Source: Flavicella marina (GTDB lineage Bacteria; Bacteroidota; Bacteroidia; Flavobacteriales; Flavobacteriaceae). From it: a stretch of DNA of 64,000 nucleotides. The DNA is taken from NCBI RefSeq assembly GCF_009193215.1, contig NZ_VYVA01000003.1, forward strand, positions 62,001 through 126,000. The letters run 5' to 3'. Numbering within the stretch: the stretch's first letter is position 1; each line of letters opens with the position of its first letter. Under the pieces are notes generated by a model. It ran no database searches, had not been told where the DNA came from, and saw only the letters and a list, made by a program, of their open reading frames with translations. Both the position numbers and the translations under genes were made by a program. Of this stretch, positions 1 to 64,000 are shown one piece after another.

Positions 1-421
1 CTTAGATAATGGTGGTGTTGTTTATGTAGATTCTAAAAGTTTAAAAAAGGATGAGTATGGAAATTCCTTGCCAAAATTATCACAGAGCAAAGGACAGTTG
101 TTGGTTTTAGAAACACCAGAAATTTACAGAAAAGAAGGACTGGAGTTGTTAGAGAGATTAGGTAGTTTATCGAAACTAGAATTGCGTGAAAAAAAATCAT
201 TAGGAACAAAAACTTGTATTTGGAAAGTTGTCGAAAATGCAAAAGGTAATCAAGTTTTATCTGTTGTAAATGTCGGAAAAGAAAATGCAACAATAAGTGT
301 TGCAATGAAGGATGGTCAAGAAGTAGTATGTAAAGATTTATTGAAAGGCATTCAAGTGACTTCTAATCCTACTTTAAAACCAAACGAAGTGTATTTCGTT
401 GAGGTATTGGTGAAAAAATAA
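1..421 (+). CDS. C-terminal part of a probable secreted glycoside hydrolase (5' end outside window)
   Basis: The reading frame is open from base 2 to a TAA at 419-421, giving about 139 C-terminal residues; the start lies upstream of the window. The visible part has an alpha/beta stretch with GGVVYVDSKSL and KDEYG, then a short beta-rich domain ending in VYFVEVLVKK. This resembles the C-terminal accessory domains of GH42-type or other clan-A glycosidases, but no catalytic residues are visible, so the family is a guess. It lies 6 bp upstream of an SGNH esterase gene on the same strand, which fits a glycan-degradation operon. The coding call is solid; the function is weak. Confidence 0.6.
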   Translation, partial: LDNGGVVYVDSKSLKKDEYGNSLPKLSQSKGQLLVLETPEIYRKEGLELLERLGSLSKLELREKKSLGTKTCIWKVVENAKGNQVLSVVNVGKENATISVAMKDGQEVVCKDLLKGIQVTSNPTLKPNEVYFVEVLVKK

Positions 422-427
422 TTTGTT

Positions 428-1963
428 ATGAAAAATATTGTTTTTTTATGTTTGAGTCTGTTCAGTTTTTGGCACAATTCACAAGCTCAAAATTTTGATA
501 AAGATGTTCAAATTGTTTTGTTAGCTGGCCAATCTAATATGGCGGGAGGAGGAAATTACGAGAATCTTACCGATGAAGATTATCAAAGAATTGAAAATGT
601 GCAAGACAGGGTTTCAGTGATTTTTAATGGTTCGAAACCTTATCCATTGTCTTATTACAAAAACAAACCAGGAAAGAAATACAATTTCACAAAACGATTC
701 GGTCCAGAGTTGTTTATTGGCGTGACTCTAGCAGAAAAGTATCCGGATAAAAATTTTTTGTTGATCAAACGATCTCAGGGGGGTACAGCTTTGTATGGAG
801 CTTGGAATCCGAATTGGAGTTCAGAGAAAGCAAAGGAAGTAGAAAAAGGAGATTACAAACAAAACTTGAAATTGTATGAACTGCATATTGCTGATATTCT
901 TAAGGGAATTCAGCAGTTAGAACAAGAAAATAAAAGTTGTCAAATCATTGGTTTTGGTTGGATGCAAGGTGAAAACGATGCAGCCTATGAAGTTTCTGCC
1001 AAGAGTTATAGAAAAAATCTTAAAAATTTAAAGGCAAGTTACCAACGCGATTTAAATCTAAACGAATTGCCTGCTGTGTATGGTCAAATAAATTCGAGAT
1101 ATGGAGAATTCGACGGTGGACCAGATATGGTAAGAATGGCTATTGCGAAAACTGCAAACTCCGATTATAGTTCGTCTTATATTCCAACAACGAAAGACCT
1201 TTCTTGGTCTGATTACCCGAAACATAGTGATAATGTGCATTACAATGCAGAAGGACAAAAACGATTAGGAGTTGTATTTGCAGAGAAACTAATTCGTTTG
1301 AACGAGAAGCTTTATGGTGATTTTTTTAAAGATGTATCTCAGCTTATCCCAGGTGAAACGGTGAAATTTCGAGCAGAAGGTACAACGAATATGGTGTATC
1401 ATGTTTATGTACCAAAAAAAGTGAAGCCCACTAAAAGAAAGGCGATGATTATTGCCTTTAGTCCTGCCGGTGATGGTGAAAGATTTCTTGAGTCTTTAAA
1501 AAAGGTTGCTGATGAAAATAAGGTGTTGTTGGTCGGATGTGATAAATTAAAAAATGGTATGATAGACCAAGAATTGGAACGCCTAATGGAAGATGAAGTT
1601 TTGGCAGCGATTTTCAAAAATATTCCTCACAAAGCATCGAAAGTTTATTTGGCTGGTTTTTCAGGAGGAGCTATGCGCTCTTATCAATTGACAACCCGAA
1701 TTGATCAAAATATTGCAGGGATAATCGCCTATGGAGGTTGGCTTGGTGGGGATGCGTATCAAGATAAAACATACCAAAAAGACTTAAAAGTTGCAATGGT
1801 CAATGGAATTGATGATACAGGAGCGAACAAATGGAAAGATAAAGATGCCGAAACGTTGATAAAATTTAATGCAGAAATAAAAGAATTTAGTTTTTCTGGC
1901 GGTCATCAAGTGGCTCCAGAAGAAGTAAACGCAAAGGTTTTTAAATGGATATTAAAAAAATAA
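428..1963 (+). CDS. Bimodular carbohydrate esterase: SASA/SGNH domain plus alpha/beta-hydrolase-like domain
   Basis: This 511-residue protein begins with a Sec signal peptide ending near SQAQ. Residues about 25-290 form a sialate O-acetylesterase-like (SASA, PF03629-type) SGNH hydrolase: block I GQSNMAG with nucleophile Ser36, WMQGENDA as block III, and KHSDNVHYN carrying the catalytic Asp/His. Such enzymes usually remove O-acetyl groups from plant or algal glycans. Residues about 300-511 form a second domain with an esterase-like nucleophile elbow (GFSGGAM) and a late His (GGHQV), resembling an alpha/beta hydrolase. SASA proteins are usually near 280 residues, so this is a fusion. The next gene encodes a stand-alone SASA enzyme and overlaps the stop codon. 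Confidence 0.85.
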   Translation: MKNIVFLCLSLFSFWHNSQAQNFDKDVQIVLLAGQSNMAGGGNYENLTDEDYQRIENVQDRVSVIFNGSKPYPLSYYKNKPGKKYNFTKRFGPELFIGVTLAEKYPDKNFLLIKRSQGGTALYGAWNPNWSSEKAKEVEKGDYKQNLKLYELHIADILKGIQQLEQENKSCQIIGFGWMQGENDAAYEVSAKSYRKNLKNLKASYQRDLNLNELPAVYGQINSRYGEFDGGPDMVRMAIAKTANSDYSSSYIPTTKDLSWSDYPKHSDNVHYNAEGQKRLGVVFAEKLIRLNEKLYGDFFKDVSQLIPGETVKFRAEGTTNMVYHVYVPKKVKPTKRKAMIIAFSPAGDGERFLESLKKVADENKVLLVGCDKLKNGMIDQELERLMEDEVLAAIFKNIPHKASKVYLAGFSGGAMRSYQLTTRIDQNIAGIIAYGGWLGGDAYQDKTYQKDLKVAMVNGIDDTGANKWKDKDAETLIKFNAEIKEFSFSGGHQVAPEEVNAKVFKWILKK

Positions 1964-2844
1964 TGATGAAAAAAAATGTATTCGTTGTTGCTTCGTTGTT
2001 TTTGCTTCTAACAAAAATACATGCACAAGACACCATACATGTTGTGTTGTTGGCAGGGCAGTCAAATATGGCGGGGCATGGAGATTACGACCAACTTGAT
2101 GAAAAAACCAAAAAAAGATTTGAGACCATAAAAGGGAGAGTTGTTCTGAGTGTTTCTGAAAATCCGAAAATTAAAGCACAACCTATCGCACCAAAAAATG
2201 GCAAGCCATCAGAGAAGTATAATTTTACAAAGCATTTTGGTCCTGAAATATTTATTGCCTTGACATTAGCTGAGGCACATCCTACTCAAAAATATTTATT
2301 TATAAAAAAAGCAGTTGGAGGCACTTCTTTGTATGGTGCTTGGAGTGCTGATTATTCCAAAGAAAAAGCAGTGTTTTCCGAACGAGGAAAAGAAAGGCAA
2401 ACGATGCAACTGTATGCTGCCCATCAAAATCAGATTCATCAAGAACTAAAGAAATTAGATGACAAAGGAATTCCCTATAAAATAATAGGAATGGCATGGA
2501 TGCAAGGAGAAGCAGATACAAATAAACCAGAAACGGCAAATGCTTATCAAGAAAATTTGGAGTTGTTGATTCAAGGATATCGAAAAGAATTTAAAACCTT
2601 AGATATGCCTTTTGTGTTCGGGCAAGTAAATCCTTTGCCAAGAAAATTTAAAGAAGGACCAATGTTAGTTCGAAAAGCTATGGAAAAAGTTGCTCAAAAT
2701 GACAGTCGATGCGAATTGGTAAAAACAAAACCTAAAGATCCCTGGTTAGATTATCCGAAACATTCAGATAACTTGCATTATAATCATATTGGTCAAGAGC
2801 GGCTAGGTACAGATTTAGGTGAAGTTTTGTTACGCTTACAGTAG
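1963..2844 (+). CDS. SASA-family carbohydrate (acetyl) esterase
   Basis: The protein of about 293 residues starts at an ATG overlapping the previous stop by one base (TAATGATG); an upstream in-frame ATG at 1945 is unlikely because the signal peptide (MMKKNVFVVASLF...HAQ) begins here. It has the SGNH blocks GQSNMAG, WMQGEADT and KHSDNLHYN with the catalytic Asp/His pair, giving a single-domain sialate O-acetylesterase-like enzyme secreted to the periplasm or surface. It resembles the N-terminal half of the preceding fusion and the esterase at 42205, so three paralogous deacetylases lie in this window. The likely role is de-O-acetylation of an algal polysaccharide; the exact substrate cannot be read from sequence. 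Confidence 0.87.
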   Translation: MMKKNVFVVASLFLLLTKIHAQDTIHVVLLAGQSNMAGHGDYDQLDEKTKKRFETIKGRVVLSVSENPKIKAQPIAPKNGKPSEKYNFTKHFGPEIFIALTLAEAHPTQKYLFIKKAVGGTSLYGAWSADYSKEKAVFSERGKERQTMQLYAAHQNQIHQELKKLDDKGIPYKIIGMAWMQGEADTNKPETANAYQENLELLIQGYRKEFKTLDMPFVFGQVNPLPRKFKEGPMLVRKAMEKVAQNDSRCELVKTKPKDPWLDYPKHSDNLHYNHIGQERLGTDLGEVLLRLQ

Positions 2845-2846
2845 AA

Positions 2847-3263
2847 TTACTCTTCTTTAAGCACGGTAATAGGTACACCTTCTGTGCCAGCATATACCAC
2901 AATAATTTCTGCCGCAATCGTACCATTGTTTATTCCGTAATGGTAAGCGTTCACCAGTTCTATCAAAGCATCACCGGCTTTCATTTCAAGGGTGTTTCCT
3001 AATTCATCATGAACAGTCAATTCACCCGTTAGTAGCACTCCTGCATTAATTACTAGATGTTTGTGTACATGTAATTTGGTTTTTGGTGGAATGGTGATTT
3101 TTAAAATCGTCACTTTAGGGGTGCCTTCAGCATAAGCAGGCAAAGCAGCTCCATTCCAACTTACGTTAGATTCTGCCAATTTTTCTACTTTTATCTCTGT
3201 GTCATAGCTTTTACCACAAGACAAACAAAACAATAGGGCACTAAAATAAAGAAGAGATTTCAT
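2847..3263 (-). CDS. Cupin-domain lipoprotein
   Basis: This 138-residue protein carries a lipoprotein signal (LFCLSCG, lipid-anchored Cys16). The rest is one small cupin barrel with a His-rich motif (LHVHKH), a GVLLTGELTV strand and the second cupin motif ending near NAYHYG. It is convergent with the esterase gene, 2 bp apart, and divergent from argF'. Small exported cupins of this type are common in Bacteroidota and mostly uncharacterised; metal binding through the His cluster is likely. No link to arginine synthesis is evident. Confidence 0.8.
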   Translation of the reverse strand: MKSLLYFSALLFCLSCGKSYDTEIKVEKLAESNVSWNGAALPAYAEGTPKVTILKITIPPKTKLHVHKHLVINAGVLLTGELTVHDELGNTLEMKAGDALIELVNAYHYGINNGTIAAEIIVVYAGTEGVPITVLKEE

Positions 3264-3276
3264 GTCGATTTTTTTA

Positions 3277-3284
3277 CAAATGTA
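3277..3284 (-). promoter_or_regulatory. Candidate -7 promoter element for the cupin gene
   Basis: On the minus strand this reads TACATTTG, a perfect match to the Bacteroidota -7 consensus TAnnTTTG, 13 bases upstream of the cupin start. No TTG is seen at the expected -33 spacing, so it rests on the -7 match alone. Confidence 0.4.
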
Positions 3285-3331
3285 AAAATACTTAATGGAT
3301 TACTGATAGTGAAATTCATTTCTAAATTCCG

Positions 3332-3339
3332 TATTTTTG
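3332..3339 (+). promoter_or_regulatory. Candidate -7 promoter element for argF'
   Basis: TATTTTTG matches TAnnTTTG and lies 24 bases before the argF' ATG at 3364. A -33 TTG at the usual 19-base spacing is absent. If real, argF'BE is transcribed from its own promoter rather than as the distal part of a longer arg operon. Confidence 0.4.
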
Positions 3340-3363
3340 GGCCTTATAATAATTTAGAAGTCC

Positions 3364-4320
3364 ATGAAACATTACATGTCTATTCACGATTTACCTAGTA
3401 TCAAGGATACGGTAATAGAAGCAATCGAATTAAAGAAAAATCCTTTACAATTTCAAGATTTAGGTAAAAACAAAACAATTGGTTTGTTGTTCTTTAATAA
3501 CAGTTTGCGTACCCGTTTGAGTACTCAAAAAGCTGCGCTGAATTTAGGGATGGAACCTATCGTAATGAATTTTGGTGCTGAAGGTTGGCAGTTGGAATAC
3601 GAAGATGGTACTATAATGGATCAAGGGAAGTCTGAACATATCAAAGAAGCGGCTCAAGTGATTTCTCAATATTGTGATGTAATTGCGATCCGTGCTTTTG
3701 CAGGATTAGAAGACAAAGAAAAAGATGAAGCTGAAGAAGTGTTAGAAAGTTTTAAAAAATATGCTACTGTGCCTATTTTAAATATGGAGTCGTCTGTTGG
3801 ACATCCTTTACAGGCGTTGGCAGATGCGATTACCATTGAGGAGCACAAGCCAGAAAAAAAGAAATTAAAAGTAGTGCTTTCTTGGGCACCACATCCTCGA
3901 GCTTTGCCACATGCCGTAGGTAATTCTTTTGCAGAAATGGCTTTGGCGCACGAAGATGATTTTGAGGTGGTAATTACGCATCCGAAAGGGTATGAGTTAA
4001 ATCTTGAGAAAACGAAAGGAGCAACGATTGAATATGATCAGAAAAAAGCATTCGAAGGAGCCGATTTTATTTATACAAAAAACTGGTCATCATACAACGA
4101 TTATGGAAAGGTAGCTTGTACAGATGTATCTTGGATGATATCTGCCGATAAAATGGAAGTTACAGACAATGCAAAATTTATGCACTGTTTACCCGTGAGA
4201 AGAAATGTAGTTGTAGCCGACGAGGTAATCGATTCAGAAAATTCTATCGTGATCAAGCAAGCGAATAATAGAACCTATTCTGCACAAATTGTTTTGAAAA
4301 AAATCTTAGAAAATCTTTAG
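3364..4320 (+). CDS. argF': N-succinyl-/N-acetylornithine carbamoyltransferase
   Basis: This 318-residue enzyme transfers the carbamoyl group of carbamoyl phosphate to an N-acylated ornithine, the Bacteroidota/Xanthomonas variant of arginine synthesis. The carbamoyl-phosphate motif is NSLRTRLS (residues 46-53) and the ornithine-side motif is HCLPVRR (274-280). Neighbours argB and argE fit an acylated-intermediate pathway. Ser90, in the loop before EHIKEAA, sits about where Bacteroides fragilis has the Pro that makes the enzyme succinylornithine-specific and Xanthomonas has Glu (from memory). That favours N-succinylornithine as substrate, but it is an inference from one residue. Confidence 0.93.
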   Translation: MKHYMSIHDLPSIKDTVIEAIELKKNPLQFQDLGKNKTIGLLFFNNSLRTRLSTQKAALNLGMEPIVMNFGAEGWQLEYEDGTIMDQGKSEHIKEAAQVISQYCDVIAIRAFAGLEDKEKDEAEEVLESFKKYATVPILNMESSVGHPLQALADAITIEEHKPEKKKLKVVLSWAPHPRALPHAVGNSFAEMALAHEDDFEVVITHPKGYELNLEKTKGATIEYDQKKAFEGADFIYTKNWSSYNDYGKVACTDVSWMISADKMEVTDNAKFMHCLPVRRNVVVADEVIDSENSIVIKQANNRTYSAQIVLKKILENL

Positions 4321-4342
4321 ATTATTGAATGTATGCGGATGT

Positions 4343-4355
4343 GAGCTTGTCAAAG
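4343..4355 (+). repeat. Short REP-like element, copy 1
   Basis: gagcttgtcaaag between argF' and argB is a variant of the GAGCTTGTCGAAG word that is dispersed in many Bacteroidota genomes. Related copies lie at 5182, 22786 and 22838, all next to arg genes. Confidence 0.45.
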
Positions 4356-4389
4356 TATCGTAATCCGGTTTACTCTAGAATGAAAACAA

Positions 4390-5166
4390 ATGGAAAAATT
4401 AACAATAGTAAAAGTTGGTGGTAACGTTATAAACAACCCAGAAGCTTTAGAAAGTTTTTTAACAGATTTTTCAGCACTTGAAGGGAACAAAATCTTGGTA
4501 CATGGTGGTGGAAAACGAGCTACGCAGTTGGCTGCTGATTTAGGTCTTGAAGCTACGATGATCAATGGTCGAAGAGTAACAGATAAAACAACCTTAGAAA
4601 TAGTAACTATGGTCTATGCTGGTTTGCTCAATAAAAATATCGCTGCTACATTGCAAGCCAAAGGGTGTAACGCACTTGGTTTGTCTGGAGCAGATGGAAA
4701 TTCAATTCAAGCGCATAAACGTAAAGTTGTTGATGTTGATTATGGTTTTGCAGGGGATGTTGATGGCATCAACGCAAAAAATATAGCTACATTTATCGAA
4801 GGAGGAATGACACCTGTTTTCTGTGCGATTACGCACGATGGGAATGGTCAATTGTTAAATACAAACGCAGATACTATCGCTAGTACGATTGCTGTTGGAA
4901 TGTCTGAATTGTATGAGGTATCCTTAATTTATACCTTCGAAAAAAATGGGGTGTTGACTTCTGTTGATGATGATGATTCTGTAATTACGGCAATCGATTC
5001 TGAAAAATATGCTGAGCTAAAAGAGAACGGAATTATTGCAGACGGAATGTTGCCTAAAATGGAAAACTGTTTCAACGCCTTATCAAAAGGAGTAAAAGAA
5101 GTAGTTATAGGAAACCCTACGGTAGTAGTAAACAAAGAACAATTATTTACAACACTTACCTTGTAA
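4390..5166 (+). CDS. argB: Acetylglutamate kinase
   Basis: This 258-residue amino-acid kinase phosphorylates N-acetyl- (or in this phylum possibly N-succinyl-) glutamate, the second step of arginine synthesis, in the cytoplasm. It shows the N-terminal KVGGN nucleotide-binding loop (residues 8-12), HGGGK (38-42) and the substrate/ATP region with LSGADGN. Length and motif order match ArgB throughout. It lies 69 bp after argF' and 105 bp before argE on the same strand; both gaps contain a REP-like word, and no terminator is seen. Confidence 0.95.
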   Translation: MEKLTIVKVGGNVINNPEALESFLTDFSALEGNKILVHGGGKRATQLAADLGLEATMINGRRVTDKTTLEIVTMVYAGLLNKNIAATLQAKGCNALGLSGADGNSIQAHKRKVVDVDYGFAGDVDGINAKNIATFIEGGMTPVFCAITHDGNGQLLNTNADTIASTIAVGMSELYEVSLIYTFEKNGVLTSVDDDDSVITAIDSEKYAELKENGIIADGMLPKMENCFNALSKGVKEVVIGNPTVVVNKEQLFTTLTL

Positions 5167-5181
5167 ACAAATTTGTACACG

Positions 5182-5194
5182 GAGCTTGTTGAAG
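5182..5194 (+). repeat. Short REP-like element, copy 2
   Basis: gagcttgttgaag in the argB-argE gap is a one-base variant of the same word found after argF' and after argH. Confidence 0.4.
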
Positions 5195-5271
5195 TGAACG
5201 CAATAACATAGCATCTCATTTCTAGTGCCGAAATAGGCGCAGAAATATATTGCAATAATAGAAATATAATT

Positions 5272-6333
5272 ATGCTAGAAAAATTACAAAACGAAGCCCT
5301 GGAGCTTTTGCAATTGTTAATTCAAACACAATCTTTTTCGAAAGAAGAGGATAGCACTGCTATCATTTTGTTAGATTGGCTTGAAGAAAGAGGTGTGGCT
5401 GTGAAGAGAGATTTAAATAATATATGGGCAGTCAACAAACATTTTGATGAATCAAAACCAACTGTTTTGTTGAACTCTCATCATGATACTGTAAAACCAA
5501 ATGCTGCGTATACGAGAGATCCGTTTGAAGCAAAAATTGAAGATGGAAAACTATTTGGTTTGGGTTCTAATGATGCCGGTGGGTGTTTGGTAGGTTTGAT
5601 TGCTGCATTTCTATATTTCTACGAAAAAGAAAATTTAAAATACAATTTCATTTTAGCGGCAACTGCTGAAGAAGAAATTTCAGGTGAAAACGGAATTGCA
5701 TATATGCAACCACTTTTACCAAAAATTGATTTTGCGATTGTAGGTGAACCTACTTTATTAGATTTGGCGATTGCCGAGAAAGGACTGGTAGTTTTTGATG
5801 GAAAAGTTACAGGTACTCCTGGTCATGCAGCACATATTCCAAACGACCAAAATCCGATTTATAAAGCATTGAAAGATTTGAGTTGGTTCAATTCATTTGA
5901 ATTTCCAAAAATATCTGAATCTTTAGGAAAGGTAAAGATGACGGTTTCTCAAATAAACTCAGGGAAACAACACAATGTGGTTCCATCAGAATTAAATTTT
6001 GTTGTGGATTGTAGAGTTACAGATGCGTATTCTAATCAAGAAATAGCTGAGATCATCAAAGAAAATACAGCATGTGAAGTGACTCCAAGATCGTTGCGAT
6101 TAAATTCTTCTCGTATCGATCCGAACCACGAATTTGTAAAAGCGGGTATTGCCTTAGGGAAAAAAACATATGGTTCTCCAACGCTTTCAGATCAATGTAG
6201 GTTGACCTGCCAGTCGGTTAAATTAGGTCCTGGAGATTCTTTACGTTCACATTCTGCAGATGAGTTTATTTATGTGCAAGAGGTAAAGGATGGTGTGGCG
6301 TTTTATATCTCGATTTTGTCAGAAATCGTATGA
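5272..6333 (+). CDS. argE: Acetylornithine deacetylase (M20 family)
   Basis: This 353-residue M20 metallo-hydrolase cleaves the acyl group from N-acyl-citrulline or -ornithine. Visible motifs are the metal-binding SHHDTV (His70/His71-Asp72), the bridging Asp101 in GSNDAGG and the catalytic Glu cluster AEEE (133-135), followed by the dimerisation domain (GTPGHAAH). In Bacteroidota the substrate after the argF' step is N-acylcitrulline, so this is probably an acylcitrulline deacylase. In related genomes as I remember them argH follows directly; here the next plus-strand arg gene is about 15 kb away. The stop is 9 bp from the end of a convergent gene. Confidence 0.93.
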   Translation: MLEKLQNEALELLQLLIQTQSFSKEEDSTAIILLDWLEERGVAVKRDLNNIWAVNKHFDESKPTVLLNSHHDTVKPNAAYTRDPFEAKIEDGKLFGLGSNDAGGCLVGLIAAFLYFYEKENLKYNFILAATAEEEISGENGIAYMQPLLPKIDFAIVGEPTLLDLAIAEKGLVVFDGKVTGTPGHAAHIPNDQNPIYKALKDLSWFNSFEFPKISESLGKVKMTVSQINSGKQHNVVPSELNFVVDCRVTDAYSNQEIAEIIKENTACEVTPRSLRLNSSRIDPNHEFVKAGIALGKKTYGSPTLSDQCRLTCQSVKLGPGDSLRSHSADEFIYVQEVKDGVAFYISILSEIV

Positions 6334-6342
6334 TGCACGTTC

Positions 6343-9300
6343 TTAATTGATAATTATTTTTTTGGTTTCATCGAAATCTGGACCGTTCACTTTCAAGATG
6401 TAAATTCCGGGTTCGATATTAGAAATGTCGATAGAGGTTTTATCAATTAATAAAGTGTTTTTTTGTAGAATCAATTGACCTGAAAGTTGATAGATTGAAA
6501 TTTGAACTTTTTTTTTAACAGGGAGTGTTGTTGTTAAATAGAGTAGTTCTGAGCTTGGAATGGGCTCTACTGTAAATGTGTTGGTTAAATTCACTTCTTT
6601 AAAAAAGATACCTTGGCAGTCATTTTCAGTTTTTACCTCAAGTTTGTTTTTTCCTTGAACTAGCTCTAGGGTTATTTCATTAGTTGTGCTCTGTAGTTGT
6701 GTGTCGTTGAAATAGATATTGTACAAATCACTTCCCGAGAGTTCCAATTTGATAGATTTGTTGTCATTCAACATGATAGAGTTCACAATTAATGGACTAC
6801 CACCTCCAATATTGATAATGAATTTTTGTTTAAAACCAATAGTTTCGGGTTGTGTAATGATTAGTTCATATACACCAGAATTCAAGTTTTCAATCAATAA
6901 CGTTTCTGTAAAAGAAATTGTTTGTTCATAGGCTGTACCTAAGATACGAATATCAAAGTTTTGATTCGATTTTGAAGTAATACTAAGACGTCCATTCTGC
7001 TCTCCAGGGCAGCTAACGTCAATTGTTTTTATAGTGAAATTGTCATTTTTAACTGGCATGTTTTTGAATACCGCAATGCTGTAATCAGTAAATCGCCCCT
7101 CTGCAACTGAAGCCCAAATCTTGGTTGTTCCTTTGCTTATTTGTTTTACATTTCCATATTGATCTACAGTGGCAACACTTGGATTTTCGGAATGCCATGA
7201 AATGGTTTCATTCGTATATGCATCATTAATTATTTCTGCTCTGAGCTGAGTGTTACTAGTGATTTTTGTTTCGGATAGTTTTACGACTTGTATCTTTTTT
7301 CCATCATTTATAGTTCCCTTATAAAAACCTGTTCCAATAGTTCCAATCCAAATTTTACTTGCATCATGAATGTCAAATTTTAAGTCTTCAATATGTTGAG
7401 GAATCACAATATTTGTATTGCTTTTATTCCATGTTTTACCTCTATCTCGGCTGATATAAACACCAGGGTTTTTTGATAAATAGCGCAAGGTAATTGCGAT
7501 CAAATTATGGTCAAAAGGTGAGATATCTATGTGTTCGACTCGAGGATACGAAAATACTTGTGTCCAATTTTCTCCAAAATCATCTGTATACCAAACGCCA
7601 TTTCCTCCACCTCTAAATCCTGTAGTGATATACATTCGATTCGTTGGGTCGATTCTAATTTTACGTATTCCTTCAACCGAAGTAGGAGTATTTATTTTTT
7701 TCCAATGCAAACCTCTATCTTTAGAATGGTACAAACCTCCTTCGGTAAGTGGTGAGTGGTAGTTAAAACTATATTTTTCTGCAGCGGCGAATAATGACGC
7801 ACGAGTAATGTCTCTAGGGTCAAATTGTATGTCTATAATTCTACAGGGGCTTGGCAAACCATCATTACTTTGATGAAATGTTTTTCCTCCATCTGTAGAC
7901 CTAAAAAAACCTCCCTCATTAGCTCTTTCTTTTTTGCCAATCTGTGTAATTCCATGATACATATAATTGTTATCTATTGGGTCAATAGTTAATGCATTCG
8001 TGTAAAAATCATCAGCCCAAGTATCTGTACCTGGAGTTGCAACACCATGTTTGAACCAGTTTTCACCTGCATCATCACTTCTATAGATGTATTGTTTTTC
8101 GGCTTGTCTAGAAGAGGTAGTGTAAACGATGTTTTCGTTGTAAGGGTCAAAAGCTATTGTTGAAATCGTTTCTACCGAATTCATAATGTTTTTTATGGCT
8201 TGTCTTTCATCAAGGCTATCGTCAGTCGTTATCCAAAGGCGGTGTTCACCTGAGCCTAAATAGGTTTGTGGTAGTCTCTTGTCTTGTGCAATTACGTGCG
8301 CAGGTAAATCACTATTTCCTCTGCCTAAAAAGGCACCAGAGGGTGTGAAGTCTGAATCGGCTTGTTCCCATGTTTTACCATAATCTTTGCTAAGTGAAGT
8401 GGTATGCTCAGATAACATCATAACGCTTCCATCAACTCCTACATCTAATCCTCGCGTTCCTCGAAGTGCATAATTGTCCCCCCATTGTACATGGTGAGAC
8501 TCTATTCCAATTTCCATGTTTTGTTTCCATGGGTTTCCTCTTTCTTCCCAATAATCTTTGTCAATTTCCCAAACATGCGTGTTCAATCTCGCTGTATTTG
8601 TCCAATTGATACCACCATCATTTGTCGTCCATAACCTACCAGGAATAATAGAGTTATTTGTGTGTGTTGAAGGGAGTCCTACATATAATGCACCTTCTCG
8701 AGTAGGATCGGATGCGAGTTGATCCATGGGCTGCAAAGCTTTTGTAGGCAGTTTAGGGTACGTGTTTTTTGCTTGTGCTTCAGTAATGCCAAACCATTTT
8801 GCGATATATCGGTAATAATAGTTGGGAACACTTCCTTTCAATCGATTCAAATCTAGGTATATATTTCCGTTGCTATTACTCCATGTAAGTCCTTCGTCTT
8901 TAGATTGAAATATTCCACCGGTACATTTGGTTGTTTGACCATCTGCTACGTATTGAACCTGATCGATAATGTATAAAATAAATGTTTCACTTGCAGAATC
9001 ATAGTAATAATCTAAGTCCATGATAATATTGTTGTCTATTTTTCCTGAACTAATATTGATCCAATTATCACCTCCGTTTGTAGATTTGTATACACCATGT
9101 GTAGTTGCTGCGAAAACAATATTTGAATTCTTAGGATGTATTTTGATAGGACCTATTTGAGCTTCAGCATTTATGTCAGAACCGACATCTATCCAACTTT
9201 GACCTCCGTTTTTTGTTCTCCATAGTTTTCCTTTATTCCTCACGTTTGTTTCGAAAGGTTGGGTAAGTGTGGGATTTTTGAAGCATGAGAATGAAACATC

Positions 9301-9846
9301 TCCTCTTACAAATTTTCCTCCTCCCACAAACCAAATATTTTTATTGCTAGGGTCGATACCTAAACCACCGACTTTACTATGCCATGAGGATCTATCAAGA
9401 CCATCAGCTTGTGGTTCATACCATGGACAGTTTTTTACTGGTTGCCATGATTTTCCGGTATCTTCAGATTTAAACATTAGTGACCCGCAGATGGATATTC
9501 CAAAATCTGGATCATCGGTGGCATAGACCAAATCACGTTGACGTTCAAAATTTCCATTACCATCGTGGTCGGTAATACTTGTCCATCTTTTTCCATTGTC
9601 TGTTGAAAGGTAAGAACACCACATGTCTCCCATAAACGTAACATGTCCTGGTATTGTTGGGTGGTAACGCAAAGTGTTCGACATTCCTCCATTTCCTGGA
9701 GAAACCATTTGCCAAATAATAGAGTCGTCAGACTCTACCCTTTCACTGTACAAATCATTGATGTTTATTTGTCCATGAGAATGGATCGTAAAAAAGATAC
9801 ATACTTGTAGGAAGAATAGTTTTGATAAGTTATAACTTTTAAACAT
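6343..9846 (-). CDS. Giant secreted BNR/sortilin-type beta-propeller protein with Big_2 domain and T9SS tail (GH74-like)
   Basis: This 1167-residue protein has a signal peptide ending near HSHGQ, then roughly 830 residues carrying at least ten Asp-box/BNR repeats of the S-x-D-x-G-x-x-W type (STDNGKRW, SEDTGKSW, STNGGDNW, SKDYGKTW, SRDRGKTW). This is the architecture of two-propeller GH74 xyloglucanases and sortilin/VPS10-like proteins. A bacterial Ig-like (Big_2) domain follows near 875-950 (SVATVDQYGNV), then a beta domain and a type A T9SS sorting domain (QISIYQLSGQ, IEPGIYILKV). It is the last gene of the fucose block, 53 bp after GH43. Catalytic residues could not be assigned, so it may be a hydrolase or a surface glycan-binding protein. 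Confidence 0.8.
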   Translation of the reverse strand: MFKSYNLSKLFFLQVCIFFTIHSHGQININDLYSERVESDDSIIWQMVSPGNGGMSNTLRYHPTIPGHVTFMGDMWCSYLSTDNGKRWTSITDHDGNGNFERQRDLVYATDDPDFGISICGSLMFKSEDTGKSWQPVKNCPWYEPQADGLDRSSWHSKVGGLGIDPSNKNIWFVGGGKFVRGDVSFSCFKNPTLTQPFETNVRNKGKLWRTKNGGQSWIDVGSDINAEAQIGPIKIHPKNSNIVFAATTHGVYKSTNGGDNWINISSGKIDNNIIMDLDYYYDSASETFILYIIDQVQYVADGQTTKCTGGIFQSKDEGLTWSNSNGNIYLDLNRLKGSVPNYYYRYIAKWFGITEAQAKNTYPKLPTKALQPMDQLASDPTREGALYVGLPSTHTNNSIIPGRLWTTNDGGINWTNTARLNTHVWEIDKDYWEERGNPWKQNMEIGIESHHVQWGDNYALRGTRGLDVGVDGSVMMLSEHTTSLSKDYGKTWEQADSDFTPSGAFLGRGNSDLPAHVIAQDKRLPQTYLGSGEHRLWITTDDSLDERQAIKNIMNSVETISTIAFDPYNENIVYTTSSRQAEKQYIYRSDDAGENWFKHGVATPGTDTWADDFYTNALTIDPIDNNYMYHGITQIGKKERANEGGFFRSTDGGKTFHQSNDGLPSPCRIIDIQFDPRDITRASLFAAAEKYSFNYHSPLTEGGLYHSKDRGLHWKKINTPTSVEGIRKIRIDPTNRMYITTGFRGGGNGVWYTDDFGENWTQVFSYPRVEHIDISPFDHNLIAITLRYLSKNPGVYISRDRGKTWNKSNTNIVIPQHIEDLKFDIHDASKIWIGTIGTGFYKGTINDGKKIQVVKLSETKITSNTQLRAEIINDAYTNETISWHSENPSVATVDQYGNVKQISKGTTKIWASVAEGRFTDYSIAVFKNMPVKNDNFTIKTIDVSCPGEQNGRLSITSKSNQNFDIRILGTAYEQTISFTETLLIENLNSGVYELIITQPETIGFKQKFIINIGGGSPLIVNSIMLNDNKSIKLELSGSDLYNIYFNDTQLQSTTNEITLELVQGKNKLEVKTENDCQGIFFKEVNLTNTFTVEPIPSSELLYLTTTLPVKKKVQISIYQLSGQLILQKNTLLIDKTSIDISNIEPGIYILKVNGPDFDETKKIIIN

Positions 9847-9899
9847 GTGATTTTTTTTTTTGAAAAAATGATTGATAATTTATTCCGTATAAAATCTGC

Positions 9900-11267
9900 T
9901 TATTTTTTTTTAGAAAACAGCAGCCAGTCTATTTCTAAATCATTTTCTTTTTCAGATTTAAAGACGCAAACAATATTTACAACACCTTTAGGTTTGTGTT
10001 TTATTTTAGTTTGAATATTTTTCCATTTACCTCCGGTATTGTCAATTTTTACATTGGCAATTAGTTTGCCTTTTATAGTATTTTCCCATACTTCAATAGT
10101 TCCTGTGCGGCCAGAGTTTGCTATTTGAAGTTTGATAAATTTGATTTTTGTATCAAAGTTGACAGAATTGAATTGTACCCAACTGTCTGGTTTTGTTTTT
10201 GTCACTTTCCATTCAGGAACTCCAACCCCTTTAATAAAATCAACTTTCGCATCGTGGATTCTAGAATAGCGATCGATCTGAATCGTATCGGTTGCAGATA
10301 GCAAACCTACACCTCTTAATGTGGGTGTAACTTTTTGAATGGATCCGTCAGTATTGAAAAATAGACTGTCTACGCATACCGACCTTAGGTTACCAGCTTT
10401 TGAAATGTCATTATGATGGTAAAACATATACCATTGTTTTTTGTATTGAACGATGGAGTGATGATTGGTCCAACAATCTTTAAAACGATCCATTAGTGTT
10501 CCTTTGTATTCAAATGGTCCAAGGGGTGATTTAGAAATTGCATAACCGATTTCTTCAGTACTTTTTTTAGTATCAAGATTGTGCGGGAATGTTAGGTAAT
10601 AGACTTCATTTCTTTTAAATACAAATGGTCCTTCTTTATATTCTTGAGGTAAGTCTTTGATACTAACAATTTCTCCTTGGATAGATTTCATGTCTGCTGA
10701 AAGCTTTACAACTTTCAAAGAGTTTCCTTTTCCTCCTCCCCAATACATGTAGGCTTGACCATCGTCATCTATAAATGGATTTGGGTCAATTCCTTTTAGT
10801 CCTTTTATATAATTAGGTTCAATTGAAAAAGGTCCTTCGGGTTGTGTGGCTGTGGCAAGACCTATTTGACGAAATCCACTTTTATCTTCAGGAGTATTAG
10901 GGAAATAATAATAATACATGCCGTTTTTATAGGTGATGCAGGGTGCCCACATTCCATAACCAACTTTATTTCCCCAAGGCACATCTTTTTGCGCAACGAT
11001 AACTCCGTGATCTGTGAAATTCACAAGGTCGCTAGTTGAAAAAGCATGATAATCAGTCATTACATGACCATGCCCTTCTTTTACAGCTCCTAATTTTTCC
11101 CATTCTTTATCCCAAGGCACATCATGAGAAGGGTAAATGAATAGTTTTCCATTGTATACGCGGGCAGTTGGATCTGCAGTGTATATATGTTTGATAATAG
11201 GATTTTGGGATATTGCTTTAATTGATAGGCTTATGCATATTAAAATAATCAAGCTTGATTTTTTCAT
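9900..11267 (-). CDS. GH43-family glycosidase with C-terminal CBM6-like domain
   Basis: The 455-residue protein starts at the ATG at 11267, where a clean signal peptide begins (MKKSSLIILICISLSIKAISQ); the frame stays open upstream only because it runs through a sulfatase remnant. The five-bladed propeller shows the GH43 triad: base Asp32 (TADPTARVYNG), pKa modulator Asp161 (GIDPNPFIDDDG) and acid Glu212 (YKEGPFVF). Residues about 330-455 look like a CBM6 galactose-binding fold. GH43 enzymes usually cleave alpha-L-arabinofuranosides or beta-xylosides; some act on galactans. In a fucose-catabolic operon it probably trims a side-chain sugar; specificity is not resolved. Confidence 0.88.
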   Translation of the reverse strand: MKKSSLIILICISLSIKAISQNPIIKHIYTADPTARVYNGKLFIYPSHDVPWDKEWEKLGAVKEGHGHVMTDYHAFSTSDLVNFTDHGVIVAQKDVPWGNKVGYGMWAPCITYKNGMYYYYFPNTPEDKSGFRQIGLATATQPEGPFSIEPNYIKGLKGIDPNPFIDDDGQAYMYWGGGKGNSLKVVKLSADMKSIQGEIVSIKDLPQEYKEGPFVFKRNEVYYLTFPHNLDTKKSTEEIGYAISKSPLGPFEYKGTLMDRFKDCWTNHHSIVQYKKQWYMFYHHNDISKAGNLRSVCVDSLFFNTDGSIQKVTPTLRGVGLLSATDTIQIDRYSRIHDAKVDFIKGVGVPEWKVTKTKPDSWVQFNSVNFDTKIKFIKLQIANSGRTGTIEVWENTIKGKLIANVKIDNTGGKWKNIQTKIKHKPKGVVNIVCVFKSEKENDLEIDWLLFSKKK

Positions 11268-11355
11268 GATGAAAGTTTTTAATAAAATTAGTAGGATAGT
11301 TTGATAGCAGCAGCAACAAATGTTTTTTTTAGGATAACAGACATTTGAAATAAAT

Positions 11356-11857
11356 TTAACTTTCGGATTGGTATTTATAAAAATAATCATGTGTTGTACC
11401 GATGCCTCCATCACCATTTCCAAGCCACTCACAAAAACCTCTTTCCATTGGTCTATATGGATAATTTACCCTAAGGCGCCATTTTCCAAATAGAGCAGTA
11501 TGATACCCTACTTTCTTAAAAATATCAGCAATGGTAGTCTCAGATTTTCTTAAGTAATTTCCTCGTCAGAGGTACGCCATACACCTACATGATGGGGATA
11601 TTTTCCGGTCATGAGTGCAGAACGAGTTGGTGCACAAGTCGGATCTACATGAAAATCAGTAAATCGAACAGATTCAGTATGTAGTTTGTCAATATTGGTA
11701 GTTTGAATATAAGGGTTTCCATGACAGCTTATATCTCCATAACCGTGTTCATTGTAAGTGTTAAAATCACGTTCGACTTTGTTTTATTTTGAGATGTTGC
11801 ATCAAAGAAAGAAACGATCGTCAAAACCATTAGGAATAGTTTTGATGATCGTTTTAT
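11356..11857 (-). pseudogene. Truncated, twice-frameshifted S1-type sulfatase remnant
   Basis: Reading the minus strand gives a signal-peptide-like start (KRSSKLFLMVLTIVSF) whose expected ATG is ATA. SNVILTLT follows, and a one-base loss near 11753 shifts the frame. The next frame reads EHGYGDISCHGNPY and continues through the formylglycine motif CAPTR (Cys codon 11634-11636) and LMTGKYPHHVG. A second shift with an in-frame TAA at 11550-11552 is followed by NYLRKSETTIADIFKK, FGKW and GFCEWLGNGDGG, then a stop at 11356. Only about the first 160 residues of a sulfatase near 500 residues survive. It is flanked by intact GH29 and GH43 genes, so one desulfation step has been lost from this operon. 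Confidence 0.88.
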
Positions 11858-11894
11858 GAAAATATGAAATATGAGATTTAGATAAAACATCGCA

Positions 11895-13427
11895 TTATTT
11901 AGTGATTTTAAATACCCAAGCACTAGGTAGTTCAATGCCTTTTGGCAATATAATGGTTGTTCCGTCTTCTGATTGTTCGAATGTAATATTTACATCAGAA
12001 CCTAATAGTTGAATTGTTTTTATTTTGATTTTCGAGTCGGTAAGATATTTTATTTGAATGTCTTCTGTAGGTGTTTTTAGCACGGTTGCATACAAAGCAT
12101 TGTTATTTGTTGTAAATCGAATATCTTTTTGAGTAAAGCCTTTGTTTTTGCCTTCAGATAGGTGACCTGTTTCTGTTTTTGTAGGACCTTCTCCGTAAAT
12201 ATCATAGTATTTAGAACCATAAACAGCCTCTGCATTGATTTTTAGCCAAGCACCAATATCTAATAAAGTTTTCTTTTGATCATCAGGAATGATTCCATCT
12301 TTTCTAGGTCCAATGTTTAATAGTAAACATCCGTTTTTACTAACGATGTCTACTAAATCGGCAACAATACTTTCAGCAGATTTAGGTTGCCAATCTTTTA
12401 CGTAATACCAAGAGTTTTTTCCAATAGAAGTGTCTGTTTGCCAGTAAGAAGGTCTCAAAGAATCCATTTTACTACGCTCTAGATCTAGCATATGAGTTCC
12501 GGGTTTGTACGATTCGTAACCTAGGTTTTTCGTTTGCAATACCACGTTTTTATTTCGTTTTAGCCCTGAGTTATAATAATAAGCAGCTAATTTTTTATGA
12601 TAAGGAGCGAACTCCGGTCTGTCTAAATAAAAATCAAACCAAAATACATCTGGTTGGTATTGGTCAATAATTTCTTTGGTTCTTGGCCACCAAGTATTAG
12701 CCAACCATTCCTTACTTGCAGGTGTGTATGCTTCATGTTGAGGAGCGTAAAGAGCGGCATATTTTGAATCTCCTGTGTCAAAGTAGTCTTGCTGATTGTA
12801 GAAATTCCAATTAAATGCCAAATGTGAACTTGCTCCAAAAATCAATCCTTGTTTTTTTATTTCCAAAGCGAGTTCTTTAAATACATCACGTTTTGGTCCC
12901 ATGTCAACAGCGTTGTAGGGTGTGATTGACGACTCATAAATAGCATAACCATCATGGTGCTCTGCAACAGGGATTACATATTGGGCACCTGCCTCTTTAA
13001 ATAAGCTTACCCATTCTTGAGGGTTGAAATTTTCCATAGTCCACATTGGAATAATATCCTTATATCCAACTTTATTGTGGTCTCCAAATTTTTTAATGTG
13101 ATGTGTAAATGCTGGATGCGGATCAGAACCAACAACCTTGCCTGTGATATGATCTATTTGACCTTTGTCCTGGTACATCCATCTAGCGTACCAATCAGAA
13201 TGCAACTCGGCAACCGAATGTGGTCCCCAGTGAATAAAAATTCCAAATTTTGCATCTTTCATCCATTGCGGGATTTCATAATGCTGTAGACTTTTCCAGT
13301 TTTCTTGGTATTCAAAATCGTCTTTCTGTTTTTCTTCTTTTTTTGTATTACAGGATACTAGGGTTGCTATAAAAAGGATTGTAAATAACCTTGTAATGTT
13401 TTTTGTTGTTTCTTGTATATTATGCAT
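11895..13427 (-). CDS. Alpha-L-fucosidase, GH29, lipoprotein
   Basis: This 510-residue lipoprotein (lipobox LVSC near residue 26) is a retaining alpha-L-fucosidase. Family hallmarks are WMKDAKFGIFIHWG, the loop VAEHHDGYAIY and the nucleophile Asp265 in DVFWFDFY. The catalytic (beta/alpha)8 barrel covers about residues 45-390 and a C-terminal beta-sandwich follows. Anchored in the periplasm or outer membrane, it would release terminal L-fucose from imported oligosaccharides. It shares a strand with FucP, the mutarotase and the oxidative fucose enzymes, which makes fucose the likely sugar of this block. The gap to the upstream mutarotase gene is 49 bp. Confidence 0.93.
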   Translation of the reverse strand: MHNIQETTKNITRLFTILFIATLVSCNTKKEEKQKDDFEYQENWKSLQHYEIPQWMKDAKFGIFIHWGPHSVAELHSDWYARWMYQDKGQIDHITGKVVGSDPHPAFTHHIKKFGDHNKVGYKDIIPMWTMENFNPQEWVSLFKEAGAQYVIPVAEHHDGYAIYESSITPYNAVDMGPKRDVFKELALEIKKQGLIFGASSHLAFNWNFYNQQDYFDTGDSKYAALYAPQHEAYTPASKEWLANTWWPRTKEIIDQYQPDVFWFDFYLDRPEFAPYHKKLAAYYYNSGLKRNKNVVLQTKNLGYESYKPGTHMLDLERSKMDSLRPSYWQTDTSIGKNSWYYVKDWQPKSAESIVADLVDIVSKNGCLLLNIGPRKDGIIPDDQKKTLLDIGAWLKINAEAVYGSKYYDIYGEGPTKTETGHLSEGKNKGFTQKDIRFTTNNNALYATVLKTPTEDIQIKYLTDSKIKIKTIQLLGSDVNITFEQSEDGTTIILPKGIELPSAWVFKITK

Positions 13428-13476
13428 GATAGAAAAATTCTTATTTTCAGGATGTTTTTTATGGTTGTCTTTGTAA

Positions 13477-14124
13477 TTAGATGGAAAACAGGTCTTTCCA
13501 TTTTTCTTGAATAGAACTATTGGGATCTGTTTTCTGAAATTTAGCTACATATTTTTGCCATTCTTCTTCTCTAGGAAGACTTTGCCATTTGGGACCTATT
13601 TCATCTAAATTAAAATCAGGTTTGGTGTCCATGATCAAAATAGCTCTGTTTTGATGCAGGTATATTTCCATATCTTTTACCCCAATAGATTTCATGTTAG
13701 CGGTAATTTCTGGCCATGCCATACCAATGGAGTGAACTCTTTTGTATTCTTCAATTAATGAAGGTTCCAGTAAAAGTGTCCACACAAAACGTTTGAATGG
13801 AAGAACTGTTTCTTTTAATTGTCCCTCACAAGGAGAAAATAGGTCTTTTTGATCTAATTCATAGATTCTTTCTAAAGCCTCATCAGGATTTGGGAAAACA
13901 TTGTCAACCTCATGAAATCCCTCTGTTTTGCAAATAATATTGAAAATATTTTTAGAGTTGAAATCAACAGGAGCATCAATGATTAAAAAGTAATTGCTTT
14001 CTATTTGGAAGCTTTGAAACTCAAGATTGTTGTTGTCCTTTTTCAAATTTTGAAAAAAAGGAATCAGTCCGGAGTTTTTGGCTGTGAAATAGTAAGTAAA
14101 CCTTTTATTTTTTTTTTGTTCCAT
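13477..14124 (-). CDS. RhaM-type sugar mutarotase (probably L-fucose) with duplicated fold
   Basis: This cytoplasmic 215-residue protein has a C-terminal half (about 110-215) of the L-rhamnose mutarotase family: RFVWTLLLEP, EYKRVHSIGMAWPEI with the conserved His131 and Trp137, then KDMEIYLHQNRAILIMDT. The N-terminal half (about 7-60) repeats the pattern (RFTYYFTAKN, then SFQIESNYFLIIDAPVDFN) without the His/Trp pair, so it looks like a degenerate tandem copy. Single-domain RhaM proteins are about 105 residues. Such enzymes interconvert alpha and beta anomers of 6-deoxy sugars; here that would supply the fucose anomer for the dehydrogenase. It lies 10 bp downstream of the propeller glycosidase gene. 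Confidence 0.82.
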   Translation of the reverse strand: MEQKKNKRFTYYFTAKNSGLIPFFQNLKKDNNNLEFQSFQIESNYFLIIDAPVDFNSKNIFNIICKTEGFHEVDNVFPNPDEALERIYELDQKDLFSPCEGQLKETVLPFKRFVWTLLLEPSLIEEYKRVHSIGMAWPEITANMKSIGVKDMEIYLHQNRAILIMDTKPDFNLDEIGPKWQSLPREEEWQKYVAKFQKTDPNSSIQEKWKDLFSI

Positions 14125-14134
14125 AAAGCAATAA

Positions 14135-15256
14135 TTATTTAAAGTTACCCGCTTTTATTGGGATTTGTACATTCCATGAATGCAAAACACCTTTAGTGTC
14201 TGTTGTGTCTGCGGCGCAAAATAGAGCGACGGGCTTGCCATTTTCAGAATATATTTGTGGTCGTTCTAAGTGCTTTAATTTTAGTAGACTTCCATCTTTC
14301 CATTGAATTTCTAATTTAGAAACCAATGGGTTTTTAGATAAATTCCAATCAAATCCATCGTGGGATTCAAACAAAACCAAAGCTTGACCTGCATCTGTAA
14401 AAGCGCCATGCATATCTTTAACAATGGCTCTGTATTTTCCATCCTGATACCAAATGTAGGGGTCTTCTGCAGGGAAATCTGTTCCTTTGGCTTGAAAAAC
14501 TTGAATATTATGTTTTTTAAATGGACCCGTTGGACTGTCGGATGTAGCAACACAATGCACAACAGGACCTCCATATATTTTCTTTACTTTTTTTCCAACA
14601 GCCTTATAAACCATTAAATAGCCACCATCAGGTCTTTTGGTGATAGAAGGATTGTTAGCCAACATCGCATCAAGTGCATCTTCATCCTCACTTGCATCAA
14701 TCAATGGAGTATCTAAACGCTTCCAAGGACCATTGGGATCATCAGCAACTGCAACTCCAATTCTTTGATTGTTTCTATGTGTCCAATTGTATTTAATTTT
14801 TCCAGGTACGCATGGATTTACACCATCTCCAGTGTTTCCCATATAGTATAAGTAATATTTACCATCAAATTTATGTACTGTTGGATTGTGCGTACATAAC
14901 CCATCCCAATAATGAGCACCACGAACTGGAAAAACCACATTTTTGTAGGTAAAAGGACCAAAAGGAGAATTCGAAACAGCATGCGCAATTTCAGAATGTG
15001 TTACCCAGGCCCAACCTAAATCTTTTTTCCAACGTGAATAAAACATGTGATAGAGTCCATCTTCACCTTTTATTGCAGAACCTCCCCAAACCGTGATGTC
15101 ATCCTTGTCTGTGAATATTGATTGTTCTGAAACTTGACCTAGTATAATTTTAAAATTTTCAACCGCTTTGTTTTGTTTTTTGGGAGCACAAGAATTTAGA
15201 ATTATCAAAAAGCCTACAAGGGGTAGCTGTATGAATCGAGTTGATTGAATTTTCAT
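14135..15256 (-). CDS. Five-bladed beta-propeller glycosidase (GH43/GH117-like), lipoprotein
   Basis: The start chosen is the ATG at 15256, which gives a lipoprotein signal (LIILNSCAPKK) and a protein of about 373 residues; upstream codons overlap fucP. The sequence has repeated propeller blades with GLYHMFYSRW, GKYYLYYMG and GGYLMVYKAV, and acidic motifs DDITVWGGS, EDPYIWYQDGKYRAI and ERPQIY, as in clan GH-F/GH-J-related furanosidases and GH117. Placement between FucP and the mutarotase suggests it removes a sugar that precedes or follows fucose in the glycan. Family assignment below the fold level is uncertain. Confidence 0.75.
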   Translation of the reverse strand: MKIQSTRFIQLPLVGFLIILNSCAPKKQNKAVENFKIILGQVSEQSIFTDKDDITVWGGSAIKGEDGLYHMFYSRWKKDLGWAWVTHSEIAHAVSNSPFGPFTYKNVVFPVRGAHYWDGLCTHNPTVHKFDGKYYLYYMGNTGDGVNPCVPGKIKYNWTHRNNQRIGVAVADDPNGPWKRLDTPLIDASEDEDALDAMLANNPSITKRPDGGYLMVYKAVGKKVKKIYGGPVVHCVATSDSPTGPFKKHNIQVFQAKGTDFPAEDPYIWYQDGKYRAIVKDMHGAFTDAGQALVLFESHDGFDWNLSKNPLVSKLEIQWKDGSLLKLKHLERPQIYSENGKPVALFCAADTTDTKGVLHSWNVQIPIKAGNFK

Positions 15257-15260
15257 ATAA

Positions 15261-16520
15261 TTAAGCTTTAATAGTAACTCTATGACCTTTAATTGCAAAA
15301 AATAGAAGGTATACATAGCAGATTAATGGAATGATAAAAGAGAATTTAATTCCGACTTCATCAGAAATATATCCCATTAAAGGAGGGATGATTGCACCAC
15401 CAACAATTCCTAATAAGAATACCGAAGATCCTGTTTTAGTATATTCTTTTAAGTCTTTCATGCTCAAACTAAATATAATCGGGTAAACGATAGAAGTAAA
15501 AAGACCGACTAATGACAAACATGCTAACGAGAAATAACCATTACTTCCAATAGCGATAGAGACCATGACAAATGCGCCGATGCTACAGAAAGCTAAAACA
15601 TGCTGCGGTTTAAATCTGTTTAAAATATATACTCCAACCAATCTTCCTAGCAAAACAAGTCCCATAAAGGCAGTTATGAATTGTGCAGACTTTTGTTCTG
15701 TTAGTTCAGGTATTTCAAACCATTTAGCATATCTTATAATGAAACTTACAATTCCAACTTCAGCTCCCACATAAAAAAATTCAGCTCCTACACCGTATAA
15801 GGTATGTTTGAATTTTAAAATATCAAGTAGGCGTTTTTTATCACCGCCCTCTTCTTCTTTAATTTTTGGAAGTTTTATAAAAACAACTACCAATGCGATG
15901 ACCACTAATATTCCAGAAAGAATTAAATAAGGAGATTTAACCAATGCAGCTTCATCTGTTAAAAAAACTTCTAGTTCACTAGGAGAAAACGCATCAATTG
16001 TTTCTTGTGGAATGTCTACTTCATGTAAAAAAAGCACAGATGCTAGTACCGGAGCAATGGTTGCACCAACAGAGCCAATTGCAGCTGCCATACTTAATCG
16101 ACTTGAGGCTCCTTCTGGGTTTCCGAGTTTCGTAATATATGGAGAGGCAGTAACTTCTAGTACGGCAAAACCGGCTGCCATAATGAACAATGCGAGCAAG
16201 AAAAATGAATAAATTCTTGTTTCAGCAGCGGGAAAAAATAAAAACGCCCCAATGGCCGATATCAATAAACCGGCAATCATTCCTTTTCTATATCCTTGTT
16301 TTTGTATGTACCAACCAGCTGGTAAAGCCATTACAAAATATGCACCAAAAAATGCTGACTGAACTAAAGAAGATTGAAAATCTGTTAATTGACATGCTCT
16401 TTTTAAATGAGGTATTAATACGTCATTAATATTTCGGCTTAGATTCCAAAAAAACATCAATGTCATTACAATGATTAAAGGAACTATAAACTGTGCGTTG
16501 TTATTTTTTGTTGTGCTCAT
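15261..16520 (-). CDS. fucP: L-fucose:H+ symporter, MFS family
   Basis: This 419-residue inner-membrane transporter has twelve predicted hydrophobic segments. It carries the FucP-subfamily start (FFWNLSRNINDVLIPHLK), which contains the conserved Asn-Asp equivalent to the proton-coupling Asp region, plus KRAC..TDFQSSLVQSAFFGAYF. It brings L-fucose released by GH29 into the cytoplasm. The gene is 8 bp downstream of the Zn-dehydrogenase gene and 4 bp upstream of the propeller glycosidase gene, so it is central in one operon. Related permeases carry other sugars; the fucosidase and 6-deoxysugar mutarotase nearby favour fucose. Confidence 0.9.
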   Translation of the reverse strand: MSTTKNNNAQFIVPLIIVMTLMFFWNLSRNINDVLIPHLKRACQLTDFQSSLVQSAFFGAYFVMALPAGWYIQKQGYRKGMIAGLLISAIGAFLFFPAAETRIYSFFLLALFIMAAGFAVLEVTASPYITKLGNPEGASSRLSMAAAIGSVGATIAPVLASVLFLHEVDIPQETIDAFSPSELEVFLTDEAALVKSPYLILSGILVVIALVVVFIKLPKIKEEEGGDKKRLLDILKFKHTLYGVGAEFFYVGAEVGIVSFIIRYAKWFEIPELTEQKSAQFITAFMGLVLLGRLVGVYILNRFKPQHVLAFCSIGAFVMVSIAIGSNGYFSLACLSLVGLFTSIVYPIIFSLSMKDLKEYTKTGSSVFLLGIVGGAIIPPLMGYISDEVGIKFSFIIPLICYVYLLFFAIKGHRVTIKA

Positions 16521-16528
16521 AAAGGGGG

Positions 16529-17545
16529 TTATAATTCAATAATGGCTTTTATTAAGTTTTTTTTATCGTATAATTTTACAAATTCAGTGGTCACAGTATC
16601 AAAACTCATTCTATGAGTGATAAAAGAAGAAGCGTCAATTTTACCAGCTTCTATCAGTCGAATAATTCTTCCAAAATCAGAACCCATAGCTGCCCTACTA
16701 GCTTTAAGCGTCAATTCTTTTTTATGAAATGCAGGGTCGTTAAAAGTTACATCCCCCATAAAAAGACCAATAAATACAATCGTTCCTCCAGCTGCTGCAT
16801 ATTTGAATGTATTCATCATAGAGGTTGGGTTGCCTGTAGCATCCAAAATAACAGTTGGCAAATCACCATTTAGTAGCGTGCTTAATTCTTTTTCTACATC
16901 TCCTAAGGCATTAATAGTATCTTTTACCTTAGTGATTTTTTTACATTGTTCTAGTTTTGAATCATCAATATCCATTGCAATTACTCTAGCTCCTTTCAAT
17001 TGTGTAAATTGAATGGTTCCAAGTCCAATAGGACCTGCGCCGATAACTAACACGATATCGTTTTCATTTATATCAGCTCTATCCACTGCATGACAACCAA
17101 TAGCAAGCGGTTCTATCATGGCTAATTGATCGTCACTTAACGAGTTTGTTGGATGTAGAAATTTTTCAGGATACACAAAATATTCTTGCATCCCGCCGTC
17201 AACATGCACACCTAAAACTTGTAAATTTTCACCACAATTGGTTTTACCTCTTTTTACTGCTTGTCCGATGATATCATTATAATAGGGTTCAACAGAACAT
17301 CTATCGCCTACTTTTACTTTGGTAACATCAGATGCGATTGCAACAACTTCTACGGCTAATTCGTGACCTAAAATTCTAGGGTAATTAAAAAAAGGCTGTT
17401 GTCCTTTATAGGCATGTAAATCTGTTCCACAGACTCCAATTTTATTTACTTTTAACAATACCTGACCATTTTCCAATTGAGAATTAGGTTGTTCTTTTTC
17501 TAGCATATGCCATTCACCAGGCTTCTTTAAACTAATTGCTTTCAT
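16529..17545 (-). CDS. Zinc-type medium-chain alcohol dehydrogenase of sugar catabolism
   Basis: This 338-residue MDR-family dehydrogenase keeps the catalytic zinc ligands Cys39 (GVCGTD) and His61-Glu62 (GHE) and a Rossmann GAGPIGLG. The structural-zinc lobe is degenerate: only Cys83 (DRCSVEPY) and Cys104 (KTNCGENL) remain where close relatives, as I recall them, have four Cys in a CxxCxxC...C pattern. It could oxidise a fucose-derived intermediate such as 2-keto-3-deoxy-L-fuconate, or act on lactaldehyde. The operon already has an AKR and an SDR, so its step is unresolved. Spacing to its neighbours is 8 and 12 bp. Confidence 0.85.
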   Translation of the reverse strand: MKAISLKKPGEWHMLEKEQPNSQLENGQVLLKVNKIGVCGTDLHAYKGQQPFFNYPRILGHELAVEVVAIASDVTKVKVGDRCSVEPYYNDIIGQAVKRGKTNCGENLQVLGVHVDGGMQEYFVYPEKFLHPTNSLSDDQLAMIEPLAIGCHAVDRADINENDIVLVIGAGPIGLGTIQFTQLKGARVIAMDIDDSKLEQCKKITKVKDTINALGDVEKELSTLLNGDLPTVILDATGNPTSMMNTFKYAAAGGTIVFIGLFMGDVTFNDPAFHKKELTLKASRAAMGSDFGRIIRLIEAGKIDASSFITHRMSFDTVTTEFVKLYDKKNLIKAIIEL

Positions 17546-17557
17546 GGACTTTGCTTT

Positions 17558-18502
17558 TTATATGATGGCGTTTGTTATTCTGTCAAAAATTTCTTCGCTC
17601 AATTTTCCTTGCTTCCAATCGGCTATAGTTGCCTTTATTTGAGCAGGCGTTCTAGCTCCCATCACAACACGGTCCGCCTCTTTTATTGAAAAAAGATAAC
17701 GTTGCGCTAAGGTAGCCAAAGGCATGTTTATTTCTGTTGCAATGTTGTTCACAGCAGTTGCGTTTTTTACATCATTTTCTGTAATCCATTCTCCATCGAC
17801 ACCTTCATCTAGGTATTTTTGAAATCGATTTCCTAACAACGAAAAATGCAAAGCAGATGCCGCATAATAGGCTATCCCTTCTTTAGAAAATTGTTGAATA
17901 TCTCCGTTAAAGACACTTAAATTGCAAGCGTTCATTTTTAGAAAACCAGAAACGACATCAAAATTTTCTTTGGTTATATAGGGTTTGAAATCTTCGGATG
18001 GATTTCCGCCTACTCCAATTCGATCAATCAAACCTTGTGCTTTAAAACTTTTTAAAGTATTTAAGACTTCATCAATTTTATCTAAAGGTACCAATTGTGG
18101 TTCGTGTAAAAACAGAAGATCAATTTTAGAAATATTTAGAGTGTTTAAACTATTCTCTAAACTCCTTTGCATTCCATCAGGACTGTAATCAAGTTTGGTG
18201 TCAAAAGCATCTGCACCTTTCAAGCGCCCTATTTTAGTGCTTACAAAAGGTTTCGCTCCAGTCCATTGATTTAAAGCTTTGCCAAGATAATTTTCCGCTT
18301 CCCCGTAAGATGGAGCAGTGTCAAATACGCTGATCCCATTTTCTAAAGCATAGAGTAAAGCTTCAATAGAATCTGATTCTTTTACAGCTCCCCATACGCC
18401 TCCTAGTCCTGAGGTTCCGTAAACCAATCGACTTTTATTATTAAAATAAGGACTGATGCTTGAATCCCCTTGGATATAGGTTGGTTTTGTATCGATTTTC
18501 AT
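17558..18502 (-). CDS. Aldo/keto reductase, probable L-fucose (D-threo-aldose) 1-dehydrogenase
   Basis: The ATG at 18502 gives MKIDTK and 314 residues; an in-frame TTG at 18508 is less likely. The AKR tetrad is complete: Asp61 and Tyr66 (FDTAPSYG), Lys90 (STKIG) and His133 (FLHEP). D-threo-aldose/L-fucose dehydrogenases of this superfamily oxidise the C1 hydroxyl of L-fucose to L-fuconolactone, the first step of the non-phosphorylating pathway. Operon partners (dehydratase, SDR, FucP) support this assignment over a generic AKR. The upstream SDR gene ends 17 bp before the ATG. Confidence 0.85.
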   Translation of the reverse strand: MKIDTKPTYIQGDSSISPYFNNKSRLVYGTSGLGGVWGAVKESDSIEALLYALENGISVFDTAPSYGEAENYLGKALNQWTGAKPFVSTKIGRLKGADAFDTKLDYSPDGMQRSLENSLNTLNISKIDLLFLHEPQLVPLDKIDEVLNTLKSFKAQGLIDRIGVGGNPSEDFKPYITKENFDVVSGFLKMNACNLSVFNGDIQQFSKEGIAYYAASALHFSLLGNRFQKYLDEGVDGEWITENDVKNATAVNNIATEINMPLATLAQRYLFSIKEADRVVMGARTPAQIKATIADWKQGKLSEEIFDRITNAII

Positions 18503-18519
18503 TGTCAAATAATTCTTTG

Positions 18520-19281
18520 TTAGAAATTTACGGTTGCTCCTCCATCAACAGGTAGTATTACTCCGGTGATGTACTTGGCTGCTTCCGAACTTAAAAAAAC
18601 TGCTGCATTACCAATGTCTTCTGTAGTTCCAAAATGATCCATTGCGATACGATTGGTGATTTGTAATTTTCTCTCAGGGTCTTTGTTTACTGCGTTTAAG
18701 AACATGTTAGAGGTGATCCATCCAGGTGCAATTGCGTTTACGCGCACATTGCTTTTTGCATACTCAGTAGTCAAGCTATTTACCAATCCTGTTAGTGCCG
18801 TTTTAGACACACTGTATGCTATAACTCTGTCGATACCAAATAAACCGGCCATCGATCCAATCATAATAATGGCTCCTTTTTTTCTTTCCAACATCCCTTT
18901 GGCACATTCTCTTGTTAAAGAAAAAACACTCAATAAGTTGGTTTGGATAACTCTTTCAAAATCGGCATCAGAAGTGTCTTGGGCCCATGCTTTATGATGA
19001 ATTCCTGCATTGTTTACCAAAATATCAATAGCCCCTTCTTTAGATTCAATGTCAGTAACTAAAGCCGAGATATTTGATTTATCTGTGATATCGTTAACAC
19101 GATAAGATGCTTGGTCACCAAGTGTGGCAACGGCTTCTTTTAACACCTCTTTTCGACGTCCAGTAATAACAACTTTTGCGCCGGCCTCCACCAAGGCTTT
19201 TGATATTCCTAGACCAATTCCGGTTCCACCACCAGTAACAAGAGCTAGTTGCCCTTTCAAAGAAAATACTTGTAAACTCAT
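18520..19281 (-). CDS. SDR-family dehydrogenase, probable 2-keto-3-deoxy-L-fuconate dehydrogenase
   Basis: This 253-residue classical SDR has TGGGTGIG (residues 16-23) for NAD(P), NNAG (90-93) and the catalytic Ser143 (GSMAG), Tyr156 and Lys160 (YSVSK). It is similar in type to gluconate 5-dehydrogenases and to the 2-keto-3-deoxy-L-fuconate dehydrogenase of the Xanthomonas fucose pathway. The start codon overlaps the stop of the dehydratase gene by one base (TAATG), which implies translational coupling. The role is assigned mainly by context; other sugar-acid dehydrogenations are possible. Confidence 0.85.
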   Translation of the reverse strand: MSLQVFSLKGQLALVTGGGTGIGLGISKALVEAGAKVVITGRRKEVLKEAVATLGDQASYRVNDITDKSNISALVTDIESKEGAIDILVNNAGIHHKAWAQDTSDADFERVIQTNLLSVFSLTRECAKGMLERKKGAIIMIGSMAGLFGIDRVIAYSVSKTALTGLVNSLTTEYAKSNVRVNAIAPGWITSNMFLNAVNKDPERKLQITNRIAMDHFGTTEDIGNAAVFLSSEAAKYITGVILPVDGGATVNF

Positions 19282-20369
19282 TAAAATTTAATTTCTGTTA
19301 ATGCTTCGTCAATAAAACTGAATCCCCATCCTGGTTTATTATGTGGTTTTGCAAAACCATCTTGAATGACCATTGGATTGTCAATCAACGGATCAACCCA
19401 ATCAAAAGATTCAGCACCTACACCATTTGGTATGGTACATAATAAAGGTACATCATAATCTTTGTAATAATGTGGGAGTACAGGTAAATTAAAACTATTC
19501 GCTAAGGCTGCGCTCTCTCTCCATTTTTCTACACCACCGATTCTTAAAATATCAGGTTGCCAAATGTCTAAAGCATTTCTAGAAACCAATTCTCTTAATG
19601 GAAGCGTGTCGTATTCTCTTTCTCCCATGGCCAATGATATTCCGGCTTGGTTTTTTAAGATTTCAAAAGCTTGGAAATTTTGATGATTTACAGGCTCTTC
19701 AAACCAATTGATATTGATTTCTTTTGCAGCTCTTGATAATTTCATTGCAGAAGGCAAATCCATTCCTTGGTTTGCATCCATCATGATGTCTACTTTATCT
19801 CCAACGGCTTCACGCACTAATTTCAAACGTTCTATATCAGTGCTAACCTTTGGAGATCCAACTTTAATTTTCACTGCTTTAAAGCCGCGGTCAGCATATC
19901 CTGTAACTTCTTCTATCAATTCATCAATAGAATAAGAAATCCATCCACCGCTACCATAAATAGAAACTTTTTCATGACAAACACCTAAGATTTCGTGTAC
20001 CGGTTTGTTTAAAGTTTTTCCCCAGGCATCCCACATGGCTATGTTTACAGCAGCTTGTGCCCATCTGTTGATTCCTTGGTTTCCAAAATATTCACCTAAA
20101 TGATCAAGCTTGTCATATACGATACCCATTTCGTTTACTTTATGACCTTTGATATGGTCAATAGCATCTTTTAATGCGCCAGCAATAGCATTCGGAGAAT
20201 ACTGGAATGATAATAAATATGATTCTCCAATAACACCATTTTCTAGTTGAATTCTCAAGACTAAAAAAGAGATTTCTGTTAGTGTATGAGTAGCATCTGA
20301 AATTGGTTTTTTTAACGGAGCAACAGCTTTGAATACTTTTGCATTTCTAATTTGGATGTCTTTAGACAT
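19281..20369 (-). CDS. Enolase-superfamily sugar-acid dehydratase (mandelate racemase group), probable L-fuconate dehydratase
   Basis: This 362-residue enzyme has the full mandelate-racemase-group active site: Lys167 and Lys169 (VKIKVG), metal ligands Asp198 (MMDANQG), Glu224 (WFEEP) and Glu250 (MGERE), and the Asp273-His300 dyad (WQPDILRIGG, LPHYYK). It would abstract the C2 proton of a sugar acid and eliminate water; in this operon the natural substrate is L-fuconate. Classical fuconate dehydratases are nearer 430-440 residues, so this may be a different subfamily with the same role. It is the first gene of the operon, read divergently from the AraC regulator. Confidence 0.85.
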   Translation of the reverse strand: MSKDIQIRNAKVFKAVAPLKKPISDATHTLTEISFLVLRIQLENGVIGESYLLSFQYSPNAIAGALKDAIDHIKGHKVNEMGIVYDKLDHLGEYFGNQGINRWAQAAVNIAMWDAWGKTLNKPVHEILGVCHEKVSIYGSGGWISYSIDELIEEVTGYADRGFKAVKIKVGSPKVSTDIERLKLVREAVGDKVDIMMDANQGMDLPSAMKLSRAAKEININWFEEPVNHQNFQAFEILKNQAGISLAMGEREYDTLPLRELVSRNALDIWQPDILRIGGVEKWRESAALANSFNLPVLPHYYKDYDVPLLCTIPNGVGAESFDWVDPLIDNPMVIQDGFAKPHNKPGWGFSFIDEALTEIKF

Positions 20370-20413
20370 AATGTGAATTTTATATTGTAAATAAAAAGTT
20401 ATTTAGTTTGCTA

Positions 20414-20421
20414 CAAAAATA
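20414..20421 (-). promoter_or_regulatory. Candidate -7 element of the fucose operon promoter
   Basis: The minus strand reads TATTTTTG, a perfect TAnnTTTG, giving a leader of about 40 bases before the dehydratase ATG at 20369. The -33 region is T-rich (GTTTAT, 20-21 bases upstream) without a TTG. The whole divergent gap 20370-20532 should hold the AraC operator; CGATCGGTTGCGAT and ACGATTG words lie just upstream of the element. Confidence 0.45.
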
Positions 20422-20532
20422 GCTATCGATCGGTTGCGATATAAACACGATTGTATTACATTTATACACTATATTGGTTTTATTAATATTTAACCTATGT
20501 GAATATCCACGGAATAAAGTATTTTTGATGCA

Positions 20533-21405
20533 ATGAAAGCTAGAATCCATAACATACCTACTTCACCAGGAAGTTCATTTAGAGCAACGCTGTTTGAAGA
20601 TAAAGAATTTCCAGCAGCTTGGCATTTTCATGAAGAATATGAACTTACTTATATTATTAAAAGTACAGGGGTGCGATATGTAGGGAATCATATGGACACT
20701 TTTGATAATGATGACTTGGTAATGGTAGGAGCAAATTTGCCGCATTGTTGGAAGACCATTGGGGAGCAGACTGAAGATGTGGAATGTGTTGTGATTCAAT
20801 GGCGAGAGGAAGTTTTAAGTGATTGGTTAAATAAAGAGGAGTTACAGCATATTAAAGATTTATTAAAACGAGCGCAAAGGGGATTGAAATTTCATAAAGA
20901 GATTTCTGAAGAGGTGAAGCCTATGTTGCTCAGTTTGCTAAAGAAAGAATCTTTTGATCGATTGATTGTTTTTTTACAGGTGCTTCAAAAGTTGGCATTG
21001 AGTGATGGATTTGATTTTTTAGCAGGTCCAAATTTTTCCAGTAGTTTGTCTTTTAATGAAAGTAATCGAATTAAGTTTATTTATGATTATTTAAAAGAAA
21101 ACCATTTGGGGAAAGTGGCTTTGCAAGACGTGGCTAGTGAAATGAATATGAGTGCAGATACTTTTTCTCGATTCTTTAGAAAAACCTTTAATGCATCTTT
21201 TTTTTCATTTTTGAATGAATATAAAATAAGTATAGGATGTAAGTTGCTAATTGATACGGATCTTTCAGTTTCGGAGATAGGGTATAAAACGGGCTATAAT
21301 AACTTGACTTTTTTTCATCGTCAGTTTCAAAAACATATAGGAATGTCTCCTTCAAAGTACCGCAAAGCTTATCAAAGAATATCTTTGGTGAAAGAAACGT
21401 CGTAA
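20533..21405 (+). CDS. AraC-family transcriptional regulator of the fucose block
   Basis: This 290-residue protein has an N-terminal cupin-like effector domain (HFHEEYELTYII, with LPHCWK) and a C-terminal double HTH at about 185-285 (VALQDVASEMNMSADTFSRFFRKTF, split here as two helices, then VSEIGYKTGYNNLTFFHRQF and the MSPSKYR ending). It is divergent from the dehydratase gene, with 163 bp between the starts, so it most likely senses fucose or a fucose acid and controls that operon. A TATTTTTG at 20520-20527 lies only 5 bases before the ATG and would give an almost leaderless transcript. Confidence 0.9.
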   Translation: MKARIHNIPTSPGSSFRATLFEDKEFPAAWHFHEEYELTYIIKSTGVRYVGNHMDTFDNDDLVMVGANLPHCWKTIGEQTEDVECVVIQWREEVLSDWLNKEELQHIKDLLKRAQRGLKFHKEISEEVKPMLLSLLKKESFDRLIVFLQVLQKLALSDGFDFLAGPNFSSSLSFNESNRIKFIYDYLKENHLGKVALQDVASEMNMSADTFSRFFRKTFNASFFSFLNEYKISIGCKLLIDTDLSVSEIGYKTGYNNLTFFHRQFQKHIGMSPSKYRKAYQRISLVKETS

Positions 21406-21463
21406 TTTTTTTATAAATAGTTACTTATTTGAATCTCTATTTTTCTCTTTCTTATTGAAACAG

Positions 21464-21471
21464 TATCTTTG
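21464..21471 (+). promoter_or_regulatory. Candidate -7 element of argH
   Basis: TATCTTTG followed by GC fits the flavobacterial -7 element TAnnTTTG and sits 22 bases before the argH ATG. The -33 TTG is not obvious. It would let argH be expressed independently of argF'BE. Confidence 0.5.
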
Positions 21472-21493
21472 CCGCTATACAAAAAGTAGATAT

Positions 21494-22774
21494 ATGAAAC
21501 TTTGGGATAAAGGATACGCTACAGATAAAAAAATTGACATTTTTACTGTAGGAAACGATAGAGAATTGGATTTGCAATTAGCGAAGTACGATGTTTTAGG
21601 AAATATTGCACAAACTAGGATGTTAAACTCAATTGGTACTATTACTGATGAAGAGTTAGAAGGTTTGGTTGCAGAACTAAATGCTATTATGAAAACTGTG
21701 GAAGATGGAACTTTTACCATTGAAGATTCTTTTGAAGATGTACATTCTAAAGTGGAGTGGTTACTTACTGAAAAACTAGGAGATGCTGGAAAGAAAATTC
21801 ATACAGCAAGATCTAGAAATGACCAAGTTTTATTGGATGTTCATTTGTATTCTAAAGAGGCAATATTAGAATTAAAAGAATGGGCGAAAAAATTATTTGA
21901 TTTGTTGATCGAATTGGCTGAAAAATATAAAAATCATTTATTACCGGGGTATACGCATTTGCAAGTAGCAATGCCGTCTTCTTTCGGAATGTGGTTTTCT
22001 GCCTATGCAGAGAGTTTGATAGATGATGTTCATTTTTTAGATGCTGCTTATAAAGTAGCTGATCAAAACCCATTGGGTTCTGCTGCTGGATATGGATCTT
22101 CATTTCCTATTGATAGAGAAATGACAACAAAAGAATTAGGTTTTGAAGCTTTAAAAGTGAATTCTGTCGCTGCTCAAATGGGTCGTGGGAAATTAGAAAA
22201 ATCTATTTCTTTTGCAATAGCTAGTATTTCTGCTACGTTGTCTAAAATGAGTATGGATATTTGCTTGTATATGAGTCAGAATTTTGGTTTTGTAACTTTT
22301 CCTGATGAATTAACAACGGGTTCTAGCATCATGCCCCATAAAAAAAATCCAGATGTTTTTGAATTGATTCGTGGTAAGTGTAATAAGTTACAAGCATTAC
22401 CATATGAATTAACTTTGATTACAAATAACTTGCCAAGTGGATACCACAGAGATTTACAATTGGTAAAAGAAGGGTTGATTCCTTCTGTATCTACCCTGAA
22501 ATCATGTTTGGATATGATGGTGTTTTCTTTAGAAAATATCATTATCACAGAAAATATTGTTGCCGATGATAAATACAAATACATCTTTAGCGTTGAAGAA
22601 GTAAATGCTTTGGTTCAAGCAGGTACTCCGTTTAGAGATGCCTATAAAATTGTTGGTGAGAAAATTCAAAAAGGAGAATTTAAGCCAGATCTAAATGTAA
22701 ATCATACCCATATAGGTAGTGTCGGAAATTTAAGATTAGACTTGATACAAGAAAAAATGGAAGCCCTTTATTAG
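21494..22774 (+). CDS. argH: Argininosuccinate lyase
   Basis: This enzyme of about 426 residues cleaves argininosuccinate to arginine and fumarate, the last step of arginine synthesis. The fumarase/aspartase superfamily signature GSSIMPHKKNPD carries the catalytic Ser at about 277-278; HTARSRNDQ and GYTHLQ are also intact. The ATG at 21494 (MKLWDKGYA) is chosen because homologues start there and the promoter element lies just upstream; an earlier in-frame ATG at 21455 would fall before that element. It follows the AraC gene by 88 bp, far from argE. Confidence 0.95.
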   Translation: MKLWDKGYATDKKIDIFTVGNDRELDLQLAKYDVLGNIAQTRMLNSIGTITDEELEGLVAELNAIMKTVEDGTFTIEDSFEDVHSKVEWLLTEKLGDAGKKIHTARSRNDQVLLDVHLYSKEAILELKEWAKKLFDLLIELAEKYKNHLLPGYTHLQVAMPSSFGMWFSAYAESLIDDVHFLDAAYKVADQNPLGSAAGYGSSFPIDREMTTKELGFEALKVNSVAAQMGRGKLEKSISFAIASISATLSKMSMDICLYMSQNFGFVTFPDELTTGSSIMPHKKNPDVFELIRGKCNKLQALPYELTLITNNLPSGYHRDLQLVKEGLIPSVSTLKSCLDMMVFSLENIIITENIVADDKYKYIFSVEEVNALVQAGTPFRDAYKIVGEKIQKGEFKPDLNVNHTHIGSVGNLRLDLIQEKMEALY

Positions 22775-22785
22775 AGAAAAAATGG

Positions 22786-22802
22786 CCTGAGCTTGACGAA
22801 GG
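22786..22802 (+). repeat. Short REP-like element, copy 3
   Basis: cctgagcttgacgaagg lies just after the argH stop and is a variant of CCTGAGCTTGTCGAAGG. Copy 4 lies 36 bases further on, inside the terminator. Confidence 0.5.
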
Positions 22803-22828
22803 TTGACTTAAGCAATAGTATCAGTATA

Positions 22829-22865
22829 AAAAAAGCACCCTGAGCTTGTCTAAGGGTGCTTTTTA
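22829..22865. terminator. Bidirectional terminator between argH and the CDGSH gene; loop contains REP-like copy 4
   Basis: Perfect arms AAAAAGCACCCT (22830-22841) and AGGGTGCTTTTT (22853-22864) enclose an 11-base loop; the A-run and T-run let it act on both strands. The sequence cctgagcttgtctaagg across the loop is a fourth REP-like variant. It would end argH and the minus-strand CDGSH transcript. Confidence 0.8.
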
Positions 22866-22867
22866 TT

Positions 22868-23077
22868 TTATCCGTTGTGCGAACCATCGCAATAGGGTTT
22901 GTTTTGGCTTTTTCCACATCCGCAAAGAGCGCTTTCTCCAGATTTTTCTGCTTTAAATCTTAGTGGAGGTCCTCCTCCATTTTCTTTGTGTGTACCATCG
23001 CAAAACGGCATAGTTTCCGATTGACCACAGGTACAGTAAGAATAATTTCTTCCCTCTTTCAATTCTACTACAGGCAT
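22868..23077 (-). CDS. Double-CDGSH iron-sulfur protein
   Basis: This 69-residue protein contains two CDGSH-type 2Fe-2S motifs, CTCGQSETMPFCDGTH and CGCGKSQNKPYCDGSH, each with three Cys and one His in the C-x-C-x(2)-S-x(3)-P-x-C-D-G-S/T-H pattern. It has no signal peptide, so it is cytoplasmic. Family members bind redox-active 2Fe-2S clusters, but the bacterial role is largely unknown. It is probably co-transcribed with the next two upstream genes (24423 to 22868), the terminator lying right after its stop. Confidence 0.9.
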   Translation of the reverse strand: MPVVELKEGRNYSYCTCGQSETMPFCDGTHKENGGGPPLRFKAEKSGESALCGCGKSQNKPYCDGSHNG

Positions 23078-23135
23078 AAATAAGTGTTTTAGTTTGCCTA
23101 AAAATAGCTAAAAAAGGTTTTAGAGAGTTTCTAAA

Positions 23136-23357
23136 TTAGTGAGATCCGTCGCAGTATGGTTTGTTCTGACTATGTCCACAAGTACATAAAAAAGTTTTTG
23201 TGTTTTCGGGGACTTTAAAAAGTAATGGTTTTTTGTCTGTTCCTTTATGACTTCCATCACAATGAGGGTACTCACTTGATTTTTCGCAAGTGCAATACGC
23301 ATACGCTTTGTCTTTAATAAGGTAAGCGGCAATGGGAGTAGGGATGGGTTTTTTCAT
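23136..23357 (-). CDS. Double-CDGSH iron-sulfur protein (paralogue)
   Basis: This 73-residue relative of the preceding entry has motifs CTCEKSSEYPHCDGSH and CTCGHSQNKPYCDGSH, the second ending exactly at the C-terminus. It begins MKKPIPTPIAAYLIKD, a longer lead-in than its neighbour. The two genes are tandem, 58 bp apart, and differ enough to be an old duplication. The gap to the upstream outer-membrane lipoprotein gene is 7 bp, which suggests one transcript. Confidence 0.9.
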   Translation of the reverse strand: MKKPIPTPIAAYLIKDKAYAYCTCEKSSEYPHCDGSHKGTDKKPLLFKVPENTKTFLCTCGHSQNKPYCDGSH

Positions 23358-23364
23358 ATTGAAA

Positions 23365-24423
23365 TTATAATCTATAACTTAAATTTAGACCAATGTTTAT
23401 ACTGGATAAGTTCATTCGATTTTCTCTATCTAAATTAATTTTTTCAGTTGTCTGACCGTCACTTACAGTTAATTTAGAGATGCTTCCTGTGAATATTCCT
23501 GCATTAATTCCGATAGCAAATTGTTCGTCTATCACTCTTTCATATCCTGTATAAAAATCAAAGCCAAGGTTGCCAGACGTTACAGTAAAAATTGTTTCAA
23601 TGCCTGAAACTTCTTTGTAAGTAAAGTAGCCAACAGAGCCATCCAAAGTAAATCTATTCTTTTTGTTTCCAAATGGATATTCGTCATAAAATTTGAGGGC
23701 ATAATAGTTTACCTGTGTCTCGATATTAAAAACTCCAAATTCGGTTGGTTTGTTGGGGTCGTTAAATTCAATTAATACATCGTTAACGTTGCCACCCCTA
23801 TAAGTATAACTGTACTTCAGCCCAATCGCTTCTGTATTATTAATTTTGTACAAACCGTTGAATGAAAACTGAGTTCCAACTTTTAATATATCATGGATGG
23901 CTCTTGTGAACTCGCTACTATTGTCTTTTTTACCAATTGCGAAAGAAGGACCAATATTAAAGCTAAACAAAAAAGGGTGTGTTATTTCTTCTTTTAAGTT
24001 GTCAAAAGTGTTGTCTTGAATTGTGTCTGTTTTTGAATTGATACTAAGTGAATTATTCTGTTTAGAATGCTGTCTTAAAATATCTCCTTCAAATTGATGA
24101 CACGATGAGCCAAATAATGAAGGCTTTCTGTGTTTTTTTAAACCGATGATATTTCCACCATTGATTCGTGCACTATCCTTAATTATTTGTAGCATTTTAT
24201 CATAAGAACAATTTGTTGTAAACCCGCCATCATAGACGGATACAGAACCGATGAGTTCATCATGATTATTTTCTCGTTTCGCGTATGTCTCAGGTTTGTA
24301 AATTTTTATTTTTTCTGATTGAGATAAGCTGGGATATCTTTTAGTGAAGTTACTTTTGATTTTTGGACTACAAGAAACAAGTAGAACTGTTACACTTAGT
24401 GTAAGACAAATTTTTGAGAGCAT
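23365..24423 (-). CDS. Outer-membrane beta-barrel lipoprotein of unknown function
   Basis: This 352-residue protein has a lipobox (LLVSCSP). Residues about 30-120 form a small domain with a SVYDGGFTTNCSYDKML region and a C..C pair. After a linker, residues about 150-352 look like an eight-stranded outer-membrane barrel with alternating aromatic residues, ending in LSYRL. No family was recognised with confidence. Both CDGSH genes follow closely. A lipid-anchored domain plus barrel suggests an envelope role. Confidence 0.65.
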   Translation of the reverse strand: MLSKICLTLSVTVLLVSCSPKIKSNFTKRYPSLSQSEKIKIYKPETYAKRENNHDELIGSVSVYDGGFTTNCSYDKMLQIIKDSARINGGNIIGLKKHRKPSLFGSSCHQFEGDILRQHSKQNNSLSINSKTDTIQDNTFDNLKEEITHPFLFSFNIGPSFAIGKKDNSSEFTRAIHDILKVGTQFSFNGLYKINNTEAIGLKYSYTYRGGNVNDVLIEFNDPNKPTEFGVFNIETQVNYYALKFYDEYPFGNKKNRFTLDGSVGYFTYKEVSGIETIFTVTSGNLGFDFYTGYERVIDEQFAIGINAGIFTGSISKLTVSDGQTTEKINLDRENRMNLSSINIGLNLSYRL

Positions 24424-24442
24424 TTTTTTTGTTTGCGAAAAT

Positions 24443-24475
24443 AAAAAAGGTCTATGAATATCATAGACCTTTTTT
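24443..24475. terminator. Terminator of lpdA
   Basis: A perfect 15-bp inverted repeat (AAAAAAGGTCTATGA and TCATAGACCTTTTTT, 3-base loop) lies 18 bp after the lpdA stop on the minus strand. The T-run downstream of lpdA makes it a strong intrinsic terminator. It separates lpdA from the outer-membrane lipoprotein gene. Confidence 0.88.
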
Positions 24476-24493
24476 AATATTTGTTGTAATTAA

Positions 24494-25897
24494 TTATACA
24501 TGCAATGCTCTGTCGTCTGTTGCAGCCAAACAAGCTTCCTTAATTGCTTCTGTATAAGTAGGATGTGCATGTGACATTCTAGATACATCTTCAGCTGATG
24601 CTCTAAATTCCATGGCAACCACTGCTTCAGCAATCATATCTGCTGCTCTAGCTCCAATCATATGCACTCCTAAGATTTCATCGGTTGTAGCATCGGCCAA
24701 TACTTTTACTTGTCCGTCAATGTCCATACTTGCTCTAGCTCTACCTAAAGCACGCATCGGGAAACTACCCACTTTGTATGTTACACCTGCTTCTTTTAAT
24801 TGCTCCTCTGTTTTACCTACAGCGGCAACTTCTGGCCAAGTATATACGACACCGGGAATTAAGTTGTAATTGATGTGTGGTTTTTCTCCAGCAATCAATT
24901 CAGCTACCATGGTCCCTTCCTCTTCTGCTTTATGAGCTAACATCGCACCTTTTACAACATCACCGATCGCGTAAATATTTGGAATGTTTGTTTGTAAATG
25001 TTCATTCGTTTCAATTTGACCTCTTTCAGTGGTTACAATACCGACATTGTTCAATCCTAATCCATCAGTATAAGGTCTACGTCCAACAGAGATCAATGAA
25101 TAATCTCCTTTAAATTCTACAGGATTTCCTTTTTTGTCATCTGCAGTTACCACAACTTCGTCACCTGTGTTAGTTACAGAAGTTACTTTGTGACCTACAA
25201 AGAATTTGATTCCTTGTTTTTTTAATGACTTTTGCAATTCTTTAGAAAGCATTCCGTCCATTCCAGGAATAATTTTTGGCATAAACTCAATTACAGAAAC
25301 TTCCGCTCCTAATCGTGCATATACTTGTCCTAATTCCAATCCGATTACACCACCACCAATAACGATAAGGTGTTTAGGTACTTCTTTTAATTTTAATGCC
25401 TCTGTAGAAGTAATTACACGTTTTTTATCCAAAGAAATAAACGGTAATGTAGATGGCTTAGAACCTGTTGCAATAATTGTTTTTGCAGATTCTATTTTTT
25501 CTACCGATCCATCAGGTTTCGCAATGTTTATATGTGTAGTATCGAAGAAAGATCCAACACCTTCATAGCGATCAATATTATTTTTACTCATCAAATAATC
25601 AATCCCTCCAGTAGTTTGGTCAACAACTTCTCCTTTACGAGCGATCATTTGTTCGAAATCTAAACTTAAGCCTTCGACACCAATACCATGTTTTTCGAAA
25701 TGTTTTTTTGCATCGTGGTAATGATGAGAAGAATCTAATAAAGCTTTAGAAGGAATACATCCAACATTCAAACAAGTACCTCCTAAAGTAGAGTACTTTT
25801 CAATAATTGCAGTTTTCAATCCTAATTGAGCGCAACGAATTGCAGCTACATATCCACCAGGTCCAGCACCAATAACGGTTACATCGTATTTAGTCAT
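24494..25897 (-). CDS. lpdA: Dihydrolipoyl dehydrogenase (E3)
   Basis: This 467-residue flavoprotein reoxidises dihydrolipoamide in the pyruvate, 2-oxoglutarate and branched-chain dehydrogenase complexes. It has the FAD motif GAGPGG (residues 10-15), the redox disulfide Cys42/Cys47 in GGTCLNVGCIPSK, the NAD motif GGGVIGLELG and the C-terminal His-Glu region (HAHPTYTE). Length and motifs are canonical. It is a single-gene unit ended by a strong terminator and is a housekeeping gene between the arg segment and the large PUL. Confidence 0.95.
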   Translation of the reverse strand: MTKYDVTVIGAGPGGYVAAIRCAQLGLKTAIIEKYSTLGGTCLNVGCIPSKALLDSSHHYHDAKKHFEKHGIGVEGLSLDFEQMIARKGEVVDQTTGGIDYLMSKNNIDRYEGVGSFFDTTHINIAKPDGSVEKIESAKTIIATGSKPSTLPFISLDKKRVITSTEALKLKEVPKHLIVIGGGVIGLELGQVYARLGAEVSVIEFMPKIIPGMDGMLSKELQKSLKKQGIKFFVGHKVTSVTNTGDEVVVTADDKKGNPVEFKGDYSLISVGRRPYTDGLGLNNVGIVTTERGQIETNEHLQTNIPNIYAIGDVVKGAMLAHKAEEEGTMVAELIAGEKPHINYNLIPGVVYTWPEVAAVGKTEEQLKEAGVTYKVGSFPMRALGRARASMDIDGQVKVLADATTDEILGVHMIGARAADMIAEAVVAMEFRASAEDVSRMSHAHPTYTEAIKEACLAATDDRALHV

Positions 25898-25922
25898 AAT
25901 GTCTTGTCTTAAATTTACCCGA

Positions 25923-25930
25923 CAAATTTA
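25923..25930 (-). promoter_or_regulatory. Candidate -7 element of lpdA
   Basis: The minus strand reads TAAATTTG, matching TAnnTTTG, 25 bases upstream of the lpdA ATG. No -33 TTG at standard spacing. Confidence 0.4.
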
Positions 25931-26071
25931 AATAAAACGTTTTAAGGGACTTGTGTAAAAATTGTAATAATTGTATATAAATTATACAAATCTGTTAGAA
26001 ATAAAACTCGGTTTTATGGGATATACAAATCAATCTTGATAATTTTTAGAAGTACAGAGTACTTGTTTTTG

Positions 26072-26079
26072 TAGTTTTG
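26072..26079 (+). promoter_or_regulatory. Candidate -7 element of the HTCS gene
   Basis: TAGTTTTG matches TAnnTTTG and lies 40 bases before the HTCS ATG at 26120. The rest of the 222-bp gap to lpdA is AT-rich and holds nothing else recognised. Confidence 0.4.
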
Positions 26080-26119
26080 TCTACTTTTAGTATTTTAAAG
26101 ATTCAAATGATAGCACTAT

Positions 26120-29100
26120 ATGAGACAGAAATTTTCAACCGTATGTTTACTGACTTTTCTTATTGTTTTTTGTGGTTTCGCTCAGAACTCTTATGATTTT
26201 GAAAAGTTAGATGCTGAGAATGGAATTTCGCAAAGTATCATATACAACTTGCAACAAGATAAAACCGGAAATATTTGGATGGCAACCGAAGAAGGTGTTG
26301 TAAAATACAATTCGGTATTTTCAGATTCATATACGAGACGTAAGGGATTGCCCAAAGAAGTTGGAAATCGAGTGAATACGTTATTTATTGATTCTGAAGA
26401 CAGAATTTGGCTCGGTATTGATAAAGGTATTTGTTTGTATGACGCACAATTTGACACGTTCAAATATATAGTTGCAAATAGTGCTAAAAAGCCATTAGGG
26501 GTAAGAAGTATCTGTGAAGACATTAACGGGAAAATTTGGATTGGTGCTTACAACGGTTTGTGGTCGTATGAACCTGAATCGACAGAGTTTGTTAACAAAA
26601 CAGAACAAAGTAAAGATAAAGTAAGCATACAAACACTGTTTTCGAGTATCAATGAAACGTTGCTACTTGGAACTTCGAACGGATTGTATGTCTATGAAAT
26701 TCAAAAAGAGGTTTTGCGTAAAGTAACAGAGAAACCATTAAACATATTGTCGATAATCCGCAACAAGAGTGATTATTTATTAGGGACGAAAGGTAGTGGT
26801 TTGTTTAAAATCGACAATCGATTTAATCAATTAAATAAAGTACAAAACATACAAGCAAACCATCCGATTCGTGTAATTAGCAAAGATGTTTCTGGAGAAT
26901 TTCTAGTAGGTACAGATGGTGCAGGTGTTTTTGCGTTGAATAGTGATTACCAATTAGTGAAGCATTATTCACATGACGAAGATAGAGTGAATTCATTATC
27001 TAGTGATGGGGTTTATGATATCATTGTTGATAGACAAGGTATATTATGGGTAGCAACTTATGGCGGAGGGGTGAATTATATCGATAAGTCGAAGGCGATA
27101 TTCAAAAAAATAAAACATGAGCCTAATGAGCTGAACAGTATTAAAAATAGTTTTACACGATCTATTGAAGAAGACATCTATGGAAGGTTGTGGTTCGGAA
27201 CTAAAAAAGGAGTGAGCATTCTGAATCCAAAGACCAATAATTGGATTCATATAGAAAATCTTAATGACATCGTTTTAACAATCGAAAGCGATGGAAAGAC
27301 CATGTGGTTAGGAACGTTTAACAATGGCGTGTTTAAAATTCATGTAGATACCTTAAAGATTTCTTCGGTAGATTTAGAACTTCGAAAAGTATATGTGATA
27401 TACAAAGATTCTGAAGAAAATATGTGGATCGGTGGTATAGAAGGCGATTTGATAAAACTAGATAAAAATGGTGAAGTAGTTAGTTTTCCGATTAGAGATG
27501 TACGATCTGTATTAGAATTTAAAAAATCGATTATCATTGCAGGTAGGGTTGGTGTTACTGTGATAAAAGAAGATAAAATTGTGAATCAGAACATCATTAA
27601 AAAAATTAGTGATGATTTAAGTCTTGCTACAATAAACGCAATCGTTCCTCATTCTAAAAACGAAGTGTTAATTGCCACAAATGGAGGCGGATTGTTGATT
27701 TACAATAATGACAAAAAATCTTTCCATCGGTTGGCCAGAGAAGCAGGTATGCCATCAGATATTATTCAAGGCGTGATATCGTACAAGGATAATGAAATAT
27801 GGGCAAGTACAACAAAAGGTTTGGCTCGAATCAGAACGTTTGAAAAAGATACTGTGGTACATGTGTTTGACAAAAATGATGGATTGTCGAGTACAGAATT
27901 TAACTACGGAAGTTATAAAGAAGTCCATGGTGGGTTATTGGCTTTTGGTGGAATTGACGGCGTTACAATTTTTGATCCGAGTAAAATAAAAAGAAAAGAG
28001 GCCAGTCTGCCAAATATAGTTTTCGACGAGTTTAGTGTGTTCAACAAGGTAATAGCTCCAACGGACTCAATTTTAAAAGGACATATCAACACTGTAAAAC
28101 AAATCGATCTTAAATACCGTCAAAACTCAATTACATTAAAATACTTAGGGGTGTCAAATATGGGGGCTTCCAAAATTAAATATTCATGGAAACTCGATGG
28201 GTTTTCAGAAGAATGGTCTGCTCCGGAAACCAACCGACAAGTAAATTTTACCAATTTGAGTTTTGGAGATTATATTTTTCGAGTGAAAGCTTCAAATGGT
28301 TTTGGTGAATGGGGTCTTGAACGCAATATTCGTATCAAAGTAAAACGACCATGGTGGGCAACTACTACCGCATATTTCATCTATTTCTTTTTGGTGATAG
28401 TGATTTTTGTAGTGACTATTTATTTTACTCAATTTATAGTTAGCAAGCGCAACGCTGATGAACAAATAGAATTTTTTAACAATCTTACCCATGAAATAAG
28501 AACCCCGTTAACAATTCTTTTATCATCACTAGATTCAGTATCAGATAATACAGAGCAAGAAGCCAATAATCAAGTGAAAAAAACCATTACTCGTTTGAAT
28601 GCATTATTTGAGCAAATGTTGAATTTTAGAAAATCTACTTCTGTCAACCCTATTAAAAATGTCGCTAAAATCCCACTTGAAAAGCATATCAAAGAATTAG
28701 TATTAAATTTTAAACCACTATTAGAAGAATACAATATTGAATTAAAAATCAATAACAAATGGAAGAAAGATATCTTTTATTTTGATAAAGAAACCTTAAA
28801 CAAAATAGTTTTTAATTTAATTTCAAATGCAGTAAAGTATTCAAAAAAAGGAGGTTCGATAGATGTTTTGGTAAAGCCAACTGGAACCAAACAACTGCTT
28901 ATTCAAGTTAAGGATACGGGTATTGGGATTCCAAAAGACCAACAAAAATTTATTTTAAAACGTTTTTACCGAGCGAGAAATGTTGTGAATAGCCAAAAAC
29001 CAGGTACAGGTTTAGGTTTGATGATGGTAAAAAATTTAGTTGAGAAATTAAATGGAAGTATTTCATTTGATAGTGAAGAAAATGTAGGAACTACTTTTAA

Positions 29101-29977
29101 GGTTGTTATTCCGAATCTTGAGAATTTGTATCAAGATTCTGCAGTTTTACCCGAAAGTTTTCAAAAAGAATTCACGATTAACGAGCAAACAGATATTGAA
29201 GAATTTAGTGATCGAACTATATTAATTGTTGAAGATAACAATGAACTAAGATCTTTGTTGGCAAAAAGTTTGGGTACGTATTTTCAAGTGCATGAAGCTT
29301 CAAATGGTAAAGAAGGACTCGAGTTGGCAGGTCAAGTATTTCCTGATATTATTTTGACAGATTTAATCATGCCAGAGATGGATGGTATGCAAATGGCTAA
29401 AGAATTGCTCAATGATATCAATCTAAATCATATTCCTGTTTTTATGATGACCGTGTTGAATAATTCTGAATTGAAGATCGAAAGTATTGAAAGCGGAATT
29501 TCGGAGTACATAGAAAAGCCATTAGACATCAACTTATTACTTGCAAAAATTACAAATACCCTTAGTTGGCAAAATAAATTGCGTAAAAAATATGTACACC
29601 AATCAGAAAAAGATACGGCAACCCAATATAGAAATTCTAAAGATGAAAGTTTCATAACTAATTTAGAGAGTATTTTATTGACAAATATTTCTGATACAAC
29701 TTTTTCTGTACATGAATTATGTGACCGAGTAGGAATGAGTAGAACTTCTCTTTACATGAAGTTGAAGAACTTAATTGATCTTTCGCCACAAGACTTTATC
29801 ATTCATACCAAACTGAAATATGGAAAGAGTTTATTGATCAGAGGAGGAATGAGTGTAAAAGAAATTGCGTACCAATCTGGTTTTTCAAACCCCAAGTACT
29901 TTAGTACTTCATTTAAGAAGTTTTATGGCGAATCACCCACTTCTTTTTTGAGTAGATTGAAGGATGAAGATTCTTAA
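26120..29977 (+). CDS. Hybrid two-component system regulator (HTCS) of the PUL
   Basis: This 1285-residue one-protein sensor/regulator spans the inner membrane. After a signal peptide (residues 1-21) come about 650 residues of periplasmic Reg_prop propeller repeats (DKTGNIWMATEEGVVKYN and similar), a Y_Y_Y domain (KYSWKLDGFSEEWS, about 690-750) and a TM segment near 755-785. A HisKA domain follows with phospho-acceptor His791 (NLTHEIRTPL), then HATPase (DTGIGIP, GTGLGL), a receiver domain with Asp1081 (ILTDLIMPEMDG) and an AraC-type HTH (about 1190-1285). It binds an oligosaccharide and activates the PUL. susC follows immediately, and the repeated element upstream of susC, GH3 and later genes is its likely target. 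Confidence 0.95.
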   Translation: MRQKFSTVCLLTFLIVFCGFAQNSYDFEKLDAENGISQSIIYNLQQDKTGNIWMATEEGVVKYNSVFSDSYTRRKGLPKEVGNRVNTLFIDSEDRIWLGIDKGICLYDAQFDTFKYIVANSAKKPLGVRSICEDINGKIWIGAYNGLWSYEPESTEFVNKTEQSKDKVSIQTLFSSINETLLLGTSNGLYVYEIQKEVLRKVTEKPLNILSIIRNKSDYLLGTKGSGLFKIDNRFNQLNKVQNIQANHPIRVISKDVSGEFLVGTDGAGVFALNSDYQLVKHYSHDEDRVNSLSSDGVYDIIVDRQGILWVATYGGGVNYIDKSKAIFKKIKHEPNELNSIKNSFTRSIEEDIYGRLWFGTKKGVSILNPKTNNWIHIENLNDIVLTIESDGKTMWLGTFNNGVFKIHVDTLKISSVDLELRKVYVIYKDSEENMWIGGIEGDLIKLDKNGEVVSFPIRDVRSVLEFKKSIIIAGRVGVTVIKEDKIVNQNIIKKISDDLSLATINAIVPHSKNEVLIATNGGGLLIYNNDKKSFHRLAREAGMPSDIIQGVISYKDNEIWASTTKGLARIRTFEKDTVVHVFDKNDGLSSTEFNYGSYKEVHGGLLAFGGIDGVTIFDPSKIKRKEASLPNIVFDEFSVFNKVIAPTDSILKGHINTVKQIDLKYRQNSITLKYLGVSNMGASKIKYSWKLDGFSEEWSAPETNRQVNFTNLSFGDYIFRVKASNGFGEWGLERNIRIKVKRPWWATTTAYFIYFFLVIVIFVVTIYFTQFIVSKRNADEQIEFFNNLTHEIRTPLTILLSSLDSVSDNTEQEANNQVKKTITRLNALFEQMLNFRKSTSVNPIKNVAKIPLEKHIKELVLNFKPLLEEYNIELKINNKWKKDIFYFDKETLNKIVFNLISNAVKYSKKGGSIDVLVKPTGTKQLLIQVKDTGIGIPKDQQKFILKRFYRARNVVNSQKPGTGLGLMMVKNLVEKLNGSISFDSEENVGTTFKVVIPNLENLYQDSAVLPESFQKEFTINEQTDIEEFSDRTILIVEDNNELRSLLAKSLGTYFQVHEASNGKEGLELAGQVFPDIILTDLIMPEMDGMQMAKELLNDINLNHIPVFMMTVLNNSELKIESIESGISEYIEKPLDINLLLAKITNTLSWQNKLRKKYVHQSEKDTATQYRNSKDESFITNLESILLTNISDTTFSVHELCDRVGMSRTSLYMKLKNLIDLSPQDFIIHTKLKYGKSLLIRGGMSVKEIAYQSGFSNPKYFSTSFKKFYGESPTSFLSRLKDEDS

Positions 29978-29992
29978 AGAATCCTTTTTTTT
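29969..29992 (+). terminator. Terminator overlapping the HTCS stop codon
   Basis: GATTCT-taa-AGAATC forms a 6-bp stem whose loop is the HTCS stop codon TAA, followed by CC and an eight-T run. It would isolate the regulator transcript from susC. Confidence 0.6.
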
Positions 29993-30041
29993 CAAATTTT
30001 TCAGTTATATTTAGTAGGTTAATCCTACGTAAAATAAGGGT

Positions 30042-30134
30042 TTGACGATTAGTATACCTATTCAGATGTTTAGCGTACCTCGTTGCTGTCTTTGTAGTGT
30101 ACTTTAGTAAACTAAACCAAATCAATATTTTGAC
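30042..30134 (+). promoter_or_regulatory. Putative HTCS-responsive element upstream of susC (site 1)
   Basis: Block 1 (30042-30081) starts TTGACGATT and contains TATACC, ATTCAGAT and ACCTC. Block 2 (30099-30134) contains TTTAGT, ACCAAAT and AATATTTT, just before the susC ATG. Both blocks recur ungapped upstream of the GH3 gene: 31/40 and 28/36 identical by eye, with an unconserved 17-base spacer of the same length. Confidence 0.7.
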
Positions 30135-30135
30135 A

Positions 30136-33100
30136 ATGAAAAATTTTACAAGTGTTTTTCTCGTGTTTTTTCTTTCAATTTCGATGTATGCTCAAGTGAA
30201 TGTGCATGGTGTTGTAAAAGACAATAACGGGGAACCTTTGCCAGGAGCAACTGTTTTAGAAAAAGGGGCGCCAAATGGAACTACTACCGATTTTGACGGA
30301 AATTTTGAAATAACCACTCGAAATGAAACTGCAAAATTATTAATCAGTTTTGTTGGGTTCGAAACAAAGGAAATTTCGGTAACTACAAAAGAAACTATCG
30401 AAATACAGTTAGCGTTGAGTTCAGAATCGTTAGAAGAGGTTGTGGTAATTGGGTATGGTACATCTACAAAATCTGATGTAACTGCTTCAATAACTACTGT
30501 AAAACCAATAACAGATGACAAAGCTGGAGTTGCAGCTGTAGAATCTTTACTTCGAGGAACTTCTGGAATGAATGTAGTATCGAATGGTGAACCAGGAGCT
30601 GCTGTTTCTATTAATATTAGAGGGGTTTCAAGTTTAACCGGTTCCAATCAACCTTTGTATGTGATTGATGGAATTGTAATGGATAGCTCACAAGAATTTT
30701 TAACAGATCCTACCAACTTTCAAGGTGCTAGTAAAAGTGGTATTGGAGGTGTTGCTCCAGAAGATATCGAGTCTATTCAAATTTTGAAAGATGCATCAGC
30801 TACTGCGATTTATGGTTCTTTAGGTGCGAATGGGGTAATATTAATTTCTACCAAGCAAGGAAAACTTGGAGCACCAAAATTCAATTTTTCTACGAGTACT
30901 ACAGTAGGACAACCAATTCTACCGTATAAAATTTTAGATACAGAGCAGTTTGTAGCACATGCAAATGATAAATATCGTTTGAACCCAGATTCAAACGCTG
31001 GGCCTGAGTACCAATATCCAGATGGAAGATTCCCTTTTGAGATTAGAGAAGATGGATTGTACAATTTTATCGCGAATAGAGATGACGATAATGATGGAGA
31101 GTTAGATTTGATTGGTATTTATGAACCAATGGATTGGACGAGTTTGTACAGAACAACGTATTCTACGAATACTAGATTTACAGCATCTGGAGGTACTGAG
31201 AATACGAAGTACTATAGTTCTGTGGGATACTTGTCTCAAGAAGGAGTGTTGGCAAATGCATATTTGAATAAATTAGATTTGAATATCAATGGAACACATA
31301 GAATAAACAAAAACCTGAAATTAGGGGCGAAAGTAGCCTACAGTCACACGGTCAATTCACTGCCTGGAGGAAGTGGGTCGAACGCTGGTGAAATAAATTC
31401 AGTTTACCGTCATATCAATGATAATTTTCCACTAGAATTAAGAGAAGACTTAGCACCATTGGGTGATGAAAGATTTCGATTGACTCCTAGAGGTTGGGTC
31501 GAAGACTATGACAATATCTCAACAGAAAACCGTGTAATTGGAAATTTTTCAGTTGACTATAAGTTGAGAAACGACTTGGTGTACAATTTTAAGTTTGGTG
31601 GAGATTATAGAGATGCTGTTGGACATATTTGGCAAGGAATTTCAACAAATGCAGGGAATAATAGAGACGGTAGATATGCAATTTCTAAGTTGAATAGATT
31701 TTCATACAATATTGATCAAACCTTGACTTATAGACCTAAGGCCATTGGAAATCACCGCTATTCGATTTTAGGAGGTATTGTTTACAATCATACCAATTCA
31801 GAAAAAAATTATACACGAGCATCTAATTATTCCCCAGAAGGGCAAGCGAATAGAGGGAGAGATTTTTTTGGAGCTTCAATTATTGAAGATACAGTATACA
31901 ATTTTGGACCCGAAAGAATGTTGTCTTTTTTAGGAAGAGCAACGTATGGATATAAAAACAGGTATAAACTTTCTGCATCACTTAGATACGATGGTTCTAG
32001 TAAATTTATAGGAAAGAATAGATACGGTTTATTCCCTGCAATTAGTGCGGCTTGGGAAATCCATAAAGAATCGTTTATCAGTAACTCAGATACACCAATT
32101 AATGAGTTGAAGTTGAGAGTAGGTTATGGTGAAACCGGAAATCAAAGAGTAGGAAATAATTTGACTTTTGTAAACTATAGAATCTCTCCTGAAGGTTATG
32201 CTGCTGCTAATAAAGATTTAGAATTAGCGTACGAAAAAACAAATATTGCAAGTAAAGACCTTACTTGGGAAACGCAAAAACAATTCAACACAGGTTTAGA
32301 TTTAGGAATGTTTAATGGACGATTGAATGTTACAGTAGATGCATATGATAAAACTTCGGATGACTTGTTAAATACCTTAAGTATCGGTGGAAGTGCTGGT
32401 GATGATGCCATCGTAATTAACCAAGGAGGATTGAACAATAGAGGGGTTGAAGTTGCTATTAACGGAGACGTACTTAGAACAGAAGATTTTACATGGAATC
32501 TTTTTGGTACATATTCTATCAACAAAATTGAAATTCAAAACTTAGGTTTAGAGAAAGCTCATTTTGGTTCTGCAGGTGAATTTGTTGGGTACTATGGAAG
32601 ACCAATCCAAGTGTCGAACACCAATACAGTACCAATGAACCTTTATTTAGAAGGTGAGGCTCCAGGTTTGTTATTTGGATTTGAAACAGACGGTGTAGTA
32701 ACTGCTGATGATATCGCTGCAGGAACTCCTACCATCTTTGGTAATCCTGCGGAAGAGGGATTCTATAAGATAGCCGATAAAAATGGCGATGGTAATATTA
32801 CCAACGAAGATAAAGTGATTATAGGTGATCCGAATCCAGATTTTATTTATTCTTTCGGAACTAATATTAATTTTAAAAGATGGTCATTGAGTGCGAATTT
32901 CTACGGAGTAGTAGGGAATGATATTTACAATGCCAATTATCTGACTGAAAATTACAGTGCAGAAAATAGGTGGAACAATACACGTCTGGACTATGAACTA
33001 AATCGATATAGTAGTTCTAATACTTCAGGAACGTTGCCAGATGTTAATTTGCAAAAAGCAACATTGGATCAGGCGGGTGTATTAGATGTCGCTGTTTCCG

Positions 33101-33339
33101 ATGGTAGTTATTTACGATTGCAAAATTTGAATGTAGGGTATACTTTCCCAATGAATAGAAGTGGAATTACGAGTATCAAAGTTTTTGGATCTATGAGTAA
33201 TGTGTTTACCATTACCAATTACAATGGTGTAGAACCAGAAATTTCATCGTTACGATTTACTCCAGGAGTAGCAGGGGTTGATATCGCAACACCTCCAAAT
33301 CAAAGATCAGTAACAATTGGTGGAGCATTAACATTTTAA
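30136..33339 (+). CDS. SusC-like TonB-dependent outer-membrane glycan transporter
   Basis: The ATG at 30136 gives a 1067-residue protein with signal peptide MKNFTSVFLVFF...MYAQ. Residues about 22-105 are the carboxypeptidase-regulatory-like domain (GVVKDNNGEPLPGATV), followed by LEEVVVIGYGT and the plug (about 115-225, with VIDGI and ASATAIYGSLGANGVI). A 22-strand barrel then ends in a terminal Phe (GGALTF). It imports oligosaccharides with the SusD partner encoded 12 bp downstream. DKNGDGNITNEDK is the usual calcium-loop insertion of this family. Confidence 0.96.
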   Translation: MKNFTSVFLVFFLSISMYAQVNVHGVVKDNNGEPLPGATVLEKGAPNGTTTDFDGNFEITTRNETAKLLISFVGFETKEISVTTKETIEIQLALSSESLEEVVVIGYGTSTKSDVTASITTVKPITDDKAGVAAVESLLRGTSGMNVVSNGEPGAAVSINIRGVSSLTGSNQPLYVIDGIVMDSSQEFLTDPTNFQGASKSGIGGVAPEDIESIQILKDASATAIYGSLGANGVILISTKQGKLGAPKFNFSTSTTVGQPILPYKILDTEQFVAHANDKYRLNPDSNAGPEYQYPDGRFPFEIREDGLYNFIANRDDDNDGELDLIGIYEPMDWTSLYRTTYSTNTRFTASGGTENTKYYSSVGYLSQEGVLANAYLNKLDLNINGTHRINKNLKLGAKVAYSHTVNSLPGGSGSNAGEINSVYRHINDNFPLELREDLAPLGDERFRLTPRGWVEDYDNISTENRVIGNFSVDYKLRNDLVYNFKFGGDYRDAVGHIWQGISTNAGNNRDGRYAISKLNRFSYNIDQTLTYRPKAIGNHRYSILGGIVYNHTNSEKNYTRASNYSPEGQANRGRDFFGASIIEDTVYNFGPERMLSFLGRATYGYKNRYKLSASLRYDGSSKFIGKNRYGLFPAISAAWEIHKESFISNSDTPINELKLRVGYGETGNQRVGNNLTFVNYRISPEGYAAANKDLELAYEKTNIASKDLTWETQKQFNTGLDLGMFNGRLNVTVDAYDKTSDDLLNTLSIGGSAGDDAIVINQGGLNNRGVEVAINGDVLRTEDFTWNLFGTYSINKIEIQNLGLEKAHFGSAGEFVGYYGRPIQVSNTNTVPMNLYLEGEAPGLLFGFETDGVVTADDIAAGTPTIFGNPAEEGFYKIADKNGDGNITNEDKVIIGDPNPDFIYSFGTNINFKRWSLSANFYGVVGNDIYNANYLTENYSAENRWNNTRLDYELNRYSSSNTSGTLPDVNLQKATLDQAGVLDVAVSDGSYLRLQNLNVGYTFPMNRSGITSIKVFGSMSNVFTITNYNGVEPEISSLRFTPGVAGVDIATPPNQRSVTIGGALTF

Positions 33340-33351
33340 AAATTGAAAATT

Positions 33352-34983
33352 ATGAAGTATTTATATATAATAGTATTCGTATGTACACAGTTTCTAGTTT
33401 CATGTGATGAAATTTTAGATGTAAGTGACGATCTAGCTGAATTGGGAGCTTTAAACAAAGAGTTGTTGTATTCTTCAGAAGAAAATATTGAATCTGTAGT
33501 AAACGGAGTATATGCAAAATATGCCTCTGAATTTTACAACGGTGGAAATTTCTATCAAATGACAAGCGCGCACACACCTTATTTTTCAAGTTCGGGTGCA
33601 AAAGGTTTGGAATATGGAAAATTTGATATTTCCTCTTCATCAAAATCTTTAAATGATACTTGGGTAGAAATTTATAGTTGTGTCGATCATACAAATCACT
33701 TGATTGAAAATTTAAATCTGTTGGCACCGAATTTTTCTACAACACCTAGAAATTTAGGGCAAGCATATTTTATTAGAGCAATTACCTATTTCGACTTGGT
33801 TAGAGTATGGGGAGAGGTTCCTTTAAGAACGGTTCCAGCGGAGCAAGCTACTTTGTTTTTACCAAAATCATCAAAACAAGAGATTTACGACCAAATCATA
33901 GCAGATTTAACAAAGGCAACAGAATTGTTACCTGAACAAGAATATATTGTAGGTAGGCCACTTTCGTATGCGGCTTATGGTTATTTAGCAAAAGTATATA
34001 TGCAAATGGCAACTGAAACGACGTTGTCAGGAACTGCTGAGCAATATTGGGATTTGGCATATCAAAACGCAAAAGAAGTATTTGATAATGGGCCTTATAG
34101 TCTTGTTCCTTCTTATGAAGATTTGTTTGCCGAAGGAAACGAAAACACATCGGAAAGTATTTTTGAAATTCAATATACTGCTACGGGAACTTCAACAAAA
34201 AGTGGACAACATTCTACAACTACAGCTCCTGCAAAGTCAATTTATAACAGAAGAGCAAATGGAGGTAATTTAAGAGTGAATAGGTTGGCATTGCACGATC
34301 ATTATTTAGATTATAATATTGGTATCACAGATACACATCCCGATCCAAGAAGAACAGTTTCTTACGTTTCTGAAGAATATACTGAGATCATTGCTCCTTT
34401 CAAAAAAAGAAAAATTTATCCAGTTCAATTTTCGGGAGGTTTTGCTGTGAACTGGTTGAAAAAATACCAAGAGGTAGAAAATACGAATATCAATTCGAGT
34501 AGAAATCGAATGATCTTTAGGTATGCAGATTTATTATTGATGTTGGCAGAAATTGAAAACGAACGTGGAAATTACCAACCTGCAAAAGATTATGTAAAAC
34601 TTGTGTTAGACAGAGCAAATACAACTTTGTATGATTTGTCTGGTATTCAAAGTTTGGTAGGTGGTGATGATTTACGTCAAAGAATTTTAGTGGAAAGAGT
34701 ATATGAGCTATTGGGAGAAGGACACGAATGGTTCGATATGAGAAGGCAAACTGTAGGAGGTGTTTCTTTACTTGAAAATAGAATTTTAAGAAGACAAGCT
34801 TTGATGACAGGTGACGATTTGTTCGATACTAAAAACAAAACAAATTTTCACGAAACATGGAATCCTGATTTGTCACACGTGACTGGAGATAACCTGATTA
34901 AAAATATGAGGTTTCCGATTCCAGATAATGAGATTGTCGGAAACAATGCACTTACCAATAGTGATCAAAACGAAGGGTATTAA
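33352..34983 (+). CDS. SusD-like surface glycan-binding lipoprotein
   Basis: The start is the ATG at 33352; an in-frame TTG at 33343 is not needed. The 543-residue lipoprotein (VCTQFLVSCDE) has the SusD TPR-rich helical fold: RAITYFDLVRVWGEVPL, AYGYLAKVYMQMA, FRYADLLLMLAEIENERG, and the C-terminal RILVERVYELLGEGHEWFDMRR motif. It caps the SusC transporter and delivers glycan. Promoter element site 2 lies in the 211-bp gap after it. Confidence 0.96.
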   Translation: MKYLYIIVFVCTQFLVSCDEILDVSDDLAELGALNKELLYSSEENIESVVNGVYAKYASEFYNGGNFYQMTSAHTPYFSSSGAKGLEYGKFDISSSSKSLNDTWVEIYSCVDHTNHLIENLNLLAPNFSTTPRNLGQAYFIRAITYFDLVRVWGEVPLRTVPAEQATLFLPKSSKQEIYDQIIADLTKATELLPEQEYIVGRPLSYAAYGYLAKVYMQMATETTLSGTAEQYWDLAYQNAKEVFDNGPYSLVPSYEDLFAEGNENTSESIFEIQYTATGTSTKSGQHSTTTAPAKSIYNRRANGGNLRVNRLALHDHYLDYNIGITDTHPDPRRTVSYVSEEYTEIIAPFKKRKIYPVQFSGGFAVNWLKKYQEVENTNINSSRNRMIFRYADLLLMLAEIENERGNYQPAKDYVKLVLDRANTTLYDLSGIQSLVGGDDLRQRILVERVYELLGEGHEWFDMRRQTVGGVSLLENRILRRQALMTGDDLFDTKNKTNFHETWNPDLSHVTGDNLIKNMRFPIPDNEIVGNNALTNSDQNEGY

Positions 34984-35026
34984 TAATTGACCGATATAGG
35001 GTTAGATACTGTCATTACTCATAAAG

Positions 35027-35119
35027 TTGACGATTTCTATACCAATTCAGATACTCTGTGCACCTCAAAACAAGTACAAGAAAGTAATTTAGTGGTCTAG
35101 ACCAAATAAATATTTTAAT
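35027..35119 (+). promoter_or_regulatory. Putative HTCS-responsive element upstream of the GH3-sulfatase operon (site 2)
   Basis: Block 1 (35027-35066) and block 2 (35084-35119) align without gaps to the two blocks upstream of susC; the 17-base spacer is not conserved (2/17). The element ends 75 bases before the GH3 ATG, whereas at susC it ends next to the ATG, so this operon has a longer leader. Confidence 0.7.
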
Positions 35120-35194
35120 CGAGTAGTATTTATCGAATATTTAGAAGTCTGAAAAAATAGAGAGAAGATTTTATCACAGAAAAAACACGAAAGA

Positions 35195-37549
35195 ATGAAA
35201 ATTATAGGAAAAACTATTCAGATTATGTTACTGATGGCTGTAGTCGTTTTTACGTCTTGCAATACAGAAAACAAGAAAGCAAATTTAGACTATACATCTA
35301 CAGAATTAAGTGCTGAAGAAAGAGTGAAGGATTTGATGTCGAGAATGACATTGGAAGAAAAAGTAGCTCAAATGTGTCAGTATGTAGGTTTAGAGCATAT
35401 CAAAGCTGCACAGCATGATTTGTCTGAAGAAGATTTAGATGTAAATGACGCTAGAGGTTTTTACCCTGATTTAAGTATCAATGATTTGGTTGAAATGACC
35501 AAAGCAGGTAAAATCGGATCGTATTTACATATTGTAACTGTAGAAGAGGCAAACTATTTGCAATCTTTGGCAATGCAATCTAAATTTAAAATTCCATTGT
35601 TGATTGGTATTGATGCTATTCATGGAGACGGTTTGTTCTCTGGAGCAACAATATATCCTTCTCCAATAACACAAGCTGCTACTTGGGATGACGAATTGTT
35701 GTACAAAGTTAGTGCTCAAACAGCAAAAGAAATGAGAGCCACAGGTACTCACTGGGCTTTTACACCAAATATTGATGTGTTGAGAGATCCAAGATGGGGT
35801 CGAACAGGTGAGACTTTTGGAGAAGATCCGTACTTAGTTGGAAATATGGGAGTAGCTACAATTAAAGGATTGCAATCAGATAATTTTTCTGGATCTGAAA
35901 ATGTAATTGCATGTGCAAAACATTTAGTTGCAGGTAGTCAGTCTTTAAATGGATTGAATGCCTCGCCTACAGATGTGTCTTATAGAACTTTGATGGGAAT
36001 CTTTTTACCTCCTTTTAAAAGAGCGGTACAAGAGGCAAATTTATTTTCTATCATGACAGCACATAACGAGGTTAATGGTATCCCGGCTCATATGGATAAG
36101 CATATGATGACAGATTTAATGCGTGATCGTTGGGGGTTTGATGGTTTTTATGTGAGTGATTGGAATGATGTTTCGAGAATTCATACTTGGCATCATGTTG
36201 CTGATAGCTTCAAGCAAGCAACAGAATTTTCTGTTGGAGCTGGTTTAGATATGCATATGCACGGACCTCATTTTGCTGAATATGTAATTGAATTGGTAAA
36301 TGAAGGGAAGCTACCTGAATCAAGAGTAGATCTAGCATGTTCAAAAATTTTAGAAGTAAAATTTAGATTAGGGTTGTTTGAAAATCCATTTATCGAAGAA
36401 GGATCGTATAAAGAAGTATTGTTCAATAAAGAGCATCAAGAATCTTCTTTAGAACAAGCAAGAAAAGGTATTGTGTTGCAAAAAAATTCTGGGATATTGC
36501 CTTTGAAATCTTCAACTAAAAAAACAATTTTTGTAACAGGGCCAAATGCCAACAATCAAACTACATTAGGAGATTGGGTTTCTCCTCAACCAGAGGAAAA
36601 CATCATTACGATGTATGAAGGAATCAAAAAGTTAGGAGAAGAGAAAGGTTATAAAGTAAGTTATTTTGACTCAGGGGATAGATCTCGAAAAATGAAAGAT
36701 GCTGATATCAATAAAGCAGCTGCCTTGGCAAAAAAAGCAGATATCACGGTGTTGGTTTTGGGTGAAAATTCATTCCGTCATGATTGGCCGAATAAAACAA
36801 CTGGAGAAAATATTGATAGAGCGACCTTAAAACTATCTGGAAGACAAATGGAGCTTGCAAATAAAGTTTTGGCAAATGGGAAACCCGTAATCGTTGTTTA
36901 TGTGAGTGGAAGTCCGATTGCAGAGCCTACACTTGAAAAAAGAGCAAAAGCTGTTATCAATACTTGGGAGCCAGGTGCATTTGGTGGTCAAGCCACTGCA
37001 GAAATTATATTTGGAGAAGTGAACCCAAGTGCTAAGTTGCCATTGACAATTCCTAGATCTGTAGGACAGTTGCAAATGGTATACAACCATAAGCCTACGA
37101 TGTATATCCATAAATACAATACAGAGAAAAAGACACCTTTACACCCATTTGGTTTTGGATTGAGTTATACCCAATTTGATATTTCTACACCGGTGGTGTC
37201 GTCTAACGTAGTGAGTAAAGATGCTCCAATCGAAGTTTCTGTTGAGGTGAAAAATACAGGTAAAATGGCTGGTGAAGAAGTGGTGCAATTGTACATTAGA
37301 GATAATGTAAGTTCAGTAACTCGACCAGTGAAAGAATTGAAAAAATATCAAAGAGTAGCTTTGGAACCAGGTGAATCAAAAACAGTAACCATGACCTTAG
37401 ATGCTGAGAGTTTGGCGTTTTATGATATCAATATGGAATACTGCGTAGAACCTGGAAGTTTTAAGGTGATGGTTGGAAATTCATCTGCTGATAAAGATCT
37501 AAAAGAAACTTCAATTGAAGTGAAAGAAAGAATTATTTTAAAAGATTAA
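35195..37549 (+). CDS. GH3 beta-glycosidase lipoprotein (beta-glucosidase/beta-xylosidase type)
   Basis: This 784-residue lipoprotein (VVVFTSCNTE) is a three-domain GH3 enzyme: TIM barrel with GRTGETFGEDPYLVG and nucleophile Asp322 (GFYVSDWNDV), alpha/beta sandwich (about 430-640, GPNANNQTTLGDW) and a C-terminal FnIII-like domain (VKNTGKMAGEEVVQLYI). It cleaves non-reducing-end beta-glucosyl or beta-xylosyl units of imported oligosaccharides. It heads a tight operon with sulfatases and GH10 enzymes, which favours beta-xylosidase or a related exo-activity, though sequence alone does not decide. Confidence 0.92.
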   Translation: MKIIGKTIQIMLLMAVVVFTSCNTENKKANLDYTSTELSAEERVKDLMSRMTLEEKVAQMCQYVGLEHIKAAQHDLSEEDLDVNDARGFYPDLSINDLVEMTKAGKIGSYLHIVTVEEANYLQSLAMQSKFKIPLLIGIDAIHGDGLFSGATIYPSPITQAATWDDELLYKVSAQTAKEMRATGTHWAFTPNIDVLRDPRWGRTGETFGEDPYLVGNMGVATIKGLQSDNFSGSENVIACAKHLVAGSQSLNGLNASPTDVSYRTLMGIFLPPFKRAVQEANLFSIMTAHNEVNGIPAHMDKHMMTDLMRDRWGFDGFYVSDWNDVSRIHTWHHVADSFKQATEFSVGAGLDMHMHGPHFAEYVIELVNEGKLPESRVDLACSKILEVKFRLGLFENPFIEEGSYKEVLFNKEHQESSLEQARKGIVLQKNSGILPLKSSTKKTIFVTGPNANNQTTLGDWVSPQPEENIITMYEGIKKLGEEKGYKVSYFDSGDRSRKMKDADINKAAALAKKADITVLVLGENSFRHDWPNKTTGENIDRATLKLSGRQMELANKVLANGKPVIVVYVSGSPIAEPTLEKRAKAVINTWEPGAFGGQATAEIIFGEVNPSAKLPLTIPRSVGQLQMVYNHKPTMYIHKYNTEKKTPLHPFGFGLSYTQFDISTPVVSSNVVSKDAPIEVSVEVKNTGKMAGEEVVQLYIRDNVSSVTRPVKELKKYQRVALEPGESKTVTMTLDAESLAFYDINMEYCVEPGSFKVMVGNSSADKDLKETSIEVKERIILKD

Positions 37550-37551
37550 TT

Positions 37552-39177
37552 ATGAAAAATCTTAAGAGAATTGTATCGTCAAGTTTGTTTGTCGTAGCTA
37601 CTGCATTGCTATTCGTAGCATGTGGAACTTCGAAAACAGAGAAAAAAGAAAAGAAGCCGAATGTGATTTACATCATGGCCGATGATTTAACAACACAGGC
37701 AATTAGTGCATATAGTGGAATTTACAAAGATATTGCGCCTACCCCAAATATTGATAGAATCGCTACTCAAGGTATGCTGTTTCAAGATGTATTGTGTACC
37801 AATGCGATTTGTGGACCTAGTAGATCGGCTATTTTAACTGGAGATTACAGCAATGTAAACGGTTATTATAAAAATGAAAGTGGAGGCCGTTTCGATGCTA
37901 ACAAATGGACTTTTCCACAAGAGTTTCAGACGAATGGTTACAATACTAGTTTATTCGGTAAATGGCACTTAGGTTCTGAGCCAAAAGGTTTTAATTCATA
38001 TAAATACCATGCTGCTGCTGGGCAACAAGGACATTATTGGGATCCTGTTTATAATGAAAATGGGAAAGAAGTGAAAGAAAAAGGGTATGCGACTAACATC
38101 AGTACAGAATTCGCATTGGAGTGGTTAGAAGAAAATAAAACTTCAGAGAAACCTTTTATGATGCTTTTACAATACAAGGCACCGCACAGGCCTTGGGAAC
38201 CAGATCATAAATACGAAACTTTATGGGACGATATTGATATGCCTTACCCCGTAACCTACAACGATACCTATGAAGGAAGAGAATTAACAGCTGGTGATTC
38301 TGAAATGACAATGGAGTATTTCAGTAGAAGAGATATGAAGTTAAAAAGACCGGAAGGCTTGAAAGGTAAAGAAAAGGTGAAATGGGATTTTTATGGGGCA
38401 AAACCTGGAGAAATTGTAACACCCGAAGGAATGTCTTTTGAAGAAGGTAGAAATTGGAGATATCAAACGTATATCAAAGACTATTTAGCTTGTGTAAAGT
38501 CAGTTGATGATAATATTGGTAGAGTTTTAGATTATTTGAAAGCGAATAACTTAGAAGAAAATACCATTATCGTATTGACTTCGGATCAAGGGTTTTATTT
38601 AGGTGACCACGGTTTCTTCGACAAACGTTTCATTTATGAAGAATCATTAAGAATGCCATTCATGGTACGATACCCGAAAAAGGTAAAAGCAGGTAGTGTG
38701 AATGAAGATATTATTACGAATGTTGATTTTGCTCCAACACTATTGGAGTTAGCAGGAATTAAAAACGAGCAAAAAATGCATGGGAAAAGTTTTGCGACTG
38801 CGTTAGAAGGGAAAACTCCCAAAGATTGGAAAGATGCGATGTATTACCACTACTATGAGTTCCCGTTTTGGCACCATGTACAACCACATTATGGTATTAG
38901 AACACAGAAATATACTTTGGCGCATTTTTACTATAGCATAGATGTGTGGGAACTGTATGATTTAGAAAAAGATCCGAACCAGATGAACAATATCATCAAC
39001 GATCCAGCATATCAAGATGTGATAGTTTCTTTAAAAGAAAAATTAAAATCGTTAATGGCAGAAGTTGACAATGACAAAACTTTGCCTGAATTTAGAAAAA
39101 TAACAGACACTGATTTCGGAAGTATCATTGATCATAATGGTGAAGAATCAGTACAAGATTTATTAACTAAAAAATAA
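37552..39177 (+). CDS. S1-type sulfatase lipoprotein, FGly motif CGPSR
   Basis: This 541-residue lipoprotein (LLFVACGTS) is an alkaline-phosphatase-superfamily sulfatase. Metal/active-site motifs are IMADDLTT, CGPSR with formylglycine precursor Cys87, GKWHLG, KAPHRPWEP and TSDQGFYLGDHG. It hydrolyses a sulfate ester on an algal oligosaccharide. It is second in the operon, 2 bp after GH3. No maturase (anSME) gene is in the window, so Cys conversion depends on a gene elsewhere. The DDLT start and long insert near residues 225-300 separate it from the other sulfatases here. Confidence 0.94.
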   Translation: MKNLKRIVSSSLFVVATALLFVACGTSKTEKKEKKPNVIYIMADDLTTQAISAYSGIYKDIAPTPNIDRIATQGMLFQDVLCTNAICGPSRSAILTGDYSNVNGYYKNESGGRFDANKWTFPQEFQTNGYNTSLFGKWHLGSEPKGFNSYKYHAAAGQQGHYWDPVYNENGKEVKEKGYATNISTEFALEWLEENKTSEKPFMMLLQYKAPHRPWEPDHKYETLWDDIDMPYPVTYNDTYEGRELTAGDSEMTMEYFSRRDMKLKRPEGLKGKEKVKWDFYGAKPGEIVTPEGMSFEEGRNWRYQTYIKDYLACVKSVDDNIGRVLDYLKANNLEENTIIVLTSDQGFYLGDHGFFDKRFIYEESLRMPFMVRYPKKVKAGSVNEDIITNVDFAPTLLELAGIKNEQKMHGKSFATALEGKTPKDWKDAMYYHYYEFPFWHHVQPHYGIRTQKYTLAHFYYSIDVWELYDLEKDPNQMNNIINDPAYQDVIVSLKEKLKSLMAEVDNDKTLPEFRKITDTDFGSIIDHNGEESVQDLLTKK

Positions 39178-39181
39178 AAAA

Positions 39182-40753
39182 ATGAAAATAAGAAACCTGT
39201 TTTTATTTGTTGGGGCATTGTTTTTTGCTTCATGTACAGCTCAAAAAAAGAACCATACTACGGCAAGCAACCAGAAAAATATATTGTTCATTGCTGTAGA
39301 TGATTTGAAACCTTTGATTTCTGCTTATGGAGAAAAACAAATGCACACACCAAACTTTGATCGTTTGGCTAAAATGGGTGTTATTTTCAAAAATGCGAAT
39401 GTACAACAAGCTGTTTGCGGACCGTCTCGTGCAAGTATAATGACTGCGATGTATCCAGACAATACTAAAGTTTGGGATTTACATACAAACTTTAGAGAAT
39501 CTAGTCCGAGTTTGATTTCTATGCCTGAATATTTGATTTCTCAGGGATACGAAACAACTGCTGTAGGTAAGATTTATCATAAAGGTTCATCTTCGAAAGG
39601 ACATGATGGGAAAAGTTGGTCGATACCTCATACATTGCCTGAAAACTATCCTAAAGAATTTGGAAAACCGATGTATGCATTTTATCAGAATCCTGAAACT
39701 AAAAAAGAAATGCTGGTTTTAAAAGAAAAGGCTTTGGCTAAGGGATTGAAAAAATATGGCAAACAGAGCAAGTTTGTTTTCAAAACATTAAAGCCTAGTT
39801 CAGAATGTATCGAAGGACCGGATGAAATGTATCAAGATGGTTTGTATACCCTAGACGCAATTCATAAGTTATCAAATTTAGTGAAGGGTGAAAAGCCATT
39901 TTTCTTAGGCGTAGGTTATCAAAAACCTCACTTGCCGTTTGTCGCACCTAAAAAATATTGGGATTTATACAATCGAGATGAAATTCAATTAGAGCCATTT
40001 CAAGAATTAGCAGAAGGTACTCCAAAAATAGCATATCATTCGTTTGGAGAGTTAAGAGCTTTTTCTGATATCGATAGTAAATTGAACATAGGAGATAAAA
40101 TTCCTGAAGAAAAACAAAGAGAGTTGGTTCATGGTTATATGGCCTGTATCTCATATATAGATGCACAGATAGGAAAATTACTAGATGCACTCGAGGCACA
40201 AAATATTTTAGAGAATACAGTTATCGTTCTTTGGGGTGATCATGGGTATCATTTGGGTGATCATACCGAATGGTGTAAACACTCAAATTTTGAACAGGCA
40301 ACGAGAATTCCATTGATGTTTGCGGGGCCAGGAGTATCTAAAAATAAAGAAGTAGATACACCTGTAGAATTAGTCGATGTATTTCCAACTTTGTTTGAGC
40401 TTTCTGGAGTGAAAGCAACAGATGTTGATGGAAAATCATTGGTACCCTTGTTAGATGAAGATGCTAGTACTACCATTGCTGTAGATTATGCGGTAAGTCA
40501 ATACCCTAGAGGAAAAGATAAAATGGGATATTCGATTCGTTCAGAAAGATATCGCTATACAGAATGGCATAAAGGAGCATATAAAAGCTATAAAAAATAT
40601 AGTGATTCGAATATAGTAGGAAGAGAGTTGTACGACTATAAAAAAGATCCAAAAGAAACGAAGAATTGGGTCAAAGAAAAAGAATATAAAGAAGTTGTTG
40701 CTGATTTAAAAGCAAAATTAAAAGCACATTTAACGTCTATTGAGAAGCGATGA
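39182..40753 (+). CDS. S1-type sulfatase lipoprotein, iduronate-2-sulfatase-like, FGly motif CGPSR
   Basis: This 523-residue lipoprotein (LFFASCTAQ) has AVDDLKPLISAYG, CGPSR with Cys79, GKIYHKG and the GDHGYHLGDHTEWCKHSNFE signature typical of iduronate-2-sulfatase-like S1 enzymes. It differs in type from its upstream neighbour, so the two probably remove sulfates from different positions. The gene begins 4 bp after the previous stop and ends overlapping the next by ATGA, which implies translational coupling. Confidence 0.94.
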   Translation: MKIRNLFLFVGALFFASCTAQKKNHTTASNQKNILFIAVDDLKPLISAYGEKQMHTPNFDRLAKMGVIFKNANVQQAVCGPSRASIMTAMYPDNTKVWDLHTNFRESSPSLISMPEYLISQGYETTAVGKIYHKGSSSKGHDGKSWSIPHTLPENYPKEFGKPMYAFYQNPETKKEMLVLKEKALAKGLKKYGKQSKFVFKTLKPSSECIEGPDEMYQDGLYTLDAIHKLSNLVKGEKPFFLGVGYQKPHLPFVAPKKYWDLYNRDEIQLEPFQELAEGTPKIAYHSFGELRAFSDIDSKLNIGDKIPEEKQRELVHGYMACISYIDAQIGKLLDALEAQNILENTVIVLWGDHGYHLGDHTEWCKHSNFEQATRIPLMFAGPGVSKNKEVDTPVELVDVFPTLFELSGVKATDVDGKSLVPLLDEDASTTIAVDYAVSQYPRGKDKMGYSIRSERYRYTEWHKGAYKSYKKYSDSNIVGRELYDYKKDPKETKNWVKEKEYKEVVADLKAKLKAHLTSIEKR

Positions 40754-42201
40754 AAAAGTTTAGTTATTTTTTGATACTTAGTGTTTTTGTCTTACAAACT
40801 ATTGTAGCGCAAGACAAACCTAATATTGTAATGATAATTGTTGATGATTTTGGTTACCATGATATTGGATACCACGGATCTAAAATCCATCAAACACCTG
40901 CCATAGATAATTTGGCCAAAACCGGGGTTGTTTTTCAAAATGGATACAGTAGTTATCCAAGATGTACACCTTCTCGATATGGAATGTTTACAGGTACCTA
41001 TCCGGTGAATGAAAGTAAAGGTTATTTAGGTGGAATTCCATCTGAAAAGAATTTTATTCATCAGTTCAATGCGGCAGGGTATAAAACTTCTTACACAGGT
41101 AAATGGCACATAGGAGGGGAAGAAAGTAGTCCAACAGGATTCGGATTTCACCAGTCTTACGCTGCAGGTCATGCCGGAGGTGTAGATACACGTCACTATC
41201 CTTTTAATACAAAAACTTTAGAAAAAGCAAAAGCTAATGAAGGGAAGAAGAAAAAAGGTCACGGTGAAAAATATCCTGTATTGAATGTTACAGAAGATGG
41301 AAAAAAAGGAGATTATTTGTCTGATGTATTGACTGATGCTACCATTGGATTTATAGAAAATAGAGATAAAAAGAAACCATTTTTTACGGTTCTGGCTTAT
41401 TATGCAGTGCATACGCCTATTGAAGCAAAGAAAGAAGATGAAAAAAGAAATCAAAAAGAAATTGATGCTTTTGATTATGGCGATGGTCCAGAATATATAA
41501 AAGAAGGTGCAGGAAGAAGAAAAATGCGTCAAGACAATGCTGCCTACGCAGGGATGGTTGAAAATGTTGACGAAAATATTGCAAGGGTTGTTGCAACTTT
41601 AAAAAAAGAAGGTTTGGATAAAAATACCATCATCGTGGTGACTTCTGATCATGGAGGTTTGTCAAATGGAGGTCATAAAGGGCAACGACTGTTAGCTACT
41701 ACAAATTTACCTTTCAAAGCAGGAAAAGGTTGGTTGTATGAAGGTGGAATTAGAGTTCCTTATATCGTAAACTGGCCAGAAAAAATAGAACCAAGATTTG
41801 ATACTGAATCGATCGTTTTAGGAATGGATATTATTCCGACTTTGTTGGATTTGTCTATAAATAAAAAAGTAGATGGCATTGACGGGAAAAGTTTTAAATC
41901 AGTGCTAGAGGGTACGGAAAAATGGAACGATAGAACGGTTTATTGGAGATCTGTTAAAGCAAGACCCCATAGTACAGGAGACGGAAAAACTGAGGTCGTT
42001 AGATCTGGTGATTATAAATTGCTTTATTTTAAAGATACCGATAAAGTTGAATTGTATAATGTGGTAAAAGATGAAGGAGAATTGAATGATCTAGCAGCTT
42101 CTGAACCAAAAAAGAAAAAGGAATTGTTAGAATTGTTAAAAGGATGGAAAAAAGAATATTTAATTCCATCAAAAGTAAAGATTTTTCCACCTAAAAAATA
42201 A
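40750..42201 (+). CDS. S1-type sulfatase, arylsulfatase A-like, FGly motif CTPSR
   Basis: This 483-residue exported sulfatase has a cleavable signal peptide (FVLQTIVAQ), not a lipobox. Motifs are IIVDDFGYHDIGYHG, RCTPSR with Cys72, GKWHIGG, and TSDHGGLSNGGHKG. An odd Lys-rich stretch (KKKKGHGEKYP) lies near residue 170. It is closely similar in motif order to the sulfatase at 44299 (YPRC-PSR, VYEGGI/LYEGGI, KARPHSTGDGK), so the two are paralogues bracketing the esterase and GH10 genes. It overlaps its predecessor by 4 bp. Confidence 0.94.
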   Translation: MKKFSYFLILSVFVLQTIVAQDKPNIVMIIVDDFGYHDIGYHGSKIHQTPAIDNLAKTGVVFQNGYSSYPRCTPSRYGMFTGTYPVNESKGYLGGIPSEKNFIHQFNAAGYKTSYTGKWHIGGEESSPTGFGFHQSYAAGHAGGVDTRHYPFNTKTLEKAKANEGKKKKGHGEKYPVLNVTEDGKKGDYLSDVLTDATIGFIENRDKKKPFFTVLAYYAVHTPIEAKKEDEKRNQKEIDAFDYGDGPEYIKEGAGRRKMRQDNAAYAGMVENVDENIARVVATLKKEGLDKNTIIVVTSDHGGLSNGGHKGQRLLATTNLPFKAGKGWLYEGGIRVPYIVNWPEKIEPRFDTESIVLGMDIIPTLLDLSINKKVDGIDGKSFKSVLEGTEKWNDRTVYWRSVKARPHSTGDGKTEVVRSGDYKLLYFKDTDKVELYNVVKDEGELNDLAASEPKKKKELLELLKGWKKEYLIPSKVKIFPPKK

Positions 42202-42204
42202 GTA

Positions 42205-43107
42205 ATGTATCGACTCATAAAAGTATTTGGTGTTGCAGTTTTTCTAGCTTTAGTTGCTTGTAAAGGGACTCAAAAAGTAGTTTCAGAAAAAAAGAATCTA
42301 ACTCAAAAAGTGTTTTTCTTTGCAGGTCAATCAAATATGGAAGGAAGAGCCGATGCAGATAAAATTTCATCAGAAGATTTTCAAAGGTTGGAAGCTGTAA
42401 AAAATAGAATACAGTTTTACTACAATGATCAGAAGGTAAGTCCATTAAAAATTACCTTAGGAAATAGTTACGTTCAAAAAAAATTTAAGGTAACCCATGT
42501 TTTTGGACCAGAAATATTTTTTGGAATTGAGCTTGCTGAGGCTTATCCTGAAGAAGAATTTATTTTTATAAAAAGATCACAAGGAGGGACTTCTTTGTAT
42601 GGAGCATGGAATCCTTATTGGACCGAAGAAAAAGCTGCACTAACCAACGAATTAAAGACACCGAAACTATATAGTGAGTTTATTTCTTTAGCGCACTTAG
42701 TTCTAGATCCTTTGAAGAAATCTGATTACCAGATATGTGGTATGCTATGGGTGCAAGGAGAAGCGGATAGCAATACGAAAAGAGGAATGCAACCAAGCGA
42801 AAGTTATGGCCAAAATTTATCAAATTTAATTCATTCAGTTCGCGATGAATTTGGAGTGCCTGAAATGCCATTTATGATGTTTCAAGTTGGGAATGGTAAA
42901 GTGGTTGAAGGAATGAAAAAAGTTTCTAAGGAGGATGTTCTAGTGGGTTTAATTCCGCAATCAAATAATAAAAATTCTAAAGACTTTTATCCAAAAAATC
43001 CTCCACCGATTGGCCATTACGTAACCAAATCGATGAAAAGAATTGGTGCGGAGTTTTACAAGCTGTATCAAGCAGAATTTGCCAAAGAATATTTTGTAAA
43101 AGAATAA
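42205..43107 (+). CDS. SASA-family carbohydrate esterase lipoprotein
   Basis: This 300-residue lipoprotein (ALVACKGTQ) has SGNH blocks AGQSNMEG, RSQGGTSLYGAWNP and WVQGEADS. At the C-terminus PPIGHYVTKSM replaces the usual Asp-x-x-His context, but the His remains. The fold matches the two esterases at the left edge of the window. Acetyl removal would expose sulfated oligosaccharides to the neighbouring sulfatases and GH10. Its stop overlaps the next start by one base. Confidence 0.87.
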   Translation: MYRLIKVFGVAVFLALVACKGTQKVVSEKKNLTQKVFFFAGQSNMEGRADADKISSEDFQRLEAVKNRIQFYYNDQKVSPLKITLGNSYVQKKFKVTHVFGPEIFFGIELAEAYPEEEFIFIKRSQGGTSLYGAWNPYWTEEKAALTNELKTPKLYSEFISLAHLVLDPLKKSDYQICGMLWVQGEADSNTKRGMQPSESYGQNLSNLIHSVRDEFGVPEMPFMMFQVGNGKVVEGMKKVSKEDVLVGLIPQSNNKNSKDFYPKNPPPIGHYVTKSMKRIGAEFYKLYQAEFAKEYFVKE

Positions 43108-44225
43108 TGATGTTCTTAAAACCTACTTTTATTTATTTGACTTTTGTTCTCTTTTTTGGGGTTTCTTGTACGTCACAAAATAGAGTTGAGTTAGAAAATG
43201 TGACAGACAATGAGATTGGGTCAGATTTATTGGTTGGAGCAACTTTGAATTATCATGAGTTAGGTACGCAAAAAGAAGTTTTATTTTCTAAACATTTTAC
43301 CTACTTAACTCCGGCTAATGCAGCTAAACAGTCAGCAGTGTTATCAACACCGGATAATTGGAAATGGACAAAAATTGATACTTTCTTAGCCTTAGCTAAA
43401 GCAAATAATTTACAAGTTAGAATTCATGGTCCGATCAGTCCGCAAGCTTCCAAATGGGCAAAAGATGATACTAGAACACCGCAAGAATTACTAGAAAACA
43501 TGATACAGTTTATGACTGCATCAGCAAAAAAATACAACGAAATTCCAGAAGTAAAGTGGATGGATGTGGTAAATGAAACTATTTTAAAAGATGGTTCTTG
43601 GTTTGGCCCAAAAGCGGGCGTTGACAAGTGGGAAAATCCTTGGCTTCACATCGGTCTAGACGATGCCGGTTTTCCAATTTATATTTTAAAAGCTTTTGAA
43701 CTAGCAACTGAACATGCTCCAAATGTGAAATTGGTATACAATCAAAATTCAGGAATGGAAGAGGTGATGTGGGATAAAGTAAAAGAAACCATCTTATACA
43801 TTCGTTCGAAGGGGTATCGGGTAGATGGAATTGGTTGGCAAGCTCATTTATTGTTAGGTGCCAAAAGAGAAGACTTTGTTGATAACACAGCAGCAACCAT
43901 GAAAAAGTTGGCCGATTTGATCGACTGGGCACATGCCAATGATTTAGCCTTTCATGTAACAGAGTTGGATTATTTGATCAAAGAAGGAGAAGATAAAACT
44001 GCAGAAAGATTAATTCAAAAAAGGGTATACCAAGCTTTAGTAACTGTTCTACTTGAAAAAAGTAAAAACGGAGAAGTAACTTTAAATCTATGGGATTTAG
44101 GAGAGCGCTATAAATCGGGAACAGGACATTTTCAATCTATTTATGATGAGAATTTTGAGCCTACTCCGGCATACGATGTAATTATGCCATTGGTCTCGAA
44201 AGAAAGAGAAAAAGACGTTAAGTAG
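43107..44225 (+). CDS. GH10 family endo-beta-xylanase-like lipoprotein
   Basis: This 372-residue lipoprotein (FFGVSCTSQ) has a single GH10 TIM barrel. Acid/base Glu157 lies in WMDVVNETI and nucleophile Glu286 in FHVTELDY; GIGWQAHL and NLWDLGERY are further GH10 landmarks. The usual HTLVWH at strand 3 is replaced by RIHGPISPQ, so the -1/-2 subsite differs from ordinary xylanases. It sits among sulfatases, implying a sulfated or otherwise modified xylan-type backbone. A start at 43110 is also possible. Confidence 0.88.
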   Translation: MMFLKPTFIYLTFVLFFGVSCTSQNRVELENVTDNEIGSDLLVGATLNYHELGTQKEVLFSKHFTYLTPANAAKQSAVLSTPDNWKWTKIDTFLALAKANNLQVRIHGPISPQASKWAKDDTRTPQELLENMIQFMTASAKKYNEIPEVKWMDVVNETILKDGSWFGPKAGVDKWENPWLHIGLDDAGFPIYILKAFELATEHAPNVKLVYNQNSGMEEVMWDKVKETILYIRSKGYRVDGIGWQAHLLLGAKREDFVDNTAATMKKLADLIDWAHANDLAFHVTELDYLIKEGEDKTAERLIQKRVYQALVTVLLEKSKNGEVTLNLWDLGERYKSGTGHFQSIYDENFEPTPAYDVIMPLVSKEREKDVK

Positions 44226-44244
44226 ACCTTTTTTGATATTTATG

Positions 44245-44267
44245 AATACCTATTTATTATAGGTATT
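44245..44267. repeat. Perfect inverted repeat between GH10 and sulfatase genes
   Basis: AATACCTAT (44245-44253) and ATAGGTATT (44259-44267) are perfect 9-base arms around TTATT. No T-run follows, so it is not a typical terminator. It lies in the only gap above 20 bp (73 bp) in the GH3-to-TIM-barrel operon. Its TACCTATT resembles part of the HTCS-type element, and TTGAT lies just upstream with one extra base of spacing, so it may be a diverged internal regulatory site. Confidence 0.55.
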
Positions 44268-44298
44268 GTTAACTTGTCATCAATAAAAACCAAATTAG

Positions 44299-45720
44299 AT
44301 GATGAAACAGATTGCTCTATTCGTTTTATGCTGCTCAGTTTTTTTGACAAGTTGTTTTAGTAAAAAGAAGGATGTAAGAATAGCACAAAAAGCACCAAAT
44401 ATTATAGTTATTCATGTCGATGACTTAGGATATCATGATTTGAGTACACATGGGTCTGAAATATATCAAACTCCTCATATAGATAATTTAGCTAAAGAAT
44501 CATTTGAGTTTACCAATGCCTATGCAAATTATCCGAGATGTGTACCTTCAAGGTTTGCCATGATGACGGGTAAATATCCGATTCAAAATGGTGATGTTCC
44601 AGATGATGGTTTTGAAATGACCGACGTCTCAGCTGATGAAAATTTTATCAATCAATTTAATACAGCAGGTTACCAAACTGCTTATTTTGGTAAATGGCAA
44701 TTAGGACATGATACTCATAGTCCAAAAGGTTTTGGCTATAATTATTCCTTTGCTGCAGGAGCGGCAGGTTCTCCTATTAGTTTTTTATACCCTTTTAATA
44801 CACCAAAAGGACATAATAGAAATGTAAAAAAGAAACCCATTGTTGACATAGAAGAGCTCAGTAAAGAAGGTGATTACTTGACAGATAATTTAACAACTGA
44901 ATTTATTTCCTATCTAAAAAATGCCGACAAAAACAAACCTGTAATGGCAGTGTTGGCTTATTATGCCGTGCACCAACCTTTAGAGGCGAAAGACGCAGAT
45001 GTGAAACGGAATCGAAAAGAAATCTCTCAATTTGATTTTGGAGAAGGACTAGAATATATTTCGGAAGGAACAGGACGAACAAAAATGAGACAAGACAATG
45101 CAACCTATGCAGCAATGGTCGAAAATTTGGATGTGAATATTGGTCGAATTATGACTACCTTAAAGCAATTAGGTATGGATGAAAATACAATTGTTGTGTT
45201 TTCATCAGACCATGGTGGACTGTCTAATGATGGTTATAACAAACGTGGCTTGGCTACGAGTAATGCTCCCTTACGTGCAGGAAAAGGGTGGTTGTATGAA
45301 GGAGGAATAAAAGTTCCTTTATTTGTTCGATGGAAAAATCATATTCAACCTCAAAAAGAAACTACTTCAATAGCTATGTTGATGGACGTATTTCCTACCT
45401 TGTTAGATTACGGAACAGGTAAAATTGTTTCAACCGTAGATGGAAAGAGTTTGAAACCCATTATAGAAACTAAAAAATCAAACAAAAATCGTGTTGTTTA
45501 TTGGCATTCGTCAAAAGCAAGACCGAAAAATACAGGTGATGCAAAGTCTTCAGCTATTCGTGAAGGAAACATGAAGTTGATCCATTTTTATGAAACCAAT
45601 ACCGTTGAATTATATGATTTGTCTTCAGATCTTTCTGAAGAATACAATATCGCAACACAACAACCGGAAGTAGCAGATAAATTATTGAAAAAACTAAACC
45701 AATGGAAAGAAAATTTTTAA
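44299..45720 (+). CDS. S1-type sulfatase lipoprotein, FGly motif CVPSR
   Basis: This 473-residue lipoprotein (FLTSCFSKK) has VIHVDDLGYHDLSTHG, RCVPSR with Cys81, GKWQLGHD and SSDHGGLSNDGYNKRG. It is a paralogue of the CTPSR sulfatase at 40750 (same AYAAMVENLDVNIGRIM-type helix and LYEGGI loop). Two adjacent ATGs (44299, 44302) are both possible starts. The end overlaps the next gene by 19 bp, the largest overlap in this operon. Confidence 0.94.
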   Translation: MMKQIALFVLCCSVFLTSCFSKKKDVRIAQKAPNIIVIHVDDLGYHDLSTHGSEIYQTPHIDNLAKESFEFTNAYANYPRCVPSRFAMMTGKYPIQNGDVPDDGFEMTDVSADENFINQFNTAGYQTAYFGKWQLGHDTHSPKGFGYNYSFAAGAAGSPISFLYPFNTPKGHNRNVKKKPIVDIEELSKEGDYLTDNLTTEFISYLKNADKNKPVMAVLAYYAVHQPLEAKDADVKRNRKEISQFDFGEGLEYISEGTGRTKMRQDNATYAAMVENLDVNIGRIMTTLKQLGMDENTIVVFSSDHGGLSNDGYNKRGLATSNAPLRAGKGWLYEGGIKVPLFVRWKNHIQPQKETTSIAMLMDVFPTLLDYGTGKIVSTVDGKSLKPIIETKKSNKNRVVYWHSSKARPKNTGDAKSSAIREGNMKLIHFYETNTVELYDLSSDLSEEYNIATQQPEVADKLLKKLNQWKENF

Positions 45721-47477
45721 GAAAGATATGTTTGATGGCTCTTTTTGTGATGGTGGGTAGCAGTATAACTGTATGCGCACAAGAAATCTTGAAAAAAGGA
45801 AAGGATATCACAAACACTAAAAATTTAAAATATACCCGAACGAATAAGGAATACGGAGAGGTCACATTTATAAAAAAAATGGAAGATTTCGAAGATGTAT
45901 TGGCAATAGAAACTAAAGTGCGTCCAAAGTTTATTTACAAAGCTTCAACTTCGATTCCTGTAAAAAAAACGGAGTTAGAAAAAGGACAGAAAGTTTTGGT
46001 GTCCTTCAAAGCAAAAACGGTTTTTTCTGGATTAGAGACGGGGGAAGCTAGATTTTTATGGGTGCTAAATCAAACCGGAAATTATAAAGGAAATATCAAT
46101 TCTACTATAAGTTTAGCAAAAGAATGGAAGCAGTATTATATTCCATTTGAGGTCAATCAAAAAGTAAAAAAAGACGACTTAAGGATGGCCGTTCAGTTTG
46201 GGTATCAACCTCAAAAAGCTTTGTTTGCGGACATTCATGTATTGGTTTTCGATAGATCTGTTCCCTTGGAAGCATTGCCAAAGACCAAAATTAAGTATGT
46301 CGGTATGGAAGACGATGCTGTTTGGAGAAAAAAAGCATTCGAACGAATAGAGAAAATTAGAAAAGGAGATGTGCTATTGAGTTTTAGCAAATCAGGAGAA
46401 CCATTGAAAAATAAAAAAATTGAAATCAAGCAAATTGAACATGAATTTTCATGGGGAGCAACTGTGAATGCGGCAGATATTTTGAATGATCAGAATCAAT
46501 TAAAGTATTTGTCAAGAGATTTCAATGAGATTGTTTTTGCCAATGATTTAAAAATTAAAAGTTGGCATCGTGAAAAAAATAGAGCTAGAACTTTAGCTGC
46601 TATAGAAAAGGTTTCTGAAACCGATTTAAACATAAAAGGACATGTTTTGATTTGGCCAGGTTTTCAGTATCAGAACAAAGAGGTTCGAGAAATGGAAGAT
46701 CAACCTGAAGCCTTGAGACAACTAATAAGAGATCATGTGGTGAATATTACTGAGACTACAAAAGGGAAAATCTCACATTGGGATGTGGTGAATGAGGCTT
46801 ATACGAATAAAGATTTTCAAAGAATAACTGGTTCAGAAGAAGTGTTATATGATGGCTTTCGGATTTTAAAAGAATTGCAGCCAAATGTTGGGAGGTTTAC
46901 CAATGAATACGGAATTATCAGCAAAGGAGGAATCGATTTTGAAAAACAACAATGGTATTATAATTACATCAAACGCATAGATAAATATACCGGTGGATTA
47001 GTGGATGGTATTGGAATCCAATGTCATATTGGGTCTGATTTAACTCCTCCAGAAAAGGTGGTTTCTATCCTTAACTATTATGGTACACTCAATAAAAAAA
47101 TCAGTATTTCTGAGTTTACTATGGAAATTAACGATGCAGAGATACGGAAACAATACACCTCTGATTTTATCATAGCAGCCTTTAGTCAGCCAAATGTAAG
47201 TGAGTTTTTATTTTGGGGTTTTCATTCAGAAGGAAATCCAAAGGCAATTTTATATAACAAAGATTGGTCTTTCGCCCCAATGGGAGAGGCTTTTTACGAA
47301 TTGGTACACCAAAAATGGCAAACAAACATTGCAAGTAAAACTTCAAAAACAGGAGAATTACTCGTAAATGGTTTTTATGGAACTTATGAGTATTCATACA
47401 AAGAAAACGGAAAAGTGAAAAAGGGAACGTTTGTTTTGAAAAAGGGAGGTGCGACAGAAATAAATATTGAATTGTAA
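45702..47477 (+). CDS. GH10 endo-beta-xylanase with N-terminal carbohydrate-binding-like domain
   Basis: This 591-residue secreted enzyme has a signal peptide to about VCAQ, a beta-sandwich of about 160 residues with CBM4/22-like character (ETGEARFLWVLNQ, WKQYYIPFEV), then a GH10 barrel. Its landmarks are SWHREKN, HVLIWPGF (the HTLVWH equivalent), acid/base Glu365 in HWDVVNEAY and nucleophile Glu471 in ISISEFTME. A short beta-rich C-terminal tail follows. It is more canonical than the first GH10 and is probably the endo-acting enzyme. Its start lies 19 bp inside the preceding sulfatase gene and its stop overlaps the next ATG by one base. Confidence 0.92.
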   Translation: MERKFLRKICLMALFVMVGSSITVCAQEILKKGKDITNTKNLKYTRTNKEYGEVTFIKKMEDFEDVLAIETKVRPKFIYKASTSIPVKKTELEKGQKVLVSFKAKTVFSGLETGEARFLWVLNQTGNYKGNINSTISLAKEWKQYYIPFEVNQKVKKDDLRMAVQFGYQPQKALFADIHVLVFDRSVPLEALPKTKIKYVGMEDDAVWRKKAFERIEKIRKGDVLLSFSKSGEPLKNKKIEIKQIEHEFSWGATVNAADILNDQNQLKYLSRDFNEIVFANDLKIKSWHREKNRARTLAAIEKVSETDLNIKGHVLIWPGFQYQNKEVREMEDQPEALRQLIRDHVVNITETTKGKISHWDVVNEAYTNKDFQRITGSEEVLYDGFRILKELQPNVGRFTNEYGIISKGGIDFEKQQWYYNYIKRIDKYTGGLVDGIGIQCHIGSDLTPPEKVVSILNYYGTLNKKISISEFTMEINDAEIRKQYTSDFIIAAFSQPNVSEFLFWGFHSEGNPKAILYNKDWSFAPMGEAFYELVHQKWQTNIASKTSKTGELLVNGFYGTYEYSYKENGKVKKGTFVLKKGGATEINIEL

Positions 47478-49120
47478 TGAAAAAATTGATTTTAATAATA
47501 GTTGCGTGTATTAGTATCGCATCACATGCTCAGGTACAACAACCAAATATCCTATGGATTGTATGTGAAGATATCAGTCCAACGCTATCTATGTACGGCG
47601 ATGCTGCGGCCAAAACGCCTCATTTAGATGCTTTTGCTAAAGAAGCCATGGTTTTTGATAATGCTTTTGCAACAGTTGGAGTTTGTGCTCCTTCTCGCTC
47701 ATCCATTATCACAGGTATGTATGCCACGAGTATTGGAACCATGCATATGAGAACTGGGATGGATATTCAATCTTGGGGGAAAAGAACCTATAAAACAGGG
47801 ATACCAATTACAGATATTAACGGTGATTCTATCATTCAGTATGCTGCAGTAGTTCCGGCTGAGGTTAAATGTTTTCCAGAGTATTTGAGAGCAGCGGGTT
47901 ATTTTTGTACGAATAATCAGAAAACTGATTATCAATTTGCAGCTCCGGTAACTGCTTGGGATCAAAATAATAATAAAGCACATTGGAGAAATGCTCCAAA
48001 AGGCAAACCATTTTTCTCGGTTTTCAATATAGATCTCACCCATGAGAGTAAGTTGTGGAAACACGATAAGTTACCTTTAACCGTAGATCCAGCACAGGTA
48101 AAAGTTCCGCCTTATCTTCAGGATACCGAAACTTCTAGAAAAACCATTGCTAGAAATTATAGTAATATTGAGTTAATGGATAAAAAGTTCGGTGCTATCG
48201 TTGCGGAGCTTAAAAAAGATGGACTGTATGACAATACCATTATTTTCTTTTATAGTGATCATGGAGGACCCTTACCTCGACAAAAAAGAGAAATTTTAGA
48301 TTCTGGTTTGAAAGTTCCTTTTATGGTCAAAAGCCTCAATTCAGAAATAAGTGGTAGAACAGATCAAATGATTTCTTTCGTGGATTTAGCCCCAACTATT
48401 TTGAGTTTGGCGCATCTAAAAAGCCCTAAATACATGGATGGTCAAGCCTTTTTAGGAGCATATAATGCTAAAGAGAGAGTGTATGTTTACGGAAGTTCAG
48501 ATAGATTTGACGAGTTTACAGATAGGATTCGTTCTGTTAGAGATAAGCAGTATTTGTATTTGAAAAACTATTATCCTGACTTGAAAAAGTACAAGGATGT
48601 TGGCTATCGAAAACAAGTACCGTTGATGGTTGATTTGCTGTCACTAGCTTCTAAAGATGAGTTGAATAATTTACAGATGATTTGGTTTGGTGATAAAACA
48701 ACCGAAGAGCTTTATGATTGTAAAGAAGATCCCTTTAACTTAAATAATCTAGCGGAAGATCCTGCTTATACGACTCAATTAAAAAGGATGCGCAAAGCAC
48801 TGAAAGCTCAAAAAAACAAAGATTATGCAGATATTTCAGAGTCAGAAATGATTGCAGAAATGTGGCCTGGCAATAAGCAACCTCAGACCAGTGCTGTCAC
48901 CGTGAAGCAGAAAAAGAAAACGATACAACTTTGCACAGAGACCAAAGGAGCATCGATTGTTTATTATATAGCCAAAAAGAATAATTTAAAATTAGATTTT
49001 AATAGTGGGTGGCAATTATATTCGAAACCTTTAACATTAGAAAAGGGTGTTTATCTATATACAATGGCAGAAAGAATAGGGTTTAAGGAAAGTGAAATTT
49101 TAATAACTAAAATCAATTAA
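47477..49120 (+). CDS. S1-type sulfatase, heparan N-sulfatase-like, FGly motif CAPSR
   Basis: This 547-residue sulfatase has a signal peptide (CISIASHAQ). Motifs are VCEDISPTLSMYG, CAPSR with Cys70, GTMHMRT and YSDHGGPLPRQKRE, which match the N-sulfoglucosamine sulfohydrolase-like (S1_8-type) group; those often act on polymeric or oligomeric uronic or xylose-containing glycans. A C-terminal extension (about 455-547, SAVTVKQKKKTIQLCTET...) looks like a chitobiase/beta-hexosaminidase-type C-terminal beta domain. It is translationally coupled to the GH10 gene through TAATG. Confidence 0.93.
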   Translation: MKKLILIIVACISIASHAQVQQPNILWIVCEDISPTLSMYGDAAAKTPHLDAFAKEAMVFDNAFATVGVCAPSRSSIITGMYATSIGTMHMRTGMDIQSWGKRTYKTGIPITDINGDSIIQYAAVVPAEVKCFPEYLRAAGYFCTNNQKTDYQFAAPVTAWDQNNNKAHWRNAPKGKPFFSVFNIDLTHESKLWKHDKLPLTVDPAQVKVPPYLQDTETSRKTIARNYSNIELMDKKFGAIVAELKKDGLYDNTIIFFYSDHGGPLPRQKREILDSGLKVPFMVKSLNSEISGRTDQMISFVDLAPTILSLAHLKSPKYMDGQAFLGAYNAKERVYVYGSSDRFDEFTDRIRSVRDKQYLYLKNYYPDLKKYKDVGYRKQVPLMVDLLSLASKDELNNLQMIWFGDKTTEELYDCKEDPFNLNNLAEDPAYTTQLKRMRKALKAQKNKDYADISESEMIAEMWPGNKQPQTSAVTVKQKKKTIQLCTETKGASIVYYIAKKNNLKLDFNSGWQLYSKPLTLEKGVYLYTMAERIGFKESEILITKIN

Positions 49121-49122
49121 TC

Positions 49123-50724
49123 ATGAGGTTTATCAGAATTGTAATTATTGTATCGTTAGTTTTTATGTCTTTTCAGTTTGTTCAAGGTCAAGATAAAAAG
49201 CCAAATATATTGATGATTTGCGTAGATGATCTTAGGAATAATATTGGCGTCTATGGAGATGAACAAGCAATAACTCCGAATATTGATCGGTTAGCCAAAC
49301 GAGGGGTGGTTTTTAGAAATCATCAAGTTCAATATGCCGTATGTGGTCCTTCAAGAGCAGCGTTAACAACAAGTTTAATGCCTGAAGAAACTGGAGTGAT
49401 TGGTTTTAAACCAATCCGAACTAAATTAAACAATGTGATTTTTTTACCTCAATATTTTAAAGAGAACGGATATATTACTGCGGCAGCCGGAAAAATTCAT
49501 GATCCGAGAACAGTAGGTGTTAAAGGACAAAAATCAAAAGATGGCGATGATATTGCTTCCTGGTCTATCCCGTATTATGCCCCTAAAAACGGACATCATC
49601 CAAAAAACGTGGCCATAGATGCAGCGGATTTACCTGATGAGAAGTATACCGATGCGATGATTCGGATTGAAGGATTGAAATTGTTAGAAAAAGTTGCCAA
49701 AAAAGACGATCCATTCTTTTTAGCAATCGGATTTAAAAAACCACATGAACCCTTTATTGCTCCAAAAAAATATTGGGATTTGTATGACAACACAAAATTC
49801 AAAATAGCAGTCAATCAAGCGGCTCCAATTGGAAGAGAAGATTTAAAAAAATATGCGCCTCATGGTAAAGATGTCCAAAACAATATGGATAAGAAAACCG
49901 GTTTGGTCAATGAAAAATTTCAGTTAGAGTTGAAAAAAGGCTACTATGCCTGCACTTCGTTTGTAGATGCTCAAATTGGATTGGTGTTAGATGAGCTGGA
50001 AAAATTAGGGCTTTCAGAGAATACCATCATCGTGCTTTGGGGGGATCATGGTTTGTTTTTAGGAGAACATGGTCGTTGGAATAAACACTCAAATTTAGAG
50101 GTGGCTTCATCATCTCCATTGATTATTGTAGATCCTAGAAATTCTGAAGCTAGAGGGGAGACTTTTTCTGCAGTTTCAACCGTTGATTTGTATCCTACTT
50201 TATGCGAGTTATCTGGGTTGAAAACTCCGGAACAGCCTAAAAATAATTCCAAATCAACAGGAAGAGCTTTAAAGGGTAGAAGTTTAGTGCCGATTTTGAA
50301 TGATAGAAATGCACAAGTAAAAATAGGTGCAGTTACCGTGTATAGAGGACAACGTGGAATAGGATACGGGTACCGAGTAAAGGGAAAATATCGTTATATC
50401 GAATGGGTGAAAAAAGGAAAAGAAAATTTCTATGAATTGTATGATTATCAACTGGACCCTAATGAAACGATGAATTTAGCCGTGGTTTCTAAAGATACCT
50501 ACGAACCGTTGCTTCATAAATTTTCAAGAGATATTAGAGCGCATCGAGAAGGCGCTGGTTGTATGGCTTTATTGAAAACGGCACCGTATAAGATTTCTGC
50601 CAAAAACGAAAAAAATATTTTAGTTAGAGATGCTGATAATGATGGAACTCCAGATGATGAGGAAGAAACCATAGACAGCAACAACAACGGAATTATGGAT
50701 TATTTAGATAGTGCTGTGCATTAA
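49123..50724 (+). CDS. S1-type sulfatase, iduronate-2-sulfatase-like, with Asp-rich calcium-type tail, FGly motif CGPSR
   Basis: This 533-residue exported protein has VDDLRNNIGVYG, CGPSR with Cys74, AAAGKIHDP, and WGDHGLFLGEHGRWNKHSNLE. After the sulfatase domain the last 30 residues form DADNDGTPDDEEE and DSNNNGIMDYLD, two thrombospondin type-3/EF-loop-like calcium motifs, which ordinary S1 sulfatases do not carry. The tail could bind calcium or serve as a spacer for export. The gene is 2 bp after the previous sulfatase and 14 bp before the next gene. Confidence 0.93.
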   Translation: MRFIRIVIIVSLVFMSFQFVQGQDKKPNILMICVDDLRNNIGVYGDEQAITPNIDRLAKRGVVFRNHQVQYAVCGPSRAALTTSLMPEETGVIGFKPIRTKLNNVIFLPQYFKENGYITAAAGKIHDPRTVGVKGQKSKDGDDIASWSIPYYAPKNGHHPKNVAIDAADLPDEKYTDAMIRIEGLKLLEKVAKKDDPFFLAIGFKKPHEPFIAPKKYWDLYDNTKFKIAVNQAAPIGREDLKKYAPHGKDVQNNMDKKTGLVNEKFQLELKKGYYACTSFVDAQIGLVLDELEKLGLSENTIIVLWGDHGLFLGEHGRWNKHSNLEVASSSPLIIVDPRNSEARGETFSAVSTVDLYPTLCELSGLKTPEQPKNNSKSTGRALKGRSLVPILNDRNAQVKIGAVTVYRGQRGIGYGYRVKGKYRYIEWVKKGKENFYELYDYQLDPNETMNLAVVSKDTYEPLLHKFSRDIRAHREGAGCMALLKTAPYKISAKNEKNILVRDADNDGTPDDEEETIDSNNNGIMDYLDSAVH

Positions 50725-50738
50725 TTAAACTGACTTTA

Positions 50739-51590
50739 ATGAAAAAAATGTTTTTTTTAGGGCTGCTGATTTTTACTGCCTGTAATACTCCTGTTTCTGA
50801 AAACACCTTTTCCAAAGAAAATTTAATTCCATGGTCGATTGTTGGTTTTGATGTAAACGAACGGACTCCTGAAGAGCGAATTGAAATGATTCAGAATTTA
50901 GGATATAAACAATACGGCTACGGTCATAGAGTTAGACATATACCAACCATGGCGGAAGAATGGAAACTTGCTCAAGAAAAAGGAGTTGAAATCCATAATG
51001 TTTGGTTGTATATAAATTTATCAAAAGATATTCCAGATGCGCTAAGAGCACAGAGCGAAGCAGTATTTGAAAATTTAGAAAAAACAGGTTTGCACACTCA
51101 GGTTTGGGTGGGTATGGATCCAAATTTTTTCACGAATGTCTCGGATAAAGTTGCATTTGAAAAAGCGAAAGCTATGATCGTTTATCTTTCTAAAAGAGCT
51201 AAATCTTTAGGGTGTAAAATAGCATTATACAATCATGGTGGATGGTATGGGAATCCTAAAAATCAGCTTGAAATTATTTCTCAATTTCCAAAAGGTGAAA
51301 TAGGAATTATTTATAATTTCCATCATGCTCACGAAGATTTAGAAAATTTCAAAGAAAACATTCAGTTGATGTTTCCTTATTTGTGGTGTGTGAATTTGAA
51401 TGGAATGAAAAAAGAAGGACCTAAAATAATTACAATTGGTGAAGGGGATTTAGAAAAAAACATGATACAAGAATTGATAGATCTTGGCTATAAAGGGCCT
51501 TGGGGTATTTTAGGGCATGTAAAAGGTGGGGACCCAGAAATTATTTTGGAAAAAAATTATAAAGGTCTTCAAAAAATGTTTTTGAATTAA
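50739..51590 (+). CDS. Xylose-isomerase-like TIM-barrel lipoprotein
   Basis: This 283-residue protein has a clear lipobox (IFTACNTP), so it is exported. The rest is a sugar-phosphate isomerase/epimerase-type (AP_endonuc_2-like) barrel: EERIEMIQNLGYKQYGYG, IHNVWLYINL, IALYNHGGWYGNP, IIYNFHHAHED, IGEGDLE and GPWGILGHV. Metal ligands (His, Glu) appear kept. Cytoplasmic relatives isomerise keto/aldo sugars; lipid-anchored copies occur in Bacteroidota PULs with no defined reaction. It is the last gene of the operon and its stop overlaps the convergent outer-membrane gene by 4 bp. Confidence 0.83.
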   Translation: MKKMFFLGLLIFTACNTPVSENTFSKENLIPWSIVGFDVNERTPEERIEMIQNLGYKQYGYGHRVRHIPTMAEEWKLAQEKGVEIHNVWLYINLSKDIPDALRAQSEAVFENLEKTGLHTQVWVGMDPNFFTNVSDKVAFEKAKAMIVYLSKRAKSLGCKIALYNHGGWYGNPKNQLEIISQFPKGEIGIIYNFHHAHEDLENFKENIQLMFPYLWCVNLNGMKKEGPKIITIGEGDLEKNMIQELIDLGYKGPWGILGHVKGGDPEIILEKNYKGLQKMFLN

Positions 51591-52369
51591 AACTTATAAA
51601 ATAAAGCTATAACTGCTTTGTTTGCTTTTATGGCTTCGTTTTTTGTTAAGTCTTGAATATATTTTGCATTCATGAAAAAGTGTTTTCCCAACGGAATTCC
51701 GGCATCTATACCAATTCCGGAAACAGAAGATTTGTCGTTGAAAATAGGTTCTGAGTTCACGTATTCTGGACTGATATTCGCATTGTAGTATCCAAGTAAT
51801 CCTAAGGTTTTTCCTTTGGTGAAATGTCTAGAGAAATTTGCTTCTACAATAAATGCATCGCCAAACTCTTTTTCGCTAGTTCCTTTTTTGTGTCTGTATT
51901 CATAAATAATTCCTCCGTTTAAAGAATACTTGTTTTCATTAAAATATCTGGTTGCTTTTAAAGAAAACAAATGTCCATTCAGAGGTAGATCTTGTCCATA
52001 CATAAATGAATAACTTCCTTGGAGTTTTAAGTTGTCTAGATCCCATGACAACTGAATTGGGGTAAAAGCGGTAACAGGTAAAAAATTCGATGAAAAGTTG
52101 TCATTGAAAATTACAGGTTGTGCAATTCCTACTGTATATTTCCCTCCAAGCACTGAATATCCGGTGTTCCAAGAAAGGGCTGTAACTGTAGGATTGATTT
52201 TGCTAGAAAATAGAGCGATCGCACCAACACTAACACCATCTCCTGAATAGGTTGCCGCATTGGCATTGGTTGCTCCTCCAAGTCCTGGAAGTGTTAAGGA
52301 TCCAAACATTTGAGCATTGGTAGTTTGAATTCCGAATAATAAGATTGCTAGATAGATTAGTTTTTTCAT
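51587..52369 (-). CDS. Outer-membrane beta-barrel protein (MetA-pathway/transporter-like)
   Basis: This 260-residue protein has a signal peptide (LFGIQTTNAQ). It then has repeated amphipathic strands and a terminal aromatic (ALFYKF), as in outer-membrane channels of the phenol-degradation MetA type (PF13557-like). GDGVSVGAIALFSS and the LQGSYSFMYGQDLP strand fit that group. It lies downstream of the exported amidinotransferase gene, with its own upstream motif shared with that gene, so a functional link is likely. Substrate unknown. Confidence 0.72.
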   Translation of the reverse strand: MKKLIYLAILLFGIQTTNAQMFGSLTLPGLGGATNANAATYSGDGVSVGAIALFSSKINPTVTALSWNTGYSVLGGKYTVGIAQPVIFNDNFSSNFLPVTAFTPIQLSWDLDNLKLQGSYSFMYGQDLPLNGHLFSLKATRYFNENKYSLNGGIIYEYRHKKGTSEKEFGDAFIVEANFSRHFTKGKTLGLLGYYNANISPEYVNSEPIFNDKSSVSGIGIDAGIPLGKHFFMNAKYIQDLTKNEAIKANKAVIALFYKF

Positions 52370-52394
52370 GGTATAGATTTAAAATAGGTTCTCT

Positions 52395-52430
52395 ATTTAT
52401 AGTAGCTTAATAGTTTGTGAAAAACCCTAA
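52395..52430 (-). promoter_or_regulatory. Shared upstream motif, copy at the outer-membrane gene
   Basis: The minus strand reads TTAGGGTTTTTCAC, ten variable bases, then GCTACTATAAAT. The same arrangement with identical spacing precedes the amidinotransferase gene (25/36 identical). It lies 25 bases before the ATG, in promoter position, and does not match TAnnTTTG. Confidence 0.55.
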
Positions 52431-52440
52431 TTTTTAATTG

Positions 52441-52472
52441 AAAAAAGTCCGTATAAAATATATGGACTTTTT
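52441..52472. terminator. Terminator after the amidinotransferase-family gene
   Basis: Perfect arms AAAAAAGTCC and GGACTTTTTT around a 12-base AT-rich loop, 17 bp after the minus-strand stop at 52490. A and T runs on both sides make it bidirectional in form. Confidence 0.75.
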
Positions 52473-52489
52473 TTTTAGTTAATTATGCA

Positions 52490-53536
52490 TTATTCTCTCG
52501 TGATTGGTTGGTAACTACATCTCAATCCACCACCAAAGTAATTTGCTTTTTTGTAAGGGATTTCATGTACTTCAATTCCCATTTCTCTTACTTTTTTTGC
52601 GATATGCGGAAAAGCATCTGACATAAGAATGGTTTTATTGTTTACCACAATTCCATTGGTAGCCATAATTTGAGCTTCTTCAGGTTTTGCTATTACCCAT
52701 TCTCTGTTTTTCAATTTTGCAGGCAATGCATCAAAGTCGATAAAATCTTCTTTACAGATAATTCCTTGGTTTTCGTTGATCAACATCATCGCACAGTCTA
52801 AATGTAAAACGTTTTTATGCAAAGCGATTGTGTGTACTCTATAACTATTTCCTAAAGTTTCTTGCAACCATGCAATACCTTTTTCGTTAGAAGCATTTCC
52901 ACTTATTCCAACATAAATATCTTTTCCGTCTACAAAAACATCTCCACCTTCGATATATATATTGTCTTCATGGTAGCCTAATTTGTTTGCAGGCATGCTA
53001 ATCACTTCACCTTGGTAGTTTTTTGCAAGATCTAAAGCAATTCTTCTATAGTTTGCAGATTCTTGTCTTCTTTGTTCTGTATACATATTGGTAATGATAA
53101 ATTTATTTCCAATGGTGATAATAGGGTCTCTAGAGTATACTTGAGCAGTTCCTGTTTCTTGAAACTCCATTTCGTCTGGTCGTCTAACCTTAACTCCTAG
53201 TTCCTCCAATTTTTTAACAAGATTCTCGGTTTCGATATGGTACTCTTGATCATCTTCTGGATAGACGTCAGCAAGTGATTGTTCTTGAGATTTTTCCATG
53301 TATTTAAATGCAGCATCCGTTATATAAGGAAAATGAGCTCTTACATCGTTGCTAATTTTAGGAGTGTTAAAAGTATTAGCTTCCCATCTACCAACAACAA
53401 CTTCTTTAAGTTGATTCCATTCTGTATTGTTTTGTATCAATTTGCTAGATTTCTTTTCGTTTAATGGGCTGTTAAATGCCGTTAGTACTCCTGCTCCGAT
53501 TACGGTTGCGATTGCAATATTTTTTAGCGTTTTCAT
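52490..53536 (-). CDS. Exported amidinotransferase/arginine-deiminase-family protein
   Basis: This 348-residue protein has a Sec signal peptide (AIATVIGAGVLTAF) and no lipobox. The mature part is a five-bladed alpha/beta propeller of the guanidino-group modifying superfamily (PF02274-like): NQLKEVVVGRW, SRDPIITIG, EGGDVFVDG, the catalytic His in VLHLDCAMM and nucleophile Cys340 in GGGLRCSYQ. Such enzymes act on arginine, methylarginines, glycine or inosamines, usually in the cytoplasm, so export is notable. Substrate could be arginine or another guanidino compound. It is divergent from a clan-A glycosidase gene and shares an upstream motif with the outer-membrane gene that follows. Confidence 0.82.
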   Translation of the reverse strand: MKTLKNIAIATVIGAGVLTAFNSPLNEKKSSKLIQNNTEWNQLKEVVVGRWEANTFNTPKISNDVRAHFPYITDAAFKYMEKSQEQSLADVYPEDDQEYHIETENLVKKLEELGVKVRRPDEMEFQETGTAQVYSRDPIITIGNKFIITNMYTEQRRQESANYRRIALDLAKNYQGEVISMPANKLGYHEDNIYIEGGDVFVDGKDIYVGISGNASNEKGIAWLQETLGNSYRVHTIALHKNVLHLDCAMMLINENQGIICKEDFIDFDALPAKLKNREWVIAKPEEAQIMATNGIVVNNKTILMSDAFPHIAKKVREMGIEVHEIPYKKANYFGGGLRCSYQPITRE

Positions 53537-53567
53537 AATGTATAGTTTTTAATTAATTATTGTCTTC

Positions 53568-53603
53568 ATAAATAATAGCGTGAGAAGCAGTAAAAAACCC
53601 TAA
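53568..53603 (-). promoter_or_regulatory. Shared upstream motif, copy at the amidinotransferase gene
   Basis: The minus strand reads TTAGGGTTTTTTAC, ten variable bases, then GCTATTATTTAT, 31 bases before the ATG. It matches the copy at 52395-52430 with identical spacing. Two conserved half-sites at this distance look like an alternative-sigma promoter or a regulator box. Confidence 0.55.
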
Positions 53604-53677
53604 AAATATTTGTGTTTTTTTTAGTTTTCATCCGTAATACCTCTGTTTTTGTGTTTGTTAGATGTTTTCTGAACTTA

Positions 53678-53698
53678 TTTTGACAAATATGAAACCTT
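53678..53698 (+). repeat. 21-base repeat shared with 57911-57931
   Basis: ttttgacaaatat, then g, then aaacctt: 20 of 21 bases match the sequence at 57911-57931. Both lie upstream of exported carbohydrate-active genes (53745 and 58012). It contains TTGAC-N9-ACCT, the first half of the HTCS-type element, but the second block is not at the standard spacing here. Confidence 0.5.
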
Positions 53699-53744
53699 GA
53701 TTTTAAGCATGTTTTGCAACTTTGTATCAACCAAACCAACCAAT

Positions 53745-54689
53745 ATGTTTTTTAGTTTTTGCAGCCATAAAAAAAGAATTATCCTACCTCTATATATATG
53801 TGTTTGCTCATTATTAGGTTGTTCTAATGTTAGTGCACTAGAAGAAACATATCCTACCCCAAAAAAACATATTGGTTTTAATATGCGTTGGGGAGATACT
53901 CCCGTAATCACAGAAAAGTTGGTGTCAACTATCTCTAAAATGGAGCCCACTATGTTGCGATATCCTGGGGGAACTATGGCGCATAATTTTAATTGGGAAA
54001 CCGGATTGCCAAGTGAGCCTACCGTTAAAGATATTGAACATAAAATTGAAGATGTGAAGTTGTTGGCAGATGGTACGAATACCCAAATTATTTTTGTGGT
54101 TGATATTGTAAAAAGTACCATGGAAAATCAATTGAAAATGTTGGAAGCTGCTAAGGTTCCTGTCAGGTTTGTGGAGATTGGAAATGAATTGTATTTCGAT
54201 CATTATGAGGATGTTTTTCCTAGTGGAAAAGCTTATGCTGATACGATTAATAAGTGGGTACCGCGAATCAGAAAAAAGTTTCCCTTAGCAAAGTTTGGAG
54301 TTTCTATGATAGGAAGGCAGGCAGGGAATGAAAGAAAACAAAATTGGAATCAAGATGTGTATTCCAATATCAAAGTAGCTATTGATGCACTTGTTTATCA
54401 TTTGTATGTGCATGCAGATGAAACTGTACAGCATAGAATAGACCGATTTTTACCCCATTATATAAAGGATGAGAATAAAGAATTGTGGGTGACCGAATAT
54501 GGAGCTCAAAGTCACTCGATTGAACAAACTGAGGAATTAGCGGATTATGTGGAGTCTATTGCAACTATTTCATTAAGTCATGTTTTGATTTCACGTTCCG
54601 GGAGGTACAGCAAAATCGATGATGAATCTGAATTGACAGAAGAAGGAGCCTTTTTTGTGAAAAGGCGAAATAAAAACAACCAATATTAA
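53745..54689 (+). CDS. Clan GH-A glycosidase-like lipoprotein
   Basis: The ATG at 53745 is chosen because it directly precedes a lipoprotein signal (VCSLLGCSN); an in-frame ATG at 53709 is possible. The 314-residue protein is a TIM barrel with MLRYPGGTMAHNFNWE, acid/base Glu148 in EIGNELYF and nucleophile Glu251 in WVTEYGAQ, as in GH39/GH51 and beta-agarase-like families. It lacks the C-terminal beta-sandwich those families usually carry, ending soon after LTEEGAFF, so it is a minimal barrel or a shortened enzyme. Exact family not determined. Confidence 0.78.
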   Translation: MFFSFCSHKKRIILPLYICVCSLLGCSNVSALEETYPTPKKHIGFNMRWGDTPVITEKLVSTISKMEPTMLRYPGGTMAHNFNWETGLPSEPTVKDIEHKIEDVKLLADGTNTQIIFVVDIVKSTMENQLKMLEAAKVPVRFVEIGNELYFDHYEDVFPSGKAYADTINKWVPRIRKKFPLAKFGVSMIGRQAGNERKQNWNQDVYSNIKVAIDALVYHLYVHADETVQHRIDRFLPHYIKDENKELWVTEYGAQSHSIEQTEELADYVESIATISLSHVLISRSGRYSKIDDESELTEEGAFFVKRRNKNNQY

Positions 54690-54707
54690 TTTTAAACCAT
54701 AATCATT

Positions 54708-55073
54708 ATGAAATCAATTAAAACAATTTTAGTAATCGCAGTAATTCTATTATCATTAACGAATGTAACTGCACAGAAGAAGACGTTAGAAGATAAAGCA
54801 AATGAAAAAATAGTTCAAATAGATAAATTTATTATTTCTGAAAATGAGAACTTGGGCTTAGAGGAAGAACAAAAGGAAAAAATGCTTGCCTATCAAGTAG
54901 GGATGCTTAAGGAAGTGAAAGAAATTAAGTCACAAGGACTGTCAGAAGAAGAGACAAAAGTTAAATTGAAAGCTTTATATAAAAAAGCATACAAAGAAAT
55001 GATTGTTGGAGTTTTAAGTAAAGAACAACAAATAGCTTTAAAAACGGCCAAAAAGAAAAGTAAAAACTCTTAA
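54708..55073 (+). CDS. Small exported helical protein
   Basis: This 121-residue protein has a signal peptide (LLSLTNVTAQ). The mature part is Lys/Glu-rich and helical (LEDKANEKIVQIDKFI, LGLEEEQKEKMLAYQ), ending in a Lys-rich tail. The pattern resembles Spy/CpxP-like or DUF-type periplasmic helical proteins, often envelope-stress chaperones; no firm family match. It is 18 bp after the glycosidase gene and followed by a strong terminator, so the two form a bicistron. Confidence 0.7.
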   Translation: MKSIKTILVIAVILLSLTNVTAQKKTLEDKANEKIVQIDKFIISENENLGLEEEQKEKMLAYQVGMLKEVKEIKSQGLSEEETKVKLKALYKKAYKEMIVGVLSKEQQIALKTAKKKSKNS

Positions 55074-55094
55074 ATGCCCCTAGTAGATTTTATG

Positions 55095-55134
55095 AAAAGC
55101 GTTTCGCAAACTATTGCAAAACGCTTTTTTTTTT
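55095..55134 (+). terminator. Terminator after the small helical protein gene
   Basis: AAAAGCGTTTCGCAA and TTGCAAAACGCTTTT pair with one mismatch around ACTA, followed by a run of ten or more T. Strong intrinsic terminator. Confidence 0.88.
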
Positions 55135-55192
55135 GAAATTAATTTTTTAACTTAAGTGTCGGTATAGTAGAATGTTAATTGAATAATGGCTT

Positions 55193-56464
55193 ATGAAAAA
55201 AATTACCTTTTTTATTGTTTTGTTGGTTTCCTTTGGCGTAGCAGCGCAAGGTACTTATACATTTGATTTTGAGAATTCTGATCCCCCAAATGATGTATGG
55301 ACTGTAAACTCAGGATTGACAACTACGATAAGTGGTGGAGATCTAAATTTGGCTTTGACAGAAGCTGCTTCGAATCCCGTTTTTGGGACTACCACGGCAA
55401 ATATCAATGCTGAGTTGTATCGATATGTAGCTATTTCTTTGAAGAACCCTTCTGCTGCCGGACCCACTTATTTACGAATGTCTTTTCCGAAAGAAGGTGG
55501 AGGTAGAAAATACATTAGTTTCGATATTCCCAATTTCCACTCAGATTACAAAACACATGTTTTTGATTTGAGTAGCGAATCGGATTGGGAGTATACGATG
55601 AATGATATCAAATTTCATTTTAAAAGCGCTGGAAATACAGATTATAATGCGGGTGCAGGAGTAGAAATAAATGTCAGTGAAATTGTATTTCATGAAGTAA
55701 GTTATAGCGGATATGTACAAAACCCTGCCTTTGAAAATGAGTTAACGTCTTGGAGTTTAGATACGGCAACAGCAACTGAATTCTATATTGCAGAAGGAGA
55801 AGGTGTTGGCGGAAGTAAGGCTGCTGAAATTGCTTTTGATGGAATACTTTCAAGTGGTGATATCAAATTAGAAAATAACTTTACCTATGAATTCGAAACC
55901 GATATTCCTGAAACATATACATTAGCCTTAGATTACAATCATAAAGCAACGGGTACAGCTGCAGAGGTACAAGTTTGCTTTAAGTTAAATTATAGCGACG
56001 GTATAGGAGGAACAAAAACCTTTTATCAAGGATGGGTTAGTCCAGGTGCTACTTACGCAGTTTCATCTTCTAACAGATTACTTGATGATGGCGATATAGC
56101 AGATAATACCTATAAAAGTGTTACCGTGTTTTTTAGGGCAAAGGGTGGAGATAATACTACCATAGCGTATTTAGATGATATTGTTACAAATATTAAAGAT
56201 GAAAATGGCGATGAAATTCTATCGATTCCTTTTAAGATTATAGAAAAACCTGAGGTAACCCTATATCCGAATCCGGTAAACAACGTTTTGAATTTTACAG
56301 AAAACATTGAGAAAGTAGAATTGTATAATGTGTTAGGACAAAAGGTAATTTCAAAAACAAATACGAATTCTATTGATGTGTCTTACATAGAAAAAGGAGC
56401 ATATATTGTGAGGATTATTGATCAAAATGGTGCAAGTATTTCACAAAGAATACTAAAAAAATAA
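55193..56464 (+). CDS. T9SS-secreted protein with two carbohydrate-binding-like domains
   Basis: This 423-residue protein has a signal peptide (FGVAAQ), two beta-sandwich domains (about 20-175 and 178-335, the second with NPAFENELTSWSL and AYLDDI, a CBM4/9-type layout), and a type A sorting domain at 350-423 (LYPNPVNNVLNF, VELYNVLGQKV, KGAYIVRI). It has no visible catalytic motif. It is probably a surface or secreted glycan-binding protein acting with the PUL. It is flanked by terminators on both sides, so it is its own transcript. Confidence 0.8.
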   Translation: MKKITFFIVLLVSFGVAAQGTYTFDFENSDPPNDVWTVNSGLTTTISGGDLNLALTEAASNPVFGTTTANINAELYRYVAISLKNPSAAGPTYLRMSFPKEGGGRKYISFDIPNFHSDYKTHVFDLSSESDWEYTMNDIKFHFKSAGNTDYNAGAGVEINVSEIVFHEVSYSGYVQNPAFENELTSWSLDTATATEFYIAEGEGVGGSKAAEIAFDGILSSGDIKLENNFTYEFETDIPETYTLALDYNHKATGTAAEVQVCFKLNYSDGIGGTKTFYQGWVSPGATYAVSSSNRLLDDGDIADNTYKSVTVFFRAKGGDNTTIAYLDDIVTNIKDENGDEILSIPFKIIEKPEVTLYPNPVNNVLNFTENIEKVELYNVLGQKVISKTNTNSIDVSYIEKGAYIVRIIDQNGASISQRILKK

Positions 56465-56479
56465 AAAAAACATACAAAT

Positions 56480-56518
56480 AATACCCGCTTTTTACCTATG
56501 TAGAAAGCGGGTATTTTA
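56480..56518 (+). terminator. Terminator after the first T9SS binding protein
   Basis: Perfect 12-base arms AATACCCGCTTT and AAAGCGGGTATT around a 12-base loop, then TT; 15 bp after the stop. Confidence 0.78.
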
Positions 56519-56522
56519 CGTT

Positions 56523-56606
56523 TTGACAATTTTTAGACTTTATTAGATGCTCTCTAAACCTTCTTAACAGACCTGTATCCTAATTTTGTAATAGATAACA
56601 AAATAA
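56523..56606 (+). promoter_or_regulatory. Putative HTCS-responsive element (site 3)
   Basis: Block 1 (56523-56562) keeps TTGAC, AGATGCTCTCT and AACCT at the same offsets as sites 1 and 2: 24/40 identical to site 1 and 27/40 to site 2. Block 2 (56580-56606) matches 17 of the first 27 bases at the same spacing. It precedes the second T9SS binding protein gene. Confidence 0.6.
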
Positions 56607-56628
56607 CTAACCATTAATACATATCATT

Positions 56629-57858
56629 ATGAAAAAAATTACTTTAATATTTACGTTAATATCAGCTTTGGGTTTTGCCCAAGTTACGAACGGAACATTT
56701 GATTCTGATATTTCAGGATGGACTACACAAGGTAGCCCAACATCACTAGTACATGAATCAGCTGAAGGAGACGGTCTTCCATTAGGAGCAATGAAGCTTA
56801 TAGCTTCAGGAACTTCGTCTGGAGCAAAAACATCGCCAAATACTGCTCCAGGAAATACAGGAGTTTATATATTGAAATTTAGAGTAAAAGGTGAAATAGG
56901 TACAAAAATTCAAGGAGCTGTCTATCAAGGTTCGTTGATCTCTGGAGAAAATTATACTTTGGAAACAGCCGATTGGGAAGACTATTCATATACATTTCAT
57001 AATATAGATGGTGCAACCAATCTTAATGTAAGAATTATTGGTAAAACAGATACAAAAACATTTTACATAGATAATGTAACCTTTGAAGAAGCAACTCTTT
57101 ATGATAACTATGTTTTAAATGGTGATTTTGAAACAGGTGGAGGTAGCACAACAAACTGGACACACACGAATGACTCTCAATCTTCTATGGGTACAATAAC
57201 TGGTACTGATGGAGCAGGTGCTGATACAGGAACTGCAGCTGCCCTTACTTTTAGTGCAGACCAAACAGGTACTTCTGACGCAACATATTTTGACAATGAT
57301 ATTTATGATCTTGGAGAAGATAGAACTACAGAGTTGTTTACAATTACATTTGATGCCAAAACAACAGGTGCAGGTGCTGAATACCAGGCCGTATTCAAAT
57401 TATACGATGCTGCAGATGGAGTTATTGGTTCGTTGTCTACTGGTATTACAACTATTGCTGCAGATGGAGCGTGGCATCCGATTGAGTTTAATAAAGCGAA
57501 TAATTTAGGGGCGTTTAGAAAGATTCAAGTGAGAATAAAAATTAGAGATGGAGCAAACAGTTCAGAGGTAGTGGCAATTGATAATGTGGTTTCTAGTTTT
57601 GTAGATCCTGTAGCTGGTATTTTTAACAAACCGAAACAAGATTTACAAGTAAGTGTATATCCAAACCCAGTTAATGATGTATTGCGTATTTCAAAAGATG
57701 TTGCTACCGTTGAGGTGTTTAATATATTAGGGCAAAGAATTATTTCTGTGTCAAATGTAAATTCGATTGATACTTCATCTTTAGAGAATGGATCTTACAT
57801 CGTTAAGTTGACTTCTGATGAAGGATTGACAGCTTCAAAAAGGATATTTAAGAAGTAA
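56629..57858 (+). CDS. T9SS-secreted protein with tandem CBM4/9-like domains
   Basis: This 409-residue protein has signal peptide MKKITLIFTLISALGFAQ. Two beta-sandwich domains begin with the typical NGTFDSDISGWT (about 20-155) and NGDFETGGGSTTNWT (about 162-320) and end in FYIDNVTF and VAIDNVV. The C-terminal type A sorting domain (VYPNPVNDVLRI, VEVFNILGQRI, ENGSYIVKL) closely resembles that of the preceding gene. The role is probably adhesion to, or capture of, the target glycan outside the cell. Regulatory site 3 places it in the HTCS regulon. Confidence 0.82.
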   Translation: MKKITLIFTLISALGFAQVTNGTFDSDISGWTTQGSPTSLVHESAEGDGLPLGAMKLIASGTSSGAKTSPNTAPGNTGVYILKFRVKGEIGTKIQGAVYQGSLISGENYTLETADWEDYSYTFHNIDGATNLNVRIIGKTDTKTFYIDNVTFEEATLYDNYVLNGDFETGGGSTTNWTHTNDSQSSMGTITGTDGAGADTGTAAALTFSADQTGTSDATYFDNDIYDLGEDRTTELFTITFDAKTTGAGAEYQAVFKLYDAADGVIGSLSTGITTIAADGAWHPIEFNKANNLGAFRKIQVRIKIRDGANSSEVVAIDNVVSSFVDPVAGIFNKPKQDLQVSVYPNPVNDVLRISKDVATVEVFNILGQRIISVSNVNSIDTSSLENGSYIVKLTSDEGLTASKRIFKK

Positions 57859-57877
57859 GCACATAAAAAATAGTTGA

Positions 57878-57909
57878 AAAAACACTGTCATTATTGACGG
57901 TGTTTTTTT
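57878..57909 (+). terminator. Terminator after the second T9SS binding protein
   Basis: AAAAACACTGTCA and TGACGGTGTTTTT pair with one T-G wobble around TTAT, with a seven-T run; about 20 bp after the stop. Confidence 0.8.
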
Positions 57910-57910
57910 G

Positions 57911-57996
57911 TTTTGACAAATATCAAACCTTATATGACAATCGTTAGACTAGCAAGGTTTAAGTTGTTGGTAAATTTGAATACAACATAAACCAAT
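57911..57996 (+). promoter_or_regulatory. Putative HTCS-responsive element, diverged (site 4)
   Basis: TTGAC (57913) -N9-ACCT starts block 1, and GTAAATTTG at 57970 stands where block 2 begins in sites 1-3, at the same 57-base offset. Overall identity of block 1 to site 1 is only about 19/40, so this is tentative. Positions 57911-57931 are 20/21 identical to 53678-53698. It precedes the esterase and G8-protein genes. Confidence 0.4.
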
Positions 57997-58011
57997 ACAT
58001 ATTTAATCAAA

Positions 58012-58845
58012 ATGAAAAAAATCACACTTTGTTTATTGCTACTGTTCTCTTTTGTAACAATGGCACAAATTAAATTTCCAACCATCGTACCAGAAGTGGT
58101 AGCGTATAAAAAAATAGATACCATTGGATTGAACCTTTATATATACAAGCCACAAAACTTTGATAAAAAAAAGACCTATAACTGCATGGTGTTTTTTCAT
58201 GGAGGAGGATGGAACGGTGGGAATTACAAAGCCTTTAAAAGACAAGCGTCTTATTTGGCCTCAAGAGGAATGATTGCAATATCCGTAGAATATAGAATTT
58301 TTAATGTACATAAAACATCTCCATTTGAAGCTGTAGAAGACGCAAAATCTGCGATTCGTTATGTTAGGTCACATGCAAAGGAATTACATGTCAATCCAGA
58401 TATGATTGCAGCTGGAGGAGGGTCTGCCGGTGGTCATTTGGCGGCCGTTTGTGGAAATATACCTGGTTTAGAAGGAAAGAATGAAGATCTATCGATAAGC
58501 TCGAAACCAAAAGTTTTGGTGTTGTTTAATCCAGTTTATGACAATAGTAAAAACGGATACGGTTATGGTAAAATGCAGGGAAGATACCTTGAAATTTCAC
58601 CACTGCATAACATTTCTAAAGGAGCGCCCCCAACTATTGTGTTTTTCGGTACTAAAGATAAAACAACCCCTGTTAGTTCTTCATTGGAGTATGAAAAGAA
58701 AATGAAAGCAGTAGGTAGTAGATGTGATTTAATCTTGTACGAAGGGCAACCTCATTCGTTTTTTAACAAAAGTCCGTTCCTGGAAAAAACAGTCTTAGCA
58801 ATGGATGATTTTTTAGTTTCTGAAGGATTTTTAGAAAAAAAATAA
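58012..58845 (+). CDS. Exported alpha/beta-hydrolase esterase (BD-FAE/acetylesterase-like)
   Basis: This 277-residue protein has a signal peptide (LFSFVTMAQ). The alpha/beta-hydrolase fold has the oxyanion motif FHGGGWNGG, nucleophile Ser138 in AGGGSAGGHLA, an Asp in GTKDKTTP and the catalytic His in GQPHSFF. Relatives in glycan loci remove acetyl or feruloyl groups. Together with the SASA enzymes it suggests a heavily O-acylated substrate. It lies 45 bp upstream of the G8 protein gene on the same strand. Confidence 0.86.
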   Translation: MKKITLCLLLLFSFVTMAQIKFPTIVPEVVAYKKIDTIGLNLYIYKPQNFDKKKTYNCMVFFHGGGWNGGNYKAFKRQASYLASRGMIAISVEYRIFNVHKTSPFEAVEDAKSAIRYVRSHAKELHVNPDMIAAGGGSAGGHLAAVCGNIPGLEGKNEDLSISSKPKVLVLFNPVYDNSKNGYGYGKMQGRYLEISPLHNISKGAPPTIVFFGTKDKTTPVSSSLEYEKKMKAVGSRCDLILYEGQPHSFFNKSPFLEKTVLAMDDFLVSEGFLEKK

Positions 58846-58890
58846 CTCCAATTTTTACCAAATCAACCAACCAAACCACGATTCATTTTT

Positions 58891-61800
58891 ATGAAATTAT
58901 ATATATACATAGCAACATTATTTCTCTCTTTGTTTTTTAGTGAAACGATAGCAGCAAGTTCTATAGCAGATTTAATTCCTGATGGTACAGAAACTCACAA
59001 AGCAGTCAACGATGGCTCATGGTTTACTCCAGCAACATGGAATACAAATACGGTACCGAGTGCAGGAGCAATTGTGTTGATACCGGCAGATAAAGAAATA
59101 ACATATGAAGGAAGTTCAGAAGCACATATTTTTGCGATAAAAGTAATAGGGAAACTTACCTTTACGCAAACCAATAGTGCAAGTATCACGAAGTTGATTG
59201 TTGATACTTTTGTAGGAACGATGTCTTCAAAAATTTACTTTCATGCTTCTGATGCGAGTGATGGTAAGATAGATGTGATTTTCAAGCCTTTTGATATTGA
59301 GCAGCATAAAGATGCAGGAACTAGAATTTATCCATTGGTCTGGAATAGTGCTGCGGAAACTCATTTTAAGGATGGTATCAATCATTATAAAGTAACCTAT
59401 AAATTAACAACGACTGACGATAAAGAACGATTTGATACGGCAGCTGAAGGAAATGCCAATACAACGCTTACAGAATATTCTAATGAATTGATTGATGACG
59501 GTCCGGGAGTGTATGGAAGATCTTCTTGGGATGCAGAGCAACTTTCTTTAGGTTTGGCAACCATGGGGCAAATACAGGTATTAGGAAAAGTGAAAACGAC
59601 CAAACTGAAATTGAGTGCTGATGCTGCAAAAGGGCAGAAGACACTTCAATTGGTAGAAGCTCCTTCCGGTTGGTTAGCAGGTGATGAACTGGTCATCAAC
59701 AGTGGTGGAAATATTGATACGAACTCAAGAGGAGTTGACGAAAGAGAAATAGGTTCTGTTTCAGGGACGTCAGTTCAAGTTACCTCGAATTTAAGTTTCA
59801 ATCATGAAGGAAAGGGAGCAGAAAGTTTGCATTGTTATGTGGGTAATTTATCAAGAAATATTACATTTTCTTCAGCAGACATTTCAATGACCTCACGAAG
59901 AGGACATATAATGGCGATGCACAATCCTATGGATGTCCAATTCAGATATGCACGATTTAAAAACTTAGGGAGAACAGATAAAAGCAGAGTTGCTGATGAT
60001 TTTATTTACGATCAGTGGATTGAACCTGTTGTTTTTACATCAAAACTATCTGCTTTAGGTTTAGAGTGTATGCAGTTAAAAAAAGCAGATGCAACCAAAA
60101 TAACAAACTCCAGAGGTCGTTATTCAATTCATTTGCATAGAACGGGTGCAGCGAATGGTACACAGGCGGCGTATGTCGAAGGAAATGTTGTATGGGGAAA
60201 TCCGGGTTGGGGAATTACACACCACGATTCACATGCCGAAATAACGAACAATATCGTATACGAAGTAGCTGGTGCAGGTATCGTGTCTGAGGCAGGAAAT
60301 GAAACAGGCTTCTGGGATGATAATTTTTTGGTGAAAATAACAAAAGCGAGATCTGGTATAGGGGATGCTTTTACTCCTGTTGAAGGTGAAAATTATTTCG
60401 ATCCAGATTTTTATCATTCTGCATTATTTTACGACGATTATTTGTTTCGAGGAGAAGCATTGGCGTTGAGAGGTAGAGCTGTAGTATGTAGGAATAATAT
60501 TATTTCAGATTCTAATTTTGGCGTAGGAGTAACCAATATTAATCCGGTAAAAACGAATTTGCTAAGAGTCGATCCAGAGGCTTTAAAAGCTCTACGACCT
60601 ACACATCAGGTAGACCATTTTCCTTTAGATGTTGAAGGGTATAGCAAGGAAGGTGATGGCGTGATGCCGATTGAAGTGGCGTTGATTGTTGAAAATACAG
60701 TTGTTGTAAATAGTTATAATGCGTTAAACTCTATTGAAAGAGATATGGGATTAAATCACGAGTCTAGGTCTGTTTTTGATGGGTTTAAGTCTTGGGGCTG
60801 TAACATAGGTTTGCAGCTTACATATCAAGCAGATTATTCGTTTAAGGATGTCTATATTTCTGGGAAAAACTCGAATTCTAGAGGAATGGATATGTGGAAA
60901 CACTCATCTAATCATAGTTTTGAAAATATAAAAATTGAAGACTGTGCTACTGCAATACGCGTGTCAAAAGTGGTAGGTTTGGGTACTGATTATACCCAGT
61001 TAAAGACGAGAAATAATGGTTTTACCCAATGGTCATTTATAAACTATTCCGAATCAAATGTAACAGAACATTACGAATTAGAGCTAGATACAGATGGAGC
61101 AACTTATTCTTATGATGAACATACAGATAACATTGTCTATTTGTCAACCGCTGATGTGATGGATGATAGAGACATAGCATTTACCTTAACAGATGAAGCA
61201 GATTTAGAGGTTGATGTTGCAGCCAATGATTTTAGATTTGAAGTTGATGGGTATATTTCAGATTGCATTGGGTCTTATAACTATGGAGTAAAATCAGCTT
61301 GGGCCCAAGGAAACCTGCGTTTTGATTATCCGCAAAGAATTTATGAATTTGCTTCAAAAGCCAAATTCGAAGCGTATTTGGTAGAGAATAACGTTTATAA
61401 AGATGCAGCAAATGGTAATCAGTTGTATTTTATTGTGAACGAATCAGTACCTGATCGTTTGTCTTTTGAATACAAATCATTTCCGATAAGAATAAATATA
61501 TTGAATGCACCTGCTACTGCTCCCTATTCAAATGCAATTTATGAAACTGAAATGGAGTTGGCTCCAAAAGCTCAGTTAGTAAGTTTGAAAGGTGTAGCAA
61601 CACAAAGTACTACTTCAACTGCTGAATCTTATAAGGGATTAACGATAGAAACTCCTGCTTCTAGGGCAATCGATGGGAATACAAATGGTAGATTGCATGC
61701 TCAGTATTTTCAAAAAGGATTGGTTCCTGTGGGATCATCATCTTACACGGAAGAAGAATCTGAGCCATGGTGGGATCTAGATTTAGGTAAAGACTATAAT

Positions 61801-62835
61801 ATTGAGTCTATAGAGGTTTGGGGTACACAAAACTTAAATGGTAGTGCCATTGCAACGGTAGATTCAAAATTTAAAAATTTTTATGTCTTGATCGACGATG
61901 AGCCATTTGGAGATGTAGATTTGGCAACCGCAAAAACGAATGCATTGGTATATTTTTATCGAGGAGAGACAGGTTCTAGATTGTATTCAAAAACAGGAAT
62001 TACTGCTAAAGGGAGGTATGTTCGGATTCAGGCAGAAGGAACTACACAATTGGCTTTGGCAGAAGTGAGTGTTTTAGGACGTGAAGATGGAAAAAGATAT
62101 TGTGATTTTATTGAAGAAAACGGTACGGTAATCAATGGAGATTTTGAATGTGGACATAATACAAATTGGGAGTTTGTTACTGGGGGGAATGCAGTAGCAA
62201 GTTTTACTGATGGTACAACAGAGTCATTTGATGGAAGTGTATCGGCAAAGATTGACGTAACTACTGGAGATGCCTATAATAAGGCAGTTTTAAAAAATAA
62301 AGTTTATGGTGGAAATTTAAAAGATAAAGATGTAAAGTTTACTGTACAAGCGAAATCTCCTGATGCTGGTACTTCTTTTCGATTTCAGATTCAAGTGATG
62401 AATGGAGAAGGTGTTACCACAAATTTAACGTCACCAGTAATGAATTTGACAGCTAACTATCAAGAATTTGAATATCCAGTTTCATTTGCAGAAGATACGC
62501 AACAGGTTGTTGTAAAAATCAATGCAGGAAAAACGGTTGGGACATATTATTTCGACGATGTTTCAGGGATTATAGAAGATAGTCTTTCGGTGGATGAGGT
62601 GCATAACGAACCTTTTGTCTTTTATCCAAATCCTTCTAATGGGATGATTACACTTAAGAATTATAAAAGTATTTCCCAAATTACCGTAGTCTCTGTCTCC
62701 GGACAACTTTTGAAAAGAATTTCCGTGAACTCTGAAAAAATCGATCTAACCGATCTTCAATCTGGGATGTATGTACTTATGGTTACAAACATTGAGGGTC
62801 ACCAATCTACAAGTAAAATTATCATTAACAATTAA
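58891..62835 (+). CDS. Giant T9SS-secreted G8/right-handed beta-helix protein with discoidin-like and CBM domains
   Basis: This 1314-residue protein has a signal peptide (SETIAASS). A G8 domain covers about residues 35-115 (GSWFTPATWNTNTVPSAG, VIGKLTFTQ). The region about 120-880 looks like a parallel beta-helix as in CEMIP/TMEM2-type proteins: LHRTGAANGTQAAYVEGNVV, HHDSHAEITNNIVYEVAG, AGIVSEAG. A discoidin/fucolectin-like domain follows at about 900-1070 (ASRAIDGNTNG, PWWDLDLGKDYNIESIEVWG), then a CBM4/9-like domain (1080-1225) and a type A sorting domain (FYPNPSNGMITL, QSGMYVLMV). CEMIP relatives degrade hyaluronan, so it may be a polysaccharide depolymerase; no enzyme activity is proven by sequence. 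Confidence 0.85.
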   Translation: MKLYIYIATLFLSLFFSETIAASSIADLIPDGTETHKAVNDGSWFTPATWNTNTVPSAGAIVLIPADKEITYEGSSEAHIFAIKVIGKLTFTQTNSASITKLIVDTFVGTMSSKIYFHASDASDGKIDVIFKPFDIEQHKDAGTRIYPLVWNSAAETHFKDGINHYKVTYKLTTTDDKERFDTAAEGNANTTLTEYSNELIDDGPGVYGRSSWDAEQLSLGLATMGQIQVLGKVKTTKLKLSADAAKGQKTLQLVEAPSGWLAGDELVINSGGNIDTNSRGVDEREIGSVSGTSVQVTSNLSFNHEGKGAESLHCYVGNLSRNITFSSADISMTSRRGHIMAMHNPMDVQFRYARFKNLGRTDKSRVADDFIYDQWIEPVVFTSKLSALGLECMQLKKADATKITNSRGRYSIHLHRTGAANGTQAAYVEGNVVWGNPGWGITHHDSHAEITNNIVYEVAGAGIVSEAGNETGFWDDNFLVKITKARSGIGDAFTPVEGENYFDPDFYHSALFYDDYLFRGEALALRGRAVVCRNNIISDSNFGVGVTNINPVKTNLLRVDPEALKALRPTHQVDHFPLDVEGYSKEGDGVMPIEVALIVENTVVVNSYNALNSIERDMGLNHESRSVFDGFKSWGCNIGLQLTYQADYSFKDVYISGKNSNSRGMDMWKHSSNHSFENIKIEDCATAIRVSKVVGLGTDYTQLKTRNNGFTQWSFINYSESNVTEHYELELDTDGATYSYDEHTDNIVYLSTADVMDDRDIAFTLTDEADLEVDVAANDFRFEVDGYISDCIGSYNYGVKSAWAQGNLRFDYPQRIYEFASKAKFEAYLVENNVYKDAANGNQLYFIVNESVPDRLSFEYKSFPIRINILNAPATAPYSNAIYETEMELAPKAQLVSLKGVATQSTTSTAESYKGLTIETPASRAIDGNTNGRLHAQYFQKGLVPVGSSSYTEEESEPWWDLDLGKDYNIESIEVWGTQNLNGSAIATVDSKFKNFYVLIDDEPFGDVDLATAKTNALVYFYRGETGSRLYSKTGITAKGRYVRIQAEGTTQLALAEVSVLGREDGKRYCDFIEENGTVINGDFECGHNTNWEFVTGGNAVASFTDGTTESFDGSVSAKIDVTTGDAYNKAVLKNKVYGGNLKDKDVKFTVQAKSPDAGTSFRFQIQVMNGEGVTTNLTSPVMNLTANYQEFEYPVSFAEDTQQVVVKINAGKTVGTYYFDDVSGIIEDSLSVDEVHNEPFVFYPNPSNGMITLKNYKSISQITVVSVSGQLLKRISVNSEKIDLTDLQSGMYVLMVTNIEGHQSTSKIIINN

Positions 62836-62839
62836 CTAG

Positions 62840-62870
62840 AAAAAGCCTCCGTATTTGGAGGCTTTTTTTT
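62840..62870. terminator. Bidirectional terminator between the G8 gene and the convergent sulfatase
   Basis: Perfect arms AAAAAGCCTCC and GGAGGCTTTTT around a 6-base loop, with T-run and A-run. It lies 4 bp after the G8 stop, and its end touches the minus-strand sulfatase stop. Confidence 0.88.
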
Positions 62871-64000
62871 ATTTTCCTTTAATATTTGTGGTGAAATTAT
62901 TGTGGAGTAATTTACTGAGTTCACGAATTGTTTTTTTGTGTTTTGGATCGTTGCTTATGTTTGTATTTTCATCTGCATCAGAATGATGATCGAAAAGTGT
63001 TGAAGTGATTGTGTTTCCTGTTGTTGGATTGATGTATTCTGTATAACTGTATTTTTCTGTTTTGATTGTAAAACCGTTCCCTTTTTTGGTGAAAACATAT
63101 TCTTTAAAAGGCTTTCTAGGGTTTTTGAAAAGTTGTACAAAACTCTTTCCCTCGAGTTGGTTTTTGGGTACGTCCAGATGACATAATTCAGCTAGGGTAG
63201 GGTAAATGTCAACGAGTTCGACTAAAGAATGGCTTTGGCTATCATTTACTTCAATTAGCGGAGATGAAATAATCAATGGAACTTGCGAAGTGAGTTTATG
63301 ATTCGTGAATTTTGCCCATTCGGCATGTTCTTCCAAAAGATATCCATGGTCTGCCACCAATATTACAATTGTGTTTTTCTCGAGGTCTAATTCTTTTAGG
63401 GTTTGGCTTATTTTTCCAATAAGGGCATCGACGTAACTTACGGTAGCATAGTATCCTTGGATTAACTTTTTACTCGTGTATGAGTCCAAGCTACCTTTAT
63501 TTGGAATGTTATCATAAGCTCTTAATTCGTAATAGCGGCCAATTGCAATTTTTGGAATGTTTGTTTGAGGGTAATTATTGTATGGATGTTGAATAGAAGA
63601 CTCAGGGTATAGATTCCAGTATTTTGTAGGAGCATTAAAAGGCAAGTGATTCGAGATAAATCCGGCAGTAAGAAAGAACGGTTTGTCTGATTTTTTTAAT
63701 TTTTTTAAATCTCGGATTACTTTTTGTGTCATCAATCCATCTATATACGTAGTGTCGTTTACATTCGAATGTTCGTAAGCTGGTCCGTTGCCAGTGTTGA
63801 GATATGTTTTTTTGTTTTTTGGATCGTGGTAATCTTTCCATATAGATTGCCAGTAATCTGTAGGAGTAAGATTTTTATTGTTTTTATTAAATGCATAGGG
63901 TCTATAAATCTCATCCCAATCATCTGTATTGTCGTCAAGGTGGTGGTAAACTTTTCCATTAGAAATGGTAGTGTAACCGTTATTTTTAAAGAGCTTGGGT
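62869..64000 (-). CDS. S1-type sulfatase, iduronate-2-sulfatase-like (5' part outside window)
   Basis: The frame is open without interruption from the stop at 62869 to the right edge, giving 376 C-terminal residues; a TTG at 63735 is internal, not the start. Landmarks are LFKNNGYTTISNGKVYHH, HLPFNAPTKYW, VADHGYLLEEHAEWAKFTNH and LVELVDIYPTLAEL. The FGly site lies beyond the window, so activity cannot be confirmed. It is the only gene of the right-hand locus on the minus strand after 53.5 kb. The order and motifs resemble the sulfatases at 39182 and 49123. Confidence 0.9.
   Translation of the reverse strand, partial: PKLFKNNGYTTISNGKVYHHLDDNTDDWDEIYRPYAFNKNNKNLTPTDYWQSIWKDYHDPKNKKTYLNTGNGPAYEHSNVNDTTYIDGLMTQKVIRDLKKLKKSDKPFFLTAGFISNHLPFNAPTKYWNLYPESSIQHPYNNYPQTNIPKIAIGRYYELRAYDNIPNKGSLDSYTSKKLIQGYYATVSYVDALIGKISQTLKELDLEKNTIVILVADHGYLLEEHAEWAKFTNHKLTSQVPLIISSPLIEVNDSQSHSLVELVDIYPTLAELCHLDVPKNQLEGKSFVQLFKNPRKPFKEYVFTKKGNGFTIKTEKYSYTEYINPTTGNTITSTLFDHHSDADENTNISNDPKHKKTIRELSKLLHNNFTTNIKGK

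Follow-up and report, generated by a model that had tools for sequence, protein, structure and literature searches.

We found that a two-box element recurs in front of susC, a GH3 gene and further genes of one PUL of Flavicella marina, and it very probably serves as operator for the HTCS whose gene is at position 26120, joined to a sigma-A promoter of fixed geometry. The repeat, its spacing, its conservation beside the HTCS gene, its confinement within the genome and its co-occurrence with the HTCS are read directly from DNA and protein sequences. The window is the whole stretch that we analyzed, 64,000 nucleotides of contig NZ_VYVA01000003.1 (assembly GCF_009193215.1, positions 62,001 to 126,000, forward strand). 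Its relevant features are listed in Table 1.

The HTCS is a single protein of 1285 amino acids with Pfam matches to Reg_prop, Y_Y_Y, HisKA, HATPase_c, Response_reg and HTH_18, that is, in order, a propeller sensor, Y_Y_Y, HisKA, HATPase, a receiver and an AraC-type DNA-binding domain. Its gene adjoins a susC/susD pair and genes for glycan enzymes, and the presence of GH10, GH3, esterases and sulfatases suggests that the substrate is a sulfated xylan-like glycan. We considered a beta-1,3-xylan system as a match for the substrate and rejected it: the system described in PMC12125979 is a GH26/ABC system in Vibrio, unlike this locus.

Table 1. The HTCS gene, predicted operators, -7 boxes and putative transcription units in the window
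Feature	Position	Strand	Basis
HTCS, proposed binder	26120..29977	+	Pfam domains in order; ortholog co-occurs with element
Operator 1 (predicted), upstream of susC-susD, two GA-N10-ACC boxes at 21-bp spacing	30042..30079	+	pairwise identity, matrix, R1, strict architecture
-7 box TACTTTAG, susC promoter, 58 after TTGAC	30100..30107	+	architecture scan
Transcription unit 1 (putative): susC, susD	30136..34983	+	Pfam, TIGR04056
Operator 2 (predicted), before GH3-sulfatase-sulfatase-sulfatase-SASA esterase-GH10	35027..35064	+	identity, matrix, R1, architecture
-7 box TAATTTAG of operator 2	35085..35092	+	architecture scan
Transcription unit 2 (putative): GH3, three sulfatases, SASA esterase, GH10	35195..44225	+	Pfam, gene order
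Strong operator (predicted), before sulfatase-GH10-sulfatase-sulfatase-TIM barrel	44212..44250	+	26-27 bits with other-species matrices; genome rank 2
-7-like box TAACTTGT, 19 bases past second ACC of 44212	44270..44277	+	fits TAnnTTGY better than TAnnTTTG
Transcription unit 3 (putative): sulfatase, GH10, two sulfatases, xylose-isomerase-like TIM barrel	44299..51590	+	
Tentative operator before gene 53745-54689 (glycosyl hydrolase catalytic core)	53659..53696	+	architecture in register
-7-like box CAACTTTG, one off TAnnTTTG	53717..53724	+	architecture scan
Operator 3 (predicted), before T9SS-tailed protein 56629-57858	56523..56560	+	identity, matrix, R1, architecture
-7 box TAATTTTG of operator 3	56581..56588	+	architecture scan
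Operator 4 (weaker, predicted), before BD-FAE-like esterase 58012-58845 and G8/CEMIP-like protein 58891-62835	57913..57950	+	matrix; R1 rank 6, E 0.09; architecture
-7 box TAAATTTG of operator 4	57971..57978	+	architecture scan

Architecture of the element and likeness between copies

An earlier note on this DNA had described two blocks shared between 30042 and 35027, and its coordinates and counts are exact: block 1 is identical at 31 of 40 bases and block 2 at 28 of 36 (61/93 overall). The 17-base spacer between the blocks is unconserved, as claimed (2/17 identical), but the relevant spacer is instead that between the second ACY and the -7 box, 20 bases long. Block 1 corresponds to the predicted operator. 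In 30042, 35027, 56523 and 57913, it contains two GA-N10-ACY boxes repeated about 21 bp apart in direct orientation, with GA at +2 and +23 and ACY at +14 and +35/36. In this register, the half-sites agree at only 7-11 of 17 bases over the six window sites. Block 2 had been described as a single conserved block, but only its -7 box is general, so it is not one functional block; the rest is a stretch common mainly to 30042 and 35027.

In the same four copies, the Bacteroidetes -7 box (TAnnTTWG) lies 20 bases downstream of the second ACY and starts 58 bases after TTGAC. When TAnnTTTG is sought 20 bases past the second ACY (and TAnnTTWG is accepted), it is found at six of the eight sites in this genome and in 11 of 15 relatives; the deviants are 44212 and 53659 and, among the relatives, L009, L011, L022 and L023 (4/15). 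We also composed a strict pattern (GA-N10-ACY-N6-GA-N10/11-ACY-N20-TAnnTTWG). On the + strand of the window it matches exactly 30042, 35027, 56523 and 57913 and on the - strand nothing, against 0.0008 matches expected by chance, an estimate that is descriptive because the pattern was composed after inspecting the sites. There were no matches in 64 less related loci (L025-L088, 1.21 Mb).

To judge pairwise likeness over 93 bases, we used the background in the window (mean about 25.5-26, standard deviation about 4.2, best unrelated place 46). The third copy that had been proposed, 56523, is clearly above this background in its identity to 35027 (51/93) and barely above it in its identity to 30042 (47/93). 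The fourth and weaker copy, 57913, matches the other three at 39, 40 and 43 bases, which is background; pairwise identity was thus rejected as the sole criterion for this site, which was separated by a matrix from other species (see below). BLASTN of 35020-35125 against the same genome returned only the query itself and short matches of 14-20 bases.

Bacteroidetes sigma-A promoters have a -33 TTG element. We found TTG at element positions 33-52 in only two of the eight sites in this genome and in three of the 15 relatives, and the operator ACC occupies the -33 region of the proposed promoters. In Flavobacterium psychrophilum, the -7 box of sigma-A promoters, TAnnTTTG, is described as spanning -12 to -5 (PMC9723704), and so the second ACC would lie at -35 to -33; the presence of an operator box around -33 is a difference from those promoters. 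We give almost no credence to the idea that the element is an ECF-sigma promoter pair instead of an activator operator. Many PULs do employ ECF sigma/anti-sigma pairs (PMC3878776), but the -7 box here is of the sigma-A type (PMC9723704), and upstream of it about 38 bases are taken up by a 21-bp direct repeat, unlike a sigma contact.

Conservation in relatives and scans of the genome

In all 15 of the relatives' loci that we read, the element is found in the stretch that separates the HTCS gene from a susC. This synteny supports the proposal of a regulator site plus a promoter. The copy in the gap between susD and GH3, in contrast, has a counterpart in only one of the 15 relatives, a Flavicella MAG.

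We scanned both strands of the window with a matrix built from the 15 elements of the relatives. The five best hits were 30042, 56523, 44212, 35027 and 57913. The score of 57913 was 12.9 bits (chance expectation 0.04 per window, about 2 per genome), or 11.8 bits if the nearest relative was left out of the matrix (0.08 per window, about 4 per genome). At the 11.8-bit level, the true matrix gave five hits, and none of 200 column-permuted matrices gave at least five. Both of the weaker copies, 56523 and 57913, were thus recovered from other species' sequences only.

The earlier note had suggested a scan of the whole genome, in which an even spread of the motif would count against its reading; the motif proved not to be evenly spread, and so the reading passed this test. 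With R1, a model of 15 sequences from other species, the top four hits in the 3.16 Mb genome were 30042, 44212, 35027 and 56523, all in this PUL. The site at 57913 came sixth and C13:52150 reached E = 1.2 (the E-values are rough), while 53659 and C7:228142 were not listed. Apart from the sites named here, most of what the genome scans list is weak or partial. The training set of another model, R2, includes the six window sites, which makes the R2 scores for them circular; its informative hits in this genome are the two untrained sites, C13:52150 and C7:228142.

There are also more sites than the four first reported. The strong site at 44212, which was absent from that list, overlaps the end of a GH10 gene; the reference for its -7-like box is the SM5 motif, as given in PMC9723704. 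The site at 53659 is tentative, with only 2.0 bits from the other-species matrix, and the start codon of the gene that it precedes is ATG 53745 rather than the TTG given in the list of open reading frames. For the Por-tail gene at 55193, within the cluster, we saw no site upstream by eye, and the matrix and R1 scans gave none. Outside the window, the weaker site C13:52150 belongs to a T9SS-tailed secreted sulfatase (C13:52240), 36 kb upstream, and the weaker site C7:228142 to an unlinked lipoprotein-like gene, P0004, which has no Pfam match and, up to E = 0.1, no relative by sequence among PDB entries. By eye, 56523, 57913 and C13:52150 are closely downstream of terminator-like hairpins.

It is possible, although we think it unlikely, that only 30042, 35027 and 44212 are functional, that 56523, 57913 and the sites outside the window are look-alikes, and that the regulon ends at the core PUL. 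The pairwise scores of 57913 are at background and about two matrix scores like its own are expected per genome, and the sites outside the window score poorly with R1; but independent models place 56523 second in the window and fourth in the genome, and the -7 box has the same offset of 58 in 56523, 57913, C13:52150 and C7:228142. Furthermore, a gene of G071 that is 44% identical to P0004 also bears a site, as does a G115 gene whose product is a homologue, 31% identical, of the 56629 protein. An extended regulon, as the earlier note had proposed, is better supported, and its reach to the G8 gene hangs on the weaker site at 57913 and on the esterase and the G8/CEMIP-like protein presumably forming one operon, with a short gap between them.

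Co-occurrence with the HTCS across the family

We asked whether the element and the HTCS occur together in 397 genomes of the family. Orthologs of the HTCS were defined by E <= 1e-200, and the limit for R1 (E <= 2e-6) is the best score in the genome of F. marina and was chosen afterwards. The filters were stricter than in the scan of the single genome, and weak matches were lost. At this limit, R1 had a hit in 14 of the 15 genomes with an ortholog versus 0 of the 382 genomes without one, and seven of the 14 had supplied training loci. With the training genomes left out, the result is 7/8 versus 0/382 (Fisher p = 3e-14). The co-occurrence partly reflects joint inheritance, because the HTCS gene and the element adjoin in most genomes.

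At the looser limit of E <= 1e-3, R1 had hits in all 15 genomes with an ortholog (in G383, by an unrelated place) versus nine of the 382 without (best 3.4e-5). These nine hits are all partial, with seven within open frames and two (G120 and G229) outside frames, and were taken as background. In G383, the one genome with an ortholog that misses the stricter limit, the element has diverged but is in register, and the first recognition helix (HTH1) has changed. As side observations, one of the hits without an ortholog (L214) lies in a frame that is 27% similar to the HTCS over 330 residues, and a second hit in G133 has the same letters as the hit in G261 and is also inside a frame.

Both the synteny and the genome-by-genome co-occurrence support the HTCS at 26120, which the earlier note had named as the candidate binder. 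The further targets speak for it as well, being glycan genes: the T9SS-tailed sulfatase at C13:52240, the unlinked P0004 with its site-bearing counterpart in G071, and a sulfatase of G132, a genome with the HTCS on a different contig, that is 59% identical to the sulfatase at 44299, both of these genes having sites. The genome encodes several AraC-type domains, including a cupin-AraC protein at 20533 and six further HTCSs, but we consider it very unlikely that the sites belong to one of these or to another regulator of the locus. The synteny and the co-occurrence are with HTCS 26120, the other six HTCSs have different recognition helices, and R2 had no match up to E = 1 in their loci (the matched part plus 1.5 kb on each side). 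A strong generic flavobacterial promoter with no dedicated regulator, in which TTGAC is a -35-like box, is more improbable still. TTGAC and the -7 box are promoter-like and three of the sites closely follow hairpins, but a distance of 58 bases is too far for a -35/-33 contact, matches beyond the named sites are mainly weak or partial, and none of the 382 genomes without an ortholog reaches E = 2e-6.

Proposed mechanism and relation to known systems

How the HTCS binds and activates, what its ligand is, and which helix reads which box are inferred as follows. The periplasmic propeller would bind an oligosaccharide derived from a sulfated glycan, probably a xylan-like one, the fused kinase would phosphorylate the receiver, and the AraC-type domains would be freed. 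Two HTCS subunits would then bind head to tail on the 21-bp direct repeat, with HTH1 reading the GA box (TGAC/AGAT) and HTH2 reading ACC. The downstream ACC would be at about -35, in the place of a -33 box, and an activator bound there could touch RNA polymerase and compensate for the absent -33 contact; this would account for the rigid spacing of 20 bases before the -7 box.

Among PUL regulators, HTCSs form a major class, and the operator prediction that we found was for gut Bacteroides (PMC3878776). There, Ravcheev et al. (2013) describe predicted HTCS operators of Bacteroides thetaiotaomicron as direct repeats with a mean of 21 bp between boxes, lying before susCD and enzyme operons in the adjacent PUL and before some distant members, in a study of 11 Bacteroides genomes. 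Our element fits that motif in the spacing of its repeat, which equals the mean predicted there; the comparison with the 16 motifs of that study covers spacing. It differs in that the HTCS is flavobacterial, that the distance to the -7 box is documented as fixed, and that co-occurrence extends over 397 genomes. Among the matches listed (openly licensed full texts, judged by title and the start of the abstract), we found none about a flavobacterial HTCS operator.

Other HTCSs that target promoters of susCD homologues, as is predicted here, include BT4663 and BT4124, for which EMSA was performed with response-regulator fragments on susC-type promoters (PMC11253607). According to that source, a position of the receiver motif is S/C; in HTCS 26120 it is N (NHIP). 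The carrageenan regulon of another marine flavobacterium, Zobellia galactanivorans, likewise includes PUL-distal genes, a sulfatase among them, although the regulator described there is an araC-family transcription factor in the PUL, not an HTCS, and the substrate is different (PMC5698469).

An operator set at a constant distance from the -7 box offers a direct test of HTCS 26120. It would also tie loner genes (the T9SS-tailed sulfatase 36 kb away and the unlinked lipoprotein-like gene) to the PUL, and other HTCS regulons could be read with it as a template. Somewhat short of an even chance, in our view, is a broader reading, in which one flavobacterial HTCS clade has kept a rigid code of two helices and two boxes, with a fixed distance from operator to -7 box, in many genera, even as its regulon was rewired one promoter at a time. 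The susCD-GH3 operon would have been split in the Flavicella lineage by the arrival of a second operator, and distant sulfatase and lipoprotein genes would have acquired copies of their own, with the HTCS ending up on a different contig from the PUL in one genome. If this is true, flavobacterial HTCS regulons, including their unlinked members, could be read straight from sequence.

The repeated element in the window and in relatives

The earlier note described two similar blocks, separated by a 17-base spacer of free sequence, in front of susC (30042) and GH3 (35027). Its coordinates are right: the blocks are identical at 31/40 and 28/36 positions and the spacer at 2/17. Over 93 bases these copies share 61 identities, as compared to a window average of about 25.5-26 (standard deviation about 4.2) and 46 at the best unrelated place. 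The third copy that it reported, at 56523, also holds up (51/93 to 35027 and 47/93 to 30042).

A contig search with the HTCS protein gave 80 loci that we kept. These include flavobacterial relatives whose HTCS is 47-51% identical (L009-L020 and L024), a partial relative (L023, 58%), and two contigs of one Flavicella MAG (L021 and L022, 67% and 85%). For 15 of these 16 loci (L021 has the N-terminal part only), we examined the sequence that follows the HTCS gene, and all 15 have the element there, with a susC (35-79% identical) behind it. The aligned elements are mostly TTTGACAATnAnnnAACCTTTTGTGATGnTTTTTnnAACC, a free spacer, and TAnTTTAGC. The element is a direct repeat, with GA at 2-3 and 23-24 and ACY first at 14, then at 35 or 36. 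An exact TAnnTTWG, which is the Bacteroidetes sigma-A promoter box (the -7 box), is present in 11/15 relatives and in 6 of the 8 sites in our genome, and wherever it is present, the distance from the second ACY is 20 bases. In the six sites of our genome the box begins at 58, and in nine of the 11 relatives at 59. Two other sites (window 44270-44277 and L022:1872-1879; TAACTTGT, TAAATTGC) have a TAnnTTGY-type box in the -7 place; TAnnTTGY characterizes promoter class SM5 in F. psychrophilum (PMC9723704). The 16 HTCS motifs from Bacteroides of Ravcheev et al. (PMC3878776) also have boxes in direct orientation, with a mean of 21 bp between them, so they match our element in orientation and spacing.

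We turned the 15 elements of other species, without any window sequence, into a matrix and scored the window with it (see table). Beyond the five highest-scoring sites, nothing exceeded 9.5 bits. The scores of the top four were never attained in 6.4 Mb of simulated sequence; chance matches at the score of 57913 occurred there at 0.04 per window, or about 2 per genome. Without the Flavicella locus, the matrix gave the same top five, with 57913 barely included (11.8 versus 10.6 bits), and 0/200 column-permuted versions had five matches at that level. The weak fourth copy that had been proposed at 57913 is at background by pairwise identity (39, 40, and 43 of 93), but its matrix score and the permutations give it real, if moderate, support. 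We read 30042, 35027, 56523, and 57913 as probable binding sites of the HTCS joined to promoters, as the earlier note proposed.

Candidate operators and related features in the Flavicella marina genome
Feature	Position	Context	Other-species matrix (bits)	Remark
HTCS gene	26120-29977
Operator	30042	before susC	30.1
Operator	35027	before GH3	23.8
Operator	44212	overlaps end of first GH10 gene; 86 bases before sulfatase start	25.9	not in the earlier note
Tentative operator	53659		2.0	architecture fits, but score is low
Operator	56523		26.1
Operator	57913		12.9	moderate support
Site outside window	C13:52150-52216	36 kb upstream of HTCS; 90 bases before the gene for a T9SS-tailed sulfatase
Site outside window	C7:228142-228207	about 85 bases before gene for P0004 (324 amino acids, lipoprotein-like)

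Distribution across genomes

A model of the relatives' elements only (R1), run over the 3,155,273 bases of the genome, gave 29 matches up to E 10 (E-values from these models are rough, and several of the sites come from a single genome with a common history). The first four were 30042, 44212, 35027, and 56523 (E 2e-6 to 1e-4), the fifth was a partial match inside a sulfatase gene of the glycan-utilization locus (PUL), and the sixth was 57913 (E 0.09). A model that also included the six window sites (R2) gave 38 matches, including two outside its training: C13:52150 (E 1.4e-4; only E 1.2 with R1) and C7:228142 (E 0.076; absent from the R1 matches up to E 10). In each of the two, an exact -7 box starts at 58. 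P0004 (L175:730-1704) has a lipobox, seen by eye, and is 44% identical over 254 residues to the product of a gene in another genome (G071); the element precedes both genes. P0004 has no match in Pfam and no sequence match in PDB, and may be a novel protein that binds or degrades glycans.

Among 397 genomes of the family, 15 encode an ortholog of the HTCS (E<=1e-200). R1 matches with E<=2e-6 were found in 14 genomes, all among these 15, and in 0/382 of the others; this limit is our genome's best score and was hence fixed afterwards, and the scan's filters lose weak matches. Excluding the seven of the 14 genomes that supplied training loci leaves 7/8 versus 0/382 (Fisher p 3e-14), to be read with the caveat that the HTCS and the element are neighbours and are inherited together. 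At E<=1e-3, nine ortholog-free genomes had a match; all were partial, seven lying within open frames and two outside. The six HTCS paralogs in our genome have other recognition helices, and the fetched stretches around them had no R2 match.

Predicted binding and activation

In the 23 aligned AraC-type DNA-binding domains (our own included), MSRTSLYMKLKNL, which we take to be the HTH1 recognition helix by comparison with AraC structure, is invariant in 21; the exceptions are L233 (M to I) and G383 (YSRTSLYVKLKEL). SNPKYFSTSFKK, taken as HTH2, is invariant in 22/23, including G383 (L236 has one S to A). G383 is the genome with an ortholog that lacks an R1 match at E<=2e-6. By eye, an element that has diverged but is still in register lies between its HTCS and susC, with 21 bases from ACC to ACC and TACATTTG displaced one base further; part of this element aligns to R2 with a score of 15.8 bits. 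The ACC boxes are kept and much of the first box is lost. Because G383 keeps HTH2 and the ACC boxes, with a changed HTH1 and first box, this one case suggests that HTH2 contacts ACC and HTH1 contacts the GA box.

The flavobacterial -7 box lies at -12 to -5 (PMC9723704). On this basis, the operator would extend from about -70 to -33, its second ACC covering -35 to -33. TTG, in the region of the second ACC (the place of the -33 box), is found in only 2/8 of our sites and 3/15 relatives. Phosphorylated AraC-type domains would act from the -35 position as a head-to-tail dimer. According to PMC11253607, other HTCSs bind susC-type promoters in EMSA; for our HTCS, such binding is predicted. Its receiver domain has NHIP; most HTCSs have S/C-HIP, a conserved inhibitory contact, according to the same paper.

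Variation of the locus

In 15/15 relatives, susC is followed by susD, GH3, and the sulfatase corresponding to 37552. In 13 relatives, 6-128 bases separate the susD match from the GH3 match, with no element in that gap by R2, and L023 has a GH10-like gene in between. Of these 15 relatives, L022 alone shares with the window a susD-GH3 gap that is 210-220 bases long and holds an operator, so the best interpretation of 35027 is that the Flavicella lineage acquired it as an additional copy. Its source was perhaps a duplicated susC promoter; this would account for the likeness of 30042 and 35027 past the -7 box.

In G132, the HTCS (C7:367163-371035 of that genome) and the PUL (its C2) are on different contigs. 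Two sites precede sulfatases (C2:1414889 and C2:1431167), and weaker copies lie before susC (9.9 bits) and after the HTCS gene, before a transporter-like gene (14.5 bits). In Aestuariivivens insulae, a site at L015:9808-9873 (R2 E 3.5e-4, with strict architecture) lies some 160 bases upstream of the HTCS gene, which suggests autoregulation in that species; the same kind of match was not found before the HTCS gene of the window.

On the minus strand of the window, 62869-63735 is a 288-amino-acid open frame that matches the later part only of a sulfatase profile (149-299 of 301). Terminator-like hairpins, seen by eye, lie shortly before three operators (window 56484-56525 and 57880-57915, and L173:9120-9155 before the C13:52150 copy). 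The T-run continues almost directly into TTTTGAC at 57913 and in L173, and comes within about ten bases of it at 56523.
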